Shown here: positions 1 to 64,000 of the stretch, piece after piece
Position numbering within the stretch: position 1 is the stretch's first letter
Layout of the letters: each line of letters starts with the position of its first letter
Source: Sphingobium sp.
GTDB taxonomy: Bacteria; Pseudomonadota; Alphaproteobacteria; Sphingomonadales; Sphingomonadaceae
Length of the DNA: 64,000 nt
Assembly (NCBI GenBank): GCA_023266575.1
Contig: JAHFPV010000015.1
Location: 1-64,000, forward strand
Direction of reading: 5' to 3'
Position numbers and translations under genes: made by a program
The notes under the pieces: model-generated
What the model was told of the DNA's origin: nothing
Database searches by the model: none
The model's input: the letters and a program-made list of their open reading frames with translations, nothing else

Positions 1-412
1 AACGGCGACACCGCCATATCCGGCCTCCGGTTCCGCTTCGCTCCACCTCCGTCCGGATATGGCGGCGATGAGCTTAATGCACTAACAAACCAATCGGTCC
101 ACTCGGTGGGGGCAGATCACTCGCTCCATCGGCTGGCGAAGAATGTGATGGTCGTGCACTGGAGGATGAACAATTCTCGACATTCAAAATTCTCGTAAGG
201 CGCACGTTTCCGTGAGGTCTATCTCAGATTATTTAACAAGCATAACTCCATAAAATGAAATGCAGTTTCTTGCTGGAGGCTTCGAGAGGAGCGCGAGCTC
301 GCTGAAAGACTGAATCTGCCCGGAGACTGCCAATGCCAATATGGCTCTTTCGGCACGCGAGTACGGAACTGCCTAACATCTGACCCAGAAATCCGGGAGG
401 CAAGGGGCCGCG
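1..412. other. Gene-poor edge of the integrated element
   Basis: I find no convincing coding region here. The stretch from about 180 to 260 is noticeably richer in A+T than the chromosome further right, which fits foreign or decaying DNA. On the minus strand it lies just downstream of the CopG-like gene, where complete elements of this type usually carry traG or trbB, but no trace of either can be read. The only clear structure is the inverted repeat at 11-65. Confidence 0.5.
11..65. repeat. 13-bp perfect inverted repeat
   Basis: CCGCCATATCCGG at 11-23 is matched by its exact reverse complement at 53-65, with a 29-base spacer. There is no T-run after either arm, so a simple intrinsic terminator is unlikely. 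A transfer-origin or recombination-site hairpin is possible given the mobile-element genes alongside, but nothing in the sequence proves it. Confidence 0.6.
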
Positions 413-817
413 CTACCCTTTCACTTCATCCCGCAGCTTCGGCCCCGCCTCCATCCGCCGTGAAAGTGATTCCACAAATCCTTGCCATCGCTTCTTGCCC
501 GTCGCTTGCGCCGCCTTCATTGCTGTGTCGGGTAGCGGCGGATTGCTGGTGAGCCAGAAGCGCACGAACAGGCCAATCGCTTCGTTCGTCAATTCCACAT
601 GCCATTCGAGCCGATCCAGTTGCCGTGAAAGGCGATCGAGCCGCCTTGCCAGAGCGGCTTCCATCCGTTCGTCCTGATTGGACTGCAGCAGAGACATCAA
701 CGCCGCTTCCACCACTTCGGTGCGCGAGACGCCGCGGGCATGAGCGCGTTCCTCCAGCAATTTGGCCAGTTCGATATCGAGCCGAAATGTTTGTTTGCTG
801 TGGGGCTTCTTCCTCAC
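413..817 (-). CDS. CopG/ribbon-helix-helix-like conjugation-region protein
   Basis: This 134-residue protein starts with a basic segment and a ribbon-helix-helix-like region (about residues 8-45, with the SRTEVVEAAL helix). A second half (about 58-130) is helical and contains LDRLSRQLDRLE and ALFVRF-like segments. From family knowledge this resembles the CopG-type proteins encoded just before trbB in alphaproteobacterial integrative conjugative elements, where they probably bind DNA and control transfer genes. The start codon overlaps the stop of the upstream DUF2840 gene by four bases (ATGA), so the two are probably translated together. The expected trb genes do not follow, so the gene looks like a survivor of a larger operon. 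Confidence 0.7.
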   Translation of the reverse strand: MRKKPHSKQTFRLDIELAKLLEERAHARGVSRTEVVEAALMSLLQSNQDERMEAALARRLDRLSRQLDRLEWHVELTNEAIGLFVRFWLTSNPPLPDTAMKAAQATGKKRWQGFVESLSRRMEAGPKLRDEVKG

Positions 818-1485
818 AGGTCGATGCCGTCATCGGGGTCGAGCGATGCATTGCGGGCATTGCGGTTCATAGTGCGATCGGCTTCCCGTTTGGCCCTGGC
901 TGCGTCATCCTCGGGCGCATCGCGATCAAGATCGAACTCGTTGACCGGTGGCTTGGGGGCGGGAACGACATCCTCATGTTCACCCAGTTCGGGTTCTCGC
1001 CTGATCCCGGAGTTCGCCGTATCATTTTCGGATTTGGCCCCATCGGCATCTGACGGCACGTCCGGCTTGGGCTGATCAACTGGCGGCTGTTCGGAGCTTT
1101 TCGCTTCCGCCTTGGCTGGTTTAGTCGGCACCTGTGCGACCTTGGGCCAGCTCTCGATGTGAAGCAGGATGTCGCCGCCCGGACGGACAAACGGCAAAGT
1201 CGTGTAGGCCTCGCCCGGTGCAACCGCCGTCACGATATCGATGCACGAATGGATCGTGCCATAGTCGTTCGATGACCAGCGCACGAAAGCGAAGACCGCG
1301 CCAGGACGGAAGGCGGTGACGCGCGTGCGCCGGTTGATTATGGTATCCGCCGCGATGCGCCCGAAGCGTATCCATTGTTCGTAGCGCTTCTCGATCCAGG
1401 TCACTTCGACCTCGGTCAGGGTGCTTGCCGGAGGTGACTTGGCAGCATGCGACGTGCTGAGGCGTTGCGCCGATTGAGGGCTCAT
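814..1485 (-). CDS. DUF2840 domain protein of an integrative element
   Basis: The first ~110 residues match what I know of DUF2840: a TWIEKR-(Y/I)EQWIRFGR segment, an FRPGAVFAFVRW segment and PGEAYTTLPFVRPGGDILL. The family has no established biochemical role and is found in alphaproteobacterial integrative conjugative elements near repA, parA and traF. The protein is 223 residues long. Its C-terminal half (about 115-223) is unusual, being rich in Lys, Pro, Asp and Glu and probably disordered, instead of the usual basic DUF2840 tail. It overlaps the CopG-like gene by four bases downstream and the 84-residue ORF upstream. No traF signal peptidase gene is present. Confidence 0.75.
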   Translation of the reverse strand: MSPQSAQRLSTSHAAKSPPASTLTEVEVTWIEKRYEQWIRFGRIAADTIINRRTRVTAFRPGAVFAFVRWSSNDYGTIHSCIDIVTAVAPGEAYTTLPFVRPGGDILLHIESWPKVAQVPTKPAKAEAKSSEQPPVDQPKPDVPSDADGAKSENDTANSGIRREPELGEHEDVVPAPKPPVNEFDLDRDAPEDDAARAKREADRTMNRNARNASLDPDDGIDL

Positions 1486-1736
1486 GGCTGCCCTCCCGCC
1501 ATCATGTCCTTGGAACGCCAGATACGGGCGGTCGGCACGGCCGATGCGGCACGATTGTCCACAGGCCGCAATGCAGTTAGCAAGAATCCGAAGGATTCTT
1601 TTCTATTAGCATCGTTAGAGGAGCGCCGATTTTCCGCAGAATTCTGCGGGTTTCCGCATGATCTCGGTTTTCGATAGGCCGAGGATCGGGTTTCCGATGG
1701 GCCGAGTCCGACGGTTTTTGATAGGCCGAATGTCAT
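1482..1736 (-). CDS. Doubtful 84-residue ORF spanning the iterons
   Basis: I do not recognise this protein. It is rich in Ser, Arg and Asn and low in complexity. Its first ~25 codons are the three iterons and the 16-bp palindrome read as protein, which argues that the DNA was selected for binding sites. Against that, its start overlaps the repA-like stop by four bases and its stop overlaps the DUF2840 start by four bases, both as ATGA, the layout of a translated operon. It may be what remains after loss of parA and a small gene that usually lie here. I rate expression of a functional protein as unlikely. Confidence 0.3.
   Translation of the reverse strand: MTFGLSKTVGLGPSETRSSAYRKPRSCGNPQNSAENRRSSNDANRKESFGFLLTALRPVDNRAASAVPTARIWRSKDMMAGGQP
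1555..1563 (+). promoter_or_regulatory. DnaA-box-like site
   Basis: TTGTCCACA differs from the classical DnaA box TTATCCACA at one position. A second 9-mer with one mismatch, TTCTCCACA, lies at 1743-1751 inside the end of the initiator gene. Single near-matches are common by chance, so the weight comes from the surrounding origin-like repeats. Confidence 0.35.
1582..1600. repeat. 8-bp stem hairpin in origin-like region
   Basis: AAGAATCC at 1582-1589 pairs with GGATTCTT at 1593-1600 around a three-base loop. The right arm runs into TTCTATT, so on the plus strand it could also be a weak terminator. It lies between the DnaA-box-like site and the palindrome at 1634. Confidence 0.5.
1634..1649. 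promoter_or_regulatory. 16-bp perfect palindrome
   Basis: CCGCAGAATTCTGCGG is a perfect 16-base palindrome. It is flanked on both sides by TTTCCGCA (1631-1638 and 1651-1658). A symmetric site next to a replication initiator and iterons would suit a dimeric initiator or repressor, but the binding protein is unknown. Confidence 0.55.
1666..1729 (+). repeat. Three 17-bp iterons (candidate origin)
   Basis: GGTTTTCGATAGGCCGA (1666-1682), GGTTTCCGATGGGCCGA (1689-1705) and GGTTTTTGATAGGCCGA (1713-1729) are direct repeats with a spacing of 23 and 24 bases, close to two helical turns. They lie immediately beyond the stop codon of the RepA-like initiator. Direct repeats with this regular phasing next to an initiator gene are the usual form of an iteron origin. 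Function is an inference. Confidence 0.6.
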
Positions 1737-2344
1737 GCCAACTTCTCCACAGGGAAACCGACGCGCCGGGCCGCGGCAACGAACGGGTCGACGGGGATGG
1801 GTTTGAAGATCAGCCGCTCGCGGCCGAAGCTGTGCTCAAGGCTCAAATGGTAGCCTGGGAGAGACTGCCGACGGACGATGGTCCGCAGCTCGAATGCGAA
1901 TTGCTTGAGCGGCGAAAGCGCACCGGATTTGAGATGAAGGTGCGGAACGTCGAAACTCCAGCCACCCCGCTGATGTCCACCGTGCTTGCGCACGATACGG
2001 TAGAGCCAGCGTTCAACGCCCCCGGTCAGCGCAAAATACGCGCGGTCGATCGTCAGGATCAGGCCGCGATCGAGCACACCCGCATAGAACCAGTCGGGCA
2101 AGCACCGTTGCGGCAAGCCTGCCAAGCGAAGCGCCTTGCTGACATGGGCGCGGATCGAAAGAGGCCGCACTGGTCGGTTCTGCCGGCAAGGATGCCAGAT
2201 GCCGATTGCATGCAAATGTTTAGGCGAACACAGGCCCAGACCCTCAAGCCACGGGGGAAACCAGCAGAAGCGATAGGAATGCCGCGTTTGCCCCTTCACG
2301 CCCTCACTCGTTCGACGTTGATCGGGCGGCTTGAGCGTGCCCAC
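1733..2344 (-). pseudogene. Replication initiator protein A, N-terminally shortened
   Basis: The C-terminal ~130 residues match the RepA family of alphaproteobacterial plasmids and integrative elements. The run DWFYAGVLDRGLILTID is followed by AYFALTGGVERWLYRIVRKH and a long FAFEL-containing segment. Known members are roughly 280-300 residues; this reading frame is 203, and its first ~70 residues do not resemble the usual N-terminal half. The start codon also overlaps the neighbouring membrane-protein gene by about 40 bases, so the true start is uncertain. I read it as a truncated or rearranged initiator. The iterons immediately downstream would be its natural targets if it were active. Confidence 0.6.
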
Positions 2345-2783
2345 TCACCGGAGCGGCGAAGTTCGGTGTGACGCGCATATCAGGCCCCGTCATCGTCACA
2401 CTTCGCCATGCCGAGATGGATGTCGCCAAGGCAGCGATTGATCCCAAAACTGCCAGCAGCGTGCTGTTGTCCGTTGCCAGCGATCCAAGGGCATGTGCGG
2501 CTTGAAACCCCGCGATGGCTGCCGGAACGGCAAAGAGGAGCGCGATCCCGGCACGCAGCAAGGGAGAACGAATAAAGGCAATGAGGCATTGTCCAAGCAG
2601 TAGGGTGGCAATTCCTGCCGTCAGACCGCCAATGATGGCAGCGAGATGCCCAAAATCATGGCGGAGCAGCAGGAATGCACAACCGATGCCAGCATAGACA
2701 GGCAGTGCATAGCTCGCGAGGCGGAACAGCAGCGCAAGCATGTATAGACCAGCAACGGCCCCGAGGATGAGGAGAAAGGTCAT
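2304..2783 (-). CDS. Small multi-pass membrane protein, unknown
   Basis: The 159-residue product begins MTFLLILGAVAGLYMLALLF and has about five hydrophobic segments before a polar C-terminal tail of ~30 residues. I chose the ATG at 2783 because AGGGA stands six to eight bases before it; an upstream start at 2819 adds only polar residues before the first membrane helix. I do not recognise the family. Proteins of this kind are common passengers in integrative elements. It is probably transcribed with the RepA-like gene, whose reading frame it overlaps. Confidence 0.6.
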   Translation of the reverse strand: MTFLLILGAVAGLYMLALLFRLASYALPVYAGIGCAFLLLRHDFGHLAAIIGGLTAGIATLLLGQCLIAFIRSPLLRAGIALLFAVPAAIAGFQAAHALGSLATDNSTLLAVLGSIAALATSISAWRSVTMTGPDMRVTPNFAAPVSGHAQAARSTSNE

Positions 2784-2888
2784 AAGCGTCCCTTGTCTGG
2801 ACGCGCTCGCCACCACCACCTCAGCGCAATCTGCGATGCAAGAATAGCACGGCAGGGCGCAGGCCGAAAAGGCGAAATGTGCCTGAGA

Positions 2889-3053
2889 TTAACGGCTGAA
2901 AGGGTCATATTCGCGAACCACCTGTTCGGGGTCGCCATCAAATTCGTCAGCGGGGATGACGAAGTAGCCCTGATTGGTTTCGATGAGGACGATCACCGTC
3001 ATCAGCGTCCGGGAGAGGTTCCAGCCAAGCGATTGTGCGGTTGCCAGTGGCAT
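2889..3053 (-). CDS. Hypothetical 54-residue protein
   Basis: The ORF starts at an ATG preceded by AGGAG with a seven-base spacer, a good ribosome-binding site, which is why I prefer this start over one at 3128. The protein has a central hydrophobic stretch (MTVIVLIE, about residues 18-25) and an acidic C-terminus ending DPEQVVREYDPFSR. I recognise no family. It is the first gene of the minus-strand element cluster after the tRNA. Confidence 0.5.
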   Translation of the reverse strand: MPLATAQSLGWNLSRTLMTVIVLIETNQGYFVIPADEFDGDPEQVVREYDPFSR

Positions 3054-3379
3054 GTTGCGGCTCCTGCCTTGGAGCGGGACCACCCCGCTCGACAGTCGCC
3101 CCACAGGCCGGAGGCTGGCCGCAATCACCGCAGCAAAGCTGCGGCCGCACGCGCACGCGTAGCGGACCCTTCACGGGTTGATTGAAGGAGGACAGGCTTC
3201 GAGCCCAGGGATCAGCGGCTAATGCGAGTGGATGGTTCTGCGGCGGAGCGAGCGATCCGCCCACCAGTGCCTATGCCAAAGTGGCTCACTAGAGCCGACA
3301 GGCTTGAAATCGGCGATCCATACAATCAGTCCAAGCTGAACCAGGGAGAACGCCAGACTTGCCCTGAGTTGGATTTTAA
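3054..3379. other. Gene-free stretch of the element
   Basis: I see no supported gene here. Short reading frames exist on both strands but none has a recognisable motif with a ribosome-binding site. An integrase gene would be expected beside the tRNA if this were the intact end of the element, and none can be read, so it is either deleted or on the far side of the element. Confidence 0.5.
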
Positions 3380-3428
3380 TTGGTGACAATGTGGTGACAA
3401 CGGCGAGCGATTGGAGCTTTGTCACCAA
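3380..3428. repeat. GGTGACAA repeats beside tRNA-Gly
   Basis: TTGGTGACAA occurs at 3380-3389, GTGGTGACAA at 3391-3400, and the inverse TTTGTCACCAA at 3418-3428. The first two are direct repeats 11 bases apart; the third is inverted. Their position ~50-100 bases from the tRNA 3' end suits integrase or excisionase arm sites, but this is an inference from location. Confidence 0.4.
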
Positions 3429-3430
3429 GG

Positions 3431-3449
3431 CCTCGCGAGCTACGCGAGG
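3431..3449. repeat. 7-bp inverted repeat next to tRNA
   Basis: CCTCGCG (3431-3437) and CGCGAGG (3443-3449) form a perfect inverted repeat around a five-base loop. It lies between the GGTGACAA repeats and the 3' end of tRNA-Gly. It could be part of an attachment site or of a tRNA transcript end. Confidence 0.4.
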
Positions 3450-3478
3450 TGCAATTAGTTAGTTTTCTTGGAAAAAAC

Positions 3479-3553
3479 TGGAGCGGGCGAAGGGATTCGA
3501 ACCCTCGACCCCAACCTTGGCAAGGTTGTGCTCTACCCCTGAGCTACGCCCGC
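3479..3553 (-). tRNA. tRNA-Gly (GCC anticodon)
   Basis: Read on the minus strand the gene folds into a complete cloverleaf. The 7-bp acceptor stem is GCGGGCG/CGCCCGC, and the D arm is GCTC...GAGC. The anticodon stem CAACC/GGTTG closes a loop TTGCCAA with anticodon GCC. The T arm contains TTCGAAT, and the 3' CCA is encoded (3479-3481). The discriminator base is T. The element remnants abut the 3' end, the side at which tyrosine integrases normally insert DNA, so this gene marks the chromosome/element boundary. Confidence 0.97.
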
Positions 3554-3914
3554 TCGGCGCTTGATGGAGACGCTGTCCCCGTCGGGTGAGGCGGGCAACT
3601 AGCAGCGCTTTTCGGGATGGGCAAGGGGAGAATTGCCAAGACCGTGAAATTCCTTCCGGCCCCTTCAAGGATGGCGGCTTCGCGGGGCTTTGCGCCTACC
3701 GCGCCCGATGGCCGTGGCAACTGCGTCGCCGCGAAACCGCTATTGCGGCCGATTGGGTGATTCGCGTCGTACAAAAATGCCTGCGTGGCATTTTGCAACT
3801 TTGCCTGCCGGGTCATTCTGTTAATCTTGCCATCCGATCCCATATTTCGACCAAGCGGCGGATCATTTGTCGCGTCCCTTCGTATGACAGACCGAACAGG
3901 AGGAAGCACCCGCC
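3554..3914. other. Intergenic region, tRNA-Gly to paoA
   Basis: No gene is supported here. It should hold the tRNA promoter (minus strand) and the paoABC promoter (plus strand). An 8-bp perfect inverted repeat, AAAATGCC (3774-3781) and GGCATTTT (3787-3794), is the only clear structure. The shared motif of the quinoprotein promoters is absent, so paoABC may be regulated separately. Confidence 0.5.
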
Positions 3915-4550
3915 ATGCCGTCCGATCACCTCACACGCCGCTCCCTGTTGCAGGGTAGTGCGGCGATCGCCGCAGCGGCACCCGCGCTGGCACCCGCCGG
4001 TGCCGCCGCCGCACGGCAGACAGCCAAGGAAGGAACCGGGATGATCCCCGTGGAATTGACCGTGAACGGGCGCGAGGTGCATCTGCAACTTGACCCGCGC
4101 ACAACCCTGCTCGACGCGCTGCGTGAGCATCTGCACCTGACCGGAACCAAGAAAGGCTGCGATCAGGGCCAGTGCGGTGCATGCACCGTCATTGTCGAAG
4201 GCCGACGGATCAACAGCTGCCTGACGCTGGCGGTCATGCATGATGGCGAGAAGGTGACGACGATCGAGGGGTTGGGCACGCCCGACAAGCTTCACCCGAT
4301 GCAGCGCGCCTTCATCACCCATGACGGCTATCAGTGCGGATATTGCACGCCGGGGCAGATTTGCTCGGCGGTCGCGGTGCTGGAGGAGATTGCAGCGGGC
4401 ATCCCCAGCCATGTCACGCCTGATCTGGACAAGGTATCGCTATCCGACAGCGAACTGCGTGAGCGAATGAGCGGCAATATCTGCCGCTGCGCCGCCTATC
4501 CCAACATCATCGCCGCCATGAATGACGTGGCCGGGGAGACGAAGGCATGA
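3915..4550 (+). CDS. paoA: Periplasmic aldehyde oxidoreductase, 2Fe-2S subunit
   Basis: This is the iron-sulfur subunit of the molybdenum aldehyde oxidoreductase PaoABC, which oxidises aldehydes (often aromatic) to acids in the periplasm. A twin-arginine signal is visible at residues 8-30 ([19 protein letters not shown]), so the complex is exported folded. The plant-type 2Fe-2S cluster ligands are Cys82, Cys87, Cys90 and Cys102, and the second cluster ligands are Cys141, Cys144, Cys190 and Cys192. An AGGAGG sequence lies about ten bases before the ATG. The stop overlaps the start of paoB by four bases. The length (211) fits the family. Confidence 0.93.
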
Positions 4551-5503
4551 AACCCTTTACCTATAGTCGCGCGACCAGTGTCGCGGATGCCGCCAAAGCC
4601 GCGGCCTCGACGCAAGGCGCGCGCTTCATTGCGGGCGGCACGAACCTGCTGGACCTGATGAAGCTCCAGATCGAAACGCCGACCCATTTGATTGACGTCA
4701 ATCATCTGGGCCTCGACCGGATCGAGCCGACGCCGGAGGGCGGCCTGCGCATCGGCGCGCTGGTCCGCAATACTGATCTCGCCGCCGATAAGGTCGTGCG
4801 TCGCGACTATGGCGTGCTGAGCCGCGCGCTCTTGGCCGGGGCATCCGGGCAATTGCGCAACAAGGCGACGACGGCGGGCAACCTGCTCCAGCGTACCCGC
4901 TGCCCCTATTTTTACGACACCAACATGCCGTGCAACAAGCGCAAGCCGGGCAGCGGCTGCGGCGCGATCGGCGGGATCAGTCGCAGCCTGGCGATATTGG
5001 GGGTGAGCGATGCCTGCATCGCCCAGCATCCCAGCGACATGGCTGTGGCGATGCGGCTGCTGGATGCGCAGGTCGATACGGTCGGCGCGGACGGCGTGGC
5101 GCGTGCCATACCGATTGCCGATTTCCATATGTTGCCCGGTGACACCCCCCATGTCGAAACCGCGCTCAAAAGCGGCGAGATCATCACGTCGGTCACCTTG
5201 CCCAAGCCGATCGGGGGCACTCATGTCTATCGCAAGGTGCGCGACCGCGCGTCCTACGCCTTTGCGCTGGTGTCGGTGGCGGCAGTGTTCGGCAAGGATG
5301 GCGGCAGCCGCTTCGCCTTTGGCGGGATCGGGGCCAAGCCATGGCGGACGCCAGCGGCAGACGCTGCCGCATCCTCAGGGGCCAAAGCGGTAGCGGAGGC
5401 TGCGCTGAGCGGCGCGCGAACGACCCATCATAATGATTTCAAAAAGACGCTGGTCGAACGGACATTGGCGTCGCTCTATCGCCAGAAGGAGGCCCGGTCG
5501 TGA
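4547..5503 (+). CDS. paoB: Aldehyde oxidoreductase, FAD subunit
   Basis: The 318-residue FAD-binding subunit passes electrons from the iron-sulfur centres to the external acceptor. The N-terminal FAD site is seen as [13 protein letters not shown] (about residues 27-39) and the second FAD segment as [20 protein letters not shown] (about 103-122). The four cysteines around [23 protein letters not shown] are those that hold the extra 4Fe-4S cluster typical of PaoB-type subunits. It has no signal of its own and would leave the cell with PaoA. It overlaps both neighbours by four bases, so the three subunits are translationally coupled. Confidence 0.92.
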
Positions 5504-7707
5504 AATTCGATACGCCCGCCACCACCAATCCCATCGACAAGGGCCGCGTCGTCGGCGTTGCCCATGACCGGATCGACGGCCCGGCCAAGGTCACCGGCAG
5601 CGCGCCCTATGCCTATGAACGGCATGATGCGGCACCCAATGCCGCCTATGGCTGGATCGTCGGATCAGCGATCGCCAAGGGGACGATCGCGGCCATGGAC
5701 CTGCGCGCTGCCGAAGCGGCGCCCGGCGTGCTGGGCATCGTCACCCATGCCAATGCCGGGAAACTGGGCAAGGGCAATTATAACACCGCCCCGCTGCTCG
5801 GCGGCCCGGCGATCATGCATTATGATCAGGCGCTGGCATTGGTTATCGCCGATACATTTGAAAATGCTCGCGCCGCCGCCAAGCTGGTGCGGATCGACTA
5901 TGCGCCGCAGGATGGAAAGTTCGATCTGGCCGCCGAACAGGGTAACGCCGTCAAACCGCCAGACGGTGGCTTCAGCGGAGCAGCCGACAGCGCCGTTGGC
6001 GATTTTGACGGAGCCTTTGCCAAGGCCGCCGTCAGGATCGACCAGCGCTACACCACCCCCGATCACAGCCATGCCATGCTGGAGCCGCACGCCACCACGG
6101 CGGCATGGAACGGCGACAAGCTGACGCTATGGACCGCGAATCAGATGATTGCCTGGAGCGTGGGGGAGGTCGCCAAGACGCTGGGCATCCCCAAGGCCAA
6201 TGTCCGGCTGGTATCGCCCTATATTGGCGGTGGCTTCGGGGCCAAGCTGTTCCTGCGCGCCGACGCGCTGCTCGCGGCATTGGGTGCGAAGCAAATCGGG
6301 CGGCCGGTCAAGGTCGCGATCGCCCGCAGCCAGATCCCCAACAACACCACCCATCGCCCCGCGACGATCCAGCGCATCCGCATCGGCGCGGACAAGAATG
6401 GGGTGATCGACGCCATCGGCCATGAAGTCTGGTCGGGCGACCTGCCTGGTGGTGGCACCGAGACAGCGGCGATGCAGACGCGGCTGCTCTATGGTGGCGC
6501 GCACCGCATGACCGCACACCGGCTGGCGACACTCGACCTGCCCGAAGGCAATGCCATGCGTGCGCCGGGCGAAGCGGTCGGCCTGCTGGCGCTGGAAGTG
6601 GCGATGGATGAACTGGCTGAAGCCTGCGGCGTCGATCCGGTCGAGCTGCGCATCCGCAACGATGTGCAATATGATCCCGAAGCCGGGACGCAGCGGCCCT
6701 ATTCCAGCCGCAAGCTGGTGGAGTGTCTGCGCGCCGGGGCGGACCGGTTCGGATGGGCCAAGCGCAACCCCAAGCCCGGAAAGGTCCGTGACGGTCGCTG
6801 GCTGGTCGGCATGGGGGTAGCGAGCGCCTTCCGCAACAATCTGGTCGGCAAATCGGGCGCGCGGATCGGCGTGGACGGCGCGGGCAAGGTGATCGTCGAA
6901 ACCGACATGACCGACATCGGCACTGGCAGCTATACCATCATCGGCCAGACTGCGGCGGAAATGCTGGGCGTATCTCTGGACGACGTCATCGTGCGGCTGG
7001 GCGACAGCCGCTTTCCCGCATCGGCTGGCTCTGGCGGGCAATGGGGCGCAAACAGTTCCACTGCAGGCGTCTATGCCGCCGCGATGGCGTTGCGGGCAAA
7101 GCTGGCGGAAAAAGCGGGCTATCCCATCGATCAGGCGCAGTTTGACGATGGGCTGGTGAAGCTGGGCGACCAGTCGCAAACGCTCGCCGCTCTGGCGGGA
7201 CGCGAGGGGCTGTGGGCGGAGGATAGCATCGAGTTTGGCGATCTCGACAAACGCTATGTCCAGGCGACTTTCGGCGCGCATTTCTGCGAGGTCGGGGTAG
7301 ATGTCGATACCGCCGAGGTCCGCATCCGCCGCATGGGCGGCGCGTTTGCCGCGGGGCGCATCCTCAACCCCAAGTCCGCGCGCAGCCAGGTGATCGGCGC
7401 GATGACCATGGGGGCGGGATCGGCGCTGATGGAAGCGCTGGAGGTCGATACCCGCTTTGGCCTGTTCATCAATCATGACATGGCCGAATATGCGGTGCCT
7501 GTTCATGCCGACATACCGCAACAGGACGTGTTGTTCATCGACGAGCTGGACGATAAAAGCTCACCGATGAAAGCCAAGGGCGTGGGCGAGCTGGGCATTT
7601 GCGGCGCAGGGGCAGCGGTCGCCAATGCGATCTACAATGCCACCGGTCTGCGGCTGCGCGACTATCCGCTGACCATCGACAAATTGCTGAAAGCGCAGAT
7701 GGGCTGA
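5500..7707 (+). CDS. paoC: Aldehyde oxidoreductase, molybdenum cofactor subunit
   Basis: The 735-residue catalytic subunit belongs to the xanthine oxidase family. The presumed catalytic glutamate is in GVGELGICG near the C-terminus (about Glu697). Cofactor-binding segments such as GGGFGAKLF (about 247-255) and [10 protein letters not shown] are present. It oxidises aldehydes at the molybdenum centre. In other bacteria a fourth gene, paoD, encodes an XdhC-like protein that loads the cofactor; no such gene follows here, so it must be elsewhere if needed. The start overlaps paoB by four bases. Confidence 0.92.
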
Positions 7708-7716
7708 CGCACAACC

Positions 7717-7731
7717 GACCCAAGGTCTAAT
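7717..7731 (+). promoter_or_regulatory. Shared quinoprotein-regulon motif, site 1
   Basis: GACCCAAGGTCTAAT faces the TonB-dependent receptor gene and ends 55 bases before its start codon. It matches the motif found before six or seven other genes of the island. The binding protein is not known. Confidence 0.6.
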
Positions 7732-7786
7732 AGAGCGCCGTCCACCCGCCCCCTAGCCTTCCTCCCAAACATACAGGGAGGACGGC

Positions 7787-10090
7787 ATGAAGGGCATCGC
7801 GACGCTGCTGGCGACCAGCGCGATGGCGCTGTGTGGCGGGGTCGCGCGGGCGGACGACGTAGAGGCGGCGCGCCAGCCGATCATCGTCACTGCGCCGGGC
7901 GGTGGTATCGACAACGACGATGGCCTGTCGCTATCCGCTGCCGACATCAATAGAGGCGGCAGTCCCGATCTGCTCGGCGCGCTGGTCCGCAACTTTGCGG
8001 GCGTCACCTTGCAGGATGCGCAGAATAACCCGTGGCAGCCCAATCTGGTTTATCGCGGCTTTGTCGCCTCACCGCTTCAGGGGCAGGCGCAGGGGATCGC
8101 CGTCTATCTGGACGGCGCGCGCTTCAACCAGCCCTTTGGCGACACGATGCAGTTCGACCTGTTGCCCGAAGCCGCGATTGCGCGGATCAGCCTGCTCGAC
8201 AAAAGCGCGGTCTATGGCCTTAATGCGCTGGGCGGGGCGCTGCTGATCGACACCAAGACAGGGTTGAGCGATCCGGGGCTGGAGGCCAGCCTGTCCCAGG
8301 GCCGGTTCGGCATGACCGAAGCGAGCATCGCGGCGGGCGGGGCGCGGGGCGATTTCAGCGCCTTTGCCGCCTTCGAATATAGGCGCGATGATGGCTGGCG
8401 CGCCTTTTCGCCTTCGACCCTCTATAATGGCTATCTCGATCTTGGCTTTGACACCGCAGGAGGCGGCCTGCACCTGAAACTGGTGGGGGCGGATACCGAC
8501 CTGACCGGCAATGGCGTGTCCCCGGTCGAACTGCTCGCGGTCGATCGGCGCGCTGTGTTCACCTGGCCGGACAATAGCGCAAGCAGCTATGGCCGGGTCA
8601 GCCTGCATCCCTGGGTTGCGCTGTCGGACAGGACGCGGATCGAAGGAACGCTCTATGCCCAAAAATTGACGCTGCGTAACCTCAACGGAGATGCTGCCGA
8701 CATTGAAGGCTGCGAGGATGAATCGGGTCTGCTCTGCCTGGAGACAGTGGCCGATGCAGAGGGGGAGGAAGAACAGGCAGTCCTGACCGATGCCAATGGC
8801 GATCCGATCAACGACAGGCTGGGCGGTGAAGGCTATGGCGTCCTTAATCGCGGGCGCACCGCGACGCGGGCGATGGGCGCGCTGGTGCAGCTGATCGACC
8901 AGCGCGCTTTGGGTGACGGCGACAATCATCTGGCGCTTGGGTTGAGTTACGACACAAGCCGCACCCGCTTCGACACGTCCACCGAGCTGGGCGCAATGAC
9001 CGATAAGCGCGGCGTCGAGGGGCTGGGACCGATCATCATCCAGCCCGACGGCGCAATCGCGCCGGTGGGGCTGGTCGCCCATACCGATTATTGGGGTGTG
9101 TTCGTGCAGGACCGGCTGCCGATCACCCCGCGCCTTTCGGCCGAAATCGCACTGCGCTACAACCGGGCGCGGGTTGTGTTGCAAGACCAGATCGGCACTG
9201 CGCTCAATGGCCAGCATCACTTTGCCAGGCTGAACCCCGGCATCGAATTCGACTATCGCTTGTCCGACGCACTAGTGCTGCGCGCGGGCTATGCACAAAG
9301 CAACCGTGTGCCGACCCCAGCCGAACTGTCCTGCGCCGATGAAAATGCGCCGTGCAGCCTGACCAATTTCTTCATCGCCGATCCGCCATTAAAGCAGGTG
9401 GTCGCCCAAAGCTGGGAAGCGGGCGCGAAGGGCAAGGCGCAGCTTGACGGCTTTGCGATCGACTGGCTGCTGTCGGCCTGGCGCACAGACAATCGCAACG
9501 ACATTCAATATGTCGCGTCGGAAATCCGGGGCCGCGCCTATTTCCGCAATATCGGCAGCACAAGGCGGCAGGGCGTGGAAGCGACGATCCGCGCGAGCCG
9601 GGGCGGCCTGAGCGCTGGCCTGGGCTATGCCTTCACCGACGCGACCTATCGCGCGCCGCTCAGCCTTTCTAGCCCGGCCAATCCGACATCGGACGAGGAC
9701 GGTTTGATCGCGGTCGAACGCGGCGACCGCCTGCCCGGCATCGCCCGGCATAGCGCGACATTGAACTTGGACTATGCCGGGAGAGGCTGGACGGTCGGCG
9801 GCGATGTGATCGCGCGAACCGGCCAATATCTGGTCGGAGATGAGGGGAATGATACGCCGCGCCTCCCTGGCTACGCCATCGTCAACCTGCGCGCGAGCGT
9901 GGAGGTGGTGCGCGGCGTCAGCCTGTTCGGCGAACTCCGCAATGCCTTTGACCGGCGCTACGCGACCTTCGGCACGTTCAGCGAAGTCGACGAGGTCGAA
10001 CTGGAGGAGGTGCCGGACGCATCAAATCCCCGCGCCTATGGGCCGGGCGCACCGCGCCGTTGGCAAGTGGGGGTCAGGGCGCGCTTTTGA
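7787..10090 (+). CDS. TonB-dependent receptor, candidate PQQ or lanthanide uptake
   Basis: The 767-residue protein has a signal peptide (residues 1-22), a plug domain (about 30-155, with the RGFVASPLQGQAQGIAVYLDG segment) and a C-terminal beta-barrel ending in an aromatic-rich strand and the terminal residues RARF. It would import a large substrate across the outer membrane using TonB energy. The substrate is unknown. It shares the promoter motif with the PQQ dehydrogenase genes, which suggests PQQ or a metal chelate. A very acidic loop (about 301-348) contains two cysteines and a D-x-N-x-D-x-x-x-D segment at residues 335-343 resembling part of an EF-hand. GGGAGG precedes the ATG. Its last 17 bases overlap the convergent metallohydrolase gene. 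Confidence 0.85.
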   Translation: MKGIATLLATSAMALCGGVARADDVEAARQPIIVTAPGGGIDNDDGLSLSAADINRGGSPDLLGALVRNFAGVTLQDAQNNPWQPNLVYRGFVASPLQGQAQGIAVYLDGARFNQPFGDTMQFDLLPEAAIARISLLDKSAVYGLNALGGALLIDTKTGLSDPGLEASLSQGRFGMTEASIAAGGARGDFSAFAAFEYRRDDGWRAFSPSTLYNGYLDLGFDTAGGGLHLKLVGADTDLTGNGVSPVELLAVDRRAVFTWPDNSASSYGRVSLHPWVALSDRTRIEGTLYAQKLTLRNLNGDAADIEGCEDESGLLCLETVADAEGEEEQAVLTDANGDPINDRLGGEGYGVLNRGRTATRAMGALVQLIDQRALGDGDNHLALGLSYDTSRTRFDTSTELGAMTDKRGVEGLGPIIIQPDGAIAPVGLVAHTDYWGVFVQDRLPITPRLSAEIALRYNRARVVLQDQIGTALNGQHHFARLNPGIEFDYRLSDALVLRAGYAQSNRVPTPAELSCADENAPCSLTNFFIADPPLKQVVAQSWEAGAKGKAQLDGFAIDWLLSAWRTDNRNDIQYVASEIRGRAYFRNIGSTRRQGVEATIRASRGGLSAGLGYAFTDATYRAPLSLSSPANPTSDEDGLIAVERGDRLPGIARHSATLNLDYAGRGWTVGGDVIARTGQYLVGDEGNDTPRLPGYAIVNLRASVEVVRGVSLFGELRNAFDRRYATFGTFSEVDEVELEEVPDASNPRAYGPGAPRRWQVGVRARF

Positions 10091-11024
10091 TGTCGATGCG
10101 CGGCAGCAGCGACGCTTCAAGGCCCGGATAAAGGTGCGAGACGCTGCGCTGCATTTCGTAGCGGGCAACGGCCATTCGGGCGAAACGGTCGGGAATCGGC
10201 AGATTGCCCGCCTCCACCATGTCGAGCCCATCGCGCACCGCTTGTGTCAATGCGCCCTCCAGCCAGTTAAGCCAGTCGCCGGTCTGGGCTATGGCTGCGA
10301 TCCCGGCCGGATCAATCGGCCCATGGCCGGGCAGGAGAGCGCCATGGGGCAGCACCTGCAACTGGTCGAGACTGGCGCGCCAGGCTGGAAGCACTGCGGT
10401 CGGCGTGCTGGGCGCACGATCGTTAAACACCAGATCACCACCCAGCAGCATACCGGTCCGCTCGTCCAGCAGCGCCAGATCCGCGCTGCTATGGCCGGAG
10501 AGCGCAAGCGGGCGTAACGCCCGCCCGCCAAAATCCTCCTGCGCCGTCATGATCGCCCGCCCCGGCAGGATCAGGTCGGTGCCGCGCATCCAGTCGCCCA
10601 GCAACCGGTACATCCCATCGGCGTAGCCCTGCCCTTGCGCCACCAGTGCGGCGATCGTGCCGGGCAGCGCAGCAACGATGGCCGGGTCGAAGGCGGCCAG
10701 ACCCATGCCATGATCGGGATGGAGATGGCTGACATAGACTCGCACGATGCGCGCGCCGGTCAGTTGTTCGGCCACCTGCCGCAGGGCGCGGGCATAGCGC
10801 AGCGATGGGCCGCATTCCCACAACACGGTCCCGGCAGGCGTTGCGATGATGGCGATATTGGCGATCGCCCCGCCATTACGGGACTCGATCGGCTCATCAG
10901 CGCCGCGGACCATCCAGATGCCATCGCCGATCGCCACTGGCGTGATGACATAGTCCGCCGCGCGGGCGGGTGCAGCCGCCAGGCTCGCCATTCCGCCCAG
11001 CATGGCGCGGCGCGACAATATCAT
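10074..11024 (-). CDS. Quinoprotein relay system zinc metallohydrolase
   Basis: This 316-residue metallo-beta-lactamase-fold protein has the zinc motif HLHPDH (residues 100-105), further ligands in LSGHSSADLALLDE, GGDLVFND and the C-terminal LLPGHGP. The N-terminus (LSRRAMLGGMASLAAAPARA) looks like a twin-arginine or Sec signal, so it acts in the periplasm. Members of this family accompany PQQ dehydrogenases and SoxYZ-like carriers and resemble SoxH; their substrate has not been established to my knowledge. The start overlaps the stop of the SoxYZ-like gene by four bases, so the two form an operon. Confidence 0.85.
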   Translation of the reverse strand: MILSRRAMLGGMASLAAAPARAADYVITPVAIGDGIWMVRGADEPIESRNGGAIANIAIIATPAGTVLWECGPSLRYARALRQVAEQLTGARIVRVYVSHLHPDHGMGLAAFDPAIVAALPGTIAALVAQGQGYADGMYRLLGDWMRGTDLILPGRAIMTAQEDFGGRALRPLALSGHSSADLALLDERTGMLLGGDLVFNDRAPSTPTAVLPAWRASLDQLQVLPHGALLPGHGPIDPAGIAAIAQTGDWLNWLEGALTQAVRDGLDMVEAGNLPIPDRFARMAVARYEMQRSVSHLYPGLEASLLPRIDIKSAP

Positions 11025-11818
11025 CGTCCACCGGGTATGGGTGACTGGCGCGCCAGCGTCAGCGCGGCACGATAGTCGCGGCCGTTGGTGTCACGCGCCG
11101 CAACGCGCAGCGCCGCGTCCGCTGCGCTGTCCACCAGCAGCGTGATTGCGGGATCTTCCGAAACCGATGCCCAAATGTCCATGTCCCCCAGCAGACGGTC
11201 GGCCCCGTCGACCACCGACAAGGCCTCCAGATGATAGGTGGCGATATTTTCCACAAGGCCAGTATCCATCGGGTGGCGAAAACTCAGCCGTACCCGGCTC
11301 TGGCCGTTCGCCATCGGCCAGACTTCGCCGCGTATCTCGCCCAGATGATCGGCCCAGTCGCCCTTGACCCGGCTGACCGGCGGTGCGGAACATCCCCCGC
11401 CAGCGGCATCGACCCAGCCGCCCGACACAAGCCATTGTCCACTGTCGAGTTGCACTGCGCCACGCACCGGTGTCCGCTGGTCCAGCTTGATCCGGGTCGC
11501 GATATAGGGCGCGGCATGGGCGGGGCGATAGTCGATCGCGACGGGTATGGGATTAAGATCCGCCAGCAGGATCATCCGCCTGACCCCCACAATGCCCCGC
11601 GCGTCGATGACGACCGGAAAGGCGCGCTGGTTTTCCGCGATCATCGGAAAGGAGACGATCACCCGCGGATCGAAGCGGACCGGGTCATCACCGAACAGGG
11701 TGCGGGCATGGGCGCTCCACATCGGTGAACCCAACGGATCGGCAGGCGGTATGGCCGCGGCACTGGCAGGTGCCAGCATCAGCATGAGTACGACCCAAAG
11801 CCTCGTTGGCCTGCGCAT
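11021..11818 (-). CDS. Quinoprotein-associated fused SoxYZ-like carrier
   Basis: The 265-residue protein joins a SoxY-like half and a SoxZ-like half in one chain. The SoxY carrier arm is seen as GGGCSAPP near residue 140; in sulfur oxidation this cysteine carries the substrate, which suggests a covalent thiol carrier here too. The C-terminal ~100 residues (with VRLSFRHPMDTGLVEN) correspond to SoxZ. A signal peptide (MRRPTRLWVVLMLMLAPASA) places it in the periplasm. The carried group is unknown. It is the first gene of an operon with the metallohydrolase and has its own copy of the shared motif upstream. Confidence 0.85.
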   Translation of the reverse strand: MRRPTRLWVVLMLMLAPASAAAIPPADPLGSPMWSAHARTLFGDDPVRFDPRVIVSFPMIAENQRAFPVVIDARGIVGVRRMILLADLNPIPVAIDYRPAHAAPYIATRIKLDQRTPVRGAVQLDSGQWLVSGGWVDAAGGGCSAPPVSRVKGDWADHLGEIRGEVWPMANGQSRVRLSFRHPMDTGLVENIATYHLEALSVVDGADRLLGDMDIWASVSEDPAITLLVDSAADAALRVAARDTNGRDYRAALTLARQSPIPGGR

Positions 11819-11830
11819 GACCTTCTCCCT

Positions 11831-11845
11831 TATGACAGGTCTAAT
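11831..11845 (+). promoter_or_regulatory. Shared quinoprotein-regulon motif, site 2
   Basis: TATGACAGGTCTAAT shares AGGTCTAAT exactly with site 1 and faces the CXXCW-type gene, ending 53 bases before its start. It lies in the divergent region that also contains site 3 facing the other way. Confidence 0.5.
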
Positions 11846-11865
11846 CCCGCGCGCGACGCGCTACC

Positions 11866-11880
11866 ATTGGTCCTTGGGTC
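11866..11880 (-). promoter_or_regulatory. Shared quinoprotein-regulon motif, site 3
   Basis: On the minus strand this reads GACCCAAGGACCAAT and ends 47 bases before the start of the SoxYZ-like gene. It is among the closest matches to the consensus. Confidence 0.6.
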
Positions 11881-11898
11881 ATGGGCCGGGAGACGATC

Positions 11899-12441
11899 AT
11901 GCGCCGCTTCATAATAGCCGCCCTGCTGCTGGCGTCGCCGTGCCTGGCACAGGTGCCGTTGTTTGATGCCGAAGGCTATCGCATCGCGCATTATCGCGCG
12001 CCGGTGCGACAGCCGCCCGCCGGGGTCGGGCGAATCGCACCAGCGGCGGCGGCACAATTGATGTCCAACCGGGACGCCATATTTATCGACGTCCTGCCCG
12101 CCGAAGGTGGCCATCGCGCGCCCGATGGCCGCTGGCGGCTGGCGTCCACCCATATATCCATCCCCGGCGCGCACTGGTTCCCCGAAGCAGGGCGCGGCCA
12201 GCCCGATCCTGTCATTGCGCAAGCCTTTGCCAAAGGCATGGCCCGGCTGACCGGGCGAAAGCGCGGGCAGATGCTGATCCTTTTTTGCCGCGCCGATTGC
12301 TGGATGGGCTGGAATGCCGCCAAAAGGCTGCGCGCGATGGGCTATAGCAACATCTGGTGGCTGGCGGAGGGAACCGATGGCTGGCGCGACCTTGGCCTGC
12401 CGCTCGCCCCGGTCCAGCCCGATGACGGCATCGCCCCATAG
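11899..12441 (+). CDS. PQQ-dependent catabolism CXXCW-type rhodanese-like protein
   Basis: The 180-residue secreted protein (signal MRRFIIAALLLASPCLAQ) carries the conserved FCRADCWMGWNAAKR segment near residue 135 that defines the family; the actual spacing is C-x3-C-W. The fold around it (IPGAHWFPE and YSNIWWLAEGTDGWRDLGLP) is rhodanese-like. It occurs with PQQ alcohol dehydrogenases and is thought to act in the periplasm, possibly in thiol chemistry with the SoxYZ-like carrier, but its reaction is not established. I chose ATG 11899 because GGGAG stands before it and the signal peptide starts there, not at 11881. Confidence 0.85.
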   Translation: MRRFIIAALLLASPCLAQVPLFDAEGYRIAHYRAPVRQPPAGVGRIAPAAAAQLMSNRDAIFIDVLPAEGGHRAPDGRWRLASTHISIPGAHWFPEAGRGQPDPVIAQAFAKGMARLTGRKRGQMLILFCRADCWMGWNAAKRLRAMGYSNIWWLAEGTDGWRDLGLPLAPVQPDDGIAP

Positions 12442-12456
12442 GACCAAAGGCCCATT
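12442..12456 (+). promoter_or_regulatory. Shared quinoprotein-regulon motif, site 4
   Basis: GACCAAAGGCCCATT lies just after the stop codon of the CXXCW-type gene and 75 bases before the pseudoazurin start. It is one of the weaker matches, but the continuation GTGCG also resembles site 1 (AGAGCG). Confidence 0.45.
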
Positions 12457-12531
12457 GTGCGCGGTCGCGCTCCGGCCGCACTCTCCTCTCAATCCGGCGG
12501 CCACGAGCCGTGCGATTCCATGGAGAGTGAT

Positions 12532-12978
12532 GTGATCGACCTGCGCCTGTCTGGTGGCCTTGCCGCTGCCGCCCTGTTCCTCTCGCCAGTGCCCGCCGCG
12601 GCGAAGGATATTGTCGTCCATATGAAGAATCAGGGTACCGACGGGGCGATGGTGTTCGAACCGTCCTTCGTAAAGGCAGCGCCGGGCGACACGATCCGTT
12701 TCAAGCCGACCGACCCCAGCCATAATGCCGAGACGATGGCCAATATGCTGCCCGCAGGCGCAACGCCCGTGAAGGGCGTGATGAACAAGGAGATGGTCCT
12801 GACCGTCGCCAAGCCGGGCCTTTATGGCATCAAATGTATGCCCCATTATTCGATGGGCATGGTCGCGCTGGTGCAGGTGGGCAAGGTGTCCGCCGCAGAA
12901 CTGACCGCCGCCAAAGCGGTCAAGCTGCCGCCCTTTGCCGCCAAGCGCATGACGGCGGCCCTCGCGAAAGTGAAATAG
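12532..12978 (+). CDS. Pseudoazurin, periplasmic copper electron carrier
   Basis: The 148-residue blue copper protein carries one electron between periplasmic redox enzymes. The copper ligands are seen in order as His of PSHNAET, then Cys, His and Met in KCMPHYSMGM. A signal peptide (IDLRLSGGLAAAALFLSPVPAAA) precedes the mature start near AKDIVV. I chose the GTG at 12532: GGAGAG stands five bases before it and the signal peptide begins there, while longer frames add non-signal residues. Its place in the island suggests that it takes electrons from the PQQ dehydrogenase or cytochrome c, an inference. Confidence 0.9.
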   Translation: MIDLRLSGGLAAAALFLSPVPAAAKDIVVHMKNQGTDGAMVFEPSFVKAAPGDTIRFKPTDPSHNAETMANMLPAGATPVKGVMNKEMVLTVAKPGLYGIKCMPHYSMGMVALVQVGKVSAAELTAAKAVKLPPFAAKRMTAALAKVK

Positions 12979-12992
12979 ACCCAAGGTGCAAT
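12978..12992 (+). promoter_or_regulatory. Shared quinoprotein-regulon motif, site 5
   Basis: GACCCAAGGTGCAAT differs from site 1 at two positions. It starts on the last base of the pseudoazurin stop codon and ends 61 bases before the aldehyde dehydrogenase start. Confidence 0.6.
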
Positions 12993-13053
12993 GGCCCGGC
13001 CCTGGTCGCCGCGCCATGTTTTCAGCCAATTTCGACAATATAGGAGTAGGGCA

Positions 13054-14574
13054 ATGCTGCAACAGGCGATGGAGCGGTTCACCGGCAAGACGCTGATCCG
13101 TGACCAATATGACAATTATATCGGCGGCCAGTGGATCGCGCCGGTCAAGGGCGGCTATTTCGAGAATATCTCGCCCGTGACGGGGCAAGTCGTCGGCACG
13201 ATCGCGCGCGGTACGGCTGAGGATATCGAGCTGGCGCTGGATGCCGCGCACGAGGCAAAGGATGCTTGGGGCAAGACGTCCTCGACCGACCGGTCGAACA
13301 TCCTGCTGAAGATCGCCGACCGGATTGAAGCGAACCTCGATCTGATCGCGATGGCCGAGACGATCGACAATGGCAAACCGATCCGCGAGACAACCCACGC
13401 CGACATTCCGCTGGCCATCGACCATTTCCGCTATTTCGCCGGTTGCGTCCGCGCGCAGGAAGGGTCGATCAGCGAGATCGACCATGACACCATCGCCTAT
13501 CATTTTCACGAACCGCTGGGCGTGGTCGGCCAGATCATCCCCTGGAACTTCCCGATCCTGATGGCGGTGTGGAAGCTGGCCCCGGCACTGGCGGCGGGCA
13601 ACTGCATCGTCCTCAAACCCGCCGAGCAGACGCCCATGTCGATCCTGGTGCTGCTGGACATTATCGGCGACCTGCTGCCGCCCGGCGTGCTGAACGTCGT
13701 CAATGGTTTCGGCGTGGAAGCAGGCAAGCCGCTCGCCAGCAACAAGCGGATCAGCAAGATCGCCTTCACCGGCGAAACGACGACCGGCCGCCTGATCATG
13801 CAATATGCGTCGGAAAATCTGATTCCCGTCACGCTTGAGCTGGGCGGCAAATCGCCCAACATCTTCTTTGCCGACGTGATGGATGCGGATGACGATTATT
13901 TCGACAAATGTCTGGAAGGCTTTGCGATGTTCGCGCTCAATCAGGGCGAAGTCTGCACCTGCCCCAGCCGGGCGCTGATCCAGGAATCGATCTACGAAAA
14001 GTTCATCGAACGCGCGATTGCGCGGGTGAAGGCTATCAAACAGGGCAGCCCGCTCGATCCGGCGACCATGATCGGCGCGCAGGCGTCGAACGACCAGCTG
14101 GAAAAGATCCTCTCCTATATTGAGATCGGCCTGGCCGAAGGGGCGGAATTGCTGACCGGCGGCGCGCGCGCCCATCTGGATGGCGAACTGAGCGAGGGCT
14201 ATTATGTCACCCCGACGGTCCTGAAGGGCCACAACAGGATGCGCATCTTTCAGGAAGAGATTTTCGGCCCCGTGCTGGCCGTCACCACCTTCAAGGATGA
14301 AGCCGAAGCGCTCGCTATCGCCAATGACACGCTCTACGGCCTGGGCGCTGGCGTGTGGACCCGCGACGGCAGCCGCGCCTATCGCATGGGCCGGGGCATT
14401 CACGCCGGTCGCGTCTGGACCAACTGTTACCACGCCTATCCCGCCCATGCGGCATTTGGCGGGTTCAAACAGTCTGGCATTGGTCGCGAGAATCACAAGA
14501 TGATGCTGGACCATTATCAGCAGACCAAGAATCTGCTGGTCAGCTACAGCCCAAAGGCGCTGGGCTTTTTCTAA
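13054..14574 (+). CDS. NAD-dependent aldehyde dehydrogenase (ExaC/AldB type)
   Basis: The 506-residue enzyme oxidises aldehydes (probably acetaldehyde or similar alcohol-derived aldehydes) to acids with NAD in the cytoplasm. Catalytic features are [11 protein letters not shown] with the general base Glu near residue 265 and [11 protein letters not shown] with the nucleophile Cys near 302; the adjacent second cysteine is typical of ExaC-like enzymes. The NAD-binding FTGETTTGR segment is present. I chose ATG 13054 because AGGAG lies seven bases before it and the length then equals that of the family. A double hairpin after the stop ends the transcript, at least in part, before DUF779. Confidence 0.93.
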
Positions 14575-14584
14575 CTGGTCGCAC

Positions 14585-14619
14585 CGAAGGCGCTTGCCTC
14601 TCCCCTTCGAGCGCCTTCG
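14585..14619 (+). repeat. 10-bp inverted repeat after aldehyde dehydrogenase
   Basis: CGAAGGCGCT (14585-14594) pairs perfectly with AGCGCCTTCG (14610-14619). No T-run follows it directly; a proper terminator hairpin is next to it at 14625. Confidence 0.6.
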
Positions 14620-14624
14620 TCCCC

Positions 14625-14660
14625 GGCGGGCGTCCCTAACGGACGTCCGCCCCATTTTTT
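14625..14660 (+). terminator. Intrinsic terminator
   Basis: GGCGGGCGTCC and GGACGTCCGCC form an 11-bp stem with one G-T type mismatch and a five-base loop, followed by CCATTTTTT. It lies between the aldehyde dehydrogenase and DUF779 genes and would reduce read-through. Confidence 0.8.
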
Positions 14661-14676
14661 GAAGGAAGGCCTGGCT

Positions 14677-15081
14677 GTGACGACACCGCTTCCGCCCCGC
14701 ATATTGGCGACCGACCCAGCGCTGGCGCTGATGGCGCAATTGGCTGCGAAGCACGGGCCGCTGATGTTCCACCAGTCGGGCGGCTGTTGCGACGGTTCCG
14801 CGCCGATGTGCTTTCCGCGCGGCGAGTTCAGGGTCGGCGCGCAGGACGTGCTGCTGGGCCATGTGGCGGGCGATGTCCCCGTGTGGATCGGCGCAGCCCA
14901 GTTCGACTATTGGCGCCATACCCAGGTGACGATCGACATGGTGCCGGGGCGCGGCGCCGGCATGTCGCTGGAAAGTCCCGAAGGGGTGCGCTTCATAGTC
15001 CGGTCCCGCATCTTTACCGACAGCGAAAACGCCCTGCTGGAGGCGGCGGGTGATCCGCCGCGGGGCGACGCCATCGCCTGA
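14677..15081 (+). CDS. DUF779 domain protein
   Basis: The 134-residue protein has the DUF779 signature: FHQSGGCCDGSAPMCFP near residue 33, then a DVPVWIG-x4-FDYW segment. The paired and single cysteines suggest metal or redox chemistry. The family is a known companion of acetaldehyde dehydrogenases of the ExaC/AcoD kind, but no reaction is established. I chose the GTG at 14677: AGGAAGG stands seven bases before it, and the T-run terminator overlaps any earlier start. It may be expressed by read-through from the aldehyde dehydrogenase promoter. Confidence 0.8.
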   Translation: MTTPLPPRILATDPALALMAQLAAKHGPLMFHQSGGCCDGSAPMCFPRGEFRVGAQDVLLGHVAGDVPVWIGAAQFDYWRHTQVTIDMVPGRGAGMSLESPEGVRFIVRSRIFTDSENALLEAAGDPPRGDAIA

Positions 15082-15130
15082 CGTGACAAATGCGCAGCAC
15101 AGTGCATAACCCCTGAAAAAGGGGGATGCG

Positions 15131-16288
15131 ATGGGAGAGAGCAAGATGAGCATGGAGGCGGCGGATATTGTCTTTGCGTCGAGCCACATGCCTGATCCGG
15201 CCGATGCGATGGCGCAGGTCGCCGGCGCGCTGGGCGATACGCCGCTCGCCGGGATGCTGCTCTTTTGCTCGCACCGTTTCGATCGCGATGCGCTGGCCCG
15301 CGCCGTCAACCGCCATGGCGAACAGGTCATCGCGATCGGCTGCACCAGTTCGGGTGAGCTGACCGAGGTAGGCTATGACGAGGATAGTCTGAGCGTCATT
15401 GGCTTTCCTGCCGCCAGCTTCCATATGGTGTCCCATTGTTTCGATGATATCGACGCCTTCGACCCCGTAGCCGCGCGGGAAGCCGTCCGGTCGCTCGCGG
15501 CGGTGGCCGAGCGCGACAGCCGCCATCTGGGTGATCGGGTCAATCATGTCGCGCTGTTCCTGGTCGATGGCCTGTCCCATCGCGAAGAATTGCTGACGAT
15601 GACAATCCAGGATGCGCTGGGCGATGTGCCGCTAATCGGCGGATCGTCGGGTGACGGGCTGGATTTCCGCGAAACCGCGATCTTCCATGGCGGCCGCTTC
15701 CACCACCGTGCCGCCGTGATCGCCATCCTCTCCACCCCCCGGCCGCTCCATGTGTTCAAGGGGCAGCATTACCGCCCCGGCGCGGCCAAGATGGTGGTGA
15801 CCGGCGCGATCCCGCAGGACCGTGTCGTCACCGAAATCAACGCCGAACCCGCCGCGCAGGAATATCTGCGGCTGGCCGGCCATGCCGGCGAAGCGCTGGG
15901 GCTGGCCTTTTACGCCGCCCATCCGCCGATGGTGCGGGCGGGCGGCGACTATCATGTCCGGTCGATCCAGAGCGCGAACCCGGACGGCAGCCTGACCTTC
16001 TATTGCGCGATCGACGAGGGCATCGTGCTGACCGTGGGCGAGCCGGTGGACCGCATCGCGGGAATGGAGGCAATGTTCGCCGACATCGCCGCCCATGTCG
16101 GCACTGTCGACCGGATCATCGCGTTCGATTGCGTACTGAACCGGATCGACGCCGAACAGCGGCAGATCAGCCGGGCCGTGTCCGAACTTTATGGTCGCCA
16201 CCGGGTCATCGGCTTCAACACCTATGGTGAGCAATATCATGCGCTGCACGTCAACCAGACCTTCAGCGGGCTTGCGATCGGGCGATGA
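15131..16288 (+). CDS. FIST sensory domain protein
   Basis: The 385-residue soluble protein has a FIST_N domain (about residues 30-210, with IGCTSSGELTEVGYDEDSLS and PLIGGSSGDG) followed by a FIST_C domain (about 225-365, with GFNTYGEQYHALHVNQTFSG at the end). FIST domains are thought to bind small ligands, possibly amino acids or nickel-like cofactors, and feed kinases. The stop overlaps the start of the hybrid kinase by four bases, so the two are probably partners in sensing a signal for alcohol oxidation. A run of five G follows AAAAA seven bases before the chosen ATG; an ATG at 15146 is possible. Confidence 0.85.
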   Translation: MGESKMSMEAADIVFASSHMPDPADAMAQVAGALGDTPLAGMLLFCSHRFDRDALARAVNRHGEQVIAIGCTSSGELTEVGYDEDSLSVIGFPAASFHMVSHCFDDIDAFDPVAAREAVRSLAAVAERDSRHLGDRVNHVALFLVDGLSHREELLTMTIQDALGDVPLIGGSSGDGLDFRETAIFHGGRFHHRAAVIAILSTPRPLHVFKGQHYRPGAAKMVVTGAIPQDRVVTEINAEPAAQEYLRLAGHAGEALGLAFYAAHPPMVRAGGDYHVRSIQSANPDGSLTFYCAIDEGIVLTVGEPVDRIAGMEAMFADIAAHVGTVDRIIAFDCVLNRIDAEQRQISRAVSELYGRHRVIGFNTYGEQYHALHVNQTFSGLAIGR

Positions 16289-18504
16289 GCGTTTCGCCTG
16301 AACCCGACAGCGAGCTGGACATGTTGCGCGAAGAAAACCGCAAGCTGCGCAAGATCAATGCCGCGCTGATCGACCGGGTCGAACGGTCGAGCGATATGGC
16401 CGGTAACGCCTTTTCGATGTTCGAGACCGCGATCACGCTGGAAGCGATGGTGCGGGAGCGGACGGGTGAGCTGGAGGATGCGCTGGGTCGCCTGGCCACC
16501 GCCAACGCCGATCTGGCGCAGGCCCATGCCAGCGCCGACGCGGCGCAGACCCGGCTGCGCGACGCGATCGATTCGATCAATGAGGGCTTCGTCCTGTTCG
16601 ATGCGGAGGACAGGCTGGTCCTGTTCAACGAAGCCTATCTGGGCTTCTGGCCCGAAATCGCCGATCAGGTCCGCGAAGGCCTGTCCTTTGACGAGATTGC
16701 CCGGCTGGCCGCCGCGCATCACCGTACACCTGGATCGCTGGTCGCACCTGATCGTTGGGTATCGGACAGGCTCGCGCGCCACAGCGTGGCCGATGGCGGC
16801 CATGTCCAGGCGCTGTCGGACGGGCGCTGGGTCCAGATCAACGAACTGCGCACCAGCGAAGGCGGCATCGTCGGCATCTATACCGACATTACCGAGGTCA
16901 AGGCGCAGGATGCGCGCAACCGGGCGCTGGAGCTGGCCGAACGCAACCTCATCCTGCAATCGACGCTCGACAATCTGTCCGAAGGCGTGTGCCTGTTCGA
17001 CGCGCAGGGGCGGGTCGCGGCGTGGAACGAGGCGCTCCAGCATCTGCTCGACCTGTCGGGCGACTGGGCGCAGGAGGGCGGCAGCCATGGGGCGCTGGTG
17101 GGCTGGTGCCGTGACCGGCTGGGCATGGCCGATGGCGGCTGCCTCGACTGGCGGGGCGACCGGCCGGGGGGCGAACCGCTGCACGCGCTGGTCCATGCGG
17201 GAACGCGCAGTTTCGAACTGCGCAGCACGGCGCTGGAACGGGGCGGGCAGGTGATCGGCTTTACCGACGTCATCGCCATGGTGCGCGCGCAGGCGGGTTT
17301 GCAGGAAACCGCCGAAACGCTGGAGCGTCGGGTCGCCGAGCGCACCGCCGAACTGGAGACCGAAATCGCCGAACGCCGGGCGATCGAGGCGCAGTTGCGC
17401 GACGCCAAGACGGCAGCGGAAAAGGCGAACCTGTCCAAGACCAGCTTTCTGGCCGCCGCCAGCCACGACCTGCTCCAGCCCTTGAACGCCGCCCGGCTGT
17501 TCGTTGCGGCGCTGGGCGACCGGCGGCTGGCACTGCCGACCCGCGCGCTGGTCAACCAAACGTCGACGGCGCTCGATTCGGTGGAGGATCTGCTGGAGGC
17601 GCTGCTGGAGATCAGCCGCCTGGACGCAGGCGCAATCCAGCCGGAGATTGGCGACTTCCGGCTCGACCGGCTGCTCGACACGCTGCGCGTCGAATTTGCG
17701 CCGATGGCGCGGGCGGGCGGGCTGGAGCTGGCGATCGCCAGCGAACCGGTCTGGGTGCGTTCCGACATCAGGCTGCTGCGGCGCATCCTGCAAAATTTCC
17801 TGTCCAACGCGCTGCGCTATACCCAGCAGGGGTCGGTGCGGGTGGAATGCACAAGCGGACCCGATGGCGTGCGCATCAGCGTGGTGGACAGTGGCCCCGG
17901 CATTGCGCTCGACAAGCAGGCATTGGTGTTCGAGGAGTTTCGGCGCCTCGACACCCGGACCAGCGGCAAGGGGCTGGGGCTGGCCATCGTCAAGCGGGCG
18001 AGCGACATGCTGGGCCACCCGATCACGCTCGTTTCCGCGCCCGGTCGCGGATCGACCTTTGCAATTTGCCTGCCTGCGGGCGAGCCGGTGGCCGATCCCG
18101 ACGGCGAGCCGGACATAGTCGGGCGTGATCGCACCATGCGCGGCCTTAACGTGCTGGTGATCGACAATGAACGGGCGATCCAGACCGGCATGACGACCCT
18201 GCTGGCAGGCTGGGGCTGTACGGTGCAGGCAGCGGGCGGCTTTGCCGATGCGACCGCGCTGTTCGGCGGCGACGCAAAGCCCGACATCATCCTGATCGAC
18301 TATCATCTGAACGATGGTGAGACCGGCGACCATGTGATCGACCGGCTGCGCGCCCATTTTGGCGGGCCGGTGCCGGCGGTCATGATTTCGGCTGATCGCG
18401 GCAAGGATCTGAAGGTCCGGCTCGACGCCTGTGGAATTCCGCTGCTGAGCAAGCCGGTGAAGCCTGCGCAGTTGCGCGCGCTGCTGCGGACGATGCTGAA
18501 ATAG
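16285..18504 (+). CDS. Soluble PAS hybrid histidine kinase (NahK/ErcS' type)
   Basis: The 739-residue protein has no membrane segment. Order: an N-terminal coiled coil, a PAS_7-like domain (about 95-210, SINEGFVLFDAEDRLVLFN), a second PAS_7-like domain (about 228-330, LSEGVCLFDAQGRVAAWN), a coiled coil, a dimerisation domain with the phospho-His in AASHDLLQPLNAARL (near 393) and an ATPase domain (NFLSNALRY, DSGPGI, GKGLGLAIV). A C-terminal receiver (about 615-735, phospho-Asp in ILIDYHLND) ends the chain. The layout is that of the ErcS' and NahK kinases that control PQQ ethanol oxidation in Pseudomonas. It is coupled to the FIST gene and probably acts on the LuxR-type regulator encoded next. 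Confidence 0.9.
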   Translation: MSVSPEPDSELDMLREENRKLRKINAALIDRVERSSDMAGNAFSMFETAITLEAMVRERTGELEDALGRLATANADLAQAHASADAAQTRLRDAIDSINEGFVLFDAEDRLVLFNEAYLGFWPEIADQVREGLSFDEIARLAAAHHRTPGSLVAPDRWVSDRLARHSVADGGHVQALSDGRWVQINELRTSEGGIVGIYTDITEVKAQDARNRALELAERNLILQSTLDNLSEGVCLFDAQGRVAAWNEALQHLLDLSGDWAQEGGSHGALVGWCRDRLGMADGGCLDWRGDRPGGEPLHALVHAGTRSFELRSTALERGGQVIGFTDVIAMVRAQAGLQETAETLERRVAERTAELETEIAERRAIEAQLRDAKTAAEKANLSKTSFLAAASHDLLQPLNAARLFVAALGDRRLALPTRALVNQTSTALDSVEDLLEALLEISRLDAGAIQPEIGDFRLDRLLDTLRVEFAPMARAGGLELAIASEPVWVRSDIRLLRRILQNFLSNALRYTQQGSVRVECTSGPDGVRISVVDSGPGIALDKQALVFEEFRRLDTRTSGKGLGLAIVKRASDMLGHPITLVSAPGRGSTFAICLPAGEPVADPDGEPDIVGRDRTMRGLNVLVIDNERAIQTGMTTLLAGWGCTVQAAGGFADATALFGGDAKPDIILIDYHLNDGETGDHVIDRLRAHFGGPVPAVMISADRGKDLKVRLDACGIPLLSKPVKPAQLRALLRTMLK

Positions 18505-18522
18505 ACCGTCTGCCGCGCCGGG

Positions 18523-19161
18523 TCAGTCGGCGCGGAAATGCACCCGGTTCGCCTTGATCACTGCCTGAGTGCGGCTCAGTACGCCCAGTTTCTGGAGGAT
18601 CGCCGACACATGCGCCTTGATCGTGGTCATCGACACGTTGAGGTCGTGGGCGATCTGCTTGTTGAGGCGACCGTTGACCAGATGGCCCAGCACGGTTTTC
18701 TGCTGCGGCGTCAGGCTGTCGATCCGGCGGGTGATGTCATCTTCGTCGGCGGAAGGCGCGGCGCCCTCGCCCATGGTTTCGGGCAGGTAGATTTCGCCCG
18801 ACACTACGCGGTGCAGGGCATCGACGATGGCGCTGCGCTTCAAGGATTTGGGGATGAACCCCGCCGCGCCCGCGGCCAGCGCCTCCTGCACGATCGCGCG
18901 GTCGAACGCGCCCGACACCATCACCACCGGCAGGATCGGAAAACGGTCACGCAGCAGCTTGAGGCCGTCGAGCCGCCGCACGTCCGGTATGTGAAGGTCG
19001 AGCAGGATAAGATCAAAATTATCTTGTTTTTCCAGTGTGTTGATAGCCTCTTCAAGGCTGGCAGCCTCGAATATCTCGATATTGTCAAAGCTGATCGCGA
19101 TCACGCTGCGCAACCCGTCGCGCACCAGCGGATGATCGTCGACGATCAGTACCCGCTCCAT
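18523..19161 (-). CDS. LuxR-family response regulator (ErbR/AgmR-like)
   Basis: The 212-residue protein has an N-terminal receiver (IVDDHPLVRDGL; phospho-Asp in LILLDLHIPD near residue 55) and a C-terminal LuxR helix-turn-helix (about 145-205, LTPQQKTVLGHLVNGRLNKQIA and SMTTIKAHVSAILQKLG). It resembles AgmR/ErbR, which activates PQQ alcohol dehydrogenase genes in pseudomonads. It lies convergent to the hybrid kinase and downstream of the dehydrogenase gene. I chose the ATG at 19161 because the receiver starts there and the length is typical; an ATG a few codons upstream is possible. It is the best candidate to bind the shared promoter motif. Confidence 0.85.
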   Translation of the reverse strand: MERVLIVDDHPLVRDGLRSVIAISFDNIEIFEAASLEEAINTLEKQDNFDLILLDLHIPDVRRLDGLKLLRDRFPILPVVMVSGAFDRAIVQEALAAGAAGFIPKSLKRSAIVDALHRVVSGEIYLPETMGEGAAPSADEDDITRRIDSLTPQQKTVLGHLVNGRLNKQIAHDLNVSMTTIKAHVSAILQKLGVLSRTQAVIKANRVHFRAD

Positions 19162-19318
19162 GATCGCTTCGCCGCCCATATATTGGCCCATATCCTGCCC
19201 CCGGCCCGAATGATCGGCCAAGTCATGGGACGTGGCAAGCCGCAATACGCCAGGCGGCGGTGCCGGAACCTGCATTGCATAGCTGCCGCGTCCCATGACG
19301 ATCATGACCGCAACTCCC

Positions 19319-21064
19319 TTATGATTTCGGCAGCTTGAACACCCAGAGCGCGCCGCCCTGATTGATGTCCTTGAACGACTTGGCGACTTCGCCGCCCCAC
19401 AAAGGCACAGCGCCGCCCCAGCCGGACATGACGGCGACATATTGTTCGCCATCCTGTTCCCAGGTGACGGGTGATCCGACCACGCCGGACCCGGTCTGGA
19501 ATTTCCAGAGTTCCTGGCCCGTCTTGGCGTCGAACGCCTTGAGGAAGCCTTCGGGCGTACCGGTGAATACCAGATTGCCGCCGGTCGTCAGCACCCCGCC
19601 CCAGAGCGGTGCCTTGTTCTTATATTCCCACATGATCTTGCCGGTCTTGGGGTCCATCGCCCGCAGCGCGCCAATATGATCGTCGGCGATCGACTTGATG
19701 GTGAAGCCCGCGCCCAGATAGGCCGCGCCCTTCTTGTAGGCGATCGGTTCGTTCCAGATGTCCATGCCCCAGTCGTTGGACGGAATGTAGAAGAGGCCGG
19801 TGTCGTGGCTGTAGGCCATCGGCATCCAGTTCTTGCCGCCCAGGAAGGACGGCGAGGCGAATACCGGCTTGCCCTTGGCATCGCCGGGCGCTGGCGGACG
19901 GCCTTCGGGGATGACATTGGGTTTGCCGGCCTTGTTGAAACCATTGGCCCAGGTCGTCTGCATGACGAATTTGTTGGCGCTGATGAACTTGCCGTTGGTG
20001 CGGTCCAGCACGAAGAAATAGCCGTTGCGGTCCGCCTTGGCCCCCAGCTTCATCGGCTTGCCGTTGATCGTGGCATCGAAGGGGATGAATTCATTGACCC
20101 CGTCAAAATCCCAGCCGTCGTGCGGGGTCGTCTGATAATGCCATTTGATCACGCCAGTGGCCGGATCGATCGCCAGGGTCGATGCGGTGTAGAGATTGTC
20201 GCCGGGACGCAAATGGCTGTTCCAGGGTGCGGGGTTGCCGGTGCCAAAGAAGAGCAGGTTGGTGTCAGGATCATAGGTGCCGCCTAGCCAGGTCGCGCCG
20301 CCGCCGCTTTTCCAAAGATCGCCCTGCCAGGTCGCGTTGAGCTTGCCGGTGATGCCATTATCCTTGCCCTTGAGCGTGCCCATATGGCCCTCGATCACCG
20401 GGCGGTGCCAGATCAGCTCGCCAGTATTGACGTCGCGCGCATCGACCGAGCCGACGATGCCGAATTCGCCGCCTGAATTGCCGGTGATGACCATGCCGTT
20501 GACGATCAGCGGTGCGGCAGTGGCGCTATAGCCTTCCTTATAATCGGCAATCTGCTTGTTCCAGATCACCTTGCCCGTGTTGCGGTTGAGCGCCACCAGC
20601 CGGGCGTCGAGCGTGGCGAAGATGATCTTGTCGCCATAGATCGCCGCGCCGCGGTTCACCACGTCGCAGCAGGGCATGATCCCGTCGGGCAGGCGAGCGT
20701 CATATTGCCATTTTTCCTCGCCGGTGCGCGCGTCGAAGGCGAACAGGCGCGAATAGCTGCCCGTCACATAGATGGTGCCGTCATAGACGATCGGCTGCGC
20801 TTCCTGGCCGCGCTGCTTTTCGCCGCCGAGCGAGGCGGAGAAGGCTGGCACCATTTTGGCGACATTACCGCTGTTGATGGCATTCAAGCTGCTGAAACGG
20901 TGCGCCTGCGGTCCCATGCCATAGGTCAGCACGTCGCCCGTCGATTTGGCGTCGTTCATCAGATCCGCATCGGTCGGCCCGCCCTGCGCCACCAGCGGCG
21001 CGGCCCCCATCGCCAGCGTCATTGCGGCAACGCCCGACAGCGCCCGCATGATCGGTCCCTTCAT
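19319..21064 (-). CDS. PQQ-dependent alcohol dehydrogenase, lanthanide type
   Basis: The 581-residue periplasmic enzyme oxidises primary alcohols to aldehydes with PQQ. It has a signal peptide, eight-bladed propeller repeats ending in W-type docking motifs, the adjacent-cysteine disulfide MPCCDVV (Cys132-Cys133) and metal ligands in GGEFG and TGNPAPWN. In GWDFDGVNE the first Asp (near 319) is the catalytic base and the second (near 321) is the residue found in lanthanide-dependent enzymes (XoxF, PedH), where calcium enzymes have Ala, Ser or Thr. Lanthanide use is therefore predicted, not shown. I chose the third-codon ATG at 21064: GGGAGG lies six bases before it but touches the ATG at 21070. 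The shared motif lies 78 bases upstream. Confidence 0.93.
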
Positions 21065-21142
21065 AACCATCCTCCCTGTGTGTTCGGGCGCATTGGACGC
21101 CCCCGGTTTATGTGCAGACTATGCCGCTGCGGCAGCGCGACA

Positions 21143-21157
21143 ATTGAACCTTAGGTC
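21143..21157 (-). promoter_or_regulatory. Shared quinoprotein-regulon motif, site 6
   Basis: On the minus strand this reads GACCTAAGGTTCAAT and ends 78 bases before the PQQ dehydrogenase start. It lies directly after the stop codon of the binding-protein gene, so the dehydrogenase has its own promoter. Confidence 0.6.
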
Positions 21158-21163
21158 GGCCCC

Positions 21164-22033
21164 TCAGCCCGCAGCGTTGGCCGGGGTCCAGCTGACGCCG
21201 TAGCGCACGAACAGCGCCTTCATCTCGCCACTCGCCGCCATGGCGGTGACGATCTCTTCCACCGCATCGCCCAGCGTGCGGCTATTTTCCTTTACCGCCA
21301 TGCCGATGTCCCAGCCGGGCGAGGTGAAGGCAGGCAGCGGTCCCTTGCGCAAGGTAACCCGGCCAGCGCCCGCGCGGTGCAGCCCATGTTCGATCTGCGC
21401 CCGGCTCGCCAGGACAGCGTCCGCCTGCCCGGTCGTCACTGCCGCTACGGCCGCCGATCCGGTCGGATAATGGATGACGTCCTTGGCCAATATGCCGCCG
21501 AACGAGCCGATCAGATAGAAGTCGGGAATGGAGTCCAGTTCGGCGGCGAGCTTGCGGCCGCGCCATTCGGTCGGCATTCCCTCCAGCGCCACCGCGCCGC
21601 CGACACCGGCCAGCGCGAAGCTTTCGCGATAATAGGGCGCGACGATCGCGACCTGATCGTTGCGGGCCGCGAAGCTGCGGTCGAAGGGGACATGCAGCAT
21701 CAGGTCGCCAGGCACGAAGCCCAGCAGCCCGCCCTTCCACACGCCATTACGCAGGTCATCATCGACGCTTTCATCGGCGACCAGTTGCGCGACATCGGCG
21801 CGCACGCCAAGCTTGGCCGCAATCGCCTGCGCCAGATCGGCGTCGAGGCCGACGATCTTGCCGCCTTCCGCCCACGACCAGGGGCGGTTGTCCTGATAGA
21901 CCACCACCCGCAATGTGCCGAGCGCCTTGACCTTCGCCAGCGGGGCTGCGCCGCCGCGGCCCGCCGCCAGCGCGAGCGCCGCGCCTGCTCCGCCGATCAG
22001 GGCGCGGCGGCTGAGCGTCGCCCTATCCCTCAT
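21164..22033 (-). CDS. Quinoprotein-associated periplasmic binding protein (XoxJ-like)
   Basis: The 289-residue protein has the fold of an amino-acid-type ABC binding protein (LGTLRVVVYQDNRPWSWAEGG, then GLDADLAQAIAAKLG) after a twin-arginine-like signal (LSRRALIGGAGAALALAAG). No transporter genes accompany it. In methylotrophs such proteins (XoxJ, MxaJ) bind or mature the PQQ dehydrogenase, so that role is likelier than solute uptake. I chose ATG 22033, where the signal starts; it overlaps the cytochrome gene by 11 bases. A much longer open frame upstream is the shadow of the cytochrome gene. Confidence 0.85.
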   Translation of the reverse strand: MRDRATLSRRALIGGAGAALALAAGRGGAAPLAKVKALGTLRVVVYQDNRPWSWAEGGKIVGLDADLAQAIAAKLGVRADVAQLVADESVDDDLRNGVWKGGLLGFVPGDLMLHVPFDRSFAARNDQVAIVAPYYRESFALAGVGGAVALEGMPTEWRGRKLAAELDSIPDFYLIGSFGGILAKDVIHYPTGSAAVAAVTTGQADAVLASRAQIEHGLHRAGAGRVTLRKGPLPAFTSPGWDIGMAVKENSRTLGDAVEEIVTAMAASGEMKALFVRYGVSWTPANAAG

Positions 22034-22448
22034 GCTTGGTTTCAAGCCAGGCGCGGATCGCCCAGCCCGCCTTCTGACCCAACACGTCGCCAAAGGGTGG
22101 CATATAGACTTTGCCGTCATGGCTGGACCCGTGGCGATAGCGTTCGGCGAACCACTGGTCGCCGGTTTCGCCTGCCTCCAGATAGCGCAGGTCCGGCGCG
22201 ATCCCGCCGGATTCAGCGTCCAGCCCGTGGCAGCGCGCACAATTCTGACCATAGGCCGACTGCCCAATCTCGATCGCCTTGGCATTGCCGCTATAGGGGT
22301 TTTTTTCGAGCCAGGTTTCGCCGATTTCGGGCAGTGCGGTCGTGTCGACCGCCTGCGGCGTGACATCGCCATGTGCCAGCAGCGCGCTCGCCCCGGTCAT
22401 GCCCAAAGTGGCGATGGCACCCAGCAGCGCGATCCGTCCCAGTTTCAT
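22023..22448 (-). CDS. Cytochrome c-550 PedF-like
   Basis: The 141-residue protein has a signal peptide (MKLGRIALLGAIATLGMTGA) and a single haem-c site CARCH near residue 72, with a distal methionine candidate in VYMPPFGDVL. It would receive electrons from the PQQ dehydrogenase in the periplasm and pass them to a terminal oxidase, as PedF and cytochrome c550 do in pseudomonads. The gene comes first in an operon with the binding protein. I chose ATG 22448 for the signal peptide; an in-frame ATG at 22457 adds three residues and is equally possible. Confidence 0.88.
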   Translation of the reverse strand: MKLGRIALLGAIATLGMTGASALLAHGDVTPQAVDTTALPEIGETWLEKNPYSGNAKAIEIGQSAYGQNCARCHGLDAESGGIAPDLRYLEAGETGDQWFAERYRHGSSHDGKVYMPPFGDVLGQKAGWAIRAWLETKHEG

Positions 22449-22511
22449 TTGCCTCATCCTCTCACGCGGATTCTCGTTGGCTCCGAATATCGGACAAGGC
22501 GGTCGCGCAGC

Positions 22512-22531
22512 CCATTGGCCATTGGTACAAT
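22512..22531. promoter_or_regulatory. Shared quinoprotein-regulon motif, site 7 (two facing)
   Basis: The segment is nearly symmetric. On the plus strand GGCCATTGGTACAAT (22517-22531) ends 59 bases before the beta-propeller gene. On the minus strand GTACCAATGGCCAATGG (22528-22512) matches site 3 at 13 of 17 positions and faces the cytochrome gene. One region may therefore serve both divergent genes. The match is weaker than at sites 1, 3 and 5. Confidence 0.4.
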
Positions 22532-22590
22532 CCCGCTCACGCCCGGCGACCGATAGGATGGCCGACAAAGAGGCGAGAGGATCAGGGTTT

Positions 22591-23556
22591 ATGAAGCGCA
22601 TCGGCATGGCCGTCTGGGCTGTCTGGCTGGCGCTGCCGGTCGCGGCGCAGGGGGAAACCCTCTATGTCTCCAACGAGCGGGGCGACAGTGTGTCGGTGGT
22701 CGATACGCTGTCAGGCCAGGTGACGGCGACATGGGCCGTGGGTGGCCGCCCGCGCGGCATCACCCTGTCGAAGGATGGCCGCTACATCTATCTGTGCGCC
22801 AGCGCCGACCATGCGGTGCAGGTGATTGACCGTGCCACCGGCAGGCTGGTCGCCGAATTGCCGTCGGGGCAGGACCCGGAGCAGTTCTTCCTGTCCCGAG
22901 ACGGCGCGACCCTGTTCGTCGCTAATGAGGATGATGCCGCGCTGACCGCCATTGACCTGGCCAGCCGCACCGTCGCCTTTCAGGTCGATGTCGGCGGCGA
23001 GCCGGAGGGGGTGGCGCAAAGTCCGGACGGGCAATGGGTGGCAGTGACATCCGAGGAGGATGGAGTCGTCAACTGGATCGACGTGGCCAAGCGCCAGATG
23101 GTGGCCGAAACGCCGACCGACCAGCGCCCGCGCCATGTCGAATTTACCGCCGACGGCGCGCAACTATGGGTTGCCGCCGAAATTGGCGGCACGGTCCAGA
23201 TTATCGACACGAAAAGCCATGCAGTGCGCGAGACGATCCGTTTTGCGATTCCGGGCGTTGCCGCGCACCGCATCCTGCCCTGCGGCATCCGCTTCACGCC
23301 CGATGGCAAGACCGCCATCGTCGCGCTGGGCCGGGCCGATCATGTCGCGCTGGTCGATGTCGCGACCCGCATCGTCCGCGCCTATGTGCCCGTAGGCAAG
23401 CGGGTGTGGCATGTGGCGGTTAGCGGTGATGGTACCAAAGCCTATGCCGCCAACGGGCTGTCCGATTCGGTGTCCGTGATCGACCTGGCCAGCGCGCAGG
23501 TCGTGGCGACTATCGCGGTCGGGGCCGCCCCTTGGGGCATCGTGGCGGCACCCTGA
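22591..23556 (+). CDS. PQQ-catabolism-associated beta-propeller protein
   Basis: The 321-residue secreted protein (signal MKRIGMAVWAVWLALPVAAQG) consists of about seven YVTN-type blades, recognisable by repeated LYVSNERGDSVSVVDT and LFVANEDDAALTAIDL elements. This family occurs beside PQQ dehydrogenases; its role is not established, but a scaffold or protein-protein contact in the periplasm is likely. I chose ATG 22591 because the signal starts there and GAGAGG and CAGGG lie upstream. It is divergent from the cytochrome/binding-protein operon and closes the quinoprotein island. Confidence 0.85.
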   Translation: MKRIGMAVWAVWLALPVAAQGETLYVSNERGDSVSVVDTLSGQVTATWAVGGRPRGITLSKDGRYIYLCASADHAVQVIDRATGRLVAELPSGQDPEQFFLSRDGATLFVANEDDAALTAIDLASRTVAFQVDVGGEPEGVAQSPDGQWVAVTSEEDGVVNWIDVAKRQMVAETPTDQRPRHVEFTADGAQLWVAAEIGGTVQIIDTKSHAVRETIRFAIPGVAAHRILPCGIRFTPDGKTAIVALGRADHVALVDVATRIVRAYVPVGKRVWHVAVSGDGTKAYAANGLSDSVSVIDLASAQVVATIAVGAAPWGIVAAP

Positions 23557-23601
23557 CCTCAGGCCAAGATTGCGGCGCGGTGCGCCAGATGGCATGGCGG
23601 G

Positions 23602-24234
23602 ATGATGACACGCATCGGCCTGCTCGGCGGCTCCTTCAACCCGGCCCATGGCGGGCACCGCGCGATATCGCTATTCGCGGCCAAGGCGCTGGGGCTGGAT
23701 GAAGTCTGGTGGCTGGTGTCGCCCGGCAATCCGTTGAAGCCCCGCGCAGGCATGGCCCCCCTGCCCGCCCGGCTTGCCCATGCGGGCACAGTCGCGCGCC
23801 GCGCCCCGATTCGCGCCACCGCGATCGAGGCGCAACTGGGCACCCGCTATACCGCCGATACGCTGCGCGCGCTGACCCGTCGCTACCCGCGCAATCGCTT
23901 CATCTGGTTGATGGGGGCCGATAATCTGGCGCAATTTGCACAGTGGAAGGACTGGCGCGGCATCGCCCGGCAAATGCCCATTGCCGTGATCGCCCGTCCG
24001 GGCTATGATGATGCGGCCCGTGGCTCTGTGGCCATGAGCTGGCTGCGGCGCTTCGTCCTGCCCGCTTGCCAGAAAGCAGGCTGGACGAATTGGAGACCGC
24101 CGGCGCTCGTGCTATTGCGCTTTCGCCCTGATCCAAGATCGGCGACCCTGTTTCGGCAGGCGAACCCCCTCTGGCATCGCGAATATGAACAAGCACGTGT
24201 GCGGGACCCGCTCACGCGTCGGCTGATCGTCTAG
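23602..24234 (+). CDS. nadD: Nicotinate-nucleotide adenylyltransferase
   Basis: The 210-residue cytoplasmic enzyme transfers AMP from ATP to nicotinate mononucleotide in NAD synthesis. The nucleotide-binding signature is [12 protein letters not shown] (residues 9-20), and [20 protein letters not shown] is a second family signature. It starts a housekeeping cluster nadD-rsfS-rlmH found in many alphaproteobacteria. Two adjacent ATG codons at 23602 and 23605 are both possible starts. The gap to rsfS is 12 bases. Confidence 0.95.
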
Positions 24235-24246
24235 AATGGAGCTTTT

Positions 24247-24636
24247 TTGACCAGACCCCTTATTGCCAACGATACGGCCGCAGCGGCCGATAGCGTGGCT
24301 GCCCTGCACGCCCTCGTCATGCAGTCGCTCGACGACGACCAGGCCCAGGAAACCATCTCCATCCCCCTCGAAGGCAAGAGCAGCATCGCCGATTATATGG
24401 TGATTGCGAGCGGTCGTTCATCGCGTCAGGTCGCGGCGATCGCCCAGCATCTGGCCGAGCGGGTCAAGAAAGGCACCGGTCGTTCGTGCCGCATCGAAGG
24501 GCTGCCGGTCGCCGACTGGGTGCTGATCGACGCGGGCGACGTGATCGTCCATCTGTTCCGGCCCGAAGTGCGCAGCTTCTACAATCTGGAACGGATGTGG
24601 GGCTTTGTCGACGCACCGGTCGCGGGGACGGCGTAA
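24247..24636 (+). CDS. rsfS: Ribosomal silencing factor RsfS
   Basis: The 129-residue protein binds ribosomal protein L14 and blocks subunit joining when nutrients are low. The family core is visible: SIADYMVIASGRSSRQVAAI, then EGLPVADWVLIDAGDVIVHLF and YNLERMW. The start is a TTG, chosen because GGAG lies five bases before it and no later ATG keeps the N-terminal helix. It follows nadD by 12 bases, probably in one transcript. Confidence 0.93.
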   Translation: MTRPLIANDTAAAADSVAALHALVMQSLDDDQAQETISIPLEGKSSIADYMVIASGRSSRQVAAIAQHLAERVKKGTGRSCRIEGLPVADWVLIDAGDVIVHLFRPEVRSFYNLERMWGFVDAPVAGTA

Positions 24637-24643
24637 CCCCACA

Positions 24644-24742
24644 CCGTTCGGGCTGAGCGAAGTCGAAGCCTTCCACTGAGCGTAGCGAAGTGGCTTCGCC
24701 TGCGGCTCAGCCGAACCCTTCGACTTCGCTCAGGGCGAACGG
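24644..24742. repeat. CCGTTCG-type intergenic palindrome, copy 1
   Basis: The ends CCGTTCGGGCTGAGCGAAG and CTTCGCTCAGGGCGAACGG pair as long arms, with a second short inverted repeat inside (CACTGAGCG...). Related copies lie at 25199, 28037 and 57427. It is a REP-like extragenic element and may end or stabilise the rsfS transcript. Confidence 0.85.
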
Positions 24743-24753
24743 ATCAAGGCTGA

Positions 24754-25176
24754 ATGCTCCTCCACATCATCGCGCGCGGGAAGATCGGGCGGTCGCCCGA
24801 AGCCGATCTGGTCGACCGCTATGTCAAGCGGCTGACCATGCCGCACAAGATTACCGAAATGCCCGATCGGGGCGGCAAGCTGCCGCCGCAAGCGCCCGGC
24901 ACCGTCACGGTGATGCTGGACGAAAAGGGCAAGCAGCTTTCGTCCATGGACTTTGCCCGGCGGATCGAGGGGTGGCGCGACGCGGGGACGCGCGAATGCC
25001 GTTTCCTGATCGGCGCGGCGGACGGGTTCGATGACGCGGACCGGGCGAATGCGGACCTGCTGATCGCCTTTGGCGCGATGACCTGGCCGCACATGATGGC
25101 GCGCGCGATGCTGGCCGAGCAATTGTGGCGGGCCTGCTCCATCCTTGCCAACCACCCCTATCATCGCGAAGGATAG
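24754..25176 (+). CDS. rlmH: 23S rRNA pseudouridine-1915 N3-methyltransferase
   Basis: The 140-residue SPOUT-fold enzyme methylates pseudouridine 1915 of 23S rRNA. The knot region is seen as CRFLIGAADGFDD (about residues 82-94) and the C-terminus ends LANHPYHREG, both family hallmarks. The usual ATG start follows a REP-like palindrome by eleven bases, so the gene may depend on transcription from nadD-rsfS through that hairpin. Length and order in the cluster match relatives. Confidence 0.95.
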   Translation: MLLHIIARGKIGRSPEADLVDRYVKRLTMPHKITEMPDRGGKLPPQAPGTVTVMLDEKGKQLSSMDFARRIEGWRDAGTRECRFLIGAADGFDDADRANADLLIAFGAMTWPHMMARAMLAEQLWRACSILANHPYHREG

Positions 25177-25198
25177 GGAAAGCGATATGCTTTATCTT

Positions 25199-25275
25199 CC
25201 GTTCGGGCTGAGCCTGTCGAAGCCTCGTCCTTCTTCTCAAGAAGTACGGCCCTTCGACAAGCTCAGGGCGAACGG
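25199..25275. repeat. CCGTTCG-type intergenic palindrome, copy 2
   Basis: Left end CCGTTCGGGCTGAGCCTGTC and right end GACAAGCTCAGGGCGAACGG are complementary with a few mismatches, around a loop containing the small inverted repeat TTCTTCTCAAGAA. It lies between rlmH and the envC-like gene. Confidence 0.85.
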
Positions 25276-25303
25276 TGGTTGGGGCACCTCGCTATGATAC
25301 AGG

Positions 25304-26551
25304 GTGACGTATAGCGTGAAGCGGGCGACGATTATCGCAACTCTCTTAACCGTCATCACGGCCTTGGCCGCATCGCGCCTGCCCGCCGCCGATGACGGGG
25401 CGATCATCCTGCCAGGCACCGCCGGGACCACATTGCAGCAGGAACAGGCCGCGCTGAAGGCCGCGCGTCGCCAGTCGGACGAGGCGCGCGACCGGTCCGT
25501 CCGGCTGGACCAGCAGGCCGGGGCCGCGCGGGACGAGGCCGAACAGGCGCGCCGCCGTGCCGCTGCCATGGCCGCGCGCATCCAGCAGGCCGAAGCCGAC
25601 ATAGCAGGCGCACAGGCGCGCATTGCCATCGTCGCACGGATGCAGCGGGCGCAGGCGACGCGGCTGGCGGCCAAGCAAGAACCAGTGGTGCGGCTGACCG
25701 CCGCGCTCCAGATGATGGCGCGTCGTCCGCTGGCGCTGGCGCTGGTCCAGCCCGGTTCGGTCACCGATGCGGTGCATATGCGCGCGGTGCTGGGGCAGGT
25801 GCTGCCGGTGATCCGCCAGCGCACGGCGGGGCTGCGCGCCGAACTGGAGCGCAGCCGGGCGCTGCGCGCGACGGCCCAGCAGGCCGCGGACGCGCTGGCC
25901 CGCAGCCAGCAACAGCGCAAGGAACGGCAGGCGCAGCTCGCCGCACTGGAGACGCAGAAGCGGGTCGCCGCGCGCGACTATCGCACCAATGCCGGGCTAG
26001 AGAGCGAGCGAGCGCTGGCGCTGGGCGAGCGGGCGCGCGATATTGTCGACCTGATGGACCGGCTGGAGGAAGCGGGCGACCTGCGCGAACAATTGGCCGC
26101 GCTGCCCGGCCCGCTGCTGCGCCCCGCCCGTCCCGATCAGACCGGCGCCCCTGCCCCGGAACGCACGGTCGCGCTGAGCGGCCCGCCACCCTATCGCCTG
26201 CCGGTCGTCGGCCAGCTTGTCACGGGCATGGGCGAGGTCAATGACGGCGGCGTCCGGTCGCGCGGGCTGACGCTGGTGACACAGGCTGGCGCGCAAGCCG
26301 TCGCGCCGACCGCCGGGCGCATCGCCTTTGCTGGGCCGTATCGCGGCTATGGGCAGATATTGATCATCGACCATGGCCAAGGCTGGACGACGCTGATCAC
26401 CGGCCTGCATCGCGTCACCGCGCAAGTGGGCGACAGCGTGCGGCAGGGCGATCCCGTCGCGATCACCGGCCCAGGTCGCCCAACCATCACGATAGAATTG
26501 CGCCGCAACGGGCGGCCGGTGGATATCGTGCCGCTAGTGGGACTTGGGTGA
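25304..26551 (+). CDS. EnvC-like murein hydrolase activator
   Basis: The 415-residue secreted protein has an N-terminal signal, a long coiled coil (about residues 40-260, with heptads rich in Ala, Arg and Gln) and a C-terminal LytM/M23 domain (about 300-412, GRIAFAGPYRGYGQILIIDHGQGW). The zinc-binding HxH of active enzymes is replaced by TITIELRR, so the domain is probably inactive and works as an activator of cell-wall amidases at division, as EnvC does. The GTG at 25304 is the longest start; GTG at 25316 is as likely. It precedes ctpA as in many alphaproteobacteria. Confidence 0.85.
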   Translation: MTYSVKRATIIATLLTVITALAASRLPAADDGAIILPGTAGTTLQQEQAALKAARRQSDEARDRSVRLDQQAGAARDEAEQARRRAAAMAARIQQAEADIAGAQARIAIVARMQRAQATRLAAKQEPVVRLTAALQMMARRPLALALVQPGSVTDAVHMRAVLGQVLPVIRQRTAGLRAELERSRALRATAQQAADALARSQQQRKERQAQLAALETQKRVAARDYRTNAGLESERALALGERARDIVDLMDRLEEAGDLREQLAALPGPLLRPARPDQTGAPAPERTVALSGPPPYRLPVVGQLVTGMGEVNDGGVRSRGLTLVTQAGAQAVAPTAGRIAFAGPYRGYGQILIIDHGQGWTTLITGLHRVTAQVGDSVRQGDPVAITGPGRPTITIELRRNGRPVDIVPLVGLG

Positions 26552-26672
26552 GGATTGCGCGCCCATTAACCCGACGCTCATCGACCCTGCGCAACATTGG
26601 TCGAAGCGCGCTTTTGCGTCGGGACGCGAATCGGCTTATGATGGGTCGCAGATGCCGGAATCAAGGATGCCC

Positions 26673-28019
26673 ATGAAATCTACCTTCCTCCAGGGCGCGC
26701 TTGCGCTTGGGGCGCTTGCGCTCATTCCCGCCACCACCGCGGCGCTCGCCGATGGGGAGGCGTCGAGCTACAAGGCGCTCGATGAATTCATGGACGTGTT
26801 CCAGAAGGTCCGCAGCGACTATGTCGAGAAAGTCGACGATGAAAAGCTGATCAAGGGCGCCATCGACGGGATGCTGGCCAGCCTCGATCCGCACTCCTCC
26901 TTCCTCGACGCGCGCGATTTCCAGAATCTGCGTACCCAGACCGAAGGCAGCTATGGCGGGCTTGGCCTGTCCGTCACGCAGGAGGATGGCGCGGTCAAGG
27001 TGATTGCACCGACGCAGGATACACCGGCGTGGCGCGCGGGGATCAAGGCGGGCGACTATATCACCCATATTGACGGGCAGCTGATTTATGGCGGCACGCT
27101 GGACGAGGCGGTCGACAAGATGCGCGGCGCACCCGGCACGTCGCTCAAGCTGACCATCGTGCGGTCGGGCCGCGACAAGCCGATCGACCTCACGCTGACG
27201 CGCGAGATTATTCAGCTCAAGCCCGTGAAGTGGGAAGTGAAGAACGGGATCGGCGTCATCAATATCGTCAGCTTCTCGGCCAATACCGGCGCCGACGTGC
27301 GGCAGGCGATCCGCAGCATCGACAAGTCGCTGGGCCACAAGCCGACCGGCTATGTGCTGGACCTGCGGTCCAACCCCGGCGGCCTGCTGGATGAAGCGGT
27401 GTCGGTCAGCGACGCCTTTCTGGAGCGCGGCGAGATTGTGTCGCAGCGCGGCCGGGCCAAGGGCGATGTCGAACGCTATTATGCCAAGCCCGGTGATGAT
27501 GCGAAGGGTCTGCCGGTCATCGTGCTGGTGGACGCGGGATCGGCGTCGGCGTCGGAAATCGTCGCGGGTGCATTGCAGGACCAGCATCGCGCGCTGGTGA
27601 TGGGCGAACGCAGCTTCGGCAAGGGCAGCGTGCAAACGATGTTGCCGTTGTCGAACACCACCGCGCTCAAGCTGACGACGGCGCGCTATTATACGCCGTC
27701 GGGCCGCAGCGTGCAGGAAGGCGGCATCCAGCCCGACATCCGCGTGCCGCAACTGTCCGACCCGGATTACAAGAACCGTCCCAAATATCGCGAAAGCGAC
27801 CTGCGCCGCCATTTGATCAACGAGATCAAGACCGACGACAAGTCGCTGGAGGAAGATGCCAAGGACGATCCGCGCTTCGCCATGTCGGCCGAGGAGCTGA
27901 AGAAGAAGGGCGTGGAGGATTTCCAGCTCGACTATGCGCTCAAGACAATTTCGCGGCTGGCCAGCACGCCTGGCGCTACCATCGCGCAGGCGACGGCGCG
28001 GAAGCCGGGGGCGAAGTAA
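26673..28019 (+). CDS. ctpA: C-terminal processing protease (S41 family)
   Basis: The 448-residue periplasmic serine protease has a signal peptide (FLQGALALGALALIPATTAA), a PDZ domain (about 95-180) and the S41 catalytic core. The nucleophile Ser is in DAGSASASEIVAGALQD and the partner Lys in SFGKGSVQT. It trims the C-termini of periplasmic proteins and may degrade cell-wall hydrolases, which fits its place after the EnvC-like gene. I chose ATG 26673 because AAGGA lies five bases before it; a longer frame from 26544 overlaps the EnvC stop and adds non-signal residues. Confidence 0.92.
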   Translation: MKSTFLQGALALGALALIPATTAALADGEASSYKALDEFMDVFQKVRSDYVEKVDDEKLIKGAIDGMLASLDPHSSFLDARDFQNLRTQTEGSYGGLGLSVTQEDGAVKVIAPTQDTPAWRAGIKAGDYITHIDGQLIYGGTLDEAVDKMRGAPGTSLKLTIVRSGRDKPIDLTLTREIIQLKPVKWEVKNGIGVINIVSFSANTGADVRQAIRSIDKSLGHKPTGYVLDLRSNPGGLLDEAVSVSDAFLERGEIVSQRGRAKGDVERYYAKPGDDAKGLPVIVLVDAGSASASEIVAGALQDQHRALVMGERSFGKGSVQTMLPLSNTTALKLTTARYYTPSGRSVQEGGIQPDIRVPQLSDPDYKNRPKYRESDLRRHLINEIKTDDKSLEEDAKDDPRFAMSAEELKKKGVEDFQLDYALKTISRLASTPGATIAQATARKPGAK

Positions 28020-28036
28020 GGGGTTCCCTATCATTT

Positions 28037-28134
28037 CCGTTCGCCCTGAGCGAAGTCGAAGGGCGTGGCTGAGCGAAGCCGAAGCCACTTCGCTCCGCTC
28101 AGTGGTGGGCTTCGACTTCGCTCAGCCCGAACGG
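28037..28134. repeat. CCGTTCG-type intergenic palindrome, copy 3
   Basis: CCGTTCGCCCTGAGCGAAG at the left and CTTCGCTCAGCCCGAACGG at the right pair along most of their length, with an internal short hairpin based on CACTTCGCTCC. It fills most of the gap between ctpA and dsbB. Confidence 0.85.
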
Positions 28135-28196
28135 ATGGTGTGGGAATCCCGCAAGTTCAGCATGACGAAAGGTGCCGGGGGGTTTAAGCGGGGGTG

Positions 28197-28682
28197 ATGA
28201 GCAAACTTCCCCTCGCTCGCGCGCTGGCGCTGTTGATTCCCGTGGCGCTGCTTGGCGGTGCCTATGTCTCGCAATATGTGGGCGGGCTGCATCCGTGCGA
28301 AATGTGCTGGTGGCAGCGTTATCCGCATATGGTGGCGATCGGGCTGGCGCTGCTGGCCTTTGCAGCGAAGGGCAACCGCCGCACCAGCGCGATGTTCACG
28401 ACGCTGGCGGCCATTGCCATCGCCATCAGCGGCGGCATCGGCCTGTTCCATGCCGGGGTCGAATATGGCTGGTGGGAAGGGCTGACCGCCTGCTCCACAT
28501 CGCCGACCGGGGGCAGCGCAGCCGACATATTGAACCAGATCATGGCGACTCCCATCACCCGCTGCGACGTTGCGCCGTGGAATCTGCTGGGCATTTCGCT
28601 GGCGGGCTATAACGGCCTCTTGTCGGTGGGTGGTGCGCTCGCCATCTTGATGCTGCTGGCACGCAAAGGACGCAACGCATGA
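28197..28682 (+). CDS. Disulfide bond formation protein DsbB-like
   Basis: The 161-residue inner-membrane protein has four hydrophobic helices. The first cysteine pair is CEMC (near residue 33), and the second periplasmic pair is Cys in TACSTSP and ITRCDVAPW. It would reoxidise DsbA with ubiquinone. I chose the ATG at 28197, preceded by five G residues; the GTG at 28194 is an alternative. The stop overlaps the coq7 start by four bases, so the quinone-using and quinone-making genes are coupled. Confidence 0.88.
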   Translation: MSKLPLARALALLIPVALLGGAYVSQYVGGLHPCEMCWWQRYPHMVAIGLALLAFAAKGNRRTSAMFTTLAAIAIAISGGIGLFHAGVEYGWWEGLTACSTSPTGGSAADILNQIMATPITRCDVAPWNLLGISLAGYNGLLSVGGALAILMLLARKGRNA

Positions 28683-29233
28683 GCGCAACCCAGGATTTCC
28701 CTCGCCCCGGTCGCCGCAGCAAGCCCGCCGATCGCGCCTCCATGCTCCGGGTCGACCAGGCCGGCGAATTTGGTGCGACCCGCATCTATGCCGGGCAGCT
28801 CGCCGTCATGGGCGATCGGCATCCCGATGCGCGCGTGATTGCCGGCATGGCCGCGCAGGAGGAACGCCACCGACAGACGTTCGACGCGATGATCGCGCGA
28901 CGCGGCGTGCGCCCGACCGCGCTGGCGCCGATTTGGAATGTCGCAGGCTTTGCGCTGGGCGCGGTGACGGCGGCAATCGGTCCCAAGGCGGCGATGGCCT
29001 GCACTGCCGCGATCGAGACCGAGATTGACCGTCATTATGGCGAACAATTAGTGCAATTGGGCAGCGACGACCCGGAACTCTCCACCGCCATTGCGGATTT
29101 TCAGGCAGAGGAAGTCGAGCATCGCGACGCTGCGCTGGCGCATGGTGCGCAGCAGGCCCCTGCCTACCCCCTCTTGTCGGGCGCCATCCGTTTGGGATGC
29201 CGGGCCGCCATCGCGCTGTCGAAGCGCATCTGA
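28679..29233 (+). CDS. coq7: Demethoxyubiquinone hydroxylase Coq7
   Basis: The 184-residue di-iron enzyme hydroxylates demethoxyubiquinone in ubiquinone synthesis. The glutamate and histidine ligands are in VDQAGEFGATRIYAGQ, AAQEERHRQTFD, AIETEIDRHYGEQ and AEEVEHRD, the expected two ExxH-like repeats. It is a peripheral membrane protein of usual length. Translational overlap with the DsbB-like gene points to one transcript; the next gene follows after 13 bases. Confidence 0.94.
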   Translation: MSATQDFPRPGRRSKPADRASMLRVDQAGEFGATRIYAGQLAVMGDRHPDARVIAGMAAQEERHRQTFDAMIARRGVRPTALAPIWNVAGFALGAVTAAIGPKAAMACTAAIETEIDRHYGEQLVQLGSDDPELSTAIADFQAEEVEHRDAALAHGAQQAPAYPLLSGAIRLGCRAAIALSKRI

Positions 29234-29246
29234 AAAGGACCGACGG

Positions 29247-29783
29247 ATGACCAAGACCCCGATGATCGCCGCGCTGTTGCTGATGGGCGCGGCCATGCCC
29301 GCACTGGCGCAGCCGTCGAGCGCGCCTACCGCTGTCGCCGCGCCGACGACGGAGAAGGTCAACCTGGTCATCGTCTATGGCGACGACGCCTGCCCGCAAA
29401 GCCAGGGCGACGATATCGTCGTGTGCGCGCGCAAGGGCGAGGCGGAACGCTATCGCATCCCCGAACCGCTGCGCGGCGACCCCAATGAACCCAGCAAACA
29501 GGCCTGGGGCGAACGGGTGCGGTCGATGGAATATGTCGGCCGGTCCGGCACAGAAAGCTGCTCGCCGGTTGGCGGCGGCGGTGCGACCGGCTGCTTCGCG
29601 CAGCTGGCGCGGCTGGCAAAGGCGGAGCGGCAGGCGCTCGACAATGCAAGCTGGAAGGATCTGGTCGAGGCCGAGCGGGGCAAGCGCCTGTCCACCATCG
29701 ACGCCGACAGCGACGCGATCGAAGCGCGGGTCGTGGCCGAGGAAAAGGCCAAGGCTGCGGCGGCACCCGCCTCGCAACCCTGA
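29247..29783 (+). CDS. Secreted hypothetical protein, paralogue 1
   Basis: The 178-residue protein has a signal peptide (TPMIAALLLMGAAMPALA) and a conserved block around VIVYGDDACPQSQGDDIVVC, ending ARKGEAERYRIPEPLR. Four or more cysteines, among them CPQSQ, VVCARK and the pair CSPV/GCFAQ, suggest disulfides. I recognise no named family. The neighbouring gene encodes a shorter paralogue with the same block. ATG 29247 was chosen because the signal starts there and AAAGGA lies upstream. Its role may lie in the cell envelope. Confidence 0.75.
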   Translation: MTKTPMIAALLLMGAAMPALAQPSSAPTAVAAPTTEKVNLVIVYGDDACPQSQGDDIVVCARKGEAERYRIPEPLRGDPNEPSKQAWGERVRSMEYVGRSGTESCSPVGGGGATGCFAQLARLAKAERQALDNASWKDLVEAERGKRLSTIDADSDAIEARVVAEEKAKAAAAPASQP

Positions 29784-29855
29784 CGGGTCCGGGCGCCGGG
29801 CGGCGTCTGGATGACAACTCCCGCCTTTGGGCAAGGCGGGACATGGCAGGGGCGA

Positions 29856-30272
29856 ATGAAGGATTTTCCGGTGATGCGTCTGTCGATGTCCATGGCCCTG
29901 ATCGCGGCGACGCTGGTGCCGGTGATGCCCGCGCTGGCGCAGCCAGAACCGCCGCCTGAGCGCATCTTCAACCTGATTGTCTATGGCGATGATCCCTGCC
30001 CAAAGGGTAAGGATGACAGCGAGATTGTGGTGTGCGCGCGCAAGCCGGAATCCGAACGTTATCGCATTCCCAAGAAGCTGCGCGAGAAGCCAGCTGTGGC
30101 GGGTGGTCCTGGATGGGGCAGTCAGGTGGCGACGATGGAGCAGGTCCAGCGCCAGACATTGCCGGGCAGTTGTTCGGCGATCGGCAGCAATGGCTTTACC
30201 GGCTGCACCGCCCAGATGCTGCAACAATGGTTCGCCGAGCGGCGGATGCAGCAATCCAAGGGCGAACCCTGA
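29856..30272 (+). CDS. Secreted hypothetical protein, paralogue 2
   Basis: The 138-residue protein has a signal peptide (VMRLSMSMALIAATLVPVMP) and the block NLIVYGDDPCPKGKDDSEI followed by VVCARKPESERYRIPKKLR, clearly related to the gene before it. The cysteine pattern is kept (CPKG, VVCAR, GSCSAIG, GCTAQ). It looks like a tandem duplication with shortening of the C-terminal tail. ATG 29856 has AGGGG just before it; ATG at about 29874 is also possible. Function unknown. Confidence 0.72.
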   Translation: MKDFPVMRLSMSMALIAATLVPVMPALAQPEPPPERIFNLIVYGDDPCPKGKDDSEIVVCARKPESERYRIPKKLREKPAVAGGPGWGSQVATMEQVQRQTLPGSCSAIGSNGFTGCTAQMLQQWFAERRMQQSKGEP

Positions 30273-30276
30273 TCCG

Positions 30277-30432
30277 CTATCGGCCCATGCCGGGCTGATA
30301 GCGCCGCTTGGCCGCATTGACCTTGTCGATCAGGCTGGTCAGGGATTCAGGCGCGGGCATCGCACGTCCGGGGTGCGACAGATTGCTCATCCGCTGGCTG
30401 AGTGTGCAAAATATGTGATCGATGCGATCCAT
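30277..30432 (-). CDS. Hypothetical 51-residue protein
   Basis: The ORF starts at an ATG preceded by GGGGA with a seven-base spacer. The product reads MDRIDHIFCTLSQRMSNLSH and ends with a basic tail AAKRRYQPGMGR. It is convergent with the paralogue gene and separated from it by four bases. I recognise no family. The good ribosome-binding site is the main support. Confidence 0.45.
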   Translation of the reverse strand: MDRIDHIFCTLSQRMSNLSHPGRAMPAPESLTSLIDKVNAAKRRYQPGMGR

Positions 30433-30521
30433 CTGTCTGTCCCCGGACACGTGATCGCCCGCCATCGCGGTCATGTGGTTAACAAGCGGTAATCGACCGC
30501 GGCCCTTTGCGCCCAAACGAA

Positions 30522-31328
30522 TCAGGCGTCCGCCGAGTGGCAGGCGGCCAGTCCCTGCCCATAGGTTGGGTAACGTGGCGACCAGCCCAGCAGGCGTTTG
30601 GCGCGACCATTGGCGACGCGGCGGTTCTCCGCATAAAAGGCCAACGCCATGGGGGACAGGGCAGCCTGTTCCAGCGTCAGTAGCGGCGGATGGGGCAGGC
30701 CCAGCATGTCGCAGGCCGCCTCTATCACCCGGTTTTGAGCGCAGGGCAGATCGTCGGCCAGATTATAGATACCCGGTGGCCCGTTGAACGAGGCGATGAT
30801 CCCGGCGATGATGTCGTCGACATGGACCCGGCTGAAAATCTGGTCGGGCAGGTCGATGCGATGCGCCTTCCCCGCCCGCACCCGGTCCAGCGCTGACCGG
30901 CCCGGACCGTAAATGCCGGGCAGGCGAAAGCGGCGGACATCGCTGCGCAGTGCGCCCCAGGCGAGATCTGCCTCCGCGCGGGCGGTGCGACGTCCGGTGC
31001 CGACCGGGCTGCCCTCATCCACCCATGCCCCGCGCGCGTCGCCATAGACGCCGGTGGAGGAGAGATAGCCGATCCAGCGCGCCGGTGCCGCGGCTAGCGT
31101 GGTGCCGTAGCGGGCCAGCACCGGGTCGGTGTCGCCTTCGGGCGGGACGGAGGAGAGGATATGGGTGGCGCTGGCGATGGCGGCGCGGACGCCGGGTTCG
31201 TCATCGAATGCCAGCGTGTCCGCGTCGGCGTGGCGGCGAGTGGCGGTGATGTGCCAGCCGTCGGCCCGCAGTCGGTCAGCCAGCCGCGACGCGGTGTAGC
31301 CCAGCCCCAGAATCAGCATATGGGGCAT
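30522..31328 (-). CDS. NAD(P)-dependent SDR/epimerase-like protein
   Basis: The 268-residue protein starts with a Rossmann fold (MLILGLGYTASRLADRL) and has the extended-SDR segments YLSSTGVYGD, RLPGIYGPGRSALD and VHVDDI. The nucleotide loop is GLGYTASRL, shorter than in classical epimerases, as in the YeeZ-like group. The reaction is not known. It lies just downstream of sufA in the same direction (11-base gap), so it may be the last gene of the suf transcript. Confidence 0.75.
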   Translation of the reverse strand: MPHMLILGLGYTASRLADRLRADGWHITATRRHADADTLAFDDEPGVRAAIASATHILSSVPPEGDTDPVLARYGTTLAAAPARWIGYLSSTGVYGDARGAWVDEGSPVGTGRRTARAEADLAWGALRSDVRRFRLPGIYGPGRSALDRVRAGKAHRIDLPDQIFSRVHVDDIIAGIIASFNGPPGIYNLADDLPCAQNRVIEAACDMLGLPHPPLLTLEQAALSPMALAFYAENRRVANGRAKRLLGWSPRYPTYGQGLAACHSADA

Positions 31329-31339
31329 GGGACGCCGCC

Positions 31340-31699
31340 TTAGACCGTAAAACTCTCGCCGCAGCCGCAGGCGCCCTTGGCATTGGGGTTGGCGAAAGTG
31401 AAGCCGGCAGTGAAATCATCCTCCACCCAGTCCATCGTCGATCCAACGAGGTAGAGGACCGACGCACCGTCAATGTAGAAGGTGCCGCCGGGCGTGGCGA
31501 TTTTCTCGTCGAATTTCGCTTCTTCGCTGACATAGTCGACCGAATAAGCGAGGCCCGAACAGCCGCGCTTGGGCGTCGACAGCTTGACGCCGATCGTCCC
31601 TTGCGGCGCGCTGGCCATCAGGTCGGCAATGCGCTGCTCCGCGCTCGGCGTCAGGATGACGGCGGCGGGGCGGGTGCGGGTCTTGGTCTCGGTCGTCAT
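31340..31699 (-). CDS. sufA: A-type iron-sulfur carrier SufA
   Basis: The 119-residue protein carries iron-sulfur clusters from the SufBCD scaffold to target enzymes. The three conserved cysteines are in KRGCSGLAY (near residue 50) and GACGCGESF (near 113 and 115). I chose the ATG at 31699, whose A is also the last base of the sufT stop codon, as expected for coupled translation; longer frames run into sufT. It closes the suf operon. Confidence 0.93.
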   Translation of the reverse strand: MTTETKTRTRPAAVILTPSAEQRIADLMASAPQGTIGVKLSTPKRGCSGLAYSVDYVSEEAKFDEKIATPGGTFYIDGASVLYLVGSTMDWVEDDFTAGFTFANPNAKGACGCGESFTV

Positions 31700-32154
31700 C
31701 AGAGCATCCCCAGTTCCAGCTTCGCCTCGTCGCTCATCTTGGCCGGGTCCCATGGCGGGTCCCAGACCAGATTGACCTGCGCGTCGCCGACGCCCGGCAC
31801 TGCGCCGACGCGCAGTTCGACTTCGCCGGGCATGGATTCGGCGACCGGGCAATGCGGCGTGGTCAGCGTCATTGTGACGACGACATGATTGTCAGGCGAG
31901 ACATCGACGCCGTAGATCAGCCCCAGATCATAGATGTTGACCGGGATTTCGGGGTCGAAAATATCCTTGAGCGCGTCGATCACGCCGTCATAGACATTGC
32001 CACCCGGCTCACCCGCAGGGGTTTCGGCCGGCTTGGCGGCGAGGAAGCCGTCCAGATAGTCGCGCTGACGCGGTGCCTCTTCCACGCGCGCCTTGGGTGG
32101 GGCATCCACAGCCTCGACCTCTTCAACCATGATTTTGCGCTCTTCGCTCATCAT
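31699..32154 (-). CDS. sufT: SUF system protein SufT (DUF59/MIP18)
   Basis: The 151-residue protein has an acidic, variable N-terminus (about residues 1-50) and a DUF59 domain (about 55-150, with IFDPEIPVNIYDLGLIYGVD and MTLTTPHCPVAESMP). It helps cluster assembly or delivery. The single conserved cysteine is in the TPHCP segment. It overlaps sufS by four bases upstream and sufA by one base downstream. Confidence 0.92.
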   Translation of the reverse strand: MMSEERKIMVEEVEAVDAPPKARVEEAPRQRDYLDGFLAAKPAETPAGEPGGNVYDGVIDALKDIFDPEIPVNIYDLGLIYGVDVSPDNHVVVTMTLTTPHCPVAESMPGEVELRVGAVPGVGDAQVNLVWDPPWDPAKMSDEAKLELGML

Positions 32155-33359
32155 CCAAAAATCTTTCTTACCCGCTCAAGTCCGCGCACCAGCGCGTCCA
32201 CGTCACCCTGATCACTGTAAATGCCAAAGCTGGCCCGCGCGGTCGCTTCGACGCCCAGATGGCGCATCAGCGGCTGGGCGCAATGATGCCCGGCGCGGAT
32301 CGCGACGCCCGCTTCGTCCAATATGGTGCCGACATCGTGCGGATGCACCCCCTCTACCTCGAAAGACAGGATGCCCGCGCTGTCGTCCGGCCCGAACAGG
32401 CGGACGCTGTTGAGATCGGCCAGCGCGGCGCGCGCCTTGGACACCAGCGCACATTCATGCGCGTGGATCGCGTCCAGCCCGATTGCCTGCACATAATCGA
32501 TCGCCGCCGACAGGCCGATCACGCCGCTGATATGCGGCGTTCCAGCCTCGAAACGGGTCGGTGCCGGGGCGTAGGTGGTTTTTTCAAATGTCACCTTGTC
32601 GATCATCGACCCGCCGCCCTGATAGGGGGGCATGGCGTCGAGCAGTTCCTGCCGTCCCCACAACACGCCGATGCCGGTCGGGCCGTAAAGTTTATGCGCG
32701 GAAAAGACGTAGAAATCGCAATCCAGCGCCTGCACATCCACGGCAAGGCGCGGCACCGCCTGGCAGCCGTCGATCAATATCCGCGCGCCAACCATATGGG
32801 CGATGTCGGCGGCGCGGCGGCAATCCAGCACACTGCCCAGCACATTGGACACATGGGCGAGCGCGACCATGCGATGGCGCGGCGTGATCATCGCGCGCAT
32901 CGCGTCGAGATCGATCCGGCCATCGTCGGTCAGCGGCACGACGTCGATATGGGCGCCGACCTTTTCCGCCACCATCTGCCACGGCACGATATTGCTGTGA
33001 TGTTCCAGCGTGGACAGGAGGATGCGATCGCCCGCCTTCAGCTGCTCGCCCGCCCAGCATTGCGCGACCAGGTTGATCCCTTCGGTCGCGCCACGGACAT
33101 AGACGATCTCGCTGTCCGACTTTGCGCCGATGAAGTCGGCGACCTTGCGCCGGGCCGATTCATAGGCCAGCGTCATATTGGCCGAGCGCGCATAGACGCC
33201 GCGATGGACGGTCGCATAGTCCGGGCCATAGGCGCGGGCGATGGCGTCGATCACCGCCTGCGGCTTTTGCGCGGTCGCGGCGCTGTCGAGATAATGCCAG
33301 TCGAGGACGCCGGGGAAATCGGCGCGGAGCGACAGGCGTTCGGGGGCGATGACGCTCAC
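32151..33359 (-). CDS. sufS: Cysteine desulfurase SufS
   Basis: The 402-residue PLP enzyme takes sulfur from cysteine and provides it as persulfide for cluster assembly. The PLP-binding lysine is in FSAHKLYGPTGIGVLWG (near residue 225) and the sulfur-carrying cysteine in RAGHHCAQPLM (near 364). Length and order fit class II SufS enzymes. No SufE gene is in this operon. The stop overlaps the sufT start by four bases. A long intergenic palindrome separates it from sufD. Confidence 0.95.
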   Translation of the reverse strand: MSVIAPERLSLRADFPGVLDWHYLDSAATAQKPQAVIDAIARAYGPDYATVHRGVYARSANMTLAYESARRKVADFIGAKSDSEIVYVRGATEGINLVAQCWAGEQLKAGDRILLSTLEHHSNIVPWQMVAEKVGAHIDVVPLTDDGRIDLDAMRAMITPRHRMVALAHVSNVLGSVLDCRRAADIAHMVGARILIDGCQAVPRLAVDVQALDCDFYVFSAHKLYGPTGIGVLWGRQELLDAMPPYQGGGSMIDKVTFEKTTYAPAPTRFEAGTPHISGVIGLSAAIDYVQAIGLDAIHAHECALVSKARAALADLNSVRLFGPDDSAGILSFEVEGVHPHDVGTILDEAGVAIRAGHHCAQPLMRHLGVEATARASFGIYSDQGDVDALVRGLERVRKIFG

Positions 33360-33375
33360 AGGATTTTACCTTCCT

Positions 33376-33458
33376 CGTCATGCCGGACGTGATCCGGCAT
33401 CCAGAGACTCCCGCACCACGCTTGCCGCCCTGGATCACGGATCAAGTCCGGGATGACG
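33376..33458. repeat. Large intergenic palindrome between sufS and sufD
   Basis: CGTCATGCCGGACGTGATCC (from 33376) is matched in reverse by a right arm ending GGATGACG at 33458, with only a few mismatches over ~29 bases. It is a typical alphaproteobacterial extragenic palindrome and may attenuate transcription into sufS-sufT-sufA. Confidence 0.75.
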
Positions 33459-33477
33459 GAATGGGATGGAACAGCGT

Positions 33478-34230
33478 TCATACCATTGCCTCCAGCTTGG
33501 CGATGGCGGCGGCTTCCAGCGTCTCGCGCACGGCTTCATCCGCCACGCTGTCGAACACGCCGGCGACGAAGGAGCGGAGCAGCAGCGTCTTGGCGGTTGC
33601 CGGGTCCATGCCGCGCGAGGCCATGTAGAAGAGCGCCGCCTTGTCCAGTTCGCCCACGGTCGCGCCATGGGCGCATTTCACGTCGTCGGCGTAGATTTCC
33701 AGCTCCGGCTTGGCATTGGCGGTGGCGGTGCGGTCCAGCAGCATGGCCTTGACCGACTGGAAGGCATCGGTGCGCTGCGCGTCGCGCGCGACCGCGATCT
33801 TGCCCAGATAGCTGCCGGTCGCGCGTTGCGACAGGATGGAGCGGATGGTCTGGCCGCTGGTCGCGTCGGGCTGCGCATGGGTGACGCTGGTGACGATTTC
33901 CAAGGTCTGGTCACCGCTGCCCAGGATTGCGCCGCCCAGCTCGAAATGGCTGCCCCGGCCCAGCGTCACGTCGATCGTCACCCGGCCCAGTCTGCCGCCG
34001 ATGTTGAGGACATGAAAATCGCAGCGCGCGCCATCGCCCACGGTCACGACATAATCATGCACCGCTGCCGCGCCATTAGCGGCGTCCTGCAACAGATGAT
34101 GGTGCGCGCTGTCGCCTGCCGCAACATCGATTCGCACCGGCGCGGGCAGCGGCCAGACGCTCTGGAGCGCCGAAAGGTCGCTATAACGCCAGCTTTCGTC
34201 GCTGCTTGTGGGTAGGTCCAACATGCTCAT
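33478..34230 (-). CDS. sufD: Iron-sulfur scaffold subunit SufD
   Basis: The 250-residue protein pairs with SufB on the SufBC2D scaffold. The beta-helix core is visible (HFELGGAILGSGDQTLEIVT and LLDRTATANAKPELEIYADD), with the conserved DVKCAHGATVGELD segment near residue 186. It is shorter than typical SufD (often 380-420), lacking part of the N-terminal region, as in many sphingomonads. Starts at 34230 or 34224 are both possible. An AT-rich spacer separates it from sufC. Confidence 0.9.
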   Translation of the reverse strand: MSMLDLPTSSDESWRYSDLSALQSVWPLPAPVRIDVAAGDSAHHHLLQDAANGAAAVHDYVVTVGDGARCDFHVLNIGGRLGRVTIDVTLGRGSHFELGGAILGSGDQTLEIVTSVTHAQPDATSGQTIRSILSQRATGSYLGKIAVARDAQRTDAFQSVKAMLLDRTATANAKPELEIYADDVKCAHGATVGELDKAALFYMASRGMDPATAKTLLLRSFVAGVFDSVADEAVRETLEAAAIAKLEAMV

Positions 34231-34358
34231 CGCTTTATTTTCAATGCCTTGCGGTTCAAACTATTCCAAATTCGCCCATATGCGCGGTAGTATTTGTATA
34301 AGTTGTTGTAACTTAAGTATATTATTCCATATCTCGCCGCGATAGGACAGATATTCCT
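34231..34358. other. AT-rich spacer between sufC and sufD
   Basis: This 128-base gap is far richer in A+T than anything around it, with runs such as AAGTTGTTGTAACTT (inverted repeat AAGTT/AACTT). The rest of the operon has overlaps or tiny gaps. It may carry an internal promoter, a transcript-processing site or a small insertion. No ORF is supported. Confidence 0.55.
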
Positions 34359-35117
34359 TTATCCGACCACCTCGGCCCCAACCACATCAGAATAGCCCTC
34401 ACGTTCCAGCTCCAGCGCCAGGTCCGGGCCGCCCGACTTCACGATCCGCCCGCCAGCCAGCACATGGACATAGTCCGGCTTCACATAGTCGAGCAGCCGC
34501 TGATAATGGGTGATGAGCAGCACGGCCTTGTCAGGCTTGCGCATGATCGCGTTGATGCCCGCGCCAACGATTTTCAGCGCGTCAATATCGAGACCGGAGT
34601 CGGTTTCGTCGAGGATCGCAAGCTTGGGATCGAGGATGCCCATCTGCACCATTTCGGCGCGCTTCTTTTCGCCGCCCGAAAAGCCGACATTCACCGGGCG
34701 CTTCAACATATCCATGTCGAGGCCGAGCAAAGCGGCCTTTTCCTTGGCGAGGCGGATGAATTCGCCGCCATTCAGTTCCTTCTGCCCACGCGCGCGCTTC
34801 TGGCTGTTGAGGCTTTCGCGCAGGAATTGGAGGTTGGACACGCCGGGGATTTCGACCGGATATTGGAAGCCCAGGAACAGGCCGGCGGCGGCGCGTTCAT
34901 GCGGGTCGAGATCGAACAGGTCGGCGCCATCGAACGTCGCGGTGCCGCCGGTCACCTCATAACCCGGCCGCCCGCCCAGCGTATAGGCCAGCGTCGATTT
35001 GCCCGCGCCGTTCGGCCCCATGATCGCATGGATTTCGCCCGCGTTGATGGTGAGCGACAGGCCTTTCAGGATCGCCTTGCCGTCAATTTCGTTGGTGAGC
35101 GTGTCGATCGTCAGCAT
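34359..35117 (-). CDS. sufC: Fe-S assembly ATPase SufC
   Basis: The 252-residue ABC-type ATPase drives the SufBC2D scaffold. Walker A is GPNGAGKST (near residue 36), the signature is SGGEKKR and Walker B is LAILDETDSGLDID. I chose the second of two adjacent ATG codons (35117; the other is 35120) because AAGGA lies six bases before it. It follows the 151-residue unknown gene with no gap and is cytoplasmic. Confidence 0.95.
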   Translation of the reverse strand: MLTIDTLTNEIDGKAILKGLSLTINAGEIHAIMGPNGAGKSTLAYTLGGRPGYEVTGGTATFDGADLFDLDPHERAAAGLFLGFQYPVEIPGVSNLQFLRESLNSQKRARGQKELNGGEFIRLAKEKAALLGLDMDMLKRPVNVGFSGGEKKRAEMVQMGILDPKLAILDETDSGLDIDALKIVGAGINAIMRKPDKAVLLITHYQRLLDYVKPDYVHVLAGGRIVKSGGPDLALELEREGYSDVVGAEVVG

Positions 35118-35120
35118 CAT

Positions 35121-35576
35121 TTATCCTTCATGCGCGCGCTGGAGCGTGCGGGCGGTCCAGAACGCCATGTCGCGCACATCGCCGGGGGCCGGGAACAGCG
35201 TGTCGATATGGCGCTTGATCGGCATATAGGGCCACCAGTCGGCGTCCTTTTCCGGCGGGCCTTTTTCGAGCAGCGCGACCACGAATTCGCTGACCGGACC
35301 CATGCGGGCGAGGTTAGGGGCTTTTGCCTTGTGGAACGCCTTGTCCTTGCGCAGCTTCTCCGTCATCGCCGCGTCGGATTTTTGCAGGGCGTCGCGGCTC
35401 TGCGCCTCGAACGCATCGAGATCGCCGAAATCGGCGCGGGCGCGCGGTTCCAGCTCGCCCTCTTCCAGCTCATAATCCTCGGTCAGAATACGGATCGCGG
35501 CGGTCCATGACTGGCCATTGCCAACATCCTCCGCGAAATCCGCGAGGGCATCCTGTATGTCGTCTTCGTCGCTCAA
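35121..35576 (-). CDS. Unknown 151-residue protein in suf operon
   Basis: I do not recognise this family. The protein is acidic at the N-terminus, has a Trp-rich segment KDADWWPYMPIKRHID (near residue 112) and ends DVRDMAFWTARTLQRAHEG. No membrane or signal segment is seen. The start is a TTG overlapping the DUF559 stop by four bases; without the DUF559 gene it would follow sufB directly. Its place between sufB and sufC suggests a cytoplasmic role in cluster assembly, but this is inferred only from context. Confidence 0.75.
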   Translation of the reverse strand: MSDEDDIQDALADFAEDVGNGQSWTAAIRILTEDYELEEGELEPRARADFGDLDAFEAQSRDALQKSDAAMTEKLRKDKAFHKAKAPNLARMGPVSEFVVALLEKGPPEKDADWWPYMPIKRHIDTLFPAPGDVRDMAFWTARTLQRAHEG

Positions 35577-36072
35577 AATTCTGTTCCTTGAGAGGGAGAA
35601 AGCCCCTTCCCTTCAGGGGAGGGGTTGGGGTGGGGGTATGCCCAACGATCCGACGCCTGTTCAAGCTGATGCAGGATCGTTTCGCACACCCCGTCAAGAT
35701 TGCGGATCACATCTGCATTGCCGACATGCAGCACCGAAAGGCCAAGCCTATTAAATGCTGCATCGCGCTTGAGGTCCGCCGAAATATCATGTGTGTCGCC
35801 ATCCACTTCGATGATCAGACCCTTTTGCGGACAAAAGAAATCGGCAATGAACGGGCCTATGACTGATTGGCGGCGGAATTTATGGCCACCGAGTTGGGAA
35901 CGGGACAAGCGAGTCCATAAGCGCTTTTCCGGTTCGGTGGGATCACAACGCATGTCGTGAGTGAAGCCATCCAATTGAGCTAGGCGCTCAACCGATAGCC
36001 CCCACCCCCGACCCCTCCCCTGAAGGGGAGGGGAGTTTAGGCGGTGCGCCTGATCACGAGGCGTGAGCGACC

Positions 36073-36076
<4 letters not shown>
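35573..36076 (-). CDS. DUF559 endonuclease-like protein inserted in suf operon
   Basis: The core (about residues 38-142) is DUF559, a Vsr/PD-(D/E)XK nuclease-like fold. [21 protein letters not shown] is followed by [27 protein letters not shown] and a conserved [13 protein letters not shown]. Both ends of the protein are translations of one dispersed DNA repeat: [13 protein letters not shown] near the start and [17 protein letters not shown] at the end. The gene overlaps sufB (ATGA) and the next gene (TTGA) by four bases each. It has no evident part in iron-sulfur assembly and looks like a mobile passenger. Activity is unproven. Confidence 0.85.
35603..35636. repeat. CCCCTTCCC/GGGGAGGGG repeat, copy A
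   Basis: CCCCTTCCCTTCAGGGGAGG and the following GGTTGGGGTGGGGG encode the C-terminal tail of the DUF559 protein on the minus strand. The same sequence, inverted, occurs at 35999-36033 and again at 48716-48774. Confidence 0.8.
35999..36033. repeat. CCCCTTCCC/GGGGAGGGG repeat, copy B
   Basis: The sequence CCCCTCCCCTGAAGGGGAGG is preceded by CCCCCACCCCCGA. It is the inverted counterpart of copy A and encodes the N-terminal [13 protein letters not shown] of the DUF559 protein. The two copies thus frame the nuclease core. Confidence 0.8.
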
Positions 36077-37556
<1,480 letters not shown>

Positions 37557-37560
<4 letters not shown>

Positions 37561-37967
37561 GCCAATTCTCTCGTCAAACTCGCGATCGTCACCCCGGCCA
37601 GTGCCGAACGGATCGCCATGTTCGCCACATTCATGTGCGGGCGGATGCGGCAGTCCTGCTCCAGCGTGCAGTCATGCGCGCCGGTGTCGGCGCAGGCGGT
37701 CATGGCGATCGGTCCCTCGACCGCCTCCACCACGTCGGCCAGCGTGATCGTGGCGGGCGGGCGCGACAGGCGCACCCCGCCCCCGGTGCCTCTGCTCGAT
37801 TCGAGGAGTCCCGCGGCGGACAGGCGGCTCACCAGCTTCTGCGCAGTGGGTAACGGGATGCCGGTTTCGGCCGCCAGGGTAGTCGCATTCATCTTGGTGG
37901 CACCGCAATGGCGCGCGGCGGCCGACATCAGGACCACGGCATAGTCAGCGAAGCTGGACAATTTCAT
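37557..37967 (-). CDS. Rrf2-family SUF operon regulator
   Basis: The 136-residue protein has the Rrf2 winged helix ([39 protein letters not shown]) and three cysteines, Cys92, Cys100 and Cys106, spaced for a 2Fe-2S cluster. It would sense cluster supply and repress the suf operon, like IscR and the SUF-linked regulators of Gram-negatives. It is the first gene of the operon and overlaps sufB by four bases. A perfect 8+7+8 palindrome 22 bases upstream is the likely operator, giving autoregulation. Confidence 0.92.
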
Positions 37968-37988
37968 GCGCGTTGCGAACCATTCTCA

Positions 37989-38011
37989 AATCAGACCATA
38001 TTCGTCTGATT
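37989..38011 (-). promoter_or_regulatory. Candidate suf operator palindrome
   Basis: AATCAGAC at 37989-37996 and GTCTGATT at 38004-38011 form a perfect inverted repeat with a seven-base spacer, 22 bases before the regulator start. The position suits a repressor site over the suf promoter. The binding protein is inferred. Confidence 0.6.
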
Positions 38012-38061
38012 GCGCATTTGGTCCCCCGCGCACCATTTATCAAGGCCTTTTTAGGCCATCT

Positions 38062-39006
38062 TCAGCTCAAGCGGTTGAGCGTCGCGACATCTGCGCCCAG
38101 CGACCGGCGCAGCAAGGTCAGTTGCGCCACGGCGGAGGGTTCGGTCTGCAACTGGTGCGGGGTCAGGCCGATGAAATGCTTGATCTCCCGGATGAAGTGC
38201 GACTGATCGTAAAAACCCGCCTCGTCGCACAAGAGTTGCCAGCTTTCCCGGTCGAGCGCGATCTTGGCCGAACAGCGCAAGGCGCGATATTTGCGCGCCA
38301 GCAGCTTGGGCGGCGCGCCATAATATTTGTTGGTCAGCCGGGCGAGCTGGCGCGGCGACAGGCCAGTGGTTTCCGCCAATATCTCGATTCGCGGCGATCC
38401 TTCGTCCATCAGCCAGGCGTCGACCGCATGGAGCAGCGCCCAGGTCGCCGGGCGCGGCGGCTTGATCATCGCCCCCAGTTGCGCCCAGCACAGGGCCGCC
38501 ATCGCATCCGCCTGATCATCGTCCAGCGCGCGCAGGTCGTTAAGCAGGCGCGCATAGGCATCGCCCCGTTCCGCCACCAGATCGCACAATCGGTCAGCGA
38601 GCAGGCTGGCATCACTGCCATGCAGCGCCAGCCAGCCGGCGGGCAGCAGCGAAATGCCCACGACCCGCGCAGGCCGGTCCAGTTCGAACCGGGTCGCGCC
38701 CATGGTCGGCCCCAGCAGGCAGACGTGGGGCGTTGCCATCGCCACGCCGTCCTGAAAATGATAATGGCCCCCGCCATCGAGCATGAAGCGCAGTTGCGGC
38801 ACGTCGGCACGGGTTACGTCGGCATAATGGTCGGCCGATACAGTGAACAGATAAAGAGAGCCGAAATAGGCGCGCAAATGTTCAGGTGGCGCAAAGTAGC
38901 GCAACCGCACAGGGCCCTGCGCGGCGGCCACGGTATAGGATAGTGGCCCCCGGTCGTCCGGTAGAGCGACACCGCCCCCGGTCCTGTCGATGTGATGCGA
39001 CCCCAT
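38062..39006 (-). CDS. AraC-family transcriptional regulator
   Basis: The 314-residue protein has an N-terminal ligand-type domain (about residues 1-190) and a C-terminal AraC DNA-binding region (about 205-300, with LAETTGLSPRQLARLTNKYYG and a second helix-turn-helix DEAGFYDQSHFIREIKHFIG). The ligand and target genes are unknown; its neighbours are the suf regulator and pyrD, neither an obvious target. The start is preceded by a poor ribosome-binding site, so a start a few codons later is possible. Confidence 0.82.
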   Translation of the reverse strand: MGSHHIDRTGGGVALPDDRGPLSYTVAAAQGPVRLRYFAPPEHLRAYFGSLYLFTVSADHYADVTRADVPQLRFMLDGGGHYHFQDGVAMATPHVCLLGPTMGATRFELDRPARVVGISLLPAGWLALHGSDASLLADRLCDLVAERGDAYARLLNDLRALDDDQADAMAALCWAQLGAMIKPPRPATWALLHAVDAWLMDEGSPRIEILAETTGLSPRQLARLTNKYYGAPPKLLARKYRALRCSAKIALDRESWQLLCDEAGFYDQSHFIREIKHFIGLTPHQLQTEPSAVAQLTLLRRSLGADVATLNRLS

Positions 39007-39106
39007 TTTTTTACCCCAGTTGGGATTTACTATGCGCCAACATCGTCACCGCGCAAGCGGGATGGATAATAAACTGTAACTTTTGTTCGCTTGTGTCGCG
39101 CTGCAC

Positions 39107-39141
39107 AAAAAAATGGCCCGGCAATTTGCATTGCCGGGCCA
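39107..39141 (-). terminator. Intrinsic terminator on the minus strand
   Basis: TGGCCCGGCAAT and ATTGCCGGGCCA form a perfect 12-bp stem with a four-base loop. On the minus strand seven T residues follow directly (39113-39107). No annotated minus-strand gene ends here, so it implies an unannotated transcript from about 39142-39340. Confidence 0.85.
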
Positions 39142-39236
39142 GTAAAAGGTCTCATCGGCTGGAAGCCTAAGAGCCTTCGGGTCGCAGGGACGCTTTACCC
39201 CCGAATCACGGCAATATTATTGGACGGATCGGACAT

Positions 39237-39250
39237 TTTTCAGCTGAAAA
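39237..39250. promoter_or_regulatory. 14-bp perfect palindrome before pyrD
   Basis: TTTTCAGCTGAAAA is perfectly symmetric and lies 107 bases before the pyrD start, within the candidate small-RNA interval. It could be an operator; no regulator is suggested by the sequence. Confidence 0.4.
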
Positions 39251-39357
39251 CGATCTCAATCATGACGTTTCCTGTTATGAAATGACGTTAGGTAGGGGCT
39301 GTGGCTATGCTGCAACAGCGACTCGACGGATAGCCCCGCCGCTGGCATAGCGCGGCC

Positions 39358-40401
39358 ATGCCCTACCGTCTGATCCGCCCGCTGCTGTTCGCCCTTGATG
39401 CCGAGCGCGCCCATAATCTGTCGATCGCCGCGCTGCGCCTGATGCCGACTCCCGGCCCGCTGACGCCGGACCCGATGCTGGCAAGTCAGGTCGCGGGGAT
39501 CCCCTTCCCCAATCCGGTCGGTCTGGCGGCAGGTTATGACAAGGAAGGCCGAGTCGCCCACAAGATGCATGGCCTGGGCTTTGGCTTTGCCGAGTTGGGA
39601 ACGCTGACCCCGCTGGCCCAGCCGGGCAACCCTACCCCCCGGCTGTTCCGGCTGGTCGAGGACAGAGCGGTGATCAACCGTTTCGGCTTCAACAATGGCG
39701 GACAGGGCGCGGCGGCGGACCGAATCGCCCGCTATCGCCGTCCGGTGGGTGAAGGGCCGGTCATCGGCATCAATATCGGCGCGAACAAGGACGCGACCGA
39801 CCGGATCGTTGATTATGTCACCGGGGTGCAGGTCATGGCCTCGCTGGCCGATTATCTGACCGTCAATATCTCCTCCCCCAACACGCCGGGGCTGCGCGCG
39901 TTGCAGGATCGCGCCGCGCTGGACGAGTTGCTGGGCGCGGTGATGGCGGCGCGGGGTAGCCGCGCGACGCCGATTTTCCTGAAGGTCGCGCCCGATCTGG
40001 AACCGGCGGATGTGGAGGATATTGCCGCCGCCTGCCTCGACCATCGGATCGACGCGCTGATCGTGTCCAACACGACCATTACCCGCCCGGCGCTGCGGTC
40101 GGTTCATGCAGGCGAGACCGGCGGGCTGTCAGGCGCGCCGCTGACCGACCTGTCGCTTCAGAAGTTGCGTGATTTCCGACGGTTGCTGGGCGCGCGACTG
40201 CCGCTGATCGGCGTTGGCGGCATTGCCAATGCGGAGCAGGCCTATGCCCGCATCCGCGCGGGCGCATCGCTGGTCCAGCTTTACAGCGCGCTGGTCTATG
40301 AGGGACCGTATCTGGCGAAGCGGATCAATCACGGCCTCAAGGCGCTGATGAGGCGCGACGGCTTTGCCACCATCGACCAGATTGTCGGCATCGACGCCTG
40401 A
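39358..40401 (+). CDS. pyrD: Dihydroorotate dehydrogenase (quinone)
   Basis: The 347-residue class 2 enzyme oxidises dihydroorotate to orotate in pyrimidine synthesis and passes electrons to ubiquinone at the inner membrane. Family marks: N-terminal membrane-associating helix (YRLIRPLLFALDAERAHNL), FMN segments (NPVGLAAGYDKEGR, NRFGFNNGG) and the catalytic serine region NISSPNTPGLRALQ (near residue 170). FMN-phosphate binding GVGGIANAEQAYARI is near the C-terminus. A very long hairpin follows the stop. Confidence 0.96.
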   Translation: MPYRLIRPLLFALDAERAHNLSIAALRLMPTPGPLTPDPMLASQVAGIPFPNPVGLAAGYDKEGRVAHKMHGLGFGFAELGTLTPLAQPGNPTPRLFRLVEDRAVINRFGFNNGGQGAAADRIARYRRPVGEGPVIGINIGANKDATDRIVDYVTGVQVMASLADYLTVNISSPNTPGLRALQDRAALDELLGAVMAARGSRATPIFLKVAPDLEPADVEDIAAACLDHRIDALIVSNTTITRPALRSVHAGETGGLSGAPLTDLSLQKLRDFRRLLGARLPLIGVGGIANAEQAYARIRAGASLVQLYSALVYEGPYLAKRINHGLKALMRRDGFATIDQIVGIDA

Positions 40402-40413
40402 TCGCTGTCATTT

Positions 40414-40568
40414 AGAGTCTGTGTCGAAATGCGCGAAAGAGCGCATTTCGGTTGCCGCACCGGCCCACACCCCCACCCGACCGCCCACAGAGTGTATCCT
40501 GAATGGGAGGTCGGGTGGGGGTGTGGGCCGGTGCGGATGCGTCAAAGGCGCATTTCGAAACAGACTCT
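40414..40568. terminator. Long imperfect hairpin between convergent genes
   Basis: AGAGTCTGTGTCGAAATGCGC at the left is matched by an inverse right arm ending CAGACTCT, and the inner parts GCACCGGCCCACACCCCCAC and its complement pair perfectly. The arms are ~65-75 bases with a short unpaired centre. It lies between pyrD (plus) and the MocR-type gene (minus, stop at 40569) and could end both transcripts, or be a non-autonomous mobile element. Confidence 0.65.
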
Positions 40569-42032
40569 TCAGATCAATCGGTCCGCCTCCAGCGCCAGCG
40601 CCAGCGAATCGCGACCCCTGGGGGTGCGGGCGTGGAGATGGGCGTCGGCCTGGACCAGCCGTTCCACGCCGGTCGCGAGTTGCGCTTCGGGCAGGGTGAA
40701 GGGCAGGCGCAGGAAGCGTTCAAATGCGCCGCTGACGCCAAAGCGCGGCCCGGCGGCGACACGGACACCCAGGCTTTCGGCCAGCGCCGCGAGTGCGGTC
40801 GCCTCCGCACGGGGGAGTTCGGCCCAGAGTGACAGGCCGCCGGCGGGCGATTCGACGCGCCAATGGGGCAGATGCTGTTCGAGCAGCGCCAGCAGATGGT
40901 CGCGCCGCCCGCGCAGCATATCGGCGCGCGCGCCCAGCCCTTCGTCGGCGTCGATCAGATGGGCGACGGCCAGCTGTTCGACCACGGGACTCGCCATGTC
41001 CATCGTTGTGCGCAGGCGACCAAGCGCGGCGACCGTCTGCGGATCGGCGCGAATCCAGCCTACCCGAAGGCCGCCCCAGAATATCTTGCTGGCTGACCCC
41101 ATGGTGATGACCTGCCGCCCCGACGGATCATGGATCGCGACAGGCGGCGGCGGGGCGAAGTCCAGCCCCATCGCCACCATCGTTTCATCGATCACCAGCG
41201 GGGTGTGGCTGCGGGTGGCGGCAGCGACCAGCGCGCGGCGAGTCGCCGGGTCCATGCTGCGCCCGGTCGGGTTGTGGAAATCGGCGATCAGATAGGCAAA
41301 GCGCGGCGCGGTCTGGCGGAAGGCGGCGTCCATCGCGTCGATATCCCAGCCATGGGTCGGCAGGCCGACCGGCACCGGCACGACATGCGCGCGCTGCAAC
41401 GCCTGAATCGCATTATGGTAGGTCGGGTGATCGATCACGACGCGATCCCCCGGCCCGGCAAGCCAGTGGAGCAGCAGCGAAAAGCCCTGCTGTGCGCCAT
41501 TGGTGATGATGATCTGGTCCGCGTCCGTAGGGCAACCGCGCCGGTCGAAATGGGCGGCGACGGCGTGCCGCAGCACGGGCAGGCCGAGCGGATCATAGCC
41601 CAGATCGCCCAGATAAGCGGGCAGCGCCTCGACCGCTGCCTGCATCGCGCGACCGACGCCCGGCGCAGCGGGCAGCGCGGCATGGGTCCAGTTGAGCAGA
41701 TTGCCCCCGGTGATCATGTCGATGTCCGCCTGGGGCGGTTCGACCCGGCCCGGCGGCAGGCGGGTGACGCTGCCCGACCCCTGCCGACTTTCCAGATAGC
41801 CCTCGTCCCGCAGCCGGTCGAACGCCGCCGCGATCGTCGTGCGAGACAGGCCGAGCGCAGCGGCCAGTTCGCGCTCGCCCGGCAGGCGGACGTTAAGACC
41901 GACACGTCCGTCCAGCACCAGCATCCGCAGCGCCTGCGCCAGTTGGCGATAGGCGGGTTGGGCGCTGTCCTGCGCGCGCCATGCGCCCAGCAGGCGGAGC
42001 AGGGAAGGCGGACGAAGGAAGGAAGTGGACAT
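40569..42032 (-). CDS. MocR-type regulator, YczR-like (GntR + aminotransferase)
   Basis: The 487-residue protein fuses a GntR helix-turn-helix (about residues 15-80, LPGERELAAALGLSRTTIAAAFDRL) to a fold-type I PLP aminotransferase-like domain (about 115-485); the PLP lysine is in ITMGSASKIFWGGLRVGW. Such proteins use PLP as a sensor. The gene is divergent from a YczE-like membrane protein gene, the hallmark of YczR regulators. I chose ATG 42032: the longer frame from 42068 would read through the repeat-rich promoter, and the family starts near here. Its target is probably the divergent gene. Confidence 0.88.
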   Translation of the reverse strand: MSTSFLRPPSLLRLLGAWRAQDSAQPAYRQLAQALRMLVLDGRVGLNVRLPGERELAAALGLSRTTIAAAFDRLRDEGYLESRQGSGSVTRLPPGRVEPPQADIDMITGGNLLNWTHAALPAAPGVGRAMQAAVEALPAYLGDLGYDPLGLPVLRHAVAAHFDRRGCPTDADQIIITNGAQQGFSLLLHWLAGPGDRVVIDHPTYHNAIQALQRAHVVPVPVGLPTHGWDIDAMDAAFRQTAPRFAYLIADFHNPTGRSMDPATRRALVAAATRSHTPLVIDETMVAMGLDFAPPPPVAIHDPSGRQVITMGSASKIFWGGLRVGWIRADPQTVAALGRLRTTMDMASPVVEQLAVAHLIDADEGLGARADMLRGRRDHLLALLEQHLPHWRVESPAGGLSLWAELPRAEATALAALAESLGVRVAAGPRFGVSGAFERFLRLPFTLPEAQLATGVERLVQADAHLHARTPRGRDSLALALEADRLI

Positions 42033-42054
42033 GATGATCTGATCCAATTTGCGG

Positions 42055-42101
42055 ATGGTCAGGGCCATTTATGTCGAAATGGTCCTTTTGAAAAAGGCCA
42101 A
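42055..42101. promoter_or_regulatory. Candidate MocR operator region
   Basis: ATGGTC occurs at 42055-42060 and 42079-42084 (24 bases apart), and GGCCAT/GGCCAA at 42063-42068 and 42096-42101. These paired half-sites lie between the divergent regulator and YczE genes. MocR regulators often bind direct repeats, so this is a plausible operator. Confidence 0.45.
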
Positions 42102-42122
42102 TTGTGACGAAGAAGCCTGCCC

Positions 42123-42725
42123 ATGATGATGCACCGCCGCCTTTTCCAGCTTTTTTGGGGCCTTGGCCTCTATGGTTTTTCCATGGCGCTGATGCTGCGC
42201 GCCAATCTGGGCCTCGACCCGTGGGACGTGCTGCATCAGGGGATGGCGCCCCGGCTGGGCCTGAGCTTCGGCATGACCGTCAATCTGGTCGGCGCGATCG
42301 TGCTGCTGTTGTGGTGGCCGCTGCGCCAGCGGCCGGGAATTGGCACGGTGGCCAATATCGTCGTGATCGGCACGGCGGTGGACCTGTCGCTGATGCTGCT
42401 GCCGACGCCGGAGGGATTGGCGATGCGCGCGGCCTGGCTGGGTGCGGGAATCGTGCTGAACGGCATCGCCGGGGGTGCCTATATCGGCGCGGGGCTGGGA
42501 CCGGGGCCGCGCGACGGGCTGATGACGGGTTTGTGTCGTCGCACGGGTCTGCCGGTCAAATGGGTTCGCACAGGCATAGAGTTGGCCGTGCTGGCGATCG
42601 GCTGGCTGCTGGGCGGGACGGTGGGCGCTGGCACGCTTCTTTATGCGATGAGCATTGGCTGGATCGTCCACCATGCCCTGCCCTGGTTCCGCATCGACGC
42701 GCCGGAGCGTGCGGCGCTGGCCTGA
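42123..42725 (+). CDS. YczE/YitT-family membrane protein
   Basis: The 200-residue protein has about five membrane segments, starting LFQLFWGLGLYGFSMALMLR. The family signature ANLGLDPWDVLHQGMA and the later GPGPRDGLMTGL are present. Members of this family (YczE, YyaS) are of uncertain function and may transport small molecules. It is divergent from the YczR-like regulator. Two or three consecutive ATG codons at the start leave the exact start uncertain by one or two residues. Confidence 0.85.
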   Translation: MMMHRRLFQLFWGLGLYGFSMALMLRANLGLDPWDVLHQGMAPRLGLSFGMTVNLVGAIVLLLWWPLRQRPGIGTVANIVVIGTAVDLSLMLLPTPEGLAMRAAWLGAGIVLNGIAGGAYIGAGLGPGPRDGLMTGLCRRTGLPVKWVRTGIELAVLAIGWLLGGTVGAGTLLYAMSIGWIVHHALPWFRIDAPERAALA

Positions 42726-42794
42726 AGGGAGATTGACCGGGGCGGCCATCCGGGCATGATCGACCGGTCCACCCCCGACACCGGAGCCGTCCCG

Positions 42795-43976
42795 ATGCGT
42801 CCCCTGCTTGCCGCCTGCCTGCTGATATTGACCGGAGCCACGACCGATAACAGCGCACTCGCCCCGCTCGCCTTTGAGCAGGTCGCGCCTGCGGGCACGA
42901 AAATGCCCCGGTTCAAGGTCGATGCCGCATGGCCCAACATGCCCGGCGATCTGCTGCTGGGGCAGGTCAGCGGGGTGGCGGTCGCGCCCGATGATTCGGT
43001 CTGGGTCGTGCATCGCCCGCATAGCCTGACCGCGACCGACACCGGCCTGGCCCAGACCCCGCCCATCGCCGTCTGCTGCAAGCCAGCCCCGCCCGTGGTC
43101 CATTTTGGCAGCGACGGGCGCTATCTGGGCGGCTGGGGCGGGTCAGGCAGCGCGCCCAGCGTCGATGGCGTCAACCAGTGGCCAGCCAGCCTGCACGGCA
43201 TATTTGTCGATAAAGCGGGGACGATCTGGTTCGGGGGCAATGGCAAGGACGATCATGTCGTGCTGAATTATCGCGCCGACGGCACCTTCATCCGGGCTTT
43301 CGGCCAGCGGGGCAAGACCGGCGGCAATGATGCGACCGACCAGTTGGGCAACCCGTCCGACGTCAACCATTCCAACGGCATGGTGCTGATTTCGGATGGC
43401 TATGTGAACCGGCGGGTGATCGGATATGATGCCCGGACCAATGGCTATACGGGGCGCTGGGGCGCCTATGCCAGGCCGCCGATTGCGCCGACGCGGCAGG
43501 GCGCGTTCGACCAGAGCCATGCCGTCGATCCCAGCAAGATCGCCGATCCCAAGGCGCAGACCTTCGCCGATATCGTCCATTGCGTGGTGCCGACACGGGA
43601 CGGCCATGTCTATGTCTGCGATCGCAACAATAATCGGGCGCAATTGTTCAGGCGGGGCAAGGATGGCGGGCTGACCTTCGTGCGCGACCTGGTGATCGCT
43701 GGCGAGACCGGCGGCACCCATACGGTCACCGACATCGCTTTTTCGCCCGATCCCGACCAGACCTATCTCTATGTCGCGGACATGATGAACGGGCGGATAT
43801 GGATCTTGCTGCGCAAGACGCATGAGGTGCTGGGCGCGATTGGTCGGGTCGGACGGCAGGCGGGACAATTTACCTGGCTGCACAGCATTGATACCGACAG
43901 CGACGGCAATATCTATGCAACCGAGGTCAATACCGGCCGGCGCGTCCAGAAGCTGGTGTTCACCGGCATCCAGTGA
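42795..43976 (+). CDS. Secreted NHL/beta-propeller protein
   Basis: The 393-residue protein has a signal peptide (MRPLLAACLLILTGATT) and repeated propeller strands typical of NHL-like or SMP-30-like folds (VSGVAVAPDDSVWVVHRP; LHGIFVDKAGTIWFGGNG; VYVCDRNNNRAQLFRR; YLYVADMMNGRIWIL; WLHSIDTDSDGNIYATEV). A pair of cysteines, CCKP, lies near residue 93. It may bind or hydrolyse a small molecule outside the cytoplasm, but no active-site motif can be assigned. I chose ATG 42795 for the signal. DUF1993 follows after 14 bases. Confidence 0.75.
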   Translation: MRPLLAACLLILTGATTDNSALAPLAFEQVAPAGTKMPRFKVDAAWPNMPGDLLLGQVSGVAVAPDDSVWVVHRPHSLTATDTGLAQTPPIAVCCKPAPPVVHFGSDGRYLGGWGGSGSAPSVDGVNQWPASLHGIFVDKAGTIWFGGNGKDDHVVLNYRADGTFIRAFGQRGKTGGNDATDQLGNPSDVNHSNGMVLISDGYVNRRVIGYDARTNGYTGRWGAYARPPIAPTRQGAFDQSHAVDPSKIADPKAQTFADIVHCVVPTRDGHVYVCDRNNNRAQLFRRGKDGGLTFVRDLVIAGETGGTHTVTDIAFSPDPDQTYLYVADMMNGRIWILLRKTHEVLGAIGRVGRQAGQFTWLHSIDTDSDGNIYATEVNTGRRVQKLVFTGIQ

Positions 43977-43990
43977 GAGGGGGACGCTTC

Positions 43991-44497
43991 ATGGCGACCG
44001 CATTATACGACATGACCGTTCCCATGTTCATCCGCGGGCTGAACGCGCTGTCGGGGCTGCTCGACAAGGGCGCAGCCTTTGCCGCCGAAAAGGGCATCGA
44101 CCCCGCGACGCTGACCGGCGCGCAACTGATCGCGGACATGAAGCCACTGACCGCGCAGGTGCAGTTCGCCTGCGATACCGCCAAGGGGACGGTGACGCGG
44201 CTCGGCGAACTGGAGCCGGTGGCGATGGCGGATACCGAACAGACGTTCGCCGAACTTCAGGCGCGCATCGCCAAGACGATAGCGCTGCTGGAAGCGGTGC
44301 CCCGCGAGAAGATTGACGGGCGGGAGGATGCCGCCGTGGTGCTGAAGCTGCCTAACGCTGAAATTCCCTTCACCGGTCGCAGCCATGTGCTGACCTTTTC
44401 CCTGCCCAATTTCTATTTCCACCTGACCATGGCCTATGCGCTGCTGCGCCAGGCGGGCGTGCCAGTGGGAAAGATCGACTTTCTGGGCGGGATTTAG
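43991..44497 (+). CDS. DUF1993 domain protein
   Basis: The 168-residue protein matches DUF1993: YDMTVPMFIRGLNALSGLLDKG near the start, then DMKPLTAQVQFACDTAKGTV, and NFYFHLTMAYALLRQAGVPVGKIDFLGGI at the end. Members are predicted cytoplasmic helical bundles related to the DinB fold, without known activity. I chose ATG 43991 because GAGAGGGGG lies upstream and relatives start near MATALYDM. It probably shares a transcript with the propeller gene before it. Confidence 0.85.
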   Translation: MATALYDMTVPMFIRGLNALSGLLDKGAAFAAEKGIDPATLTGAQLIADMKPLTAQVQFACDTAKGTVTRLGELEPVAMADTEQTFAELQARIAKTIALLEAVPREKIDGREDAAVVLKLPNAEIPFTGRSHVLTFSLPNFYFHLTMAYALLRQAGVPVGKIDFLGGI

Positions 44498-44499
44498 GT

Positions 44500-44982
44500 T
44501 TAGCCGGCGATCAGCCGGACATAGGCGCTGGCCACCCATCCGCTGACGCAGGGACCATCATAGGGCTGCTTGCGGTCGACCGGGGAGGAGACGCCGCAAT
44601 CGGCGGCGTCCGTGCTGTTGTCGGTAACGGGTGGTGGGGCCAGCACCACGCCCAGCCATTTCTGGTCGAGGCTGCGGGTGCAGATATAGGCGCGGTCGCC
44701 CTCGGCGAGGCTGGTCAGGATTTTTGCGTCGCCAAAGGGGGCTGCGCGCAACGGCAGGCCGTTTGGTCCCGTGCGCGCCACCTGCCCCATGCCGCCGCAC
44801 GCATCCATGCGCGGGCCATCCTCGCCGATCGTCACGGCGCGGGCGACCGGCGCGTCCATGCGGCTTTCGGGGACTTCGGCGCGGGGTGCGCCCGCCAGCG
44901 AACTGTTGGGCAATTCGTCCAGCACCTCGCGGCTGTCGGAACAGGCGGCCAGCAGGAAAAACAGGGCGATGGTGCGCGACAT
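44500..44982 (-). CDS. Small lipoprotein with SH3-like region
   Basis: The 160-residue protein has a lipoprotein signal (ALFFLLAAC, lipidated Cys near residue 14), then a variable segment and a C-terminal region with paired cysteines (YICTRSLDQKWLGVVL, DCGVSSPVDRKQPYDGPC) ending GWVASAYVRLIAG, which resembles a bacterial SH3-like fold. It probably lies on the outer or inner membrane facing the periplasm. No partner is evident; it is divergent from gyrB. Confidence 0.7.
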   Translation of the reverse strand: MSRTIALFFLLAACSDSREVLDELPNSSLAGAPRAEVPESRMDAPVARAVTIGEDGPRMDACGGMGQVARTGPNGLPLRAAPFGDAKILTSLAEGDRAYICTRSLDQKWLGVVLAPPPVTDNSTDAADCGVSSPVDRKQPYDGPCVSGWVASAYVRLIAG

Positions 44983-45038
44983 GGCACAGGGGATAGACTG
45001 GTCCGGCGTGCGGGGGAAGGCACCATGTTTCGCTTTAG

Positions 45039-47558
<2,520 letters not shown>

Positions 47559-48074
47559 ATGATTGGGTTGCGGCTGGCGGGTGTCGTGCTGATGGGCGCG
47601 GGGCTGGCTGGCTGCGACACTGAGCCGGACAATGATAGAGGGTCGGTCAGTCAGGCCGTGCCGGTGGTGGTGAACAGCGCGCCGCCGGTGAATGGCTCGG
47701 CGCCGGTAAAACAGAATAAGTCATTGAAAAATGACGATCTTTCTGTTTCACGCGAAACACGCCCTGCCCCGTTACCAGTCAAGTCTGCACCCGATTATCG
47801 GGCGATCGGCACTGAACCCTTTTGGGCGGTGACGGTGCGGGGGGACGCCGCAACGCTGGAACGACCGGATCATCCGCCGGTGCGCTTCGCGGTGGCGCGT
47901 CATGTCGAGGAACGGGTGATCCGCTATTCCGGCGACGGGTTTGCCATGACGATCAACGAAGGGCCGTGCAGCGACGGGATGAGCGATGCGCTGTGGCGCG
48001 ACCGGGTGGCGGTGGCTTTTGGGGATGGCGTGCTGAAAGGCTGCGGGGGTGAGCGGGATGAGGGCACGCCGTAA
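47559..48074 (+). CDS. Lipoprotein of the COG3650 type
   Basis: The 171-residue protein has a lipoprotein signal (AGVVLMGAGLAGC, Cys near residue 19), a disordered linker rich in Pro, Val and Ser and a C-terminal domain (about 70-165) starting YRAIGTEPFWAVTVRGD, a signature of small envelope proteins with an unknown role. Cysteines in GPCSDG and KGCGG may pair. The start follows the gyrB stop with no gap, so it may be translated from the gyrB transcript. Confidence 0.75.
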   Translation: MIGLRLAGVVLMGAGLAGCDTEPDNDRGSVSQAVPVVVNSAPPVNGSAPVKQNKSLKNDDLSVSRETRPAPLPVKSAPDYRAIGTEPFWAVTVRGDAATLERPDHPPVRFAVARHVEERVIRYSGDGFAMTINEGPCSDGMSDALWRDRVAVAFGDGVLKGCGGERDEGTP

Positions 48075-48122
48075 GGGGAAGGCGCGCGCTGGTTTCTGGG
48101 CTACGCTCGAAACAAATGGAGA

Positions 48123-48671
48123 TTACTCCCGCCCTTCCAGTTGCGCGACCATGGCGTCATTGCCCTGCCCCTGCGCCACGGCTTTGGCGGTGCGGCCTGA
48201 CGCATCGGCGAGTGCCGGGTCCGCGCCTGCCTTGACCAGCATCGTCACCTGCGCGCTGCGGCCGAACAGGGCGGCCATCATCAGCGCGGTCTGACCGGCC
48301 TTGTTGCGTGCGTTGACGTCACAACCGGCGGTCAGCAGCCGGGCGGCGATGGCGTCATTGCCCTTGAAGGCGACGCCCATCTGCGCGGTGTTGCCCTGCG
48401 AGACATCGGGTTTGCACGGGTCAGCGCCTGCCGCGATCAGCGCGTCTAGTGTTTCTGCCTGCCCATTATAGGCGGCAAGGATCAAAGGGGTGAAGCCGCG
48501 CGCGTCGGTGGCGTTGATGTCCACGCCAGCCTTGACCAGCGGGGCGATCATGTCGGTGCGACCGAGGCGGGCGGCGTCGAAGAGGAGTTCCTGGCGGCGT
48601 TCGGGGGTTGGGAGGGCGTCTGAGGCGGGAGATGGCGTGGCGAGCATGGTCGCTAGGAGGAGAGTGAGCAT
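48123..48671 (-). CDS. Secreted ankyrin-repeat protein
   Basis: The 182-residue protein has a signal-like N-terminus (MLTLLLATMLATPSPASDA) and about four ankyrin repeats (VDINATDARGFTPLILAAYN; DPCKPDVSQGNTAQMGVAFK; DVNARNKAGQTALMMAALF; DPALADASGRTAKAVAQG). Ankyrin repeats bind proteins; a periplasmic partner such as a catalase has been reported for some bacterial ankyrin proteins, and a secreted catalase gene is the upstream neighbour on the same strand. I chose ATG 48671 because AAGGA lies seven bases before it. Confidence 0.78.
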   Translation of the reverse strand: MLTLLLATMLATPSPASDALPTPERRQELLFDAARLGRTDMIAPLVKAGVDINATDARGFTPLILAAYNGQAETLDALIAAGADPCKPDVSQGNTAQMGVAFKGNDAIAARLLTAGCDVNARNKAGQTALMMAALFGRSAQVTMLVKAGADPALADASGRTAKAVAQGQGNDAMVAQLEGRE

Positions 48672-48715
48672 GGGAATGTCCTTGGTGATTTTCAGGCGTA
48701 GCCTCCGGCGGCGCG

Positions 48716-48774
48716 CCCCCACCCCAACCCTTCAGGCGAGGCACGCGACTCGCCTGAACCTGAAGGGGAGGGGC
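48716..48774. repeat. CCCCTTCCC/GGGGAGGGG repeat, copy C
   Basis: CCCCCACCCCAACCCTTCAG opens this repeat and CTGAAGGGGAGGGGC closes it, as in the two copies around the DUF559 gene. A perfect 10-bp inverted repeat, TTCAGGCGAG/CTCGCCTGAA, lies inside it. No nuclease gene is attached here. Confidence 0.7.
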
Positions 48775-48839
48775 TAGAATGTGGCACCTGGTCAGGCAAA
48801 TGTGACTCGCCTAACCAGAATGAGAAGAGCCACCCCCTA

Positions 48840-50507
48840 TCAACGCACGGTCAGGCGCTGTTGCGGATAGGCGGTTTCATATTCCGACACGGCCTTGGTC
48901 ACTTCGCCCATCGGCACGTTGACCGCCTTAGCGATGCGCGTGCCATAGTCCTTGTCGGCCTGATAGAAATAGCTGACCATGATCGTGCGGGTGCGGTCGG
49001 AGGTGACCTGACCCAGATCGCCTGCAAGGTTGGCAATCAGGTCCGCCTTGTCCCTGGCCGAGAGCGAACGGTAGAAAATGCCCGCCTGCGCAAAATTATT
49101 GGTCTTTTCGATCGGCTTGGCATCGACCGTGGCGTTCACCTCATAGGTGGATTGGCCAAATTCGGCCGCAGCCTGCTTTTGCACCATCGCGGGGAAATAA
49201 TTGACGTTGGAGGTCGATCCCGTCCCGTCCATCACCCCGTCCTGGTAATTGTTCACCACCGGTGCCAGCGGCTTGTTGACCGGCAGCGCCATGACGTTCG
49301 CGCCGACGCGATAGCGCTGGGTGTCGGAATAGCTGAACAGGCGGCCCTGCAACATGCGGTCGGGCGAGGCTTCGATGCCCGGCACCATATTGGCGGGCGC
49401 AAAGGCCGACTGTTCGGTAAATTCAAAGAAATTGGCGGGCATCTTGTTCAGCGTCATCTCGCCGATCTTGCGGAAGGGGACGTTCAGCCATTCCTTGGTA
49501 TCGTCGAACGGATTATAGTCGAGACCGGCAAACTGGTCCGGCGTCATCGTCTGGATCATCAGATCCCAGGTCGGGGCATTGCCCTTGCCCACTTCGCGAT
49601 AGAGATCATCGGTCATGAAGTTGAACTGCGCCGCGCCGGCTTCCTTGGCGGTCAGATTCTTGACGCCCTGACGGCTGATCCAGCGGAATTTGGCGAAGGT
49701 CACCTTGCCCTGCGCATTCACCAGCTTGAAGGCGTGAACGCCATTGCCGTCCATTGTGCGGTAGGAGGATGGCGTACCCAGATTGGAATAAAGCTGGGTC
49801 AGCATGTTGGTCGATTCAGGGGTGTTGGAGAAGAAATCGAAGAAGCGATTGGGGTCCTGCTTGTTGGTCACGGGCGAGGGTTTGAGGCTGTGGACCATGT
49901 CGGGGAACTGCATGGCGTCGCGGATGAAGAAGATCGGCAGATTGTTGCCGACCAGATCCCAATTGCCCTGATCGGTGTAGAATTTGGTCGCGAAGCCGCG
50001 CGGATCGCGCAGTCCTTCGGGGCTGCCCGACGGGTGGATGACGCTGGAAAAGCGGACGAATACCGGGGTTTCCTTGCCCGATGTGAAGAGCGAGGCGCGG
50101 GTCAGGTCGCTAATGTCGGCGGTGGCGCGGAATATGCCATGTGCACCAGTGCCGCGGGCGTGGACGACACGTTCCGGGATGCGCTCACGGTCGAAGCGCG
50201 ACAGCTTTTCAATGAGGGTCGTGTCCTCCAGCAGGACCGGGCCAAGGTCGCCCGCCGTCTTGCTGTTGCGGTTGGCACCGATCGGCGCGCCATTGTCGCG
50301 GGTGAGGTTGGGGACGGCGGCGGGTGCGACTTCGGCGGGGACGGCCATGGTCTTGCCAGCGTCAGCAGGCAGGGTCACGGTCGCCATGCGTCCGGCGACC
50401 TGCGTTTCCGTCTGGGCGAGCGCCTGTGCGCCGATAAGCGCGGACAGGCTGACGGCAGCCAGGGTCAGGCCGCGCAAGGGCGCGGCCGAAATCGGTGAAT
50501 TCGGCAT
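48840..50507 (-). CDS. Secreted heme catalase
   Basis: The 555-residue protein degrades hydrogen peroxide. Family marks are VVHARGTGAHGIF with the catalytic His, RFSSVIHPSGSPEGLRDPRG, the Asn of NNLPIFFIRDAMQFPD and the haem-ligand Tyr in RLFSYSDTQRYRVG. A cleavable signal (LTLAAVSLSALIGAQALAQ) shows export to the periplasm, as in KatA/KatB-type secreted catalases. It lies upstream of the ankyrin gene on the same strand, a pairing known for catalase-ankyrin systems. A LysR-type palindrome lies ~100 bases upstream. Confidence 0.92.
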   Translation of the reverse strand: MPNSPISAAPLRGLTLAAVSLSALIGAQALAQTETQVAGRMATVTLPADAGKTMAVPAEVAPAAVPNLTRDNGAPIGANRNSKTAGDLGPVLLEDTTLIEKLSRFDRERIPERVVHARGTGAHGIFRATADISDLTRASLFTSGKETPVFVRFSSVIHPSGSPEGLRDPRGFATKFYTDQGNWDLVGNNLPIFFIRDAMQFPDMVHSLKPSPVTNKQDPNRFFDFFSNTPESTNMLTQLYSNLGTPSSYRTMDGNGVHAFKLVNAQGKVTFAKFRWISRQGVKNLTAKEAGAAQFNFMTDDLYREVGKGNAPTWDLMIQTMTPDQFAGLDYNPFDDTKEWLNVPFRKIGEMTLNKMPANFFEFTEQSAFAPANMVPGIEASPDRMLQGRLFSYSDTQRYRVGANVMALPVNKPLAPVVNNYQDGVMDGTGSTSNVNYFPAMVQKQAAAEFGQSTYEVNATVDAKPIEKTNNFAQAGIFYRSLSARDKADLIANLAGDLGQVTSDRTRTIMVSYFYQADKDYGTRIAKAVNVPMGEVTKAVSEYETAYPQQRLTVR

Positions 50508-50604
50508 GATCAGGTTCCTCTGTTGTTTCGTCGATCGTGGCGATCGACACCCCTCGGACTGGGAAACGCTGAATGAACCCGAAAGTTCGCCAAGAGAAAC
50601 ACCT

Positions 50605-50621
50605 TATCTTGCTTTCAGATA
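50605..50621 (-). promoter_or_regulatory. LysR-type palindrome before catalase
   Basis: TATCT-n7-AGATA is a perfect inverted repeat of the T-n11-A form bound by LysR-type regulators such as OxyR. It lies 98 bases before the catalase start. Full OxyR consensus is not present. Confidence 0.35.
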
Positions 50622-50652
50622 GTGGCGTTTTCGATGATTGCTCCAGACATGT

Positions 50653-53061
50653 TCAATCGGGGCGCATCGCTTGGGCAACGAGCGCCTCCGCCTCGATCAG
50701 TAGCGCGTCGTCCGCCGCGCTTTGCGCGACATGCTCGCGACCGATGAGGATAAGGACGGGGACGGCAAGCGGACTGACACGGTCAAGCGTGACATGCAGC
50801 ATGGTCGTGGCCGCACGATCGATCAGGTCGCCCAGCCTGCCCACATCGGTCATGCGCGCGCGCGCGTCGGCCCAGGCGGCTTTCAGCAACAGATGGTCGG
50901 GCTGATATTTGCGCAGCACGTCATAGATAAGGTCGGTGGAAAAAGTGACCTGCCGCCCGGTCTTGCGCTTGCCGAGATGCTGGCGCTCGATCAGGCCGGA
51001 TATGACTGCGACGTCGCGGAAGGCACGCTTCAAGAGGCTCGACTGTTCGACCCAGTCGATAAATTCATGGTCGAGTATGTCGGCGGAAAACAGGCTTTGC
51101 GGATCGGTGACGGGCTTCATGCCATAGATGGCCAGCGCATAATCATTGGCGACGAAGCCCAAAGGCATCAGCCCTTGGGCGTCCATACGGCGGGTGAGCA
51201 ACATGCCCAGCGACTGGTGCGCGTTCCAGCCTTCAAAACTGTAGCAGAGCAGATAATGCCGCCCTTCATGCGGGAAGGTTTCGATGAGCAGCTGGCCCGG
51301 TTGCGGCAGGACCGAGCGCAATTTCTGCATGTCGAGCCATTCGCGCACGTCCGGCGGGAAGCGGTGCCATTGATCGGGACTGGCGAGGAAGGTGCGGACC
51401 CGGTCGGCGAGGCGCGTGGACATGGCCATGCGGGTGCCGCCCCAACTGGGGATGCGCGCCTGTTTGGACGTCGCGCGGACGATCAGGTCGCTGGTGTCCA
51501 TCTTCACCACCTCCAGCGCCATGCCGGAGAAGAAGAAACTGTCGCCGGGCGTCAGTTGCGCGGCGAACCCCTCCTCCACCGTGCCGAGCTTGCGGCCATT
51601 GGCGAAGCGGACGGCGAGGGCTGGCTGATCGACGATGATGCCCGCGTTCAGGCGATGCTGCTGGATGAAGCGGGGGTGGGAGACGCGCCATGTGTCGTCG
51701 GGATCGCGAGTGAGCCGCTTGAACCGGTCATAGGCGCGCAGGGCGTAGCCACCGCCCTCGATGAAATGGAGGACGGCGGCGAAGGCTTGCGGCGTCAGCG
51801 CGCTATAGGGGGTAGCGGACTGGATTTCGGCCAGCATGTCATCTTCACGGAACGGCCCGGCGCAGGCAAGGCCCATGATATGCTGGGCCAGCACGTCGAG
51901 GCTGCCCGCGCGAAAATCATCGGCGTCGCGCTCGCCCGCCTCAACCGCGTCAAGGGCAGCGCGGGCTTCGAGATATTCGAAGCGGTTGCCGGGGATCAGT
52001 ATGGCTTCGCTCGCCTGATCGAGCCGGTGGTTGGCGCGACCGATGCGCTGGAGCAGGCGGGACGAGCCTTTGGGCGCGCCCATCTGGATGACGCAGTCGA
52101 CATTGCCCCAGTCGACGCCCAGGTCGAGCGATGCGGTGGCGACCAGCGCGCGGAGTTTGCCGTCGGCCATGGCAGATTCCACCTTGCGCCGGGCCTCGAT
52201 CGACAGGCTGCCATGGTGGATGGCGATGGGCAGGTTGGCGTCATTGGCCGACCATAATGACTGAAAGATGAGTTCGGCGAGACCGCGCGTGTTGCAAAAC
52301 ACCAAAGTCGTCTGGTGCGCGGCGATCTCTGCCATGACCTGATTGGCCGCATATTTGCCCGAATGGCCGGACCAGGGGACGCGGCCTTCGGGGATAAGGA
52401 TGGTGACGTTGGGTTCTGCGCCCGCTTCGCCCAGCACGGCGGCGACCGTGTCGATATCGCCATCGGGCGCGAGCCAGGCGCGATAGGCGTCGATATCCGC
52501 GACGGTGGCGGACAAGGCGACGCGGCGCAGGCCGGGGTTGATCGTCTGGAGCCGGGCCATCGACAGGTTGAGCAGGTCGCCGCGCTTCTGGGTGGCGAAG
52601 GCGTGGACTTCGTCGACGATTACCGTCTGGAGATCGGCGAACATCAGCGCCGCGTCGGGATAGCTGAGCAGCAGGGAGAGCGATTCGGGCGTGGTGAGCA
52701 GGATGTGGGGCGGCTTGACGCGCTGACGGGCCTTGCGATCGGATGGCGTGTCGCCGGTGCGGGTTTCGACCCGGATCGGCAATGCCATTTCCTCGATCGG
52801 GGTCAGCAGGTTGCGGCGGACATCGACCGCCAGTGCTTTCAGAGGCGAGACATAGAGGGTGTGGAGCCGGTCGGTCGGGCGATCGATCAGGTCGGTGAGC
52901 GTGGGGAGGAAGCCCGCCAGCGTCTTGCCCGCGCCGGTCGGGGCGACCAGCAGCGCATGATCGCCCCGGCGCGCGGCAGCCAGCATCGCCCGCTGATGCG
53001 CGCGCGGGGTCCAGTCGCGCGCGGCGAACCATTGCTCCAGCACGGGGGGGAGAAGATCCAT
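50653..53061 (-). CDS. Lhr-like DEXH helicase (DNA damage response)
   Basis: The 802-residue helicase has Walker A APTGAGKT (near residue 40), DEVH in VIVDEVHAFATQKRGD, SAT in VALSATVADIDAYR and motif VI QRIGRANHR. The C-terminal region continues ~350 residues beyond the helicase core, as in Lhr-type enzymes. It matches the ligase-associated DEXH-box helicases that usually lie beside an ATP-dependent DNA ligase, an exonuclease and the phosphoesterase PdeM; none of those is next to it here. Confidence 0.88.
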   Translation of the reverse strand: MDLLPPVLEQWFAARDWTPRAHQRAMLAAARRGDHALLVAPTGAGKTLAGFLPTLTDLIDRPTDRLHTLYVSPLKALAVDVRRNLLTPIEEMALPIRVETRTGDTPSDRKARQRVKPPHILLTTPESLSLLLSYPDAALMFADLQTVIVDEVHAFATQKRGDLLNLSMARLQTINPGLRRVALSATVADIDAYRAWLAPDGDIDTVAAVLGEAGAEPNVTILIPEGRVPWSGHSGKYAANQVMAEIAAHQTTLVFCNTRGLAELIFQSLWSANDANLPIAIHHGSLSIEARRKVESAMADGKLRALVATASLDLGVDWGNVDCVIQMGAPKGSSRLLQRIGRANHRLDQASEAILIPGNRFEYLEARAALDAVEAGERDADDFRAGSLDVLAQHIMGLACAGPFREDDMLAEIQSATPYSALTPQAFAAVLHFIEGGGYALRAYDRFKRLTRDPDDTWRVSHPRFIQQHRLNAGIIVDQPALAVRFANGRKLGTVEEGFAAQLTPGDSFFFSGMALEVVKMDTSDLIVRATSKQARIPSWGGTRMAMSTRLADRVRTFLASPDQWHRFPPDVREWLDMQKLRSVLPQPGQLLIETFPHEGRHYLLCYSFEGWNAHQSLGMLLTRRMDAQGLMPLGFVANDYALAIYGMKPVTDPQSLFSADILDHEFIDWVEQSSLLKRAFRDVAVISGLIERQHLGKRKTGRQVTFSTDLIYDVLRKYQPDHLLLKAAWADARARMTDVGRLGDLIDRAATTMLHVTLDRVSPLAVPVLILIGREHVAQSAADDALLIEAEALVAQAMRPD

Positions 53062-53248
53062 GGACGGGATGTAGGGAGCCGCCCGTCCGGTGTCACCGGC
53101 TTCGTCCGCACCGTCGCCTATGCAGTAACTAAAATACCAACGCGCGAAATATTCTTACGCCGCCCTCTGGCCCTTCGGCCCGTCCCTGCGTTATCATCGC
53201 GCCATCAGGAGCGGCGCAGCAGACGCCGTATCGAGCAGGAGATAATCT

Positions 53249-54568
53249 ATGTCTGGCGAAACCGAAGCCGACCTTACCGGTGTCGAATCCAACCGCCGCC
53301 GCCCCAAGCCGCCGATCATGGAGATTGACGGGCGCAAGCTGAAACCCGCGACGCTGATGATGGGGCATGGCTATGATCCGACCCTGTCCGAAGGGTCGCT
53401 GAAACCGCCAATCTTCCTGACCTCCACCTTCGCGTTCGAGAGCGCGGCGGCGGGCAAGCGGCATTTTGAAGGGGTGACGGGCATAAGGCCCGGCGGATCG
53501 GAGGGCCTCGTCTATTCACGCTTCAACGGTCCCAATCAGGAAATTGCCGAGGATCGGCTGTCGGTATGGGAGGAGGCTGAGGACGCTCTGCTCTTTTCCA
53601 GTGGCATGTCGGCGATCGCGACGACGTTGCTGGCGATGGTGCAGCCGGGCGACGTGATCGTCCATTCCGCGCCGCTCTATGCCGCGACCGAATCGCTGAT
53701 CGGGCGGATATTGGGCAAATTCGGGGTGCAGTGGCTCGATTTCCCCGCTGGCGCGAGCGAGGATGAGATTGGCGCGGTGATCGAGAAGGCCAGGGGTCTG
53801 GGCCGCGTCGCGATGATCTACCTGGAAAGCCCGGCCAATCCGACCAATGTGCTGGTCGATATCGAAGCGGTTGTCGCGCGGCGCAACTTCCTGTTTGCGG
53901 GCGAAAGCCATGTGCCGCCGATCGCGATCGACAATACGTTCCTTGGACCGTTATGGCTGAAGCCGCTGGCCCATGGCGCGGATCTGGTGATCTATAGCCT
54001 GACTAAATATGCCGGCGGGCATAGCGATCTGGTCGCGGGCGGGGTGCTGGGGTCCAATGCGCTGATCACGACGATCCGGCTGATGCGCAACACGATCGGC
54101 ACCATATTGGACCCGCATAGCGCGTGGATGCTGTTGCGCAGCCTTGAGACGCTGGAGTTGCGGATGAGCCGGGCGGGCGAGAATGCCGCCAAGGTGTGCG
54201 CCTGGCTGAAGGACCAGCCGCAGGTGGAGAAGATCGTCTATCTGGGCTTTCCCGAAAGCGAGCGACAGCGCGACATTTATGCGCGCCATTGCAGCGGGGC
54301 GGGATCGACCTTCTCGCTTTACCTGAAAGGTGGCGAGGCGGAGGCGTTCGCTTTTCTGGATGCCCTCAAGATCGCCAAGCTGGCGGTCAGTCTGGGCGGA
54401 ACCGAGACGCTGGCGAGCCATCCCGCCGCGATGACGCATTTGTCGGTGCCGGCCGCGCGCAAGGCGGCGCTGGGGATTGGCGACAATATGGTGCGCATCT
54501 CGATCGGCTGCGAGGATGCAGACGATCTGATCGCCGATTTCGCCCAGGCGTTGCGGGCGATTGGCTGA
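53249..54568 (+). CDS. Cystathionine gamma-synthase family PLP enzyme
   Basis: The 439-residue PLP enzyme of trans-sulfuration type binds its cofactor through the Lys in YSLTKYAGGHSDLVAG (near residue 255). Other marks are SSGMSAIATTLLAMVQPGD and YLESPANPTNVLVDIEAV. It may act as cystathionine gamma-synthase, methionine gamma-lyase or O-acetylhomoserine sulfhydrylase; the sequence alone does not decide. An extra ~40-residue N-terminal segment precedes the catalytic domain. AGGAG lies eight bases before the ATG. The next gene starts two bases after its stop. Confidence 0.85.
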   Translation: MSGETEADLTGVESNRRRPKPPIMEIDGRKLKPATLMMGHGYDPTLSEGSLKPPIFLTSTFAFESAAAGKRHFEGVTGIRPGGSEGLVYSRFNGPNQEIAEDRLSVWEEAEDALLFSSGMSAIATTLLAMVQPGDVIVHSAPLYAATESLIGRILGKFGVQWLDFPAGASEDEIGAVIEKARGLGRVAMIYLESPANPTNVLVDIEAVVARRNFLFAGESHVPPIAIDNTFLGPLWLKPLAHGADLVIYSLTKYAGGHSDLVAGGVLGSNALITTIRLMRNTIGTILDPHSAWMLLRSLETLELRMSRAGENAAKVCAWLKDQPQVEKIVYLGFPESERQRDIYARHCSGAGSTFSLYLKGGEAEAFAFLDALKIAKLAVSLGGTETLASHPAAMTHLSVPAARKAALGIGDNMVRISIGCEDADDLIADFAQALRAIG

Positions 54569-54569
54569 G

Positions 54570-55499
54570 ATGCGCCGTCCGCTTCTGTTGGTGGGCCAGC
54601 CTTTGCTGGCCCCCATCGTGCCGCTGCTGGCGCAGGATTATGACGTCATGACTCTGTGGGAGCAGCCGGACACGGCTGGGCTGGCGCAGGTGGACGCGGT
54701 GATCTGGGCAGGCGAATTTGCGCTGGAACGGGCGCTGATCGACGCGATGCCGGACCTGTCGCTGATCGCCTGCTTCACCGTGGGCTATGACGGGGTGGAC
54801 CTGGCGCTGGCCAAGGCGCGCGGCATTGCGGTGACCCATGCTGGCGACGCCAATGCGCAGGATGTGGCGGACCATGCGATCGGCCTGATGCTCGCCCATC
54901 GCCGCTGGATCGTGGGCGGCGACCGGCATTTGCGCGCTGGCAAGTGGACGATCGAGGCCAAGACGCGCACCCGGTCGATGGGCGGAGCAAAGCTGGGGAT
55001 CGTCGGCATGGGGTCGATCGGCATTGCAGCGGCGGAGCGGGCGCAGGCGATGCGGATGCAGGTCAGTTGGTGGGGACCGCGCGACAAGCCTACCCTCCCG
55101 TGGCCGCGCGCCGACAGTCTGGAAGCGCTGGCGCGCCAGAGCGACATTTTGCTGGTTGCAGCGCGCGCCGACGAGAGCAATCGCAAGATGATTTCGGCGG
55201 CGATCATGGAGGCGCTGGGACCCGACGGACTGCTGGTCAATGTCGCGCGCGGGCAATTGGTGGATGAGGCGGCGCTGATCGCCGCGCTGAAAAGCGGGCG
55301 GCTGGGCGGCGCAGCGATCGACGTGTTCGATCCCGAACCGACCGATCCGGCGCGCTGGGCGGACGTCCCCAATGTCGTGCTGACTCCGCATACCGGCGGG
55401 GCGACGCATGAGGCGGTCGGGCAGATGGCGCAGATGCTGATCGCCAATCTGTCCGCCCATTTTGCCGGTCAGCCGCTCCCTTCCCCCGTTCGCCTCTGA
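54570..55499 (+). CDS. 2-hydroxyacid dehydrogenase
   Basis: The 309-residue NAD(P)-dependent D-2-hydroxyacid dehydrogenase has the Rossmann signature LGIVGMGSIGIAAAERAQAM (near residue 145), the catalytic Arg in NVARGQLVDEAALIAAL, Glu in DVFDPEPTDPARW and His in TPHTGGATHEAVG. It probably interconverts 2-keto acids and D-2-hydroxy acids such as glyoxylate or hydroxypyruvate. I chose ATG 54570, just after the stop of the preceding gene, so the two are likely co-expressed. Confidence 0.88.
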   Translation: MRRPLLLVGQPLLAPIVPLLAQDYDVMTLWEQPDTAGLAQVDAVIWAGEFALERALIDAMPDLSLIACFTVGYDGVDLALAKARGIAVTHAGDANAQDVADHAIGLMLAHRRWIVGGDRHLRAGKWTIEAKTRTRSMGGAKLGIVGMGSIGIAAAERAQAMRMQVSWWGPRDKPTLPWPRADSLEALARQSDILLVAARADESNRKMISAAIMEALGPDGLLVNVARGQLVDEAALIAALKSGRLGGAAIDVFDPEPTDPARWADVPNVVLTPHTGGATHEAVGQMAQMLIANLSAHFAGQPLPSPVRL

Positions 55500-55564
55500 A
55501 CCCTGCGTCGAGTCGTGCGTTGAGCGCGGCACGGCGATGACGCCGGTGCAGGAGGGGGTGCGCA

Positions 55565-57418
55565 GTGGGTATGAGAGCAGGATCGCGATGGGCTGTCCGC
55601 ATAGGGGCCGGGCTGCTTGTCCTGATCGGGCTGGCCGTCCTGCTGCTGGCCGCTTTCCCATGGGGCCTGTTCAAGGGCCGGATCGAGGATCGCCTGTCCG
55701 AGCGGATCGGCAAGCCGGTGACGATCGGCGCGATGGTGCGCGAGGATGCCCTGTCCTTTCACCCCGTCGTGCGCCTGACCGACATGCGCGTGCCGCAGCC
55801 CGACTGGGCGCCGGGGAGCGGCGATCTGGCGCGGGTTGGCGAGGCGCGGGTGGGCTTTTCCGCGCTGGCGCTGCTGACCGGCGGGCCGGTGCTGGAAACG
55901 CTGGAGCTGCGCCGCGCGCGACTGTCCTTCTATCGCGCCGCCGATGGGCGCGAAAGCTGGAGCGGGGAACGCAGCCGCGCCGATGACAGCAAGGGCAAGC
56001 GCCCTGCCCTGCGCAGCCTGACCGTCAGCGACAGTCGCATCGCCTATCGCGACGACAAGCGGGGCCGGTCGATCGATGCGGCGCTGATCGTGGACGGCAG
56101 GGGATTGCGCCTGTCCGGCTCCGGCGATGTGCGCGGCCATCCCGTGAGGGTGACCGCCAGTGGCGCGCCGATCCTGGGGCATCAGGCGGGTGCGCGCTGG
56201 CCGTTCAAGGCGGAGATTGCCGGTGACGCGGTCGGCATGACGTTCGACGGCACGATGGACGGGCCGCTCGACATTGGCCATTTGCGCGGCAAGGTGACCG
56301 GCCACGCCATCGACCTGCGCGTGCTGGACGCGATTATCGAGGCGGGCCTGCCCGGCACGCAGCCGGTGCGCCTGACAGCGCAGGTGGTGCGCGACCGGCC
56401 CGACTGGACCGTCGAGCGCCTGAAAGGGACGATCGGACGGTCCGATATTGCGGGCCACGCCACCATCCGCAAACGTGACGGGCGCACCCGCATCGACGGC
56501 GCGATTCATGCGGGCCGGTTCGATTTCGACGATCTGTCGTCCAATGAGGGCAAGCGCAAGGCAGCGGCCAAACGGGCACAGTCGGGCGACCGGCTGGTCC
56601 CCGACACCGCCATAGACCTGTCGCGCATGGCGCGCACCGACGGGCGGCTGGCATTGCGGGCGGACAAGCTGCTGTGGCCCGGCTCCAGCCCGTTCCGGTC
56701 GCTGAGCGGCACATTGACACTGGAGCGCAGTCGACTGGTGGTCGAGCCACTGCGGATGGACCTGACACGCGGCATATTGAGCGGGCGACTGTCGGTCGAT
56801 CAGCGGCAGGGCGGACCCCGGCTCGATCTGGCGCTCAACCTGCGATCGGCGCGCCTGCTCGATTTCTTTCCCGAAACGCGGATCGACGGCGGGCTGGTCG
56901 GGCGGATCGCACTGAACGGATCGGGGCGCACGATCCGGCAGGCGGTCGGGCGGTCATCCGGCACGATCGCGCTGGTGGCGCGCGACGGGTCGATCCCGGC
57001 GCGCACGGCGGCGCTGATGGGGCAGGATGTCGGCAAGGGGCTGACCGTGGACAAGGACAAGATGGCGGTGCTGCGCTGCGTGGTGGCGCGGTTCGACGTG
57101 ACCAGTGGCGTGGCGCGGGCCAATCCGGTGCTGATCGACACGTCCCGCGCGCAGACCCGCGTCACCGGCACGATCCGCCTGACCGACGAAGTGATGGCGC
57201 TGACGATGAGTGGCACGCCCAAACATGGCAGCCTGCTGCGCCTGAGCGGCACCGTGCCGATTGGCGGGACGATCAAGCAGCCGGACATTCGCGTGCCTGC
57301 CGAGGTGCGATCGACCAAGGGCATCCTCAAGATGATCGGCAAGGCGATTGCGGGGGACAAGGTGCCGCGCGCAGCCGATGCGGATTGCGAGGGGCTGGCG
57401 CGGTCGGCGATGCGTTAA
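55565..57418 (+). CDS. AsmA-family envelope protein
   Basis: The 617-residue protein has one N-terminal membrane anchor (VRIGAGLLVLIGLAVLLLAA) and long beta-rich AsmA regions, with the start GRIEDRLSERIGKPVTIGAM and a C-terminal GTVPIGGTIKQPDIRVP segment that defines the family. AsmA-like proteins lie in the inner membrane with the bulk in the periplasm and are linked to lipid transport between membranes. The mla operon follows not far downstream. I chose the GTG at 55565: AGGAGGGGG stands six bases before it; an ATG at 55571 is less well placed. Confidence 0.85.
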   Translation: MGMRAGSRWAVRIGAGLLVLIGLAVLLLAAFPWGLFKGRIEDRLSERIGKPVTIGAMVREDALSFHPVVRLTDMRVPQPDWAPGSGDLARVGEARVGFSALALLTGGPVLETLELRRARLSFYRAADGRESWSGERSRADDSKGKRPALRSLTVSDSRIAYRDDKRGRSIDAALIVDGRGLRLSGSGDVRGHPVRVTASGAPILGHQAGARWPFKAEIAGDAVGMTFDGTMDGPLDIGHLRGKVTGHAIDLRVLDAIIEAGLPGTQPVRLTAQVVRDRPDWTVERLKGTIGRSDIAGHATIRKRDGRTRIDGAIHAGRFDFDDLSSNEGKRKAAAKRAQSGDRLVPDTAIDLSRMARTDGRLALRADKLLWPGSSPFRSLSGTLTLERSRLVVEPLRMDLTRGILSGRLSVDQRQGGPRLDLALNLRSARLLDFFPETRIDGGLVGRIALNGSGRTIRQAVGRSSGTIALVARDGSIPARTAALMGQDVGKGLTVDKDKMAVLRCVVARFDVTSGVARANPVLIDTSRAQTRVTGTIRLTDEVMALTMSGTPKHGSLLRLSGTVPIGGTIKQPDIRVPAEVRSTKGILKMIGKAIAGDKVPRAADADCEGLARSAMR

Positions 57419-57426
57419 ACGCAATT

Positions 57427-57497
57427 CTCCGTTCGTTTCGAGCGAAGTCGAGAAACGTAGCGCGCCGGTTTCTCGACTTCGCTCGAAACGAACGGAG
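57427..57497. repeat. CCGTTCG-type intergenic palindrome, copy 4
   Basis: CTCCGTTCGTTTCGAGCGAA begins a 30-base arm (57427-57456) that pairs without mismatch with 57468-57497 around an 11-base loop. It lies between two convergent genes (AsmA and HAD) and may end both transcripts. It is the most perfect of the four copies. Confidence 0.9.
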
Positions 57498-57506
57498 GTG
57501 GGGATA

Positions 57507-58181
57507 TTACGTCCAGTCCACCCGCGTCCAGCCGCGCGCCGCCGCCAGTTTGGCCAGCTTCTTGTGCGGGTTGGAGGCGAAGGGGATGTCGGCAAATTCC
57601 AACATCGGCGCGTCCGACACATGGTCGGAGTAAGCGCGGATATGGGCCTGGCCACGGTCGATCGCTTCGGCCGCCATCCACGCCTTGATCATTCGCAGCT
57701 TGCCGGTGTCGTAGCAATTTTCGCCCGCAATCTTCGCGCGGACATAGCGCAGATCCTGGGACAGGTGATCGGTCGCGATGACCGCGTCGAAACCCAGTCG
57801 CCGGGCGATCGGCTCGACATAGAGGCGGTAGGAGGCGGTGGCGAGGACCAGGCGATAGCCATCGGCCCGGTCCTGCGCGATCTGCGCCACCGCGCCCTGT
57901 CGCAAATTGGTCGCCACCACCTTGTCAGCATAGGTTTCGACATGGGGCATCAAGCGCGCGCGTTCGACATTGAAGCCGATCATCAGCGCCTGATTCAATT
58001 CCTTCAGCCGCTGGCGGGTGATCAGCTTGACCACATAGGCCAGCATCAGCAGCCCGACGCAGGGCAGCAGCGCCAGCCGCCACGGCGCCATGGCGCGCGC
58101 CATGTGGATGAGAAAGCCGGTATAGGTGCCGCTGAACGTCACCGTCCGGTCCATGTCGTAAATTGCCAGCCGGTGCGTCAT
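57507..58181 (-). CDS. HAD-IB family phosphatase
   Basis: The 224-residue protein has the HAD nucleophile motif YDMDRTVTF (Asp9 and Asp11), a middle segment LATASYRLYVEP with the motif II residue, a Lys in KLRMIKAW and the motif IV SDHVSDAPMLEFAD. It resembles serine-phosphatase-like HAD-IB enzymes. Two hydrophobic stretches (LLPCVGLLMLAYVV) in the cap may associate with membrane lipid. A lipid phosphatase role near the mla operon is possible but unproven. Confidence 0.85.
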   Translation of the reverse strand: MTHRLAIYDMDRTVTFSGTYTGFLIHMARAMAPWRLALLPCVGLLMLAYVVKLITRQRLKELNQALMIGFNVERARLMPHVETYADKVVATNLRQGAVAQIAQDRADGYRLVLATASYRLYVEPIARRLGFDAVIATDHLSQDLRYVRAKIAGENCYDTGKLRMIKAWMAAEAIDRGQAHIRAYSDHVSDAPMLEFADIPFASNPHKKLAKLAAARGWTRVDWT

Positions 58182-58279
58182 GCCGTGTCCGAAACTTTTG
58201 CCCTGTTGCTTCGTTCTGGCTTGCAGTTGGGCCGTTTCGGCTTGCCGTGCAACCGATATTGGACCAGTAATCCCATCGC

Positions 58280-59389
58280 ATGAACAAAGCCGCCGATCTT
58301 GCTGAAGAAATGCGTGACGACGGCACAGTGATCCGGCTTTCCGGGTCGCTGGCGGTCGCCTGTCTGCATGACCTGCCCGGTCGGCTGGATGCGGTGCAGG
58401 GACCGGTCAGCGCCATCGACCTGTCGGGCGTCGAGCATATCGACACGATCGGCGCATGGACCGTGCATCGCACCGCCAAGCGGCTGAACAGCCCGATCAC
58501 TGGCGGGCGCGACGATACGATGCGCCTGATCGAAGCGGTCGGCGCGCTGGACGAGCCGGTGGCGATCCGTCCCGATCATGTCCCTGCCGTCACCCGCGTC
58601 GTCAGCCAGATTGGCGAGGCGGTCAGCACTGCGGGATCGACCATGCTGGGCCTGCTGGGCTTTTTCGGCGGCACGCTGGTCGCCACCTGGAGCGTCATCC
58701 GCCACCCCAGCCGCTTCCGCGTCAATGCCGTGGTCCAGCGGTTCGAGGTGGTTGGCGTGTCCGCGCTGGGCATTATCGGCCTGATGAGTTTCCTGATCGG
58801 CATCGTCATTGCGCAGCAGGGATCGGTGCAGTTGCGCCAGTTCGGCATGGAAATGCTGACGATCAATCTGGTTGGTCGGCTGACCTTCCGCGAACTGGGC
58901 GTGTTGATGACCGCGATCATGGTCGCGGGCCGATCCGGCTCCGCCTTTGCCGCGCAGCTTGGCACGATGAAGCTGACCGAGGAAGTCGATGCGATGCGCA
59001 CGATCGGCGTGTCGCCGATGGAGGCGCTGGTGCTGCCGCGCACGCTGGCGGTCGTCATCATGATGCCGCTGCTGGGCTTTTACGCCTCCATCATGGCGGT
59101 GATTGGCGGCGGCTTTCTCTGCGCCATTGCGCTCGACATTCCGCCGATCACCTTCGTTCAGCGGCTGCGCGAAGTCGTACCGATCACCGACCTGTGGGTG
59201 GGGTTGATCAAGGCACCGGTATTCGGCCTGATCATCGCCATTTCCGGCTGTTTTCAGGGGATGCAGGTCAAGGGCAATGCCGAGGAAGTGGGGCTGCGCA
59301 CCACCGCTGCAGTCGTGCAGGCGATCTTCCTGGTCATCGTCCTCGACGCCATATTCGCCGTATTCTTCACCTGGCTGGGGTGGAACTGA
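58280..59389 (+). CDS. mlaE: MlaE-family ABC permease with STAS-like N-terminus
   Basis: The 369-residue inner-membrane permease of the phospholipid transport system has an N-terminal STAS-like domain (about residues 1-95, SAIDLSGVEHIDTIGAW) and five or six membrane helices with the family segments GIIGLMSFLIGIVIAQQG, LTFRELGVLMTAIMVAGRSG and EVDAMRTIGVSPMEALVLPR. In E. coli the STAS domain is a separate protein (MlaB); here the two are fused. It overlaps mlaF by one base. Confidence 0.93.
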   Translation: MNKAADLAEEMRDDGTVIRLSGSLAVACLHDLPGRLDAVQGPVSAIDLSGVEHIDTIGAWTVHRTAKRLNSPITGGRDDTMRLIEAVGALDEPVAIRPDHVPAVTRVVSQIGEAVSTAGSTMLGLLGFFGGTLVATWSVIRHPSRFRVNAVVQRFEVVGVSALGIIGLMSFLIGIVIAQQGSVQLRQFGMEMLTINLVGRLTFRELGVLMTAIMVAGRSGSAFAAQLGTMKLTEEVDAMRTIGVSPMEALVLPRTLAVVIMMPLLGFYASIMAVIGGGFLCAIALDIPPITFVQRLREVVPITDLWVGLIKAPVFGLIIAISGCFQGMQVKGNAEEVGLRTTAAVVQAIFLVIVLDAIFAVFFTWLGWN

Positions 59390-60273
59390 TGGCCGAGCAG
59401 GATGCCATGGCCGCCGAGGACGCCCGGATCGAACAGACGATGGCGCAAAGCGACATCGCGATTTCGGTGCGCGGCATCCGCAACAGTTTCGGCGATCAGG
59501 TCGTGCATGACGGGCTGGACCTGGACGTGCGCAAGGGCGAGATTTTGGGCGTGGTCGGCGGGTCCGGCACCGGCAAGTCGGTGCTGATGCGCGCGATCAT
59601 CGGCCTCCAGACCCCCGACCAGGGCGAAATCCACGTCTTTGGCGAATCGATGGTCGGGCGGCTGGACGATGAGGCGCTGGCGATCCGCAAGCGCTGGGGC
59701 GTGCTGTTTCAGGGCGGTGCGCTGTTTTCGACGCTGACGGTCGCTGAAAATGTCGAAGTGCCGATCCGCGAATATTATCCCAATATCGGCGCGGAACTGC
59801 GCGACGAAATTGCCGCCTACAAGATCCGCATGACCGGCCTGCCGGCTGAAGCTGGTCCCAAATATCCGTCCGAACTGTCGGGCGGCATGAAGAAGCGCGC
59901 GGGTCTCGCCCGTGCGCTGGCGCTGGACCCGGACCTGCTGTTTCTGGACGAACCGACCGCCGGGCTGGACCCGATCGGCGCGGCGGCGTTTGACGAACAG
60001 ACCCGCCAGTTGCAGCAGACGCTCGGCCTGACCGTGTTCCTGATCACCCATGATCTTGATACGCTTTATTCGATCTGCGACCGTGTCGCCGTGCTGGCCG
60101 ACAAGAAGGTCATTGCGGTCGGCACGATCGACGAATTGCTGGCCACCGATCATCCGTGGATACAGGAATATTTCAACGGCCCGCGCGGCCGCGCCGCAAC
60201 GGCGGCGGTCGCCCGTCATCATGACCGCGAACAGGATAGGGCGGCACAGACCCCGCCCGATGGAAGGCAATAG
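59389..60273 (+). CDS. mlaF: MlaF-type ABC ATPase
   Basis: The 294-residue ATPase drives retrograde or anterograde phospholipid transport. Walker A GGSGTGKS (near residue 60), the signature LSGGMKKRAGLARAL and Walker B LLFLDEPTAGLDPIG are all present. The N-terminal ~25 residues are an acidic extension. It is translated from an ATG whose A is the last base of the mlaE stop. A Gln/Arg-rich tail follows the ATPase fold. It is separated from mlaD by three bases. Confidence 0.94.
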   Translation: MAEQDAMAAEDARIEQTMAQSDIAISVRGIRNSFGDQVVHDGLDLDVRKGEILGVVGGSGTGKSVLMRAIIGLQTPDQGEIHVFGESMVGRLDDEALAIRKRWGVLFQGGALFSTLTVAENVEVPIREYYPNIGAELRDEIAAYKIRMTGLPAEAGPKYPSELSGGMKKRAGLARALALDPDLLFLDEPTAGLDPIGAAAFDEQTRQLQQTLGLTVFLITHDLDTLYSICDRVAVLADKKVIAVGTIDELLATDHPWIQEYFNGPRGRAATAAVARHHDREQDRAAQTPPDGRQ

Positions 60274-60276
60274 GAT

Positions 60277-61239
60277 ATGGAAACCCGATCCAACCATGTG
60301 CTGGTGGGCGCGGTCACGCTGATCTTGCTGGCGGCGATCATTGCGGCGGCCTTCTGGTTCTCGCGCATCTCCGATGGGCAGAACAAGGAATATGACATCT
60401 TCTTCAAACAGTCGGTCAACGGCCTGGCGAAGGGATCGAGCGTCAATTATTCCGGCGTCCCGTCTGGCCAGGTCGAGAAGATCGAGCTGTGGAAGCGCGA
60501 TCCGGGCTTTGTGAAGGTGCGCATTTCGGTGAAGGACGGCACGCCCGTGCTGCAAGGCACCACTGCGACGATCGCGGGGGTGGGCTTTACCGGCGTCAGC
60601 GAAATCGTGCTGGACGGCGCGGTCAAGGGCGCGCCGCCGATCCTATGTCCGACCAATAATCCGCTCGCGGTCTGCCCCGACGGCGTGCCGGTGATCCCGA
60701 CCAAGCCGGGCGCGCTGGGCGAATTGCTCAACAATGCGCCGCAACTGCTGGAACGGCTGTCGACCCTGACCGAGCGGCTGACCGAATTGCTGAACGACAA
60801 GAATCAGCAGTCGATCGCTGGCATCCTCGCCAACGTCGAGCGTATCTCCAGCTCGCTGGCCGATCGCAGCCCGGAAATTTCCGCCACGCTGGCCGAAGCG
60901 CGCATCGCGGTGCAGCGCACCGGGGTAGCGGCTGAACAGATTGGCAAGCTGGCTGCGACGACCGATTCGCTGCTGACCGATGAGGGCAAGCCGCTGATGG
61001 CCGACCTGCGCAAGAGCGTGCAGTCGGCAACGCGGAGCATCGACACGCTCGACAAGACGATTGCCGAAGCCCAGCCGGGCGTGCGTGCGTTCAGCAACCA
61101 GACCATGCCGGAGGTCAACCAGCTGGTCCGCGACCTGCGCGAAATGTCGCGCGCCTTCCGGGGTGTTGCCGAGAAACTGGACCAGCAAGGGGCCGGTTCG
61201 CTGGTCGGATCGCCCAAATTGCCGGATTACAAGCCATGA
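60277..61239 (+). CDS. mlaD: MlaD-type MCE domain protein
   Basis: The 320-residue protein has one N-terminal membrane helix (LVGAVTLILLAAIIAAAFW), one MCE domain (about residues 38-120, with FKQSVNGLAKGSSVNYSGVP) and a helical C-terminal region with long coiled-coil segments. It is the periplasmic lipid-binding ring of the Mla system. Cys-Pro pairs (LCPTNNPLAVCPDGVP) near 128-140 are unusual and may form a disulfide. The stop overlaps the next gene by four bases. Confidence 0.92.
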   Translation: METRSNHVLVGAVTLILLAAIIAAAFWFSRISDGQNKEYDIFFKQSVNGLAKGSSVNYSGVPSGQVEKIELWKRDPGFVKVRISVKDGTPVLQGTTATIAGVGFTGVSEIVLDGAVKGAPPILCPTNNPLAVCPDGVPVIPTKPGALGELLNNAPQLLERLSTLTERLTELLNDKNQQSIAGILANVERISSSLADRSPEISATLAEARIAVQRTGVAAEQIGKLAATTDSLLTDEGKPLMADLRKSVQSATRSIDTLDKTIAEAQPGVRAFSNQTMPEVNQLVRDLREMSRAFRGVAEKLDQQGAGSLVGSPKLPDYKP

Positions 61240-61868
61240 TGAGAGGGACAAGGCGCATGTTCAACCGCCACACGCGCAGCGCCACGGTTGCGCTCACCGC
61301 CGCCTTCCTGCTGGCAGGCTGCGTATCGTTCGGGGCCAAGCCGCCGGAACAGTTGCTGGCGCTGAGCGCCACGCAGACGGTCGCGCCGGGGCGCTTGCTG
61401 ACCGGTGCGCAGGGGCCAAGCCTGACCGTGGCCGATCCCGATGCGCCCAAGATGCTGGATACGGTGCGGGTGCCGGTGCAGCTTTCGCCCACCTCGGTCG
61501 CCTATGTGACCAAGGTGCAATGGGCCGACACGCCGCGCCACCTGTTCCAGACGCTGCTGGCCGAAACGATTTCCGCGACCAGCAACCGTATCGTCCTGGC
61601 CCCAGGCCAATATGCTGGCGACAATGGTCAGCGGCTGATGGGCGAACTGGTTGCCTTTGGCATCGATGCGCCGGGCAATAGCGCGGTCGTCACCTATGAC
61701 GCCATATTGACCAAGGGCAGCGGCACGGTGATCGCGCGGCAACGCTTCACCGCCAGTGTGCCCGTGGGCGGCAAGATTGAGGCCGGGACGATCGGTGTGC
61801 CGCTCAATGCCGCGGCGAACAAGGTGGCGGCGGATGTCGCGGCCTGGCTGGCGACGCAGCCGGGTTAA
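61236..61868 (+). CDS. ABC transport auxiliary lipoprotein (PqiC-like)
   Basis: The 210-residue lipoprotein has the lipobox AAFLLAGC (Cys near residue 28) and an ABC-type auxiliary domain that contacts MCE transporters, with the segment VQLSPTSVAYVTKVQWADTP. It fits PqiC/VpsC-like partners that hold the MCE complex to the outer membrane. It is the last gene of the mla operon and its stop overlaps the end of the convergent glnD by four bases. The start may be either of two adjacent ATGs. Confidence 0.88.
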   Translation: MMRGTRRMFNRHTRSATVALTAAFLLAGCVSFGAKPPEQLLALSATQTVAPGRLLTGAQGPSLTVADPDAPKMLDTVRVPVQLSPTSVAYVTKVQWADTPRHLFQTLLAETISATSNRIVLAPGQYAGDNGQRLMGELVAFGIDAPGNSAVVTYDAILTKGSGTVIARQRFTASVPVGGKIEAGTIGVPLNAAANKVAADVAAWLATQPG

Positions 61869-64000
61869 GCGCGCTCCAGCGCCTCATCCACCTCGCCGCC
61901 GGCCGCTTCGAGCAGGCGGCGTTCGAGCGTTTGCAGCCGCGCCTTGCTCTCTATCTTTCCGCCCAGCAGGTCGGTGACGTAGAACGTATCGACCGCCCGT
62001 TCGCCATAGGTGGCGACATGGGCGCTGTGGACCGTGACCTTCGACTGGAACAGCGCATTGGCCAGGCTGAACAACAGGGCTGGCCGGTCGGCGGCGTTGA
62101 TCTCTACCACGGTAAAGCGGTTCGACGCCTTATTGTCGATCAGCACATTGGGAACGATGCGGAAGGCTTCGGCGCGGGTCCGGGTGAGCGGGCGCGCCGA
62201 CAATTTGGTGATCATGCGGTGGCGGTTGGACAGCGAATCCTCGATCGCGTTGCGGATTCGGGTCAGCTGATCGGGATCGTGGAAGGCACCGCCGAACGGG
62301 TCCTGCACCAGGAAATTGTCGATCGCCACGCCATCGCGCGTCGTATGGATGCGCGCGTCGATGATGTTGCCGCCCGCCAGATGGATCGCGCCTGCAATGC
62401 GGTAGAACAGCCCCGGATGGTCGGTGGCATAGACCGTCACGAGCGTCGCGCCGCGTTGCGGATAATAATGGGCCGCGATCGACAAGGGCGCGTCGGCGGA
62501 AGCCAATATATGGTGCGCGTTGTGGATCAATATATCCTCTGGCTCGGCGATCCAGTAGGATTCGGGCAGCCGCCTGCGCAGCCGTTCAAACTCTGCGTCC
62601 GGCAGCCCCAGCGCCAGCCGCGTCGCTTCCTGCTTGGCCGCGACCCGTTCGCTGCGGCCCTTCTGCTTGTGGCCCAGCCGCAGCAATTCTTCGGCTGAAT
62701 CATAGAGATCGCCCAGCAACTGCCGCTTCCAGCTGTTCCACACACCTGGCCCGACCGCGCGAATGTCCACGACCGTCAGGCAGAGCAGCAGCCGCAGCCG
62801 TTCGGGGCTTTGCACGACATCGACGAAATCGAGGATCGTCTTGTAATCAGCCAGATCGCGCTTGAAGGCGGTGGCCGACATCAGCAGATGATAGCGGACC
62901 AGCCAGGCGACCGTTTCCGTCTCCGCCGGGGTGAGGCCCAGGCGCGGGCAGAGATGTTCGGCGACTTCCGCGCCCAAGATGCTGTGATCGCCGCCCCGCC
63001 CCTTGGCAATGTCATGCAGCAGCACCGCGACATAGAGAACGCGGCGCGACAGCAGCTTGCCCATCAGTTCAGACGCCAGCGGATGATCTTCGGGCAGTTC
63101 GCCCTTCTCGATCCGGGCGAGCAGGCCGACGGCGCGGATCGTATGTTCGTCCACCGTATAGTGGTGATACATGTCGAACTGCATCTGCGCCACGACCCGG
63201 CGGAAGTCGGGGACGAAACGGCCGAACACGGTGGATTCGTTCATCCAGCGCAGTACGGTTTCGGGATCGCGCGGGCTGGTCAGCACATCCATGAAGGCGG
63301 CGTTGGCGCGCGGATCCTTGCGCACTTTGGCGGTGATGAGGCCAGCGTCGCGGCTGGCGGCGCGGATCGCGCTGGGGTGGATGGCCAGGCCATGGCGGTC
63401 GGCCACGGCGAAAATCTCTATAAGCCGGACCGGATCGACCTGAAAGAAATCATCGCTGGGCAGCGAGAGCCGTCCGCGCTCCAGCACGAAGCCGTCCAGC
63501 TTCTTGGGCCGACGGAACATGGCCGGAATATAGCGCCGCCCCTTCGCCGCCATCTGGTCGTCCAGATGGGCCAGAAACATGGCAGTCAGGTCACCGACGA
63601 TTTTGGCGTTGAGGAAATAATAGCGCATGAAGCGCTCCACCCCCGACCGGCCATGCCGCCCGGTAAAGCGCATCCGCGTCGCGGTTTCCAGCTGGAGGTC
63701 GAAGGTCAGCCGATCCTCCGCCCGGCCGGTGATGGTGTGCAGGTGACAACGCACCGCCCACAGGAAATCTTCCGCCTTCTGGAACTGCCGCAATTCCAGC
63801 TGGGTCAGCAGCCCGACATCGACCAGCTCGGCGACCGACCGCACCCGGTTCACATATTTGCCGATCCAGAACAGGGTATGCAGATCGCGCAGGCCGCCCT
63901 TGCCCTCTTTCACATTGGGTTCGACGACATAGCGGCTGTCGCCCATCCGTTTGTGCCGTTCCTCGCGCTCGGCCAGCTTGTCGGTGACGAAGGCGCGGGC
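61865..64000 (-). CDS. glnD: PII uridylyltransferase, 3' part (runs off window)
   Basis: The visible 711 residues are the C-terminal part of GlnD; the reading frame is open to the window end, so the start lies beyond 64000. The nucleotidyltransferase region is seen as GDSRYVVEPNVKEGKGGLRD, an HD domain as LLHDIAKGRGGDHS (near residue 350 of the visible part) and two C-terminal ACT domains (VYATDHPGLFYRIAGAIHLAG, INAADRPALLFSLANALFQ). It adds or removes UMP on PII proteins to signal nitrogen status. Confidence 0.95.
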   Translation of the reverse strand, partial: ARAFVTDKLAEREERHKRMGDSRYVVEPNVKEGKGGLRDLHTLFWIGKYVNRVRSVAELVDVGLLTQLELRQFQKAEDFLWAVRCHLHTITGRAEDRLTFDLQLETATRMRFTGRHGRSGVERFMRYYFLNAKIVGDLTAMFLAHLDDQMAAKGRRYIPAMFRRPKKLDGFVLERGRLSLPSDDFFQVDPVRLIEIFAVADRHGLAIHPSAIRAASRDAGLITAKVRKDPRANAAFMDVLTSPRDPETVLRWMNESTVFGRFVPDFRRVVAQMQFDMYHHYTVDEHTIRAVGLLARIEKGELPEDHPLASELMGKLLSRRVLYVAVLLHDIAKGRGGDHSILGAEVAEHLCPRLGLTPAETETVAWLVRYHLLMSATAFKRDLADYKTILDFVDVVQSPERLRLLLCLTVVDIRAVGPGVWNSWKRQLLGDLYDSAEELLRLGHKQKGRSERVAAKQEATRLALGLPDAEFERLRRRLPESYWIAEPEDILIHNAHHILASADAPLSIAAHYYPQRGATLVTVYATDHPGLFYRIAGAIHLAGGNIIDARIHTTRDGVAIDNFLVQDPFGGAFHDPDQLTRIRNAIEDSLSNRHRMITKLSARPLTRTRAEAFRIVPNVLIDNKASNRFTVVEINAADRPALLFSLANALFQSKVTVHSAHVATYGERAVDTFYVTDLLGGKIESKARLQTLERRLLEAAGGEVDEALERA

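Follow-up and report, generated by a model that had tools for sequence, protein, structure and literature searches.

A 15-nt promoter box recurs before several genes of a PQQ-linked alcohol oxidation cluster in Sphingobium sp., and across sphingomonads it is conserved before several of the orthologues, largely facing the gene and at a set place relative to the -10 element. We consider it probable that the box is the operator of a class of activator-dependent promoters and that it is bound by the response regulator encoded within the cluster. It offers these bacteria's oxidation of alcohols with PQQ-type (probably lanthanide-type) enzymes a candidate operator that can be tested. The window, that is, the whole stretch of DNA analysed, comprises the first 64,000 nucleotides of contig JAHFPV010000015.1.

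The box and its promoters in the window

The consensus of the box is G-R-C-C-N-A-A-R-G-T-N-C-A-A-T, often followed by TG (Table 1). An earlier note had described one motif form before seven or eight quinoprotein genes, each copy facing its gene and ending 47-78 bases before the start codon. All of its strings are present where it placed them, and the form is borne out for the TonB receptor, SoxYZ-like, pseudoazurin, aldehyde dehydrogenase, PQQ dehydrogenase and PedF/propeller genes, but not for the CXXCW gene. The gaps to the likely starts are 47-72 nt for the single boxes, and for the site between PedF and the propeller gene 65 nt leftward and 59 nt rightward, so the range given earlier stands. 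That last site, described as a near-symmetric pair, exists, but as one palindrome serving both genes; it is flanked by the -10-like hexamers GATATT (22486-22491, minus strand) and TAGGAT (22554-22559, plus strand).

Table 1. Boxes and genes of the cluster (positions in the window; bit scores are for NCBIfam models)
Feature	Position	Strand	Remarks
Box GACCCAAGGTCTAAT	7717..7731	+	TonB receptor; gap to start 55 nt; -10-like TAGCCT 7754-7759, 22 nt downstream
TonB-dependent receptor, PqqU-like	7787..10090	+	best match TonB_rec_PqqU, 107.9 bits (cut-off 1200)
Quinoprotein relay system zinc metallohydrolase 1	10074..11024	-	TIGR04558, 341.5 bits (cut-off 300); inner gene, unboxed
Quinoprotein dehydrogenase-associated SoxYZ-like carrier	11021..11818	-	TIGR04557, 194.4 bits (cut-off 140)
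Claimed CXXCW site TATGACAGGTCTAAT	11831..11845	+	unsupported; overlaps SoxYZ -10
Box GACCCAAGGACCAAT	11866..11880	-	SoxYZ-like; gap 47 nt; -10-like TAGACC 11838-11843, 22 nt downstream
PQQ-dependent catabolism-associated CXXCW motif protein	11899..12441	+	TIGR03865, 163.4 bits (cut-off 128.05); likely start 11899
Box GACCAAAGGCCCATT	12442..12456	+	pseudoazurin; gap 63 nt; CACTCT 22 nt downstream, a poor -10
Pseudoazurin	12532..12978	+	TIGR02375, 145.8 bits (cut-off 109.85)
Box GACCCAAGGTGCAAT	12978..12992	+	ExaC aldehyde dehydrogenase; gap 61 nt; CATGTT 22 nt downstream, a poor -10
Acetaldehyde dehydrogenase ExaC	13054..14574	+	NF050026, 944.8 bits (cut-off 900); likely start 13054
NosP-like sensor	15131..16288	+	NF041558, 399.5 bits (under cut-off 450)
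NahK/ErcS-family hybrid histidine kinase	16285..18504	+	NF041832, 413.3 bits (cut-off 400)
Response regulator, AgmR/ErdR class	18523..19161	-	best match ErdR, 177.3 bits (cut-off 390 missed)
PQQ-dependent alcohol dehydrogenase	19319..21070	-	TIGR03075, 779 bits (cut-off 480.05)
Box GACCTAAGGTTCAAT	21143..21157	-	PQQ dehydrogenase; gap 72 nt; -10-like TAGTCT 21116-21121, 21 nt downstream
Cytochrome c-550 PedF	22023..22451	-	TIGR04494, 212.7 bits (cut-off 122); ATG ~22448
18-bp palindrome ATTGGCCATTGGTACAAT	22514..22531		between PedF (left) and propeller (right)
PQQ-dependent catabolism-associated beta-propeller protein	22591..23556	+	TIGR03866, 388.5 bits (cut-off 287.3)

The string proposed as the CXXCW box has to be given up. 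Its GGTCTA complements TAGACC, the -10 hexamer of SoxYZ, and the string is shared with the near-identical locus L045 and lost in two near relatives, L046 and L047. Among sphingomonads, 7 of 29 CXXCW upstreams score in the sense direction by the matrix described below. A box facing the CXXCW gene does occur in a few relatives, such as L034 and L035.

A DxD metal site marks lanthanide use by PQQ dehydrogenases. The dehydrogenase of the window has its best PDB match in 6zcw (E 4.1e-257), which we take to be PedH, and the segment GWDFDGVNE aligns identically; this closeness, together with its DxD site, suggests an enzyme of PedH type. The gene at 14674-15081, for which an NCBIfam search gave no match, presumably encodes a DUF779 protein.

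In an alignment of 146 sites, the box is followed by flanks of low information and then by a modest TAnnnT-like peak 21-22 nt past its end, and its final T, read on into the TG, agrees with the first bases of a -35 element. The box thus appears to end at the -35 and 21-22 nt before the -10, as in activator-dependent promoters. The poor -10 hexamers of the aldehyde dehydrogenase and pseudoazurin promoters in the window count against this architecture. The box is partly palindromic: when the columns of 174 sites were shuffled 2000 times, three shuffles were as palindromic as the real alignment.

Conservation among sphingomonads and matches elsewhere in the genome

A weight-matrix scan of related genomes, proposed in the earlier note, found the box before the orthologues. 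The matrix was built from six window sites, a score of at least 10 bits was counted as a hit, loci were deduplicated, and the window and the near-identical loci L044 and L045 were excluded from the counts. Sampling covered 11 of the 12 other genomes of the family with a SoxYZ-like match, G070 being left out with matches below the cut-off; for phylum-level matches, regions were taken for 20. The PQQ dehydrogenase carries a sense box in 47/49 sphingomonad loci and an antisense one in 0/49. Sense boxes also precede a porin in 45 of 50 deduplicated sphingomonad loci (51/58 loci in a count that includes the genome's own) and the aldehyde dehydrogenase in 32 of 36 orthologues, and the SoxYZ-like gene is boxed in 15 of 27; these counts are not independent, because the loci share descent. 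For pseudoazurin, 10/17 orthologues score in sense and 12/17 in antisense. For other genes fewer than half of the loci have a box, which counts against the explanation favoured below: the TonB receptor in 6 of 26 deduplicated homologues (6/7 in Sphingobium and its close kin), a second TonB receptor in 7/30, PedF in 19/54 and the propeller gene in 20/50. Upstream hits of the SBP gene (9/49) were not counted, being by their place mostly GACGAATGGTTCATC-like strings within the PedF coding sequence.

Controls gave far fewer hits. No sense box was found before four inner genes (0/31, 0/32, 0/38 and 0/46, or 0/147 upstreams in all), the metallohydrolase upstreams held a box in 1/31 cases, coding controls in 8 of 1355, and matrices with shuffled columns gave a mean of 0.2-1.0 hits per gene set. 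Furthermore, when loci from beyond the Sphingobium group were searched de novo by expectation maximization (EM), this recovered TnGtCCCAAGGTcCAATTGn before the PQQ dehydrogenase (38 sequences), aTnGnCCnaaGGTaCAATtG before the aldehyde dehydrogenase (29 sequences) and ATTGCACCAAAGGGCAATTG before pseudoazurin (11 sequences). On the PedF, propeller, SoxYZ, CXXCW and TonB upstreams it returned sequences other than the box, which for PedF at least would belong to the reading frame of the gene that diverges from it.

The earlier note had also held that chance was unlikely. From the window alone this is weak: seven matches occur with two mismatches allowed, shuffled sequence gives 3.8 ± 2.0, and seven is reached in 7 of 100 shuffles; it is the other genomes that carry the claim. 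Genome-wide, the 12-base pattern occurs exactly at four places, of which three are promoters of the cluster. The only one beyond the cluster lies before a second TonB receptor on contig C21, whose homologues, like the porin, sit in the PQQ loci of relatives. The exact pattern extends the predicted regulon to this receptor, and the matrix extends it to the adjoining porin, whose box lies at C21:114549-114563. At up to one mismatch there are 13 matches, five in the cluster and one at the second TonB receptor. The other seven (on C2, C5 twice, C22, C23, C25 and at window position 38009) were treated as unrelated; each coincides in part with an open frame 150 or more codons long, which is weak evidence because the genome is GC-rich and the second TonB site overlaps one too. 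The match GACAAAAGGTCCAAT before a cyoA-like oxidase gene (G000:C25:88256; TAGACG 22 nt downstream) had the look of a regulon site but was left out of the regulon as a matter of judgement rather than proof, because its variants resemble another conserved palindrome: the exact string is kept in 8/30 cyoA loci of the genus, its own included, and other cyoA loci carry GACAAAACGTCCAAT, GACAAAGTGTCCAAT or GACAAATTGCCCACT in its place, with three loci yielding no frame.

The cluster regulator as candidate binder

At the level of sequence, the view that the box is the site of a shared activator has good support: the box is conserved and oriented, has a set place relative to the -10 and -35, is partly symmetric and is missing before four inner genes. 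The LuxR-type regulator at 18523-19161, named earlier as the nearest candidate, remains the best one, but we infer its link to the box. In the mechanism that we favour, the phosphorylated regulator would bind as a dimer to an imperfect inverted repeat with ACC-N2/3-GGT at its centre. Its input would probably come from the NosP/NahK-like genes next to it, with the NahK/ErcS-family kinase as its probable partner. The downstream edge of the bound site would touch a weak -35, with the TAnnnT-like -10 lying 21-22 nt further on, so that the dimer would recruit the housekeeping polymerase by class II activation. The PqqU-like TonB receptor, PQQ dehydrogenase, electron carriers, helper proteins and aldehyde dehydrogenase would be activated together, as would the porin and second TonB receptor on C21.

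An unlikely but more serious competitor is that the box belongs to a regulator encoded elsewhere and that the cluster regulator has another target. The cluster regulator is favoured by 47 of 51 boxed loci, which encode a related regulator no more than 3 kb downstream of the PQQ dehydrogenase, but the other four boxed loci have none there; among all 70 loci, a further 13 have the regulator beside the dehydrogenase and no box, 12 of them apparently outside the sphingomonads, and six have neither. The regulator gene itself is also unboxed (0/46 upstreams by the matrix), and the covariation sought between recognition-helix residues and the box was not clean, Niveispirillum having an ETT-type helix yet AAGGTTCAAT or AAAGTCCAATT boxes. 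Against an outside regulator, no second regulator of the AgmR/ErdR class was found in the genome, the next best by score being 30% identical, and the homologue CrbR uses a partly similar repeat, as far as the accessible text of its description goes. Another LuxR-type gene, next to the porin on C21 (L022:1350-2507), was rejected as encoding the binder, having no match at E <= 1e-10 in the 111 other loci searched.

Read instead as the promoter of an alternative sigma factor, box and -10 would account for the almost fixed distance between them, yet this is very improbable for a conserved block of 15-17 nt that lies mostly upstream of the -35, is partly palindromic and, at 22514-22531, stands between divergent genes with a -10-like hexamer on each side. 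That the copies share no function and merely look alike by chance or through common promoter ancestry is hardly credible. The count in the window alone is unremarkable and near relatives do inherit whole promoters, but the box recurs in deduplicated distant loci, where it is informative beside uninformative flanks, is biased in orientation before the PQQ dehydrogenase, porin and aldehyde dehydrogenase, is missing from the inner genes, came up de novo in three gene sets and has copies on C21; the matrix scan largely refutes such an origin.

PQQ scavenging and known systems

In this genome PqqC was not found and PqqE gave nothing above the cut-off. At E <= 0.001 the boxed TonB receptor matches no solved structures in the PDB other than those of PqqU/YncD, namely YncD 6v81 (1.8e-19) and the PQQ transporter 9c4o (2.7e-19), and the receptor scores far under the cut-off of the PqqU model NF041535. 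The lack of PqqC together with a boxed PqqU-like receptor suggests that a bacterium without PQQ synthesis places PQQ scavenging under the same control as the enzyme that requires PQQ.

The earlier note knew of no published motif of this form for sphingomonads. Our literature searches, mostly short of full text, met none for sphingomonads or PQQ genes, but a partly similar core has been published for Gammaproteobacteria, the ACTU repeat of CrbR/ErdR (PMC5715377). In the accessible text of that paper, CrbR, a homologous LuxR-type response regulator, depends for activation on an ACTU inverted repeat that spans -52 to -36 and immediately precedes an RpoD promoter. Like ACTU, the box is an imperfect inverted repeat, and at the 146 aligned sites it sits, as far as sequence can tell, right in front of a housekeeping promoter. 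At 12 of 13 bases the sphingomonad porin consensus ACCAAAGTCCAAT agrees with the predicted cheV site TACTACCAAAGTCTAAT. With the sphingomonad core, six of the 12 distinct site sequences given in the accessible text outscore at least 98.7% of permuted versions of themselves, and two of the 12 reach 10 bits (cheV 17.9, PFLU5625 10.3), whereas acs scores 4.0, PFLU1813 -1.0 and six fall below -5. The systems differ in bacterial class, in outer bases and in genes, acetate against PQQ alcohol oxidation; unlike the GAC-N4-GTC-type core of ACTU at acetate genes, most sphingomonad boxes have one extra base between the halves, and a pattern search of both strands at the locus of this genome's own acs gene (C21:104952-106811) found no box.

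An alphaproteobacterial parallel comes from Sinorhizobium fredii, where the LuxR-type response regulator RpuR can activate mctP only through a conserved motif in its promoter (PMC9100948, accessible text); this operator is described as an imperfect direct rather than inverted repeat and concerns pyruvate uptake. Among NCBIfam models, that of MctR, related to RpuR, ranks third for the window regulator (117.4 bits, cut-off 300).

Similar in gene set is the ped cluster of Pseudomonas (AgmR/ErbR/PedR1), with NosP, a NahK/ErcS-type kinase, regulator, PQQ dehydrogenase, PedF, SBP, SoxYZ/SoxH-like and CXXCW genes; in the window, too, NosP/NahK-type genes and the PQQ dehydrogenase lie near the regulator. 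According to the accessible text of PMC12997753, AgmR activates the ped cluster and in P. putida also drives pqqFABCDE, synthesis genes of which PqqC, at least, was not found here. In a tree the window regulator clusters with those of sphingomonads and Azospirillaceae, the presumptive AgmR and ErdR standing on separate branches and the fork uniting ErdR with the alpha branch having support of 86/88; on the ErdR model (NF041830) a protein of a presumptive Pseudomonas genome scores 436.5 bits. Presumptive Pseudomonas genomes (family f44, placed in the Pseudomonadaceae by gene content and ErdR score) carry a palindrome with the shared core TACCAAGG (approximately CTASTACCAAGGGAGTAG) before PedF, the PQQ dehydrogenase or the aldehyde dehydrogenase. 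Of its 20 matches in four such genomes, 15 have a ped-type protein encoded no more than 1.5 kb away, evidence of location and not of number, because a reversed control pattern is commoner (49 vs 20). The outer half-site bases differ (CTACTACC vs ATTGNACC), and the regulators are 41-43% identical.

Tentatively, and with rather less confidence than we place in the operator itself, an ACC-N2/3-GGT code with lineage-specific outer bases may mark the regulon for PQQ-dependent oxidation of alcohols in both Alpha- and Gammaproteobacteria, having co-evolved with regulators of the AgmR/ErdR class; in sphingomonads without PQQ synthesis it would have captured the PQQ importer, so that scavenging and use switch on jointly. 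The candidate operator is tied, in part, to the acetate (ACTU) repeat and to the presumptive ped box of Gammaproteobacteria.

The cluster and its boxes

The stretch from 4.5 to 23.5 kb of the window is a PQQ alcohol-oxidation cluster. In a profile search of the window, a SoxH-type hydrolase, SoxYZ-like carrier, CXXCW protein, pseudoazurin, ExaC, PQQ alcohol dehydrogenase, PedF, and PQQ-associated propeller all score above their own NCBIfam cut-offs, and the kinase exceeds that of the NahK/ErcS subfamily domain. Matches to the NosP (399.5; cut-off 450), ErdR (177.3 for the cluster regulator, a LuxR-type response regulator; cut-off 390), and PqqU models (107.9 for the TonB receptor; cut-off 1200) fall below. 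The solved structure nearest to the PQQ dehydrogenase is 6zcw, which we take to be PedH; a GWDFDGVNE stretch is common to both, and DxD is a mark of lanthanide use. Molybdenum aldehyde oxidoreductase genes (4547-7707; PaoC above cut-off) adjoin the TonB receptor on its upstream side, and a pattern search of the window at ≤2 mismatches returned no box before position 7717.

An earlier note had listed repeated promoter strings here. All are present where it placed them, and the sound ones comprise five single boxes and one palindrome (22514-22531), which separates the divergently transcribed genes for PedF and the propeller and is flanked on both sides, at a distance of 22 nt, by −10-like hexamers (GATATT and TAGGAT). 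The string assigned to the CXXCW gene is unsupported: the right half reads as the SoxYZ −10 on the opposite strand, and two fetched loci, L046 and L047, are without the site.

Across 146 aligned sites, an informative block of 15-17 nt is followed by an uninformative spacer and, 21-22 nt past the block, by a modest TAnnnT-like peak (best positions A 55%, T 46-47%). The last T of the block and the next TG coincide with the first bases of a −35 placed 17 nt upstream of that −10. Partial palindromy of the block, measured over 174 sites, is equalled by only 3 of 2000 column shuffles. Taken together, the block, spacer, −10 peak, and partial palindromy are features expected of a dimeric activator bound beside −35.

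Conservation among sphingomonads

The earlier note held chance to be an unlikely source of the repeats. This hardly follows from the window alone (7 matches at ≤2 mismatches versus 3.8 ± 2.0 in shuffles); the strong test comes from other genomes. Of the pattern's four exact matches in the 3.62-Mb genome, three are in cluster promoters, and at ≤1 mismatch it has 13 matches versus 4 for the reversed pattern. Orthologues were located in named loci with related PQQ dehydrogenases (the best 80 of a longer list) and in 11 regions from genomes of the same family, and their upstream DNA was scanned with a matrix from six window sites only.

Box matches of at least 10 bits in 220-nt sphingomonad upstreams (near-duplicates, window, and two near-identical loci excluded), and location of the second locus
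Gene	Sense	Antisense	Location or remark
PQQ dehydrogenase	47/49	0	
Porin	45/50	2	
Aldehyde dehydrogenase	32/36	6	
SoxYZ	15/27	7	
Pseudoazurin	10/17	12	
PedF	19/54	23	
Propeller	20/50	17	
Second TonB	7/30	2	
TonB	6/26	3	
CXXCW	7/29	16	
SoxH	1/31	0	inner gene
14674 gene	0/31	0	inner gene
NosP	0/32	0	inner gene
Kinase	0/38	0	inner gene
Regulator	0/46	1	inner gene
SBP	9/49	1	inner gene; sense mostly within PedF coding sequence
Porin + second TonB receptor			L022:2639-6161 (G000:C21); separate contig from window cluster
Porin box			C21:114549-114563
Second TonB receptor box			C21:116034-116048

The large antisense counts would reflect divergent gene pairs with one common box. In a coding control, 8 of 1355 sequences reach 10 bits with the six-site matrix; column-shuffled matrices give mean matches of 0.2-1.0, with single shuffles up to 21/31 in one inner-gene set. 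Expectation maximization without a starting matrix, on loci outside the Sphingobium group, recovered the box for PQQ dehydrogenase, aldehyde dehydrogenase, and pseudoazurin and did not return it for the other five gene sets tried.

A second locus and PQQ supply

The fourth exact match (G000:C21:116034) precedes another TonB receptor, downstream of a porin gene. Homologues of both sit inside the fetched PQQ loci of many relatives; counting our own genome, the porin is boxed in 51/58 loci (gap mostly 67-90 nt) and the receptor in 10/35. We take both as putative members of the same regulon despite their other location in this genome.

PqqC was not found in this genome (99.96% complete), and within the genus it occurs in only 4 of 61 genomes; no PqqE scored above cut-off. 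The organism, which does carry a PQQ dehydrogenase cluster, is thus probably a PQQ scavenger. Since the boxed TonB receptor has YncD/PqqU as its sole solved-structure match at E ≤ 0.001, these findings suggest that PQQ scavenging and use are under the same control.

The candidate binder and known operators

The cluster regulator is the sole member of its class found in this genome (next best by score, 30% identity). Among the 70 loci with enough DNA, whose counts are not independent by descent, 47 have both a regulator (≥40% identity) ≤3 kb downstream of the PQQ dehydrogenase and a box before it, 4 have the box alone, 13 the regulator alone, and 6 neither. The protein has about the same identity (41-43%) to each of two regulators encoded in genomes that are presumably Pseudomonas; one of these lies near a ped-like cluster, and the other scores above the ErdR cut-off. 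In a tree it groups with sphingomonads and Azospirillaceae, and presumptive AgmR and ErdR lie on separate branches.

The literature searched (titles mainly; subscription journals thinly covered) yielded no publication describing such a motif in sphingomonads. AgmR is described as an activator of ped and pqq genes (PMC12997753); in the passages of that paper that deal with a motif, a consensus, a box, or a binding site, no operator for AgmR is given. In presumptive Pseudomonas ped clusters (L141-L148, L215-L234), a palindrome close to CTASTACCAAGGGAGTAG before PedF, PQQ dehydrogenase, or aldehyde dehydrogenase is possibly the AgmR operator; four genomes have 20 matches, 15 of them ≤1.5 kb from a ped-type protein, and the reversed control pattern is commoner overall (49 versus 20). 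The Azospirillum loci L101, L103-L105, and L109 share ATTCGACTAT upstream of the CXXCW gene, and L101, L103, and L104 have it before the PQQ dehydrogenase as well; it may be the operator of the Azospirillum version. The cyoA-type oxidase genes of the window's genus (G000:C25:88256; L161-L190) have a different conserved string in common, palindrome-like and ranging from GACAAAAGGTCCAAT to GACAAATTGCCCACT, ~34 nt before the likely ATG and with TAG ~22 nt after it.

For ErdR, binding is reported by EMSA, and the in vivo method of the same paper is reported to show none at the ercS and agmR promoters (PMC9927353). The literature covered also takes in PMC8402216 and PMC9100948. At acs, CrbR depends on ACTU, an imperfect inverted repeat that spans −52 to −36, upstream of the RpoD promoter (PMC5715377). 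Among 12 distinct ACTU sites from that paper, just 2 reach 10 bits with the sphingomonad core, and 6 match it better than 98.7% of their own permutations.
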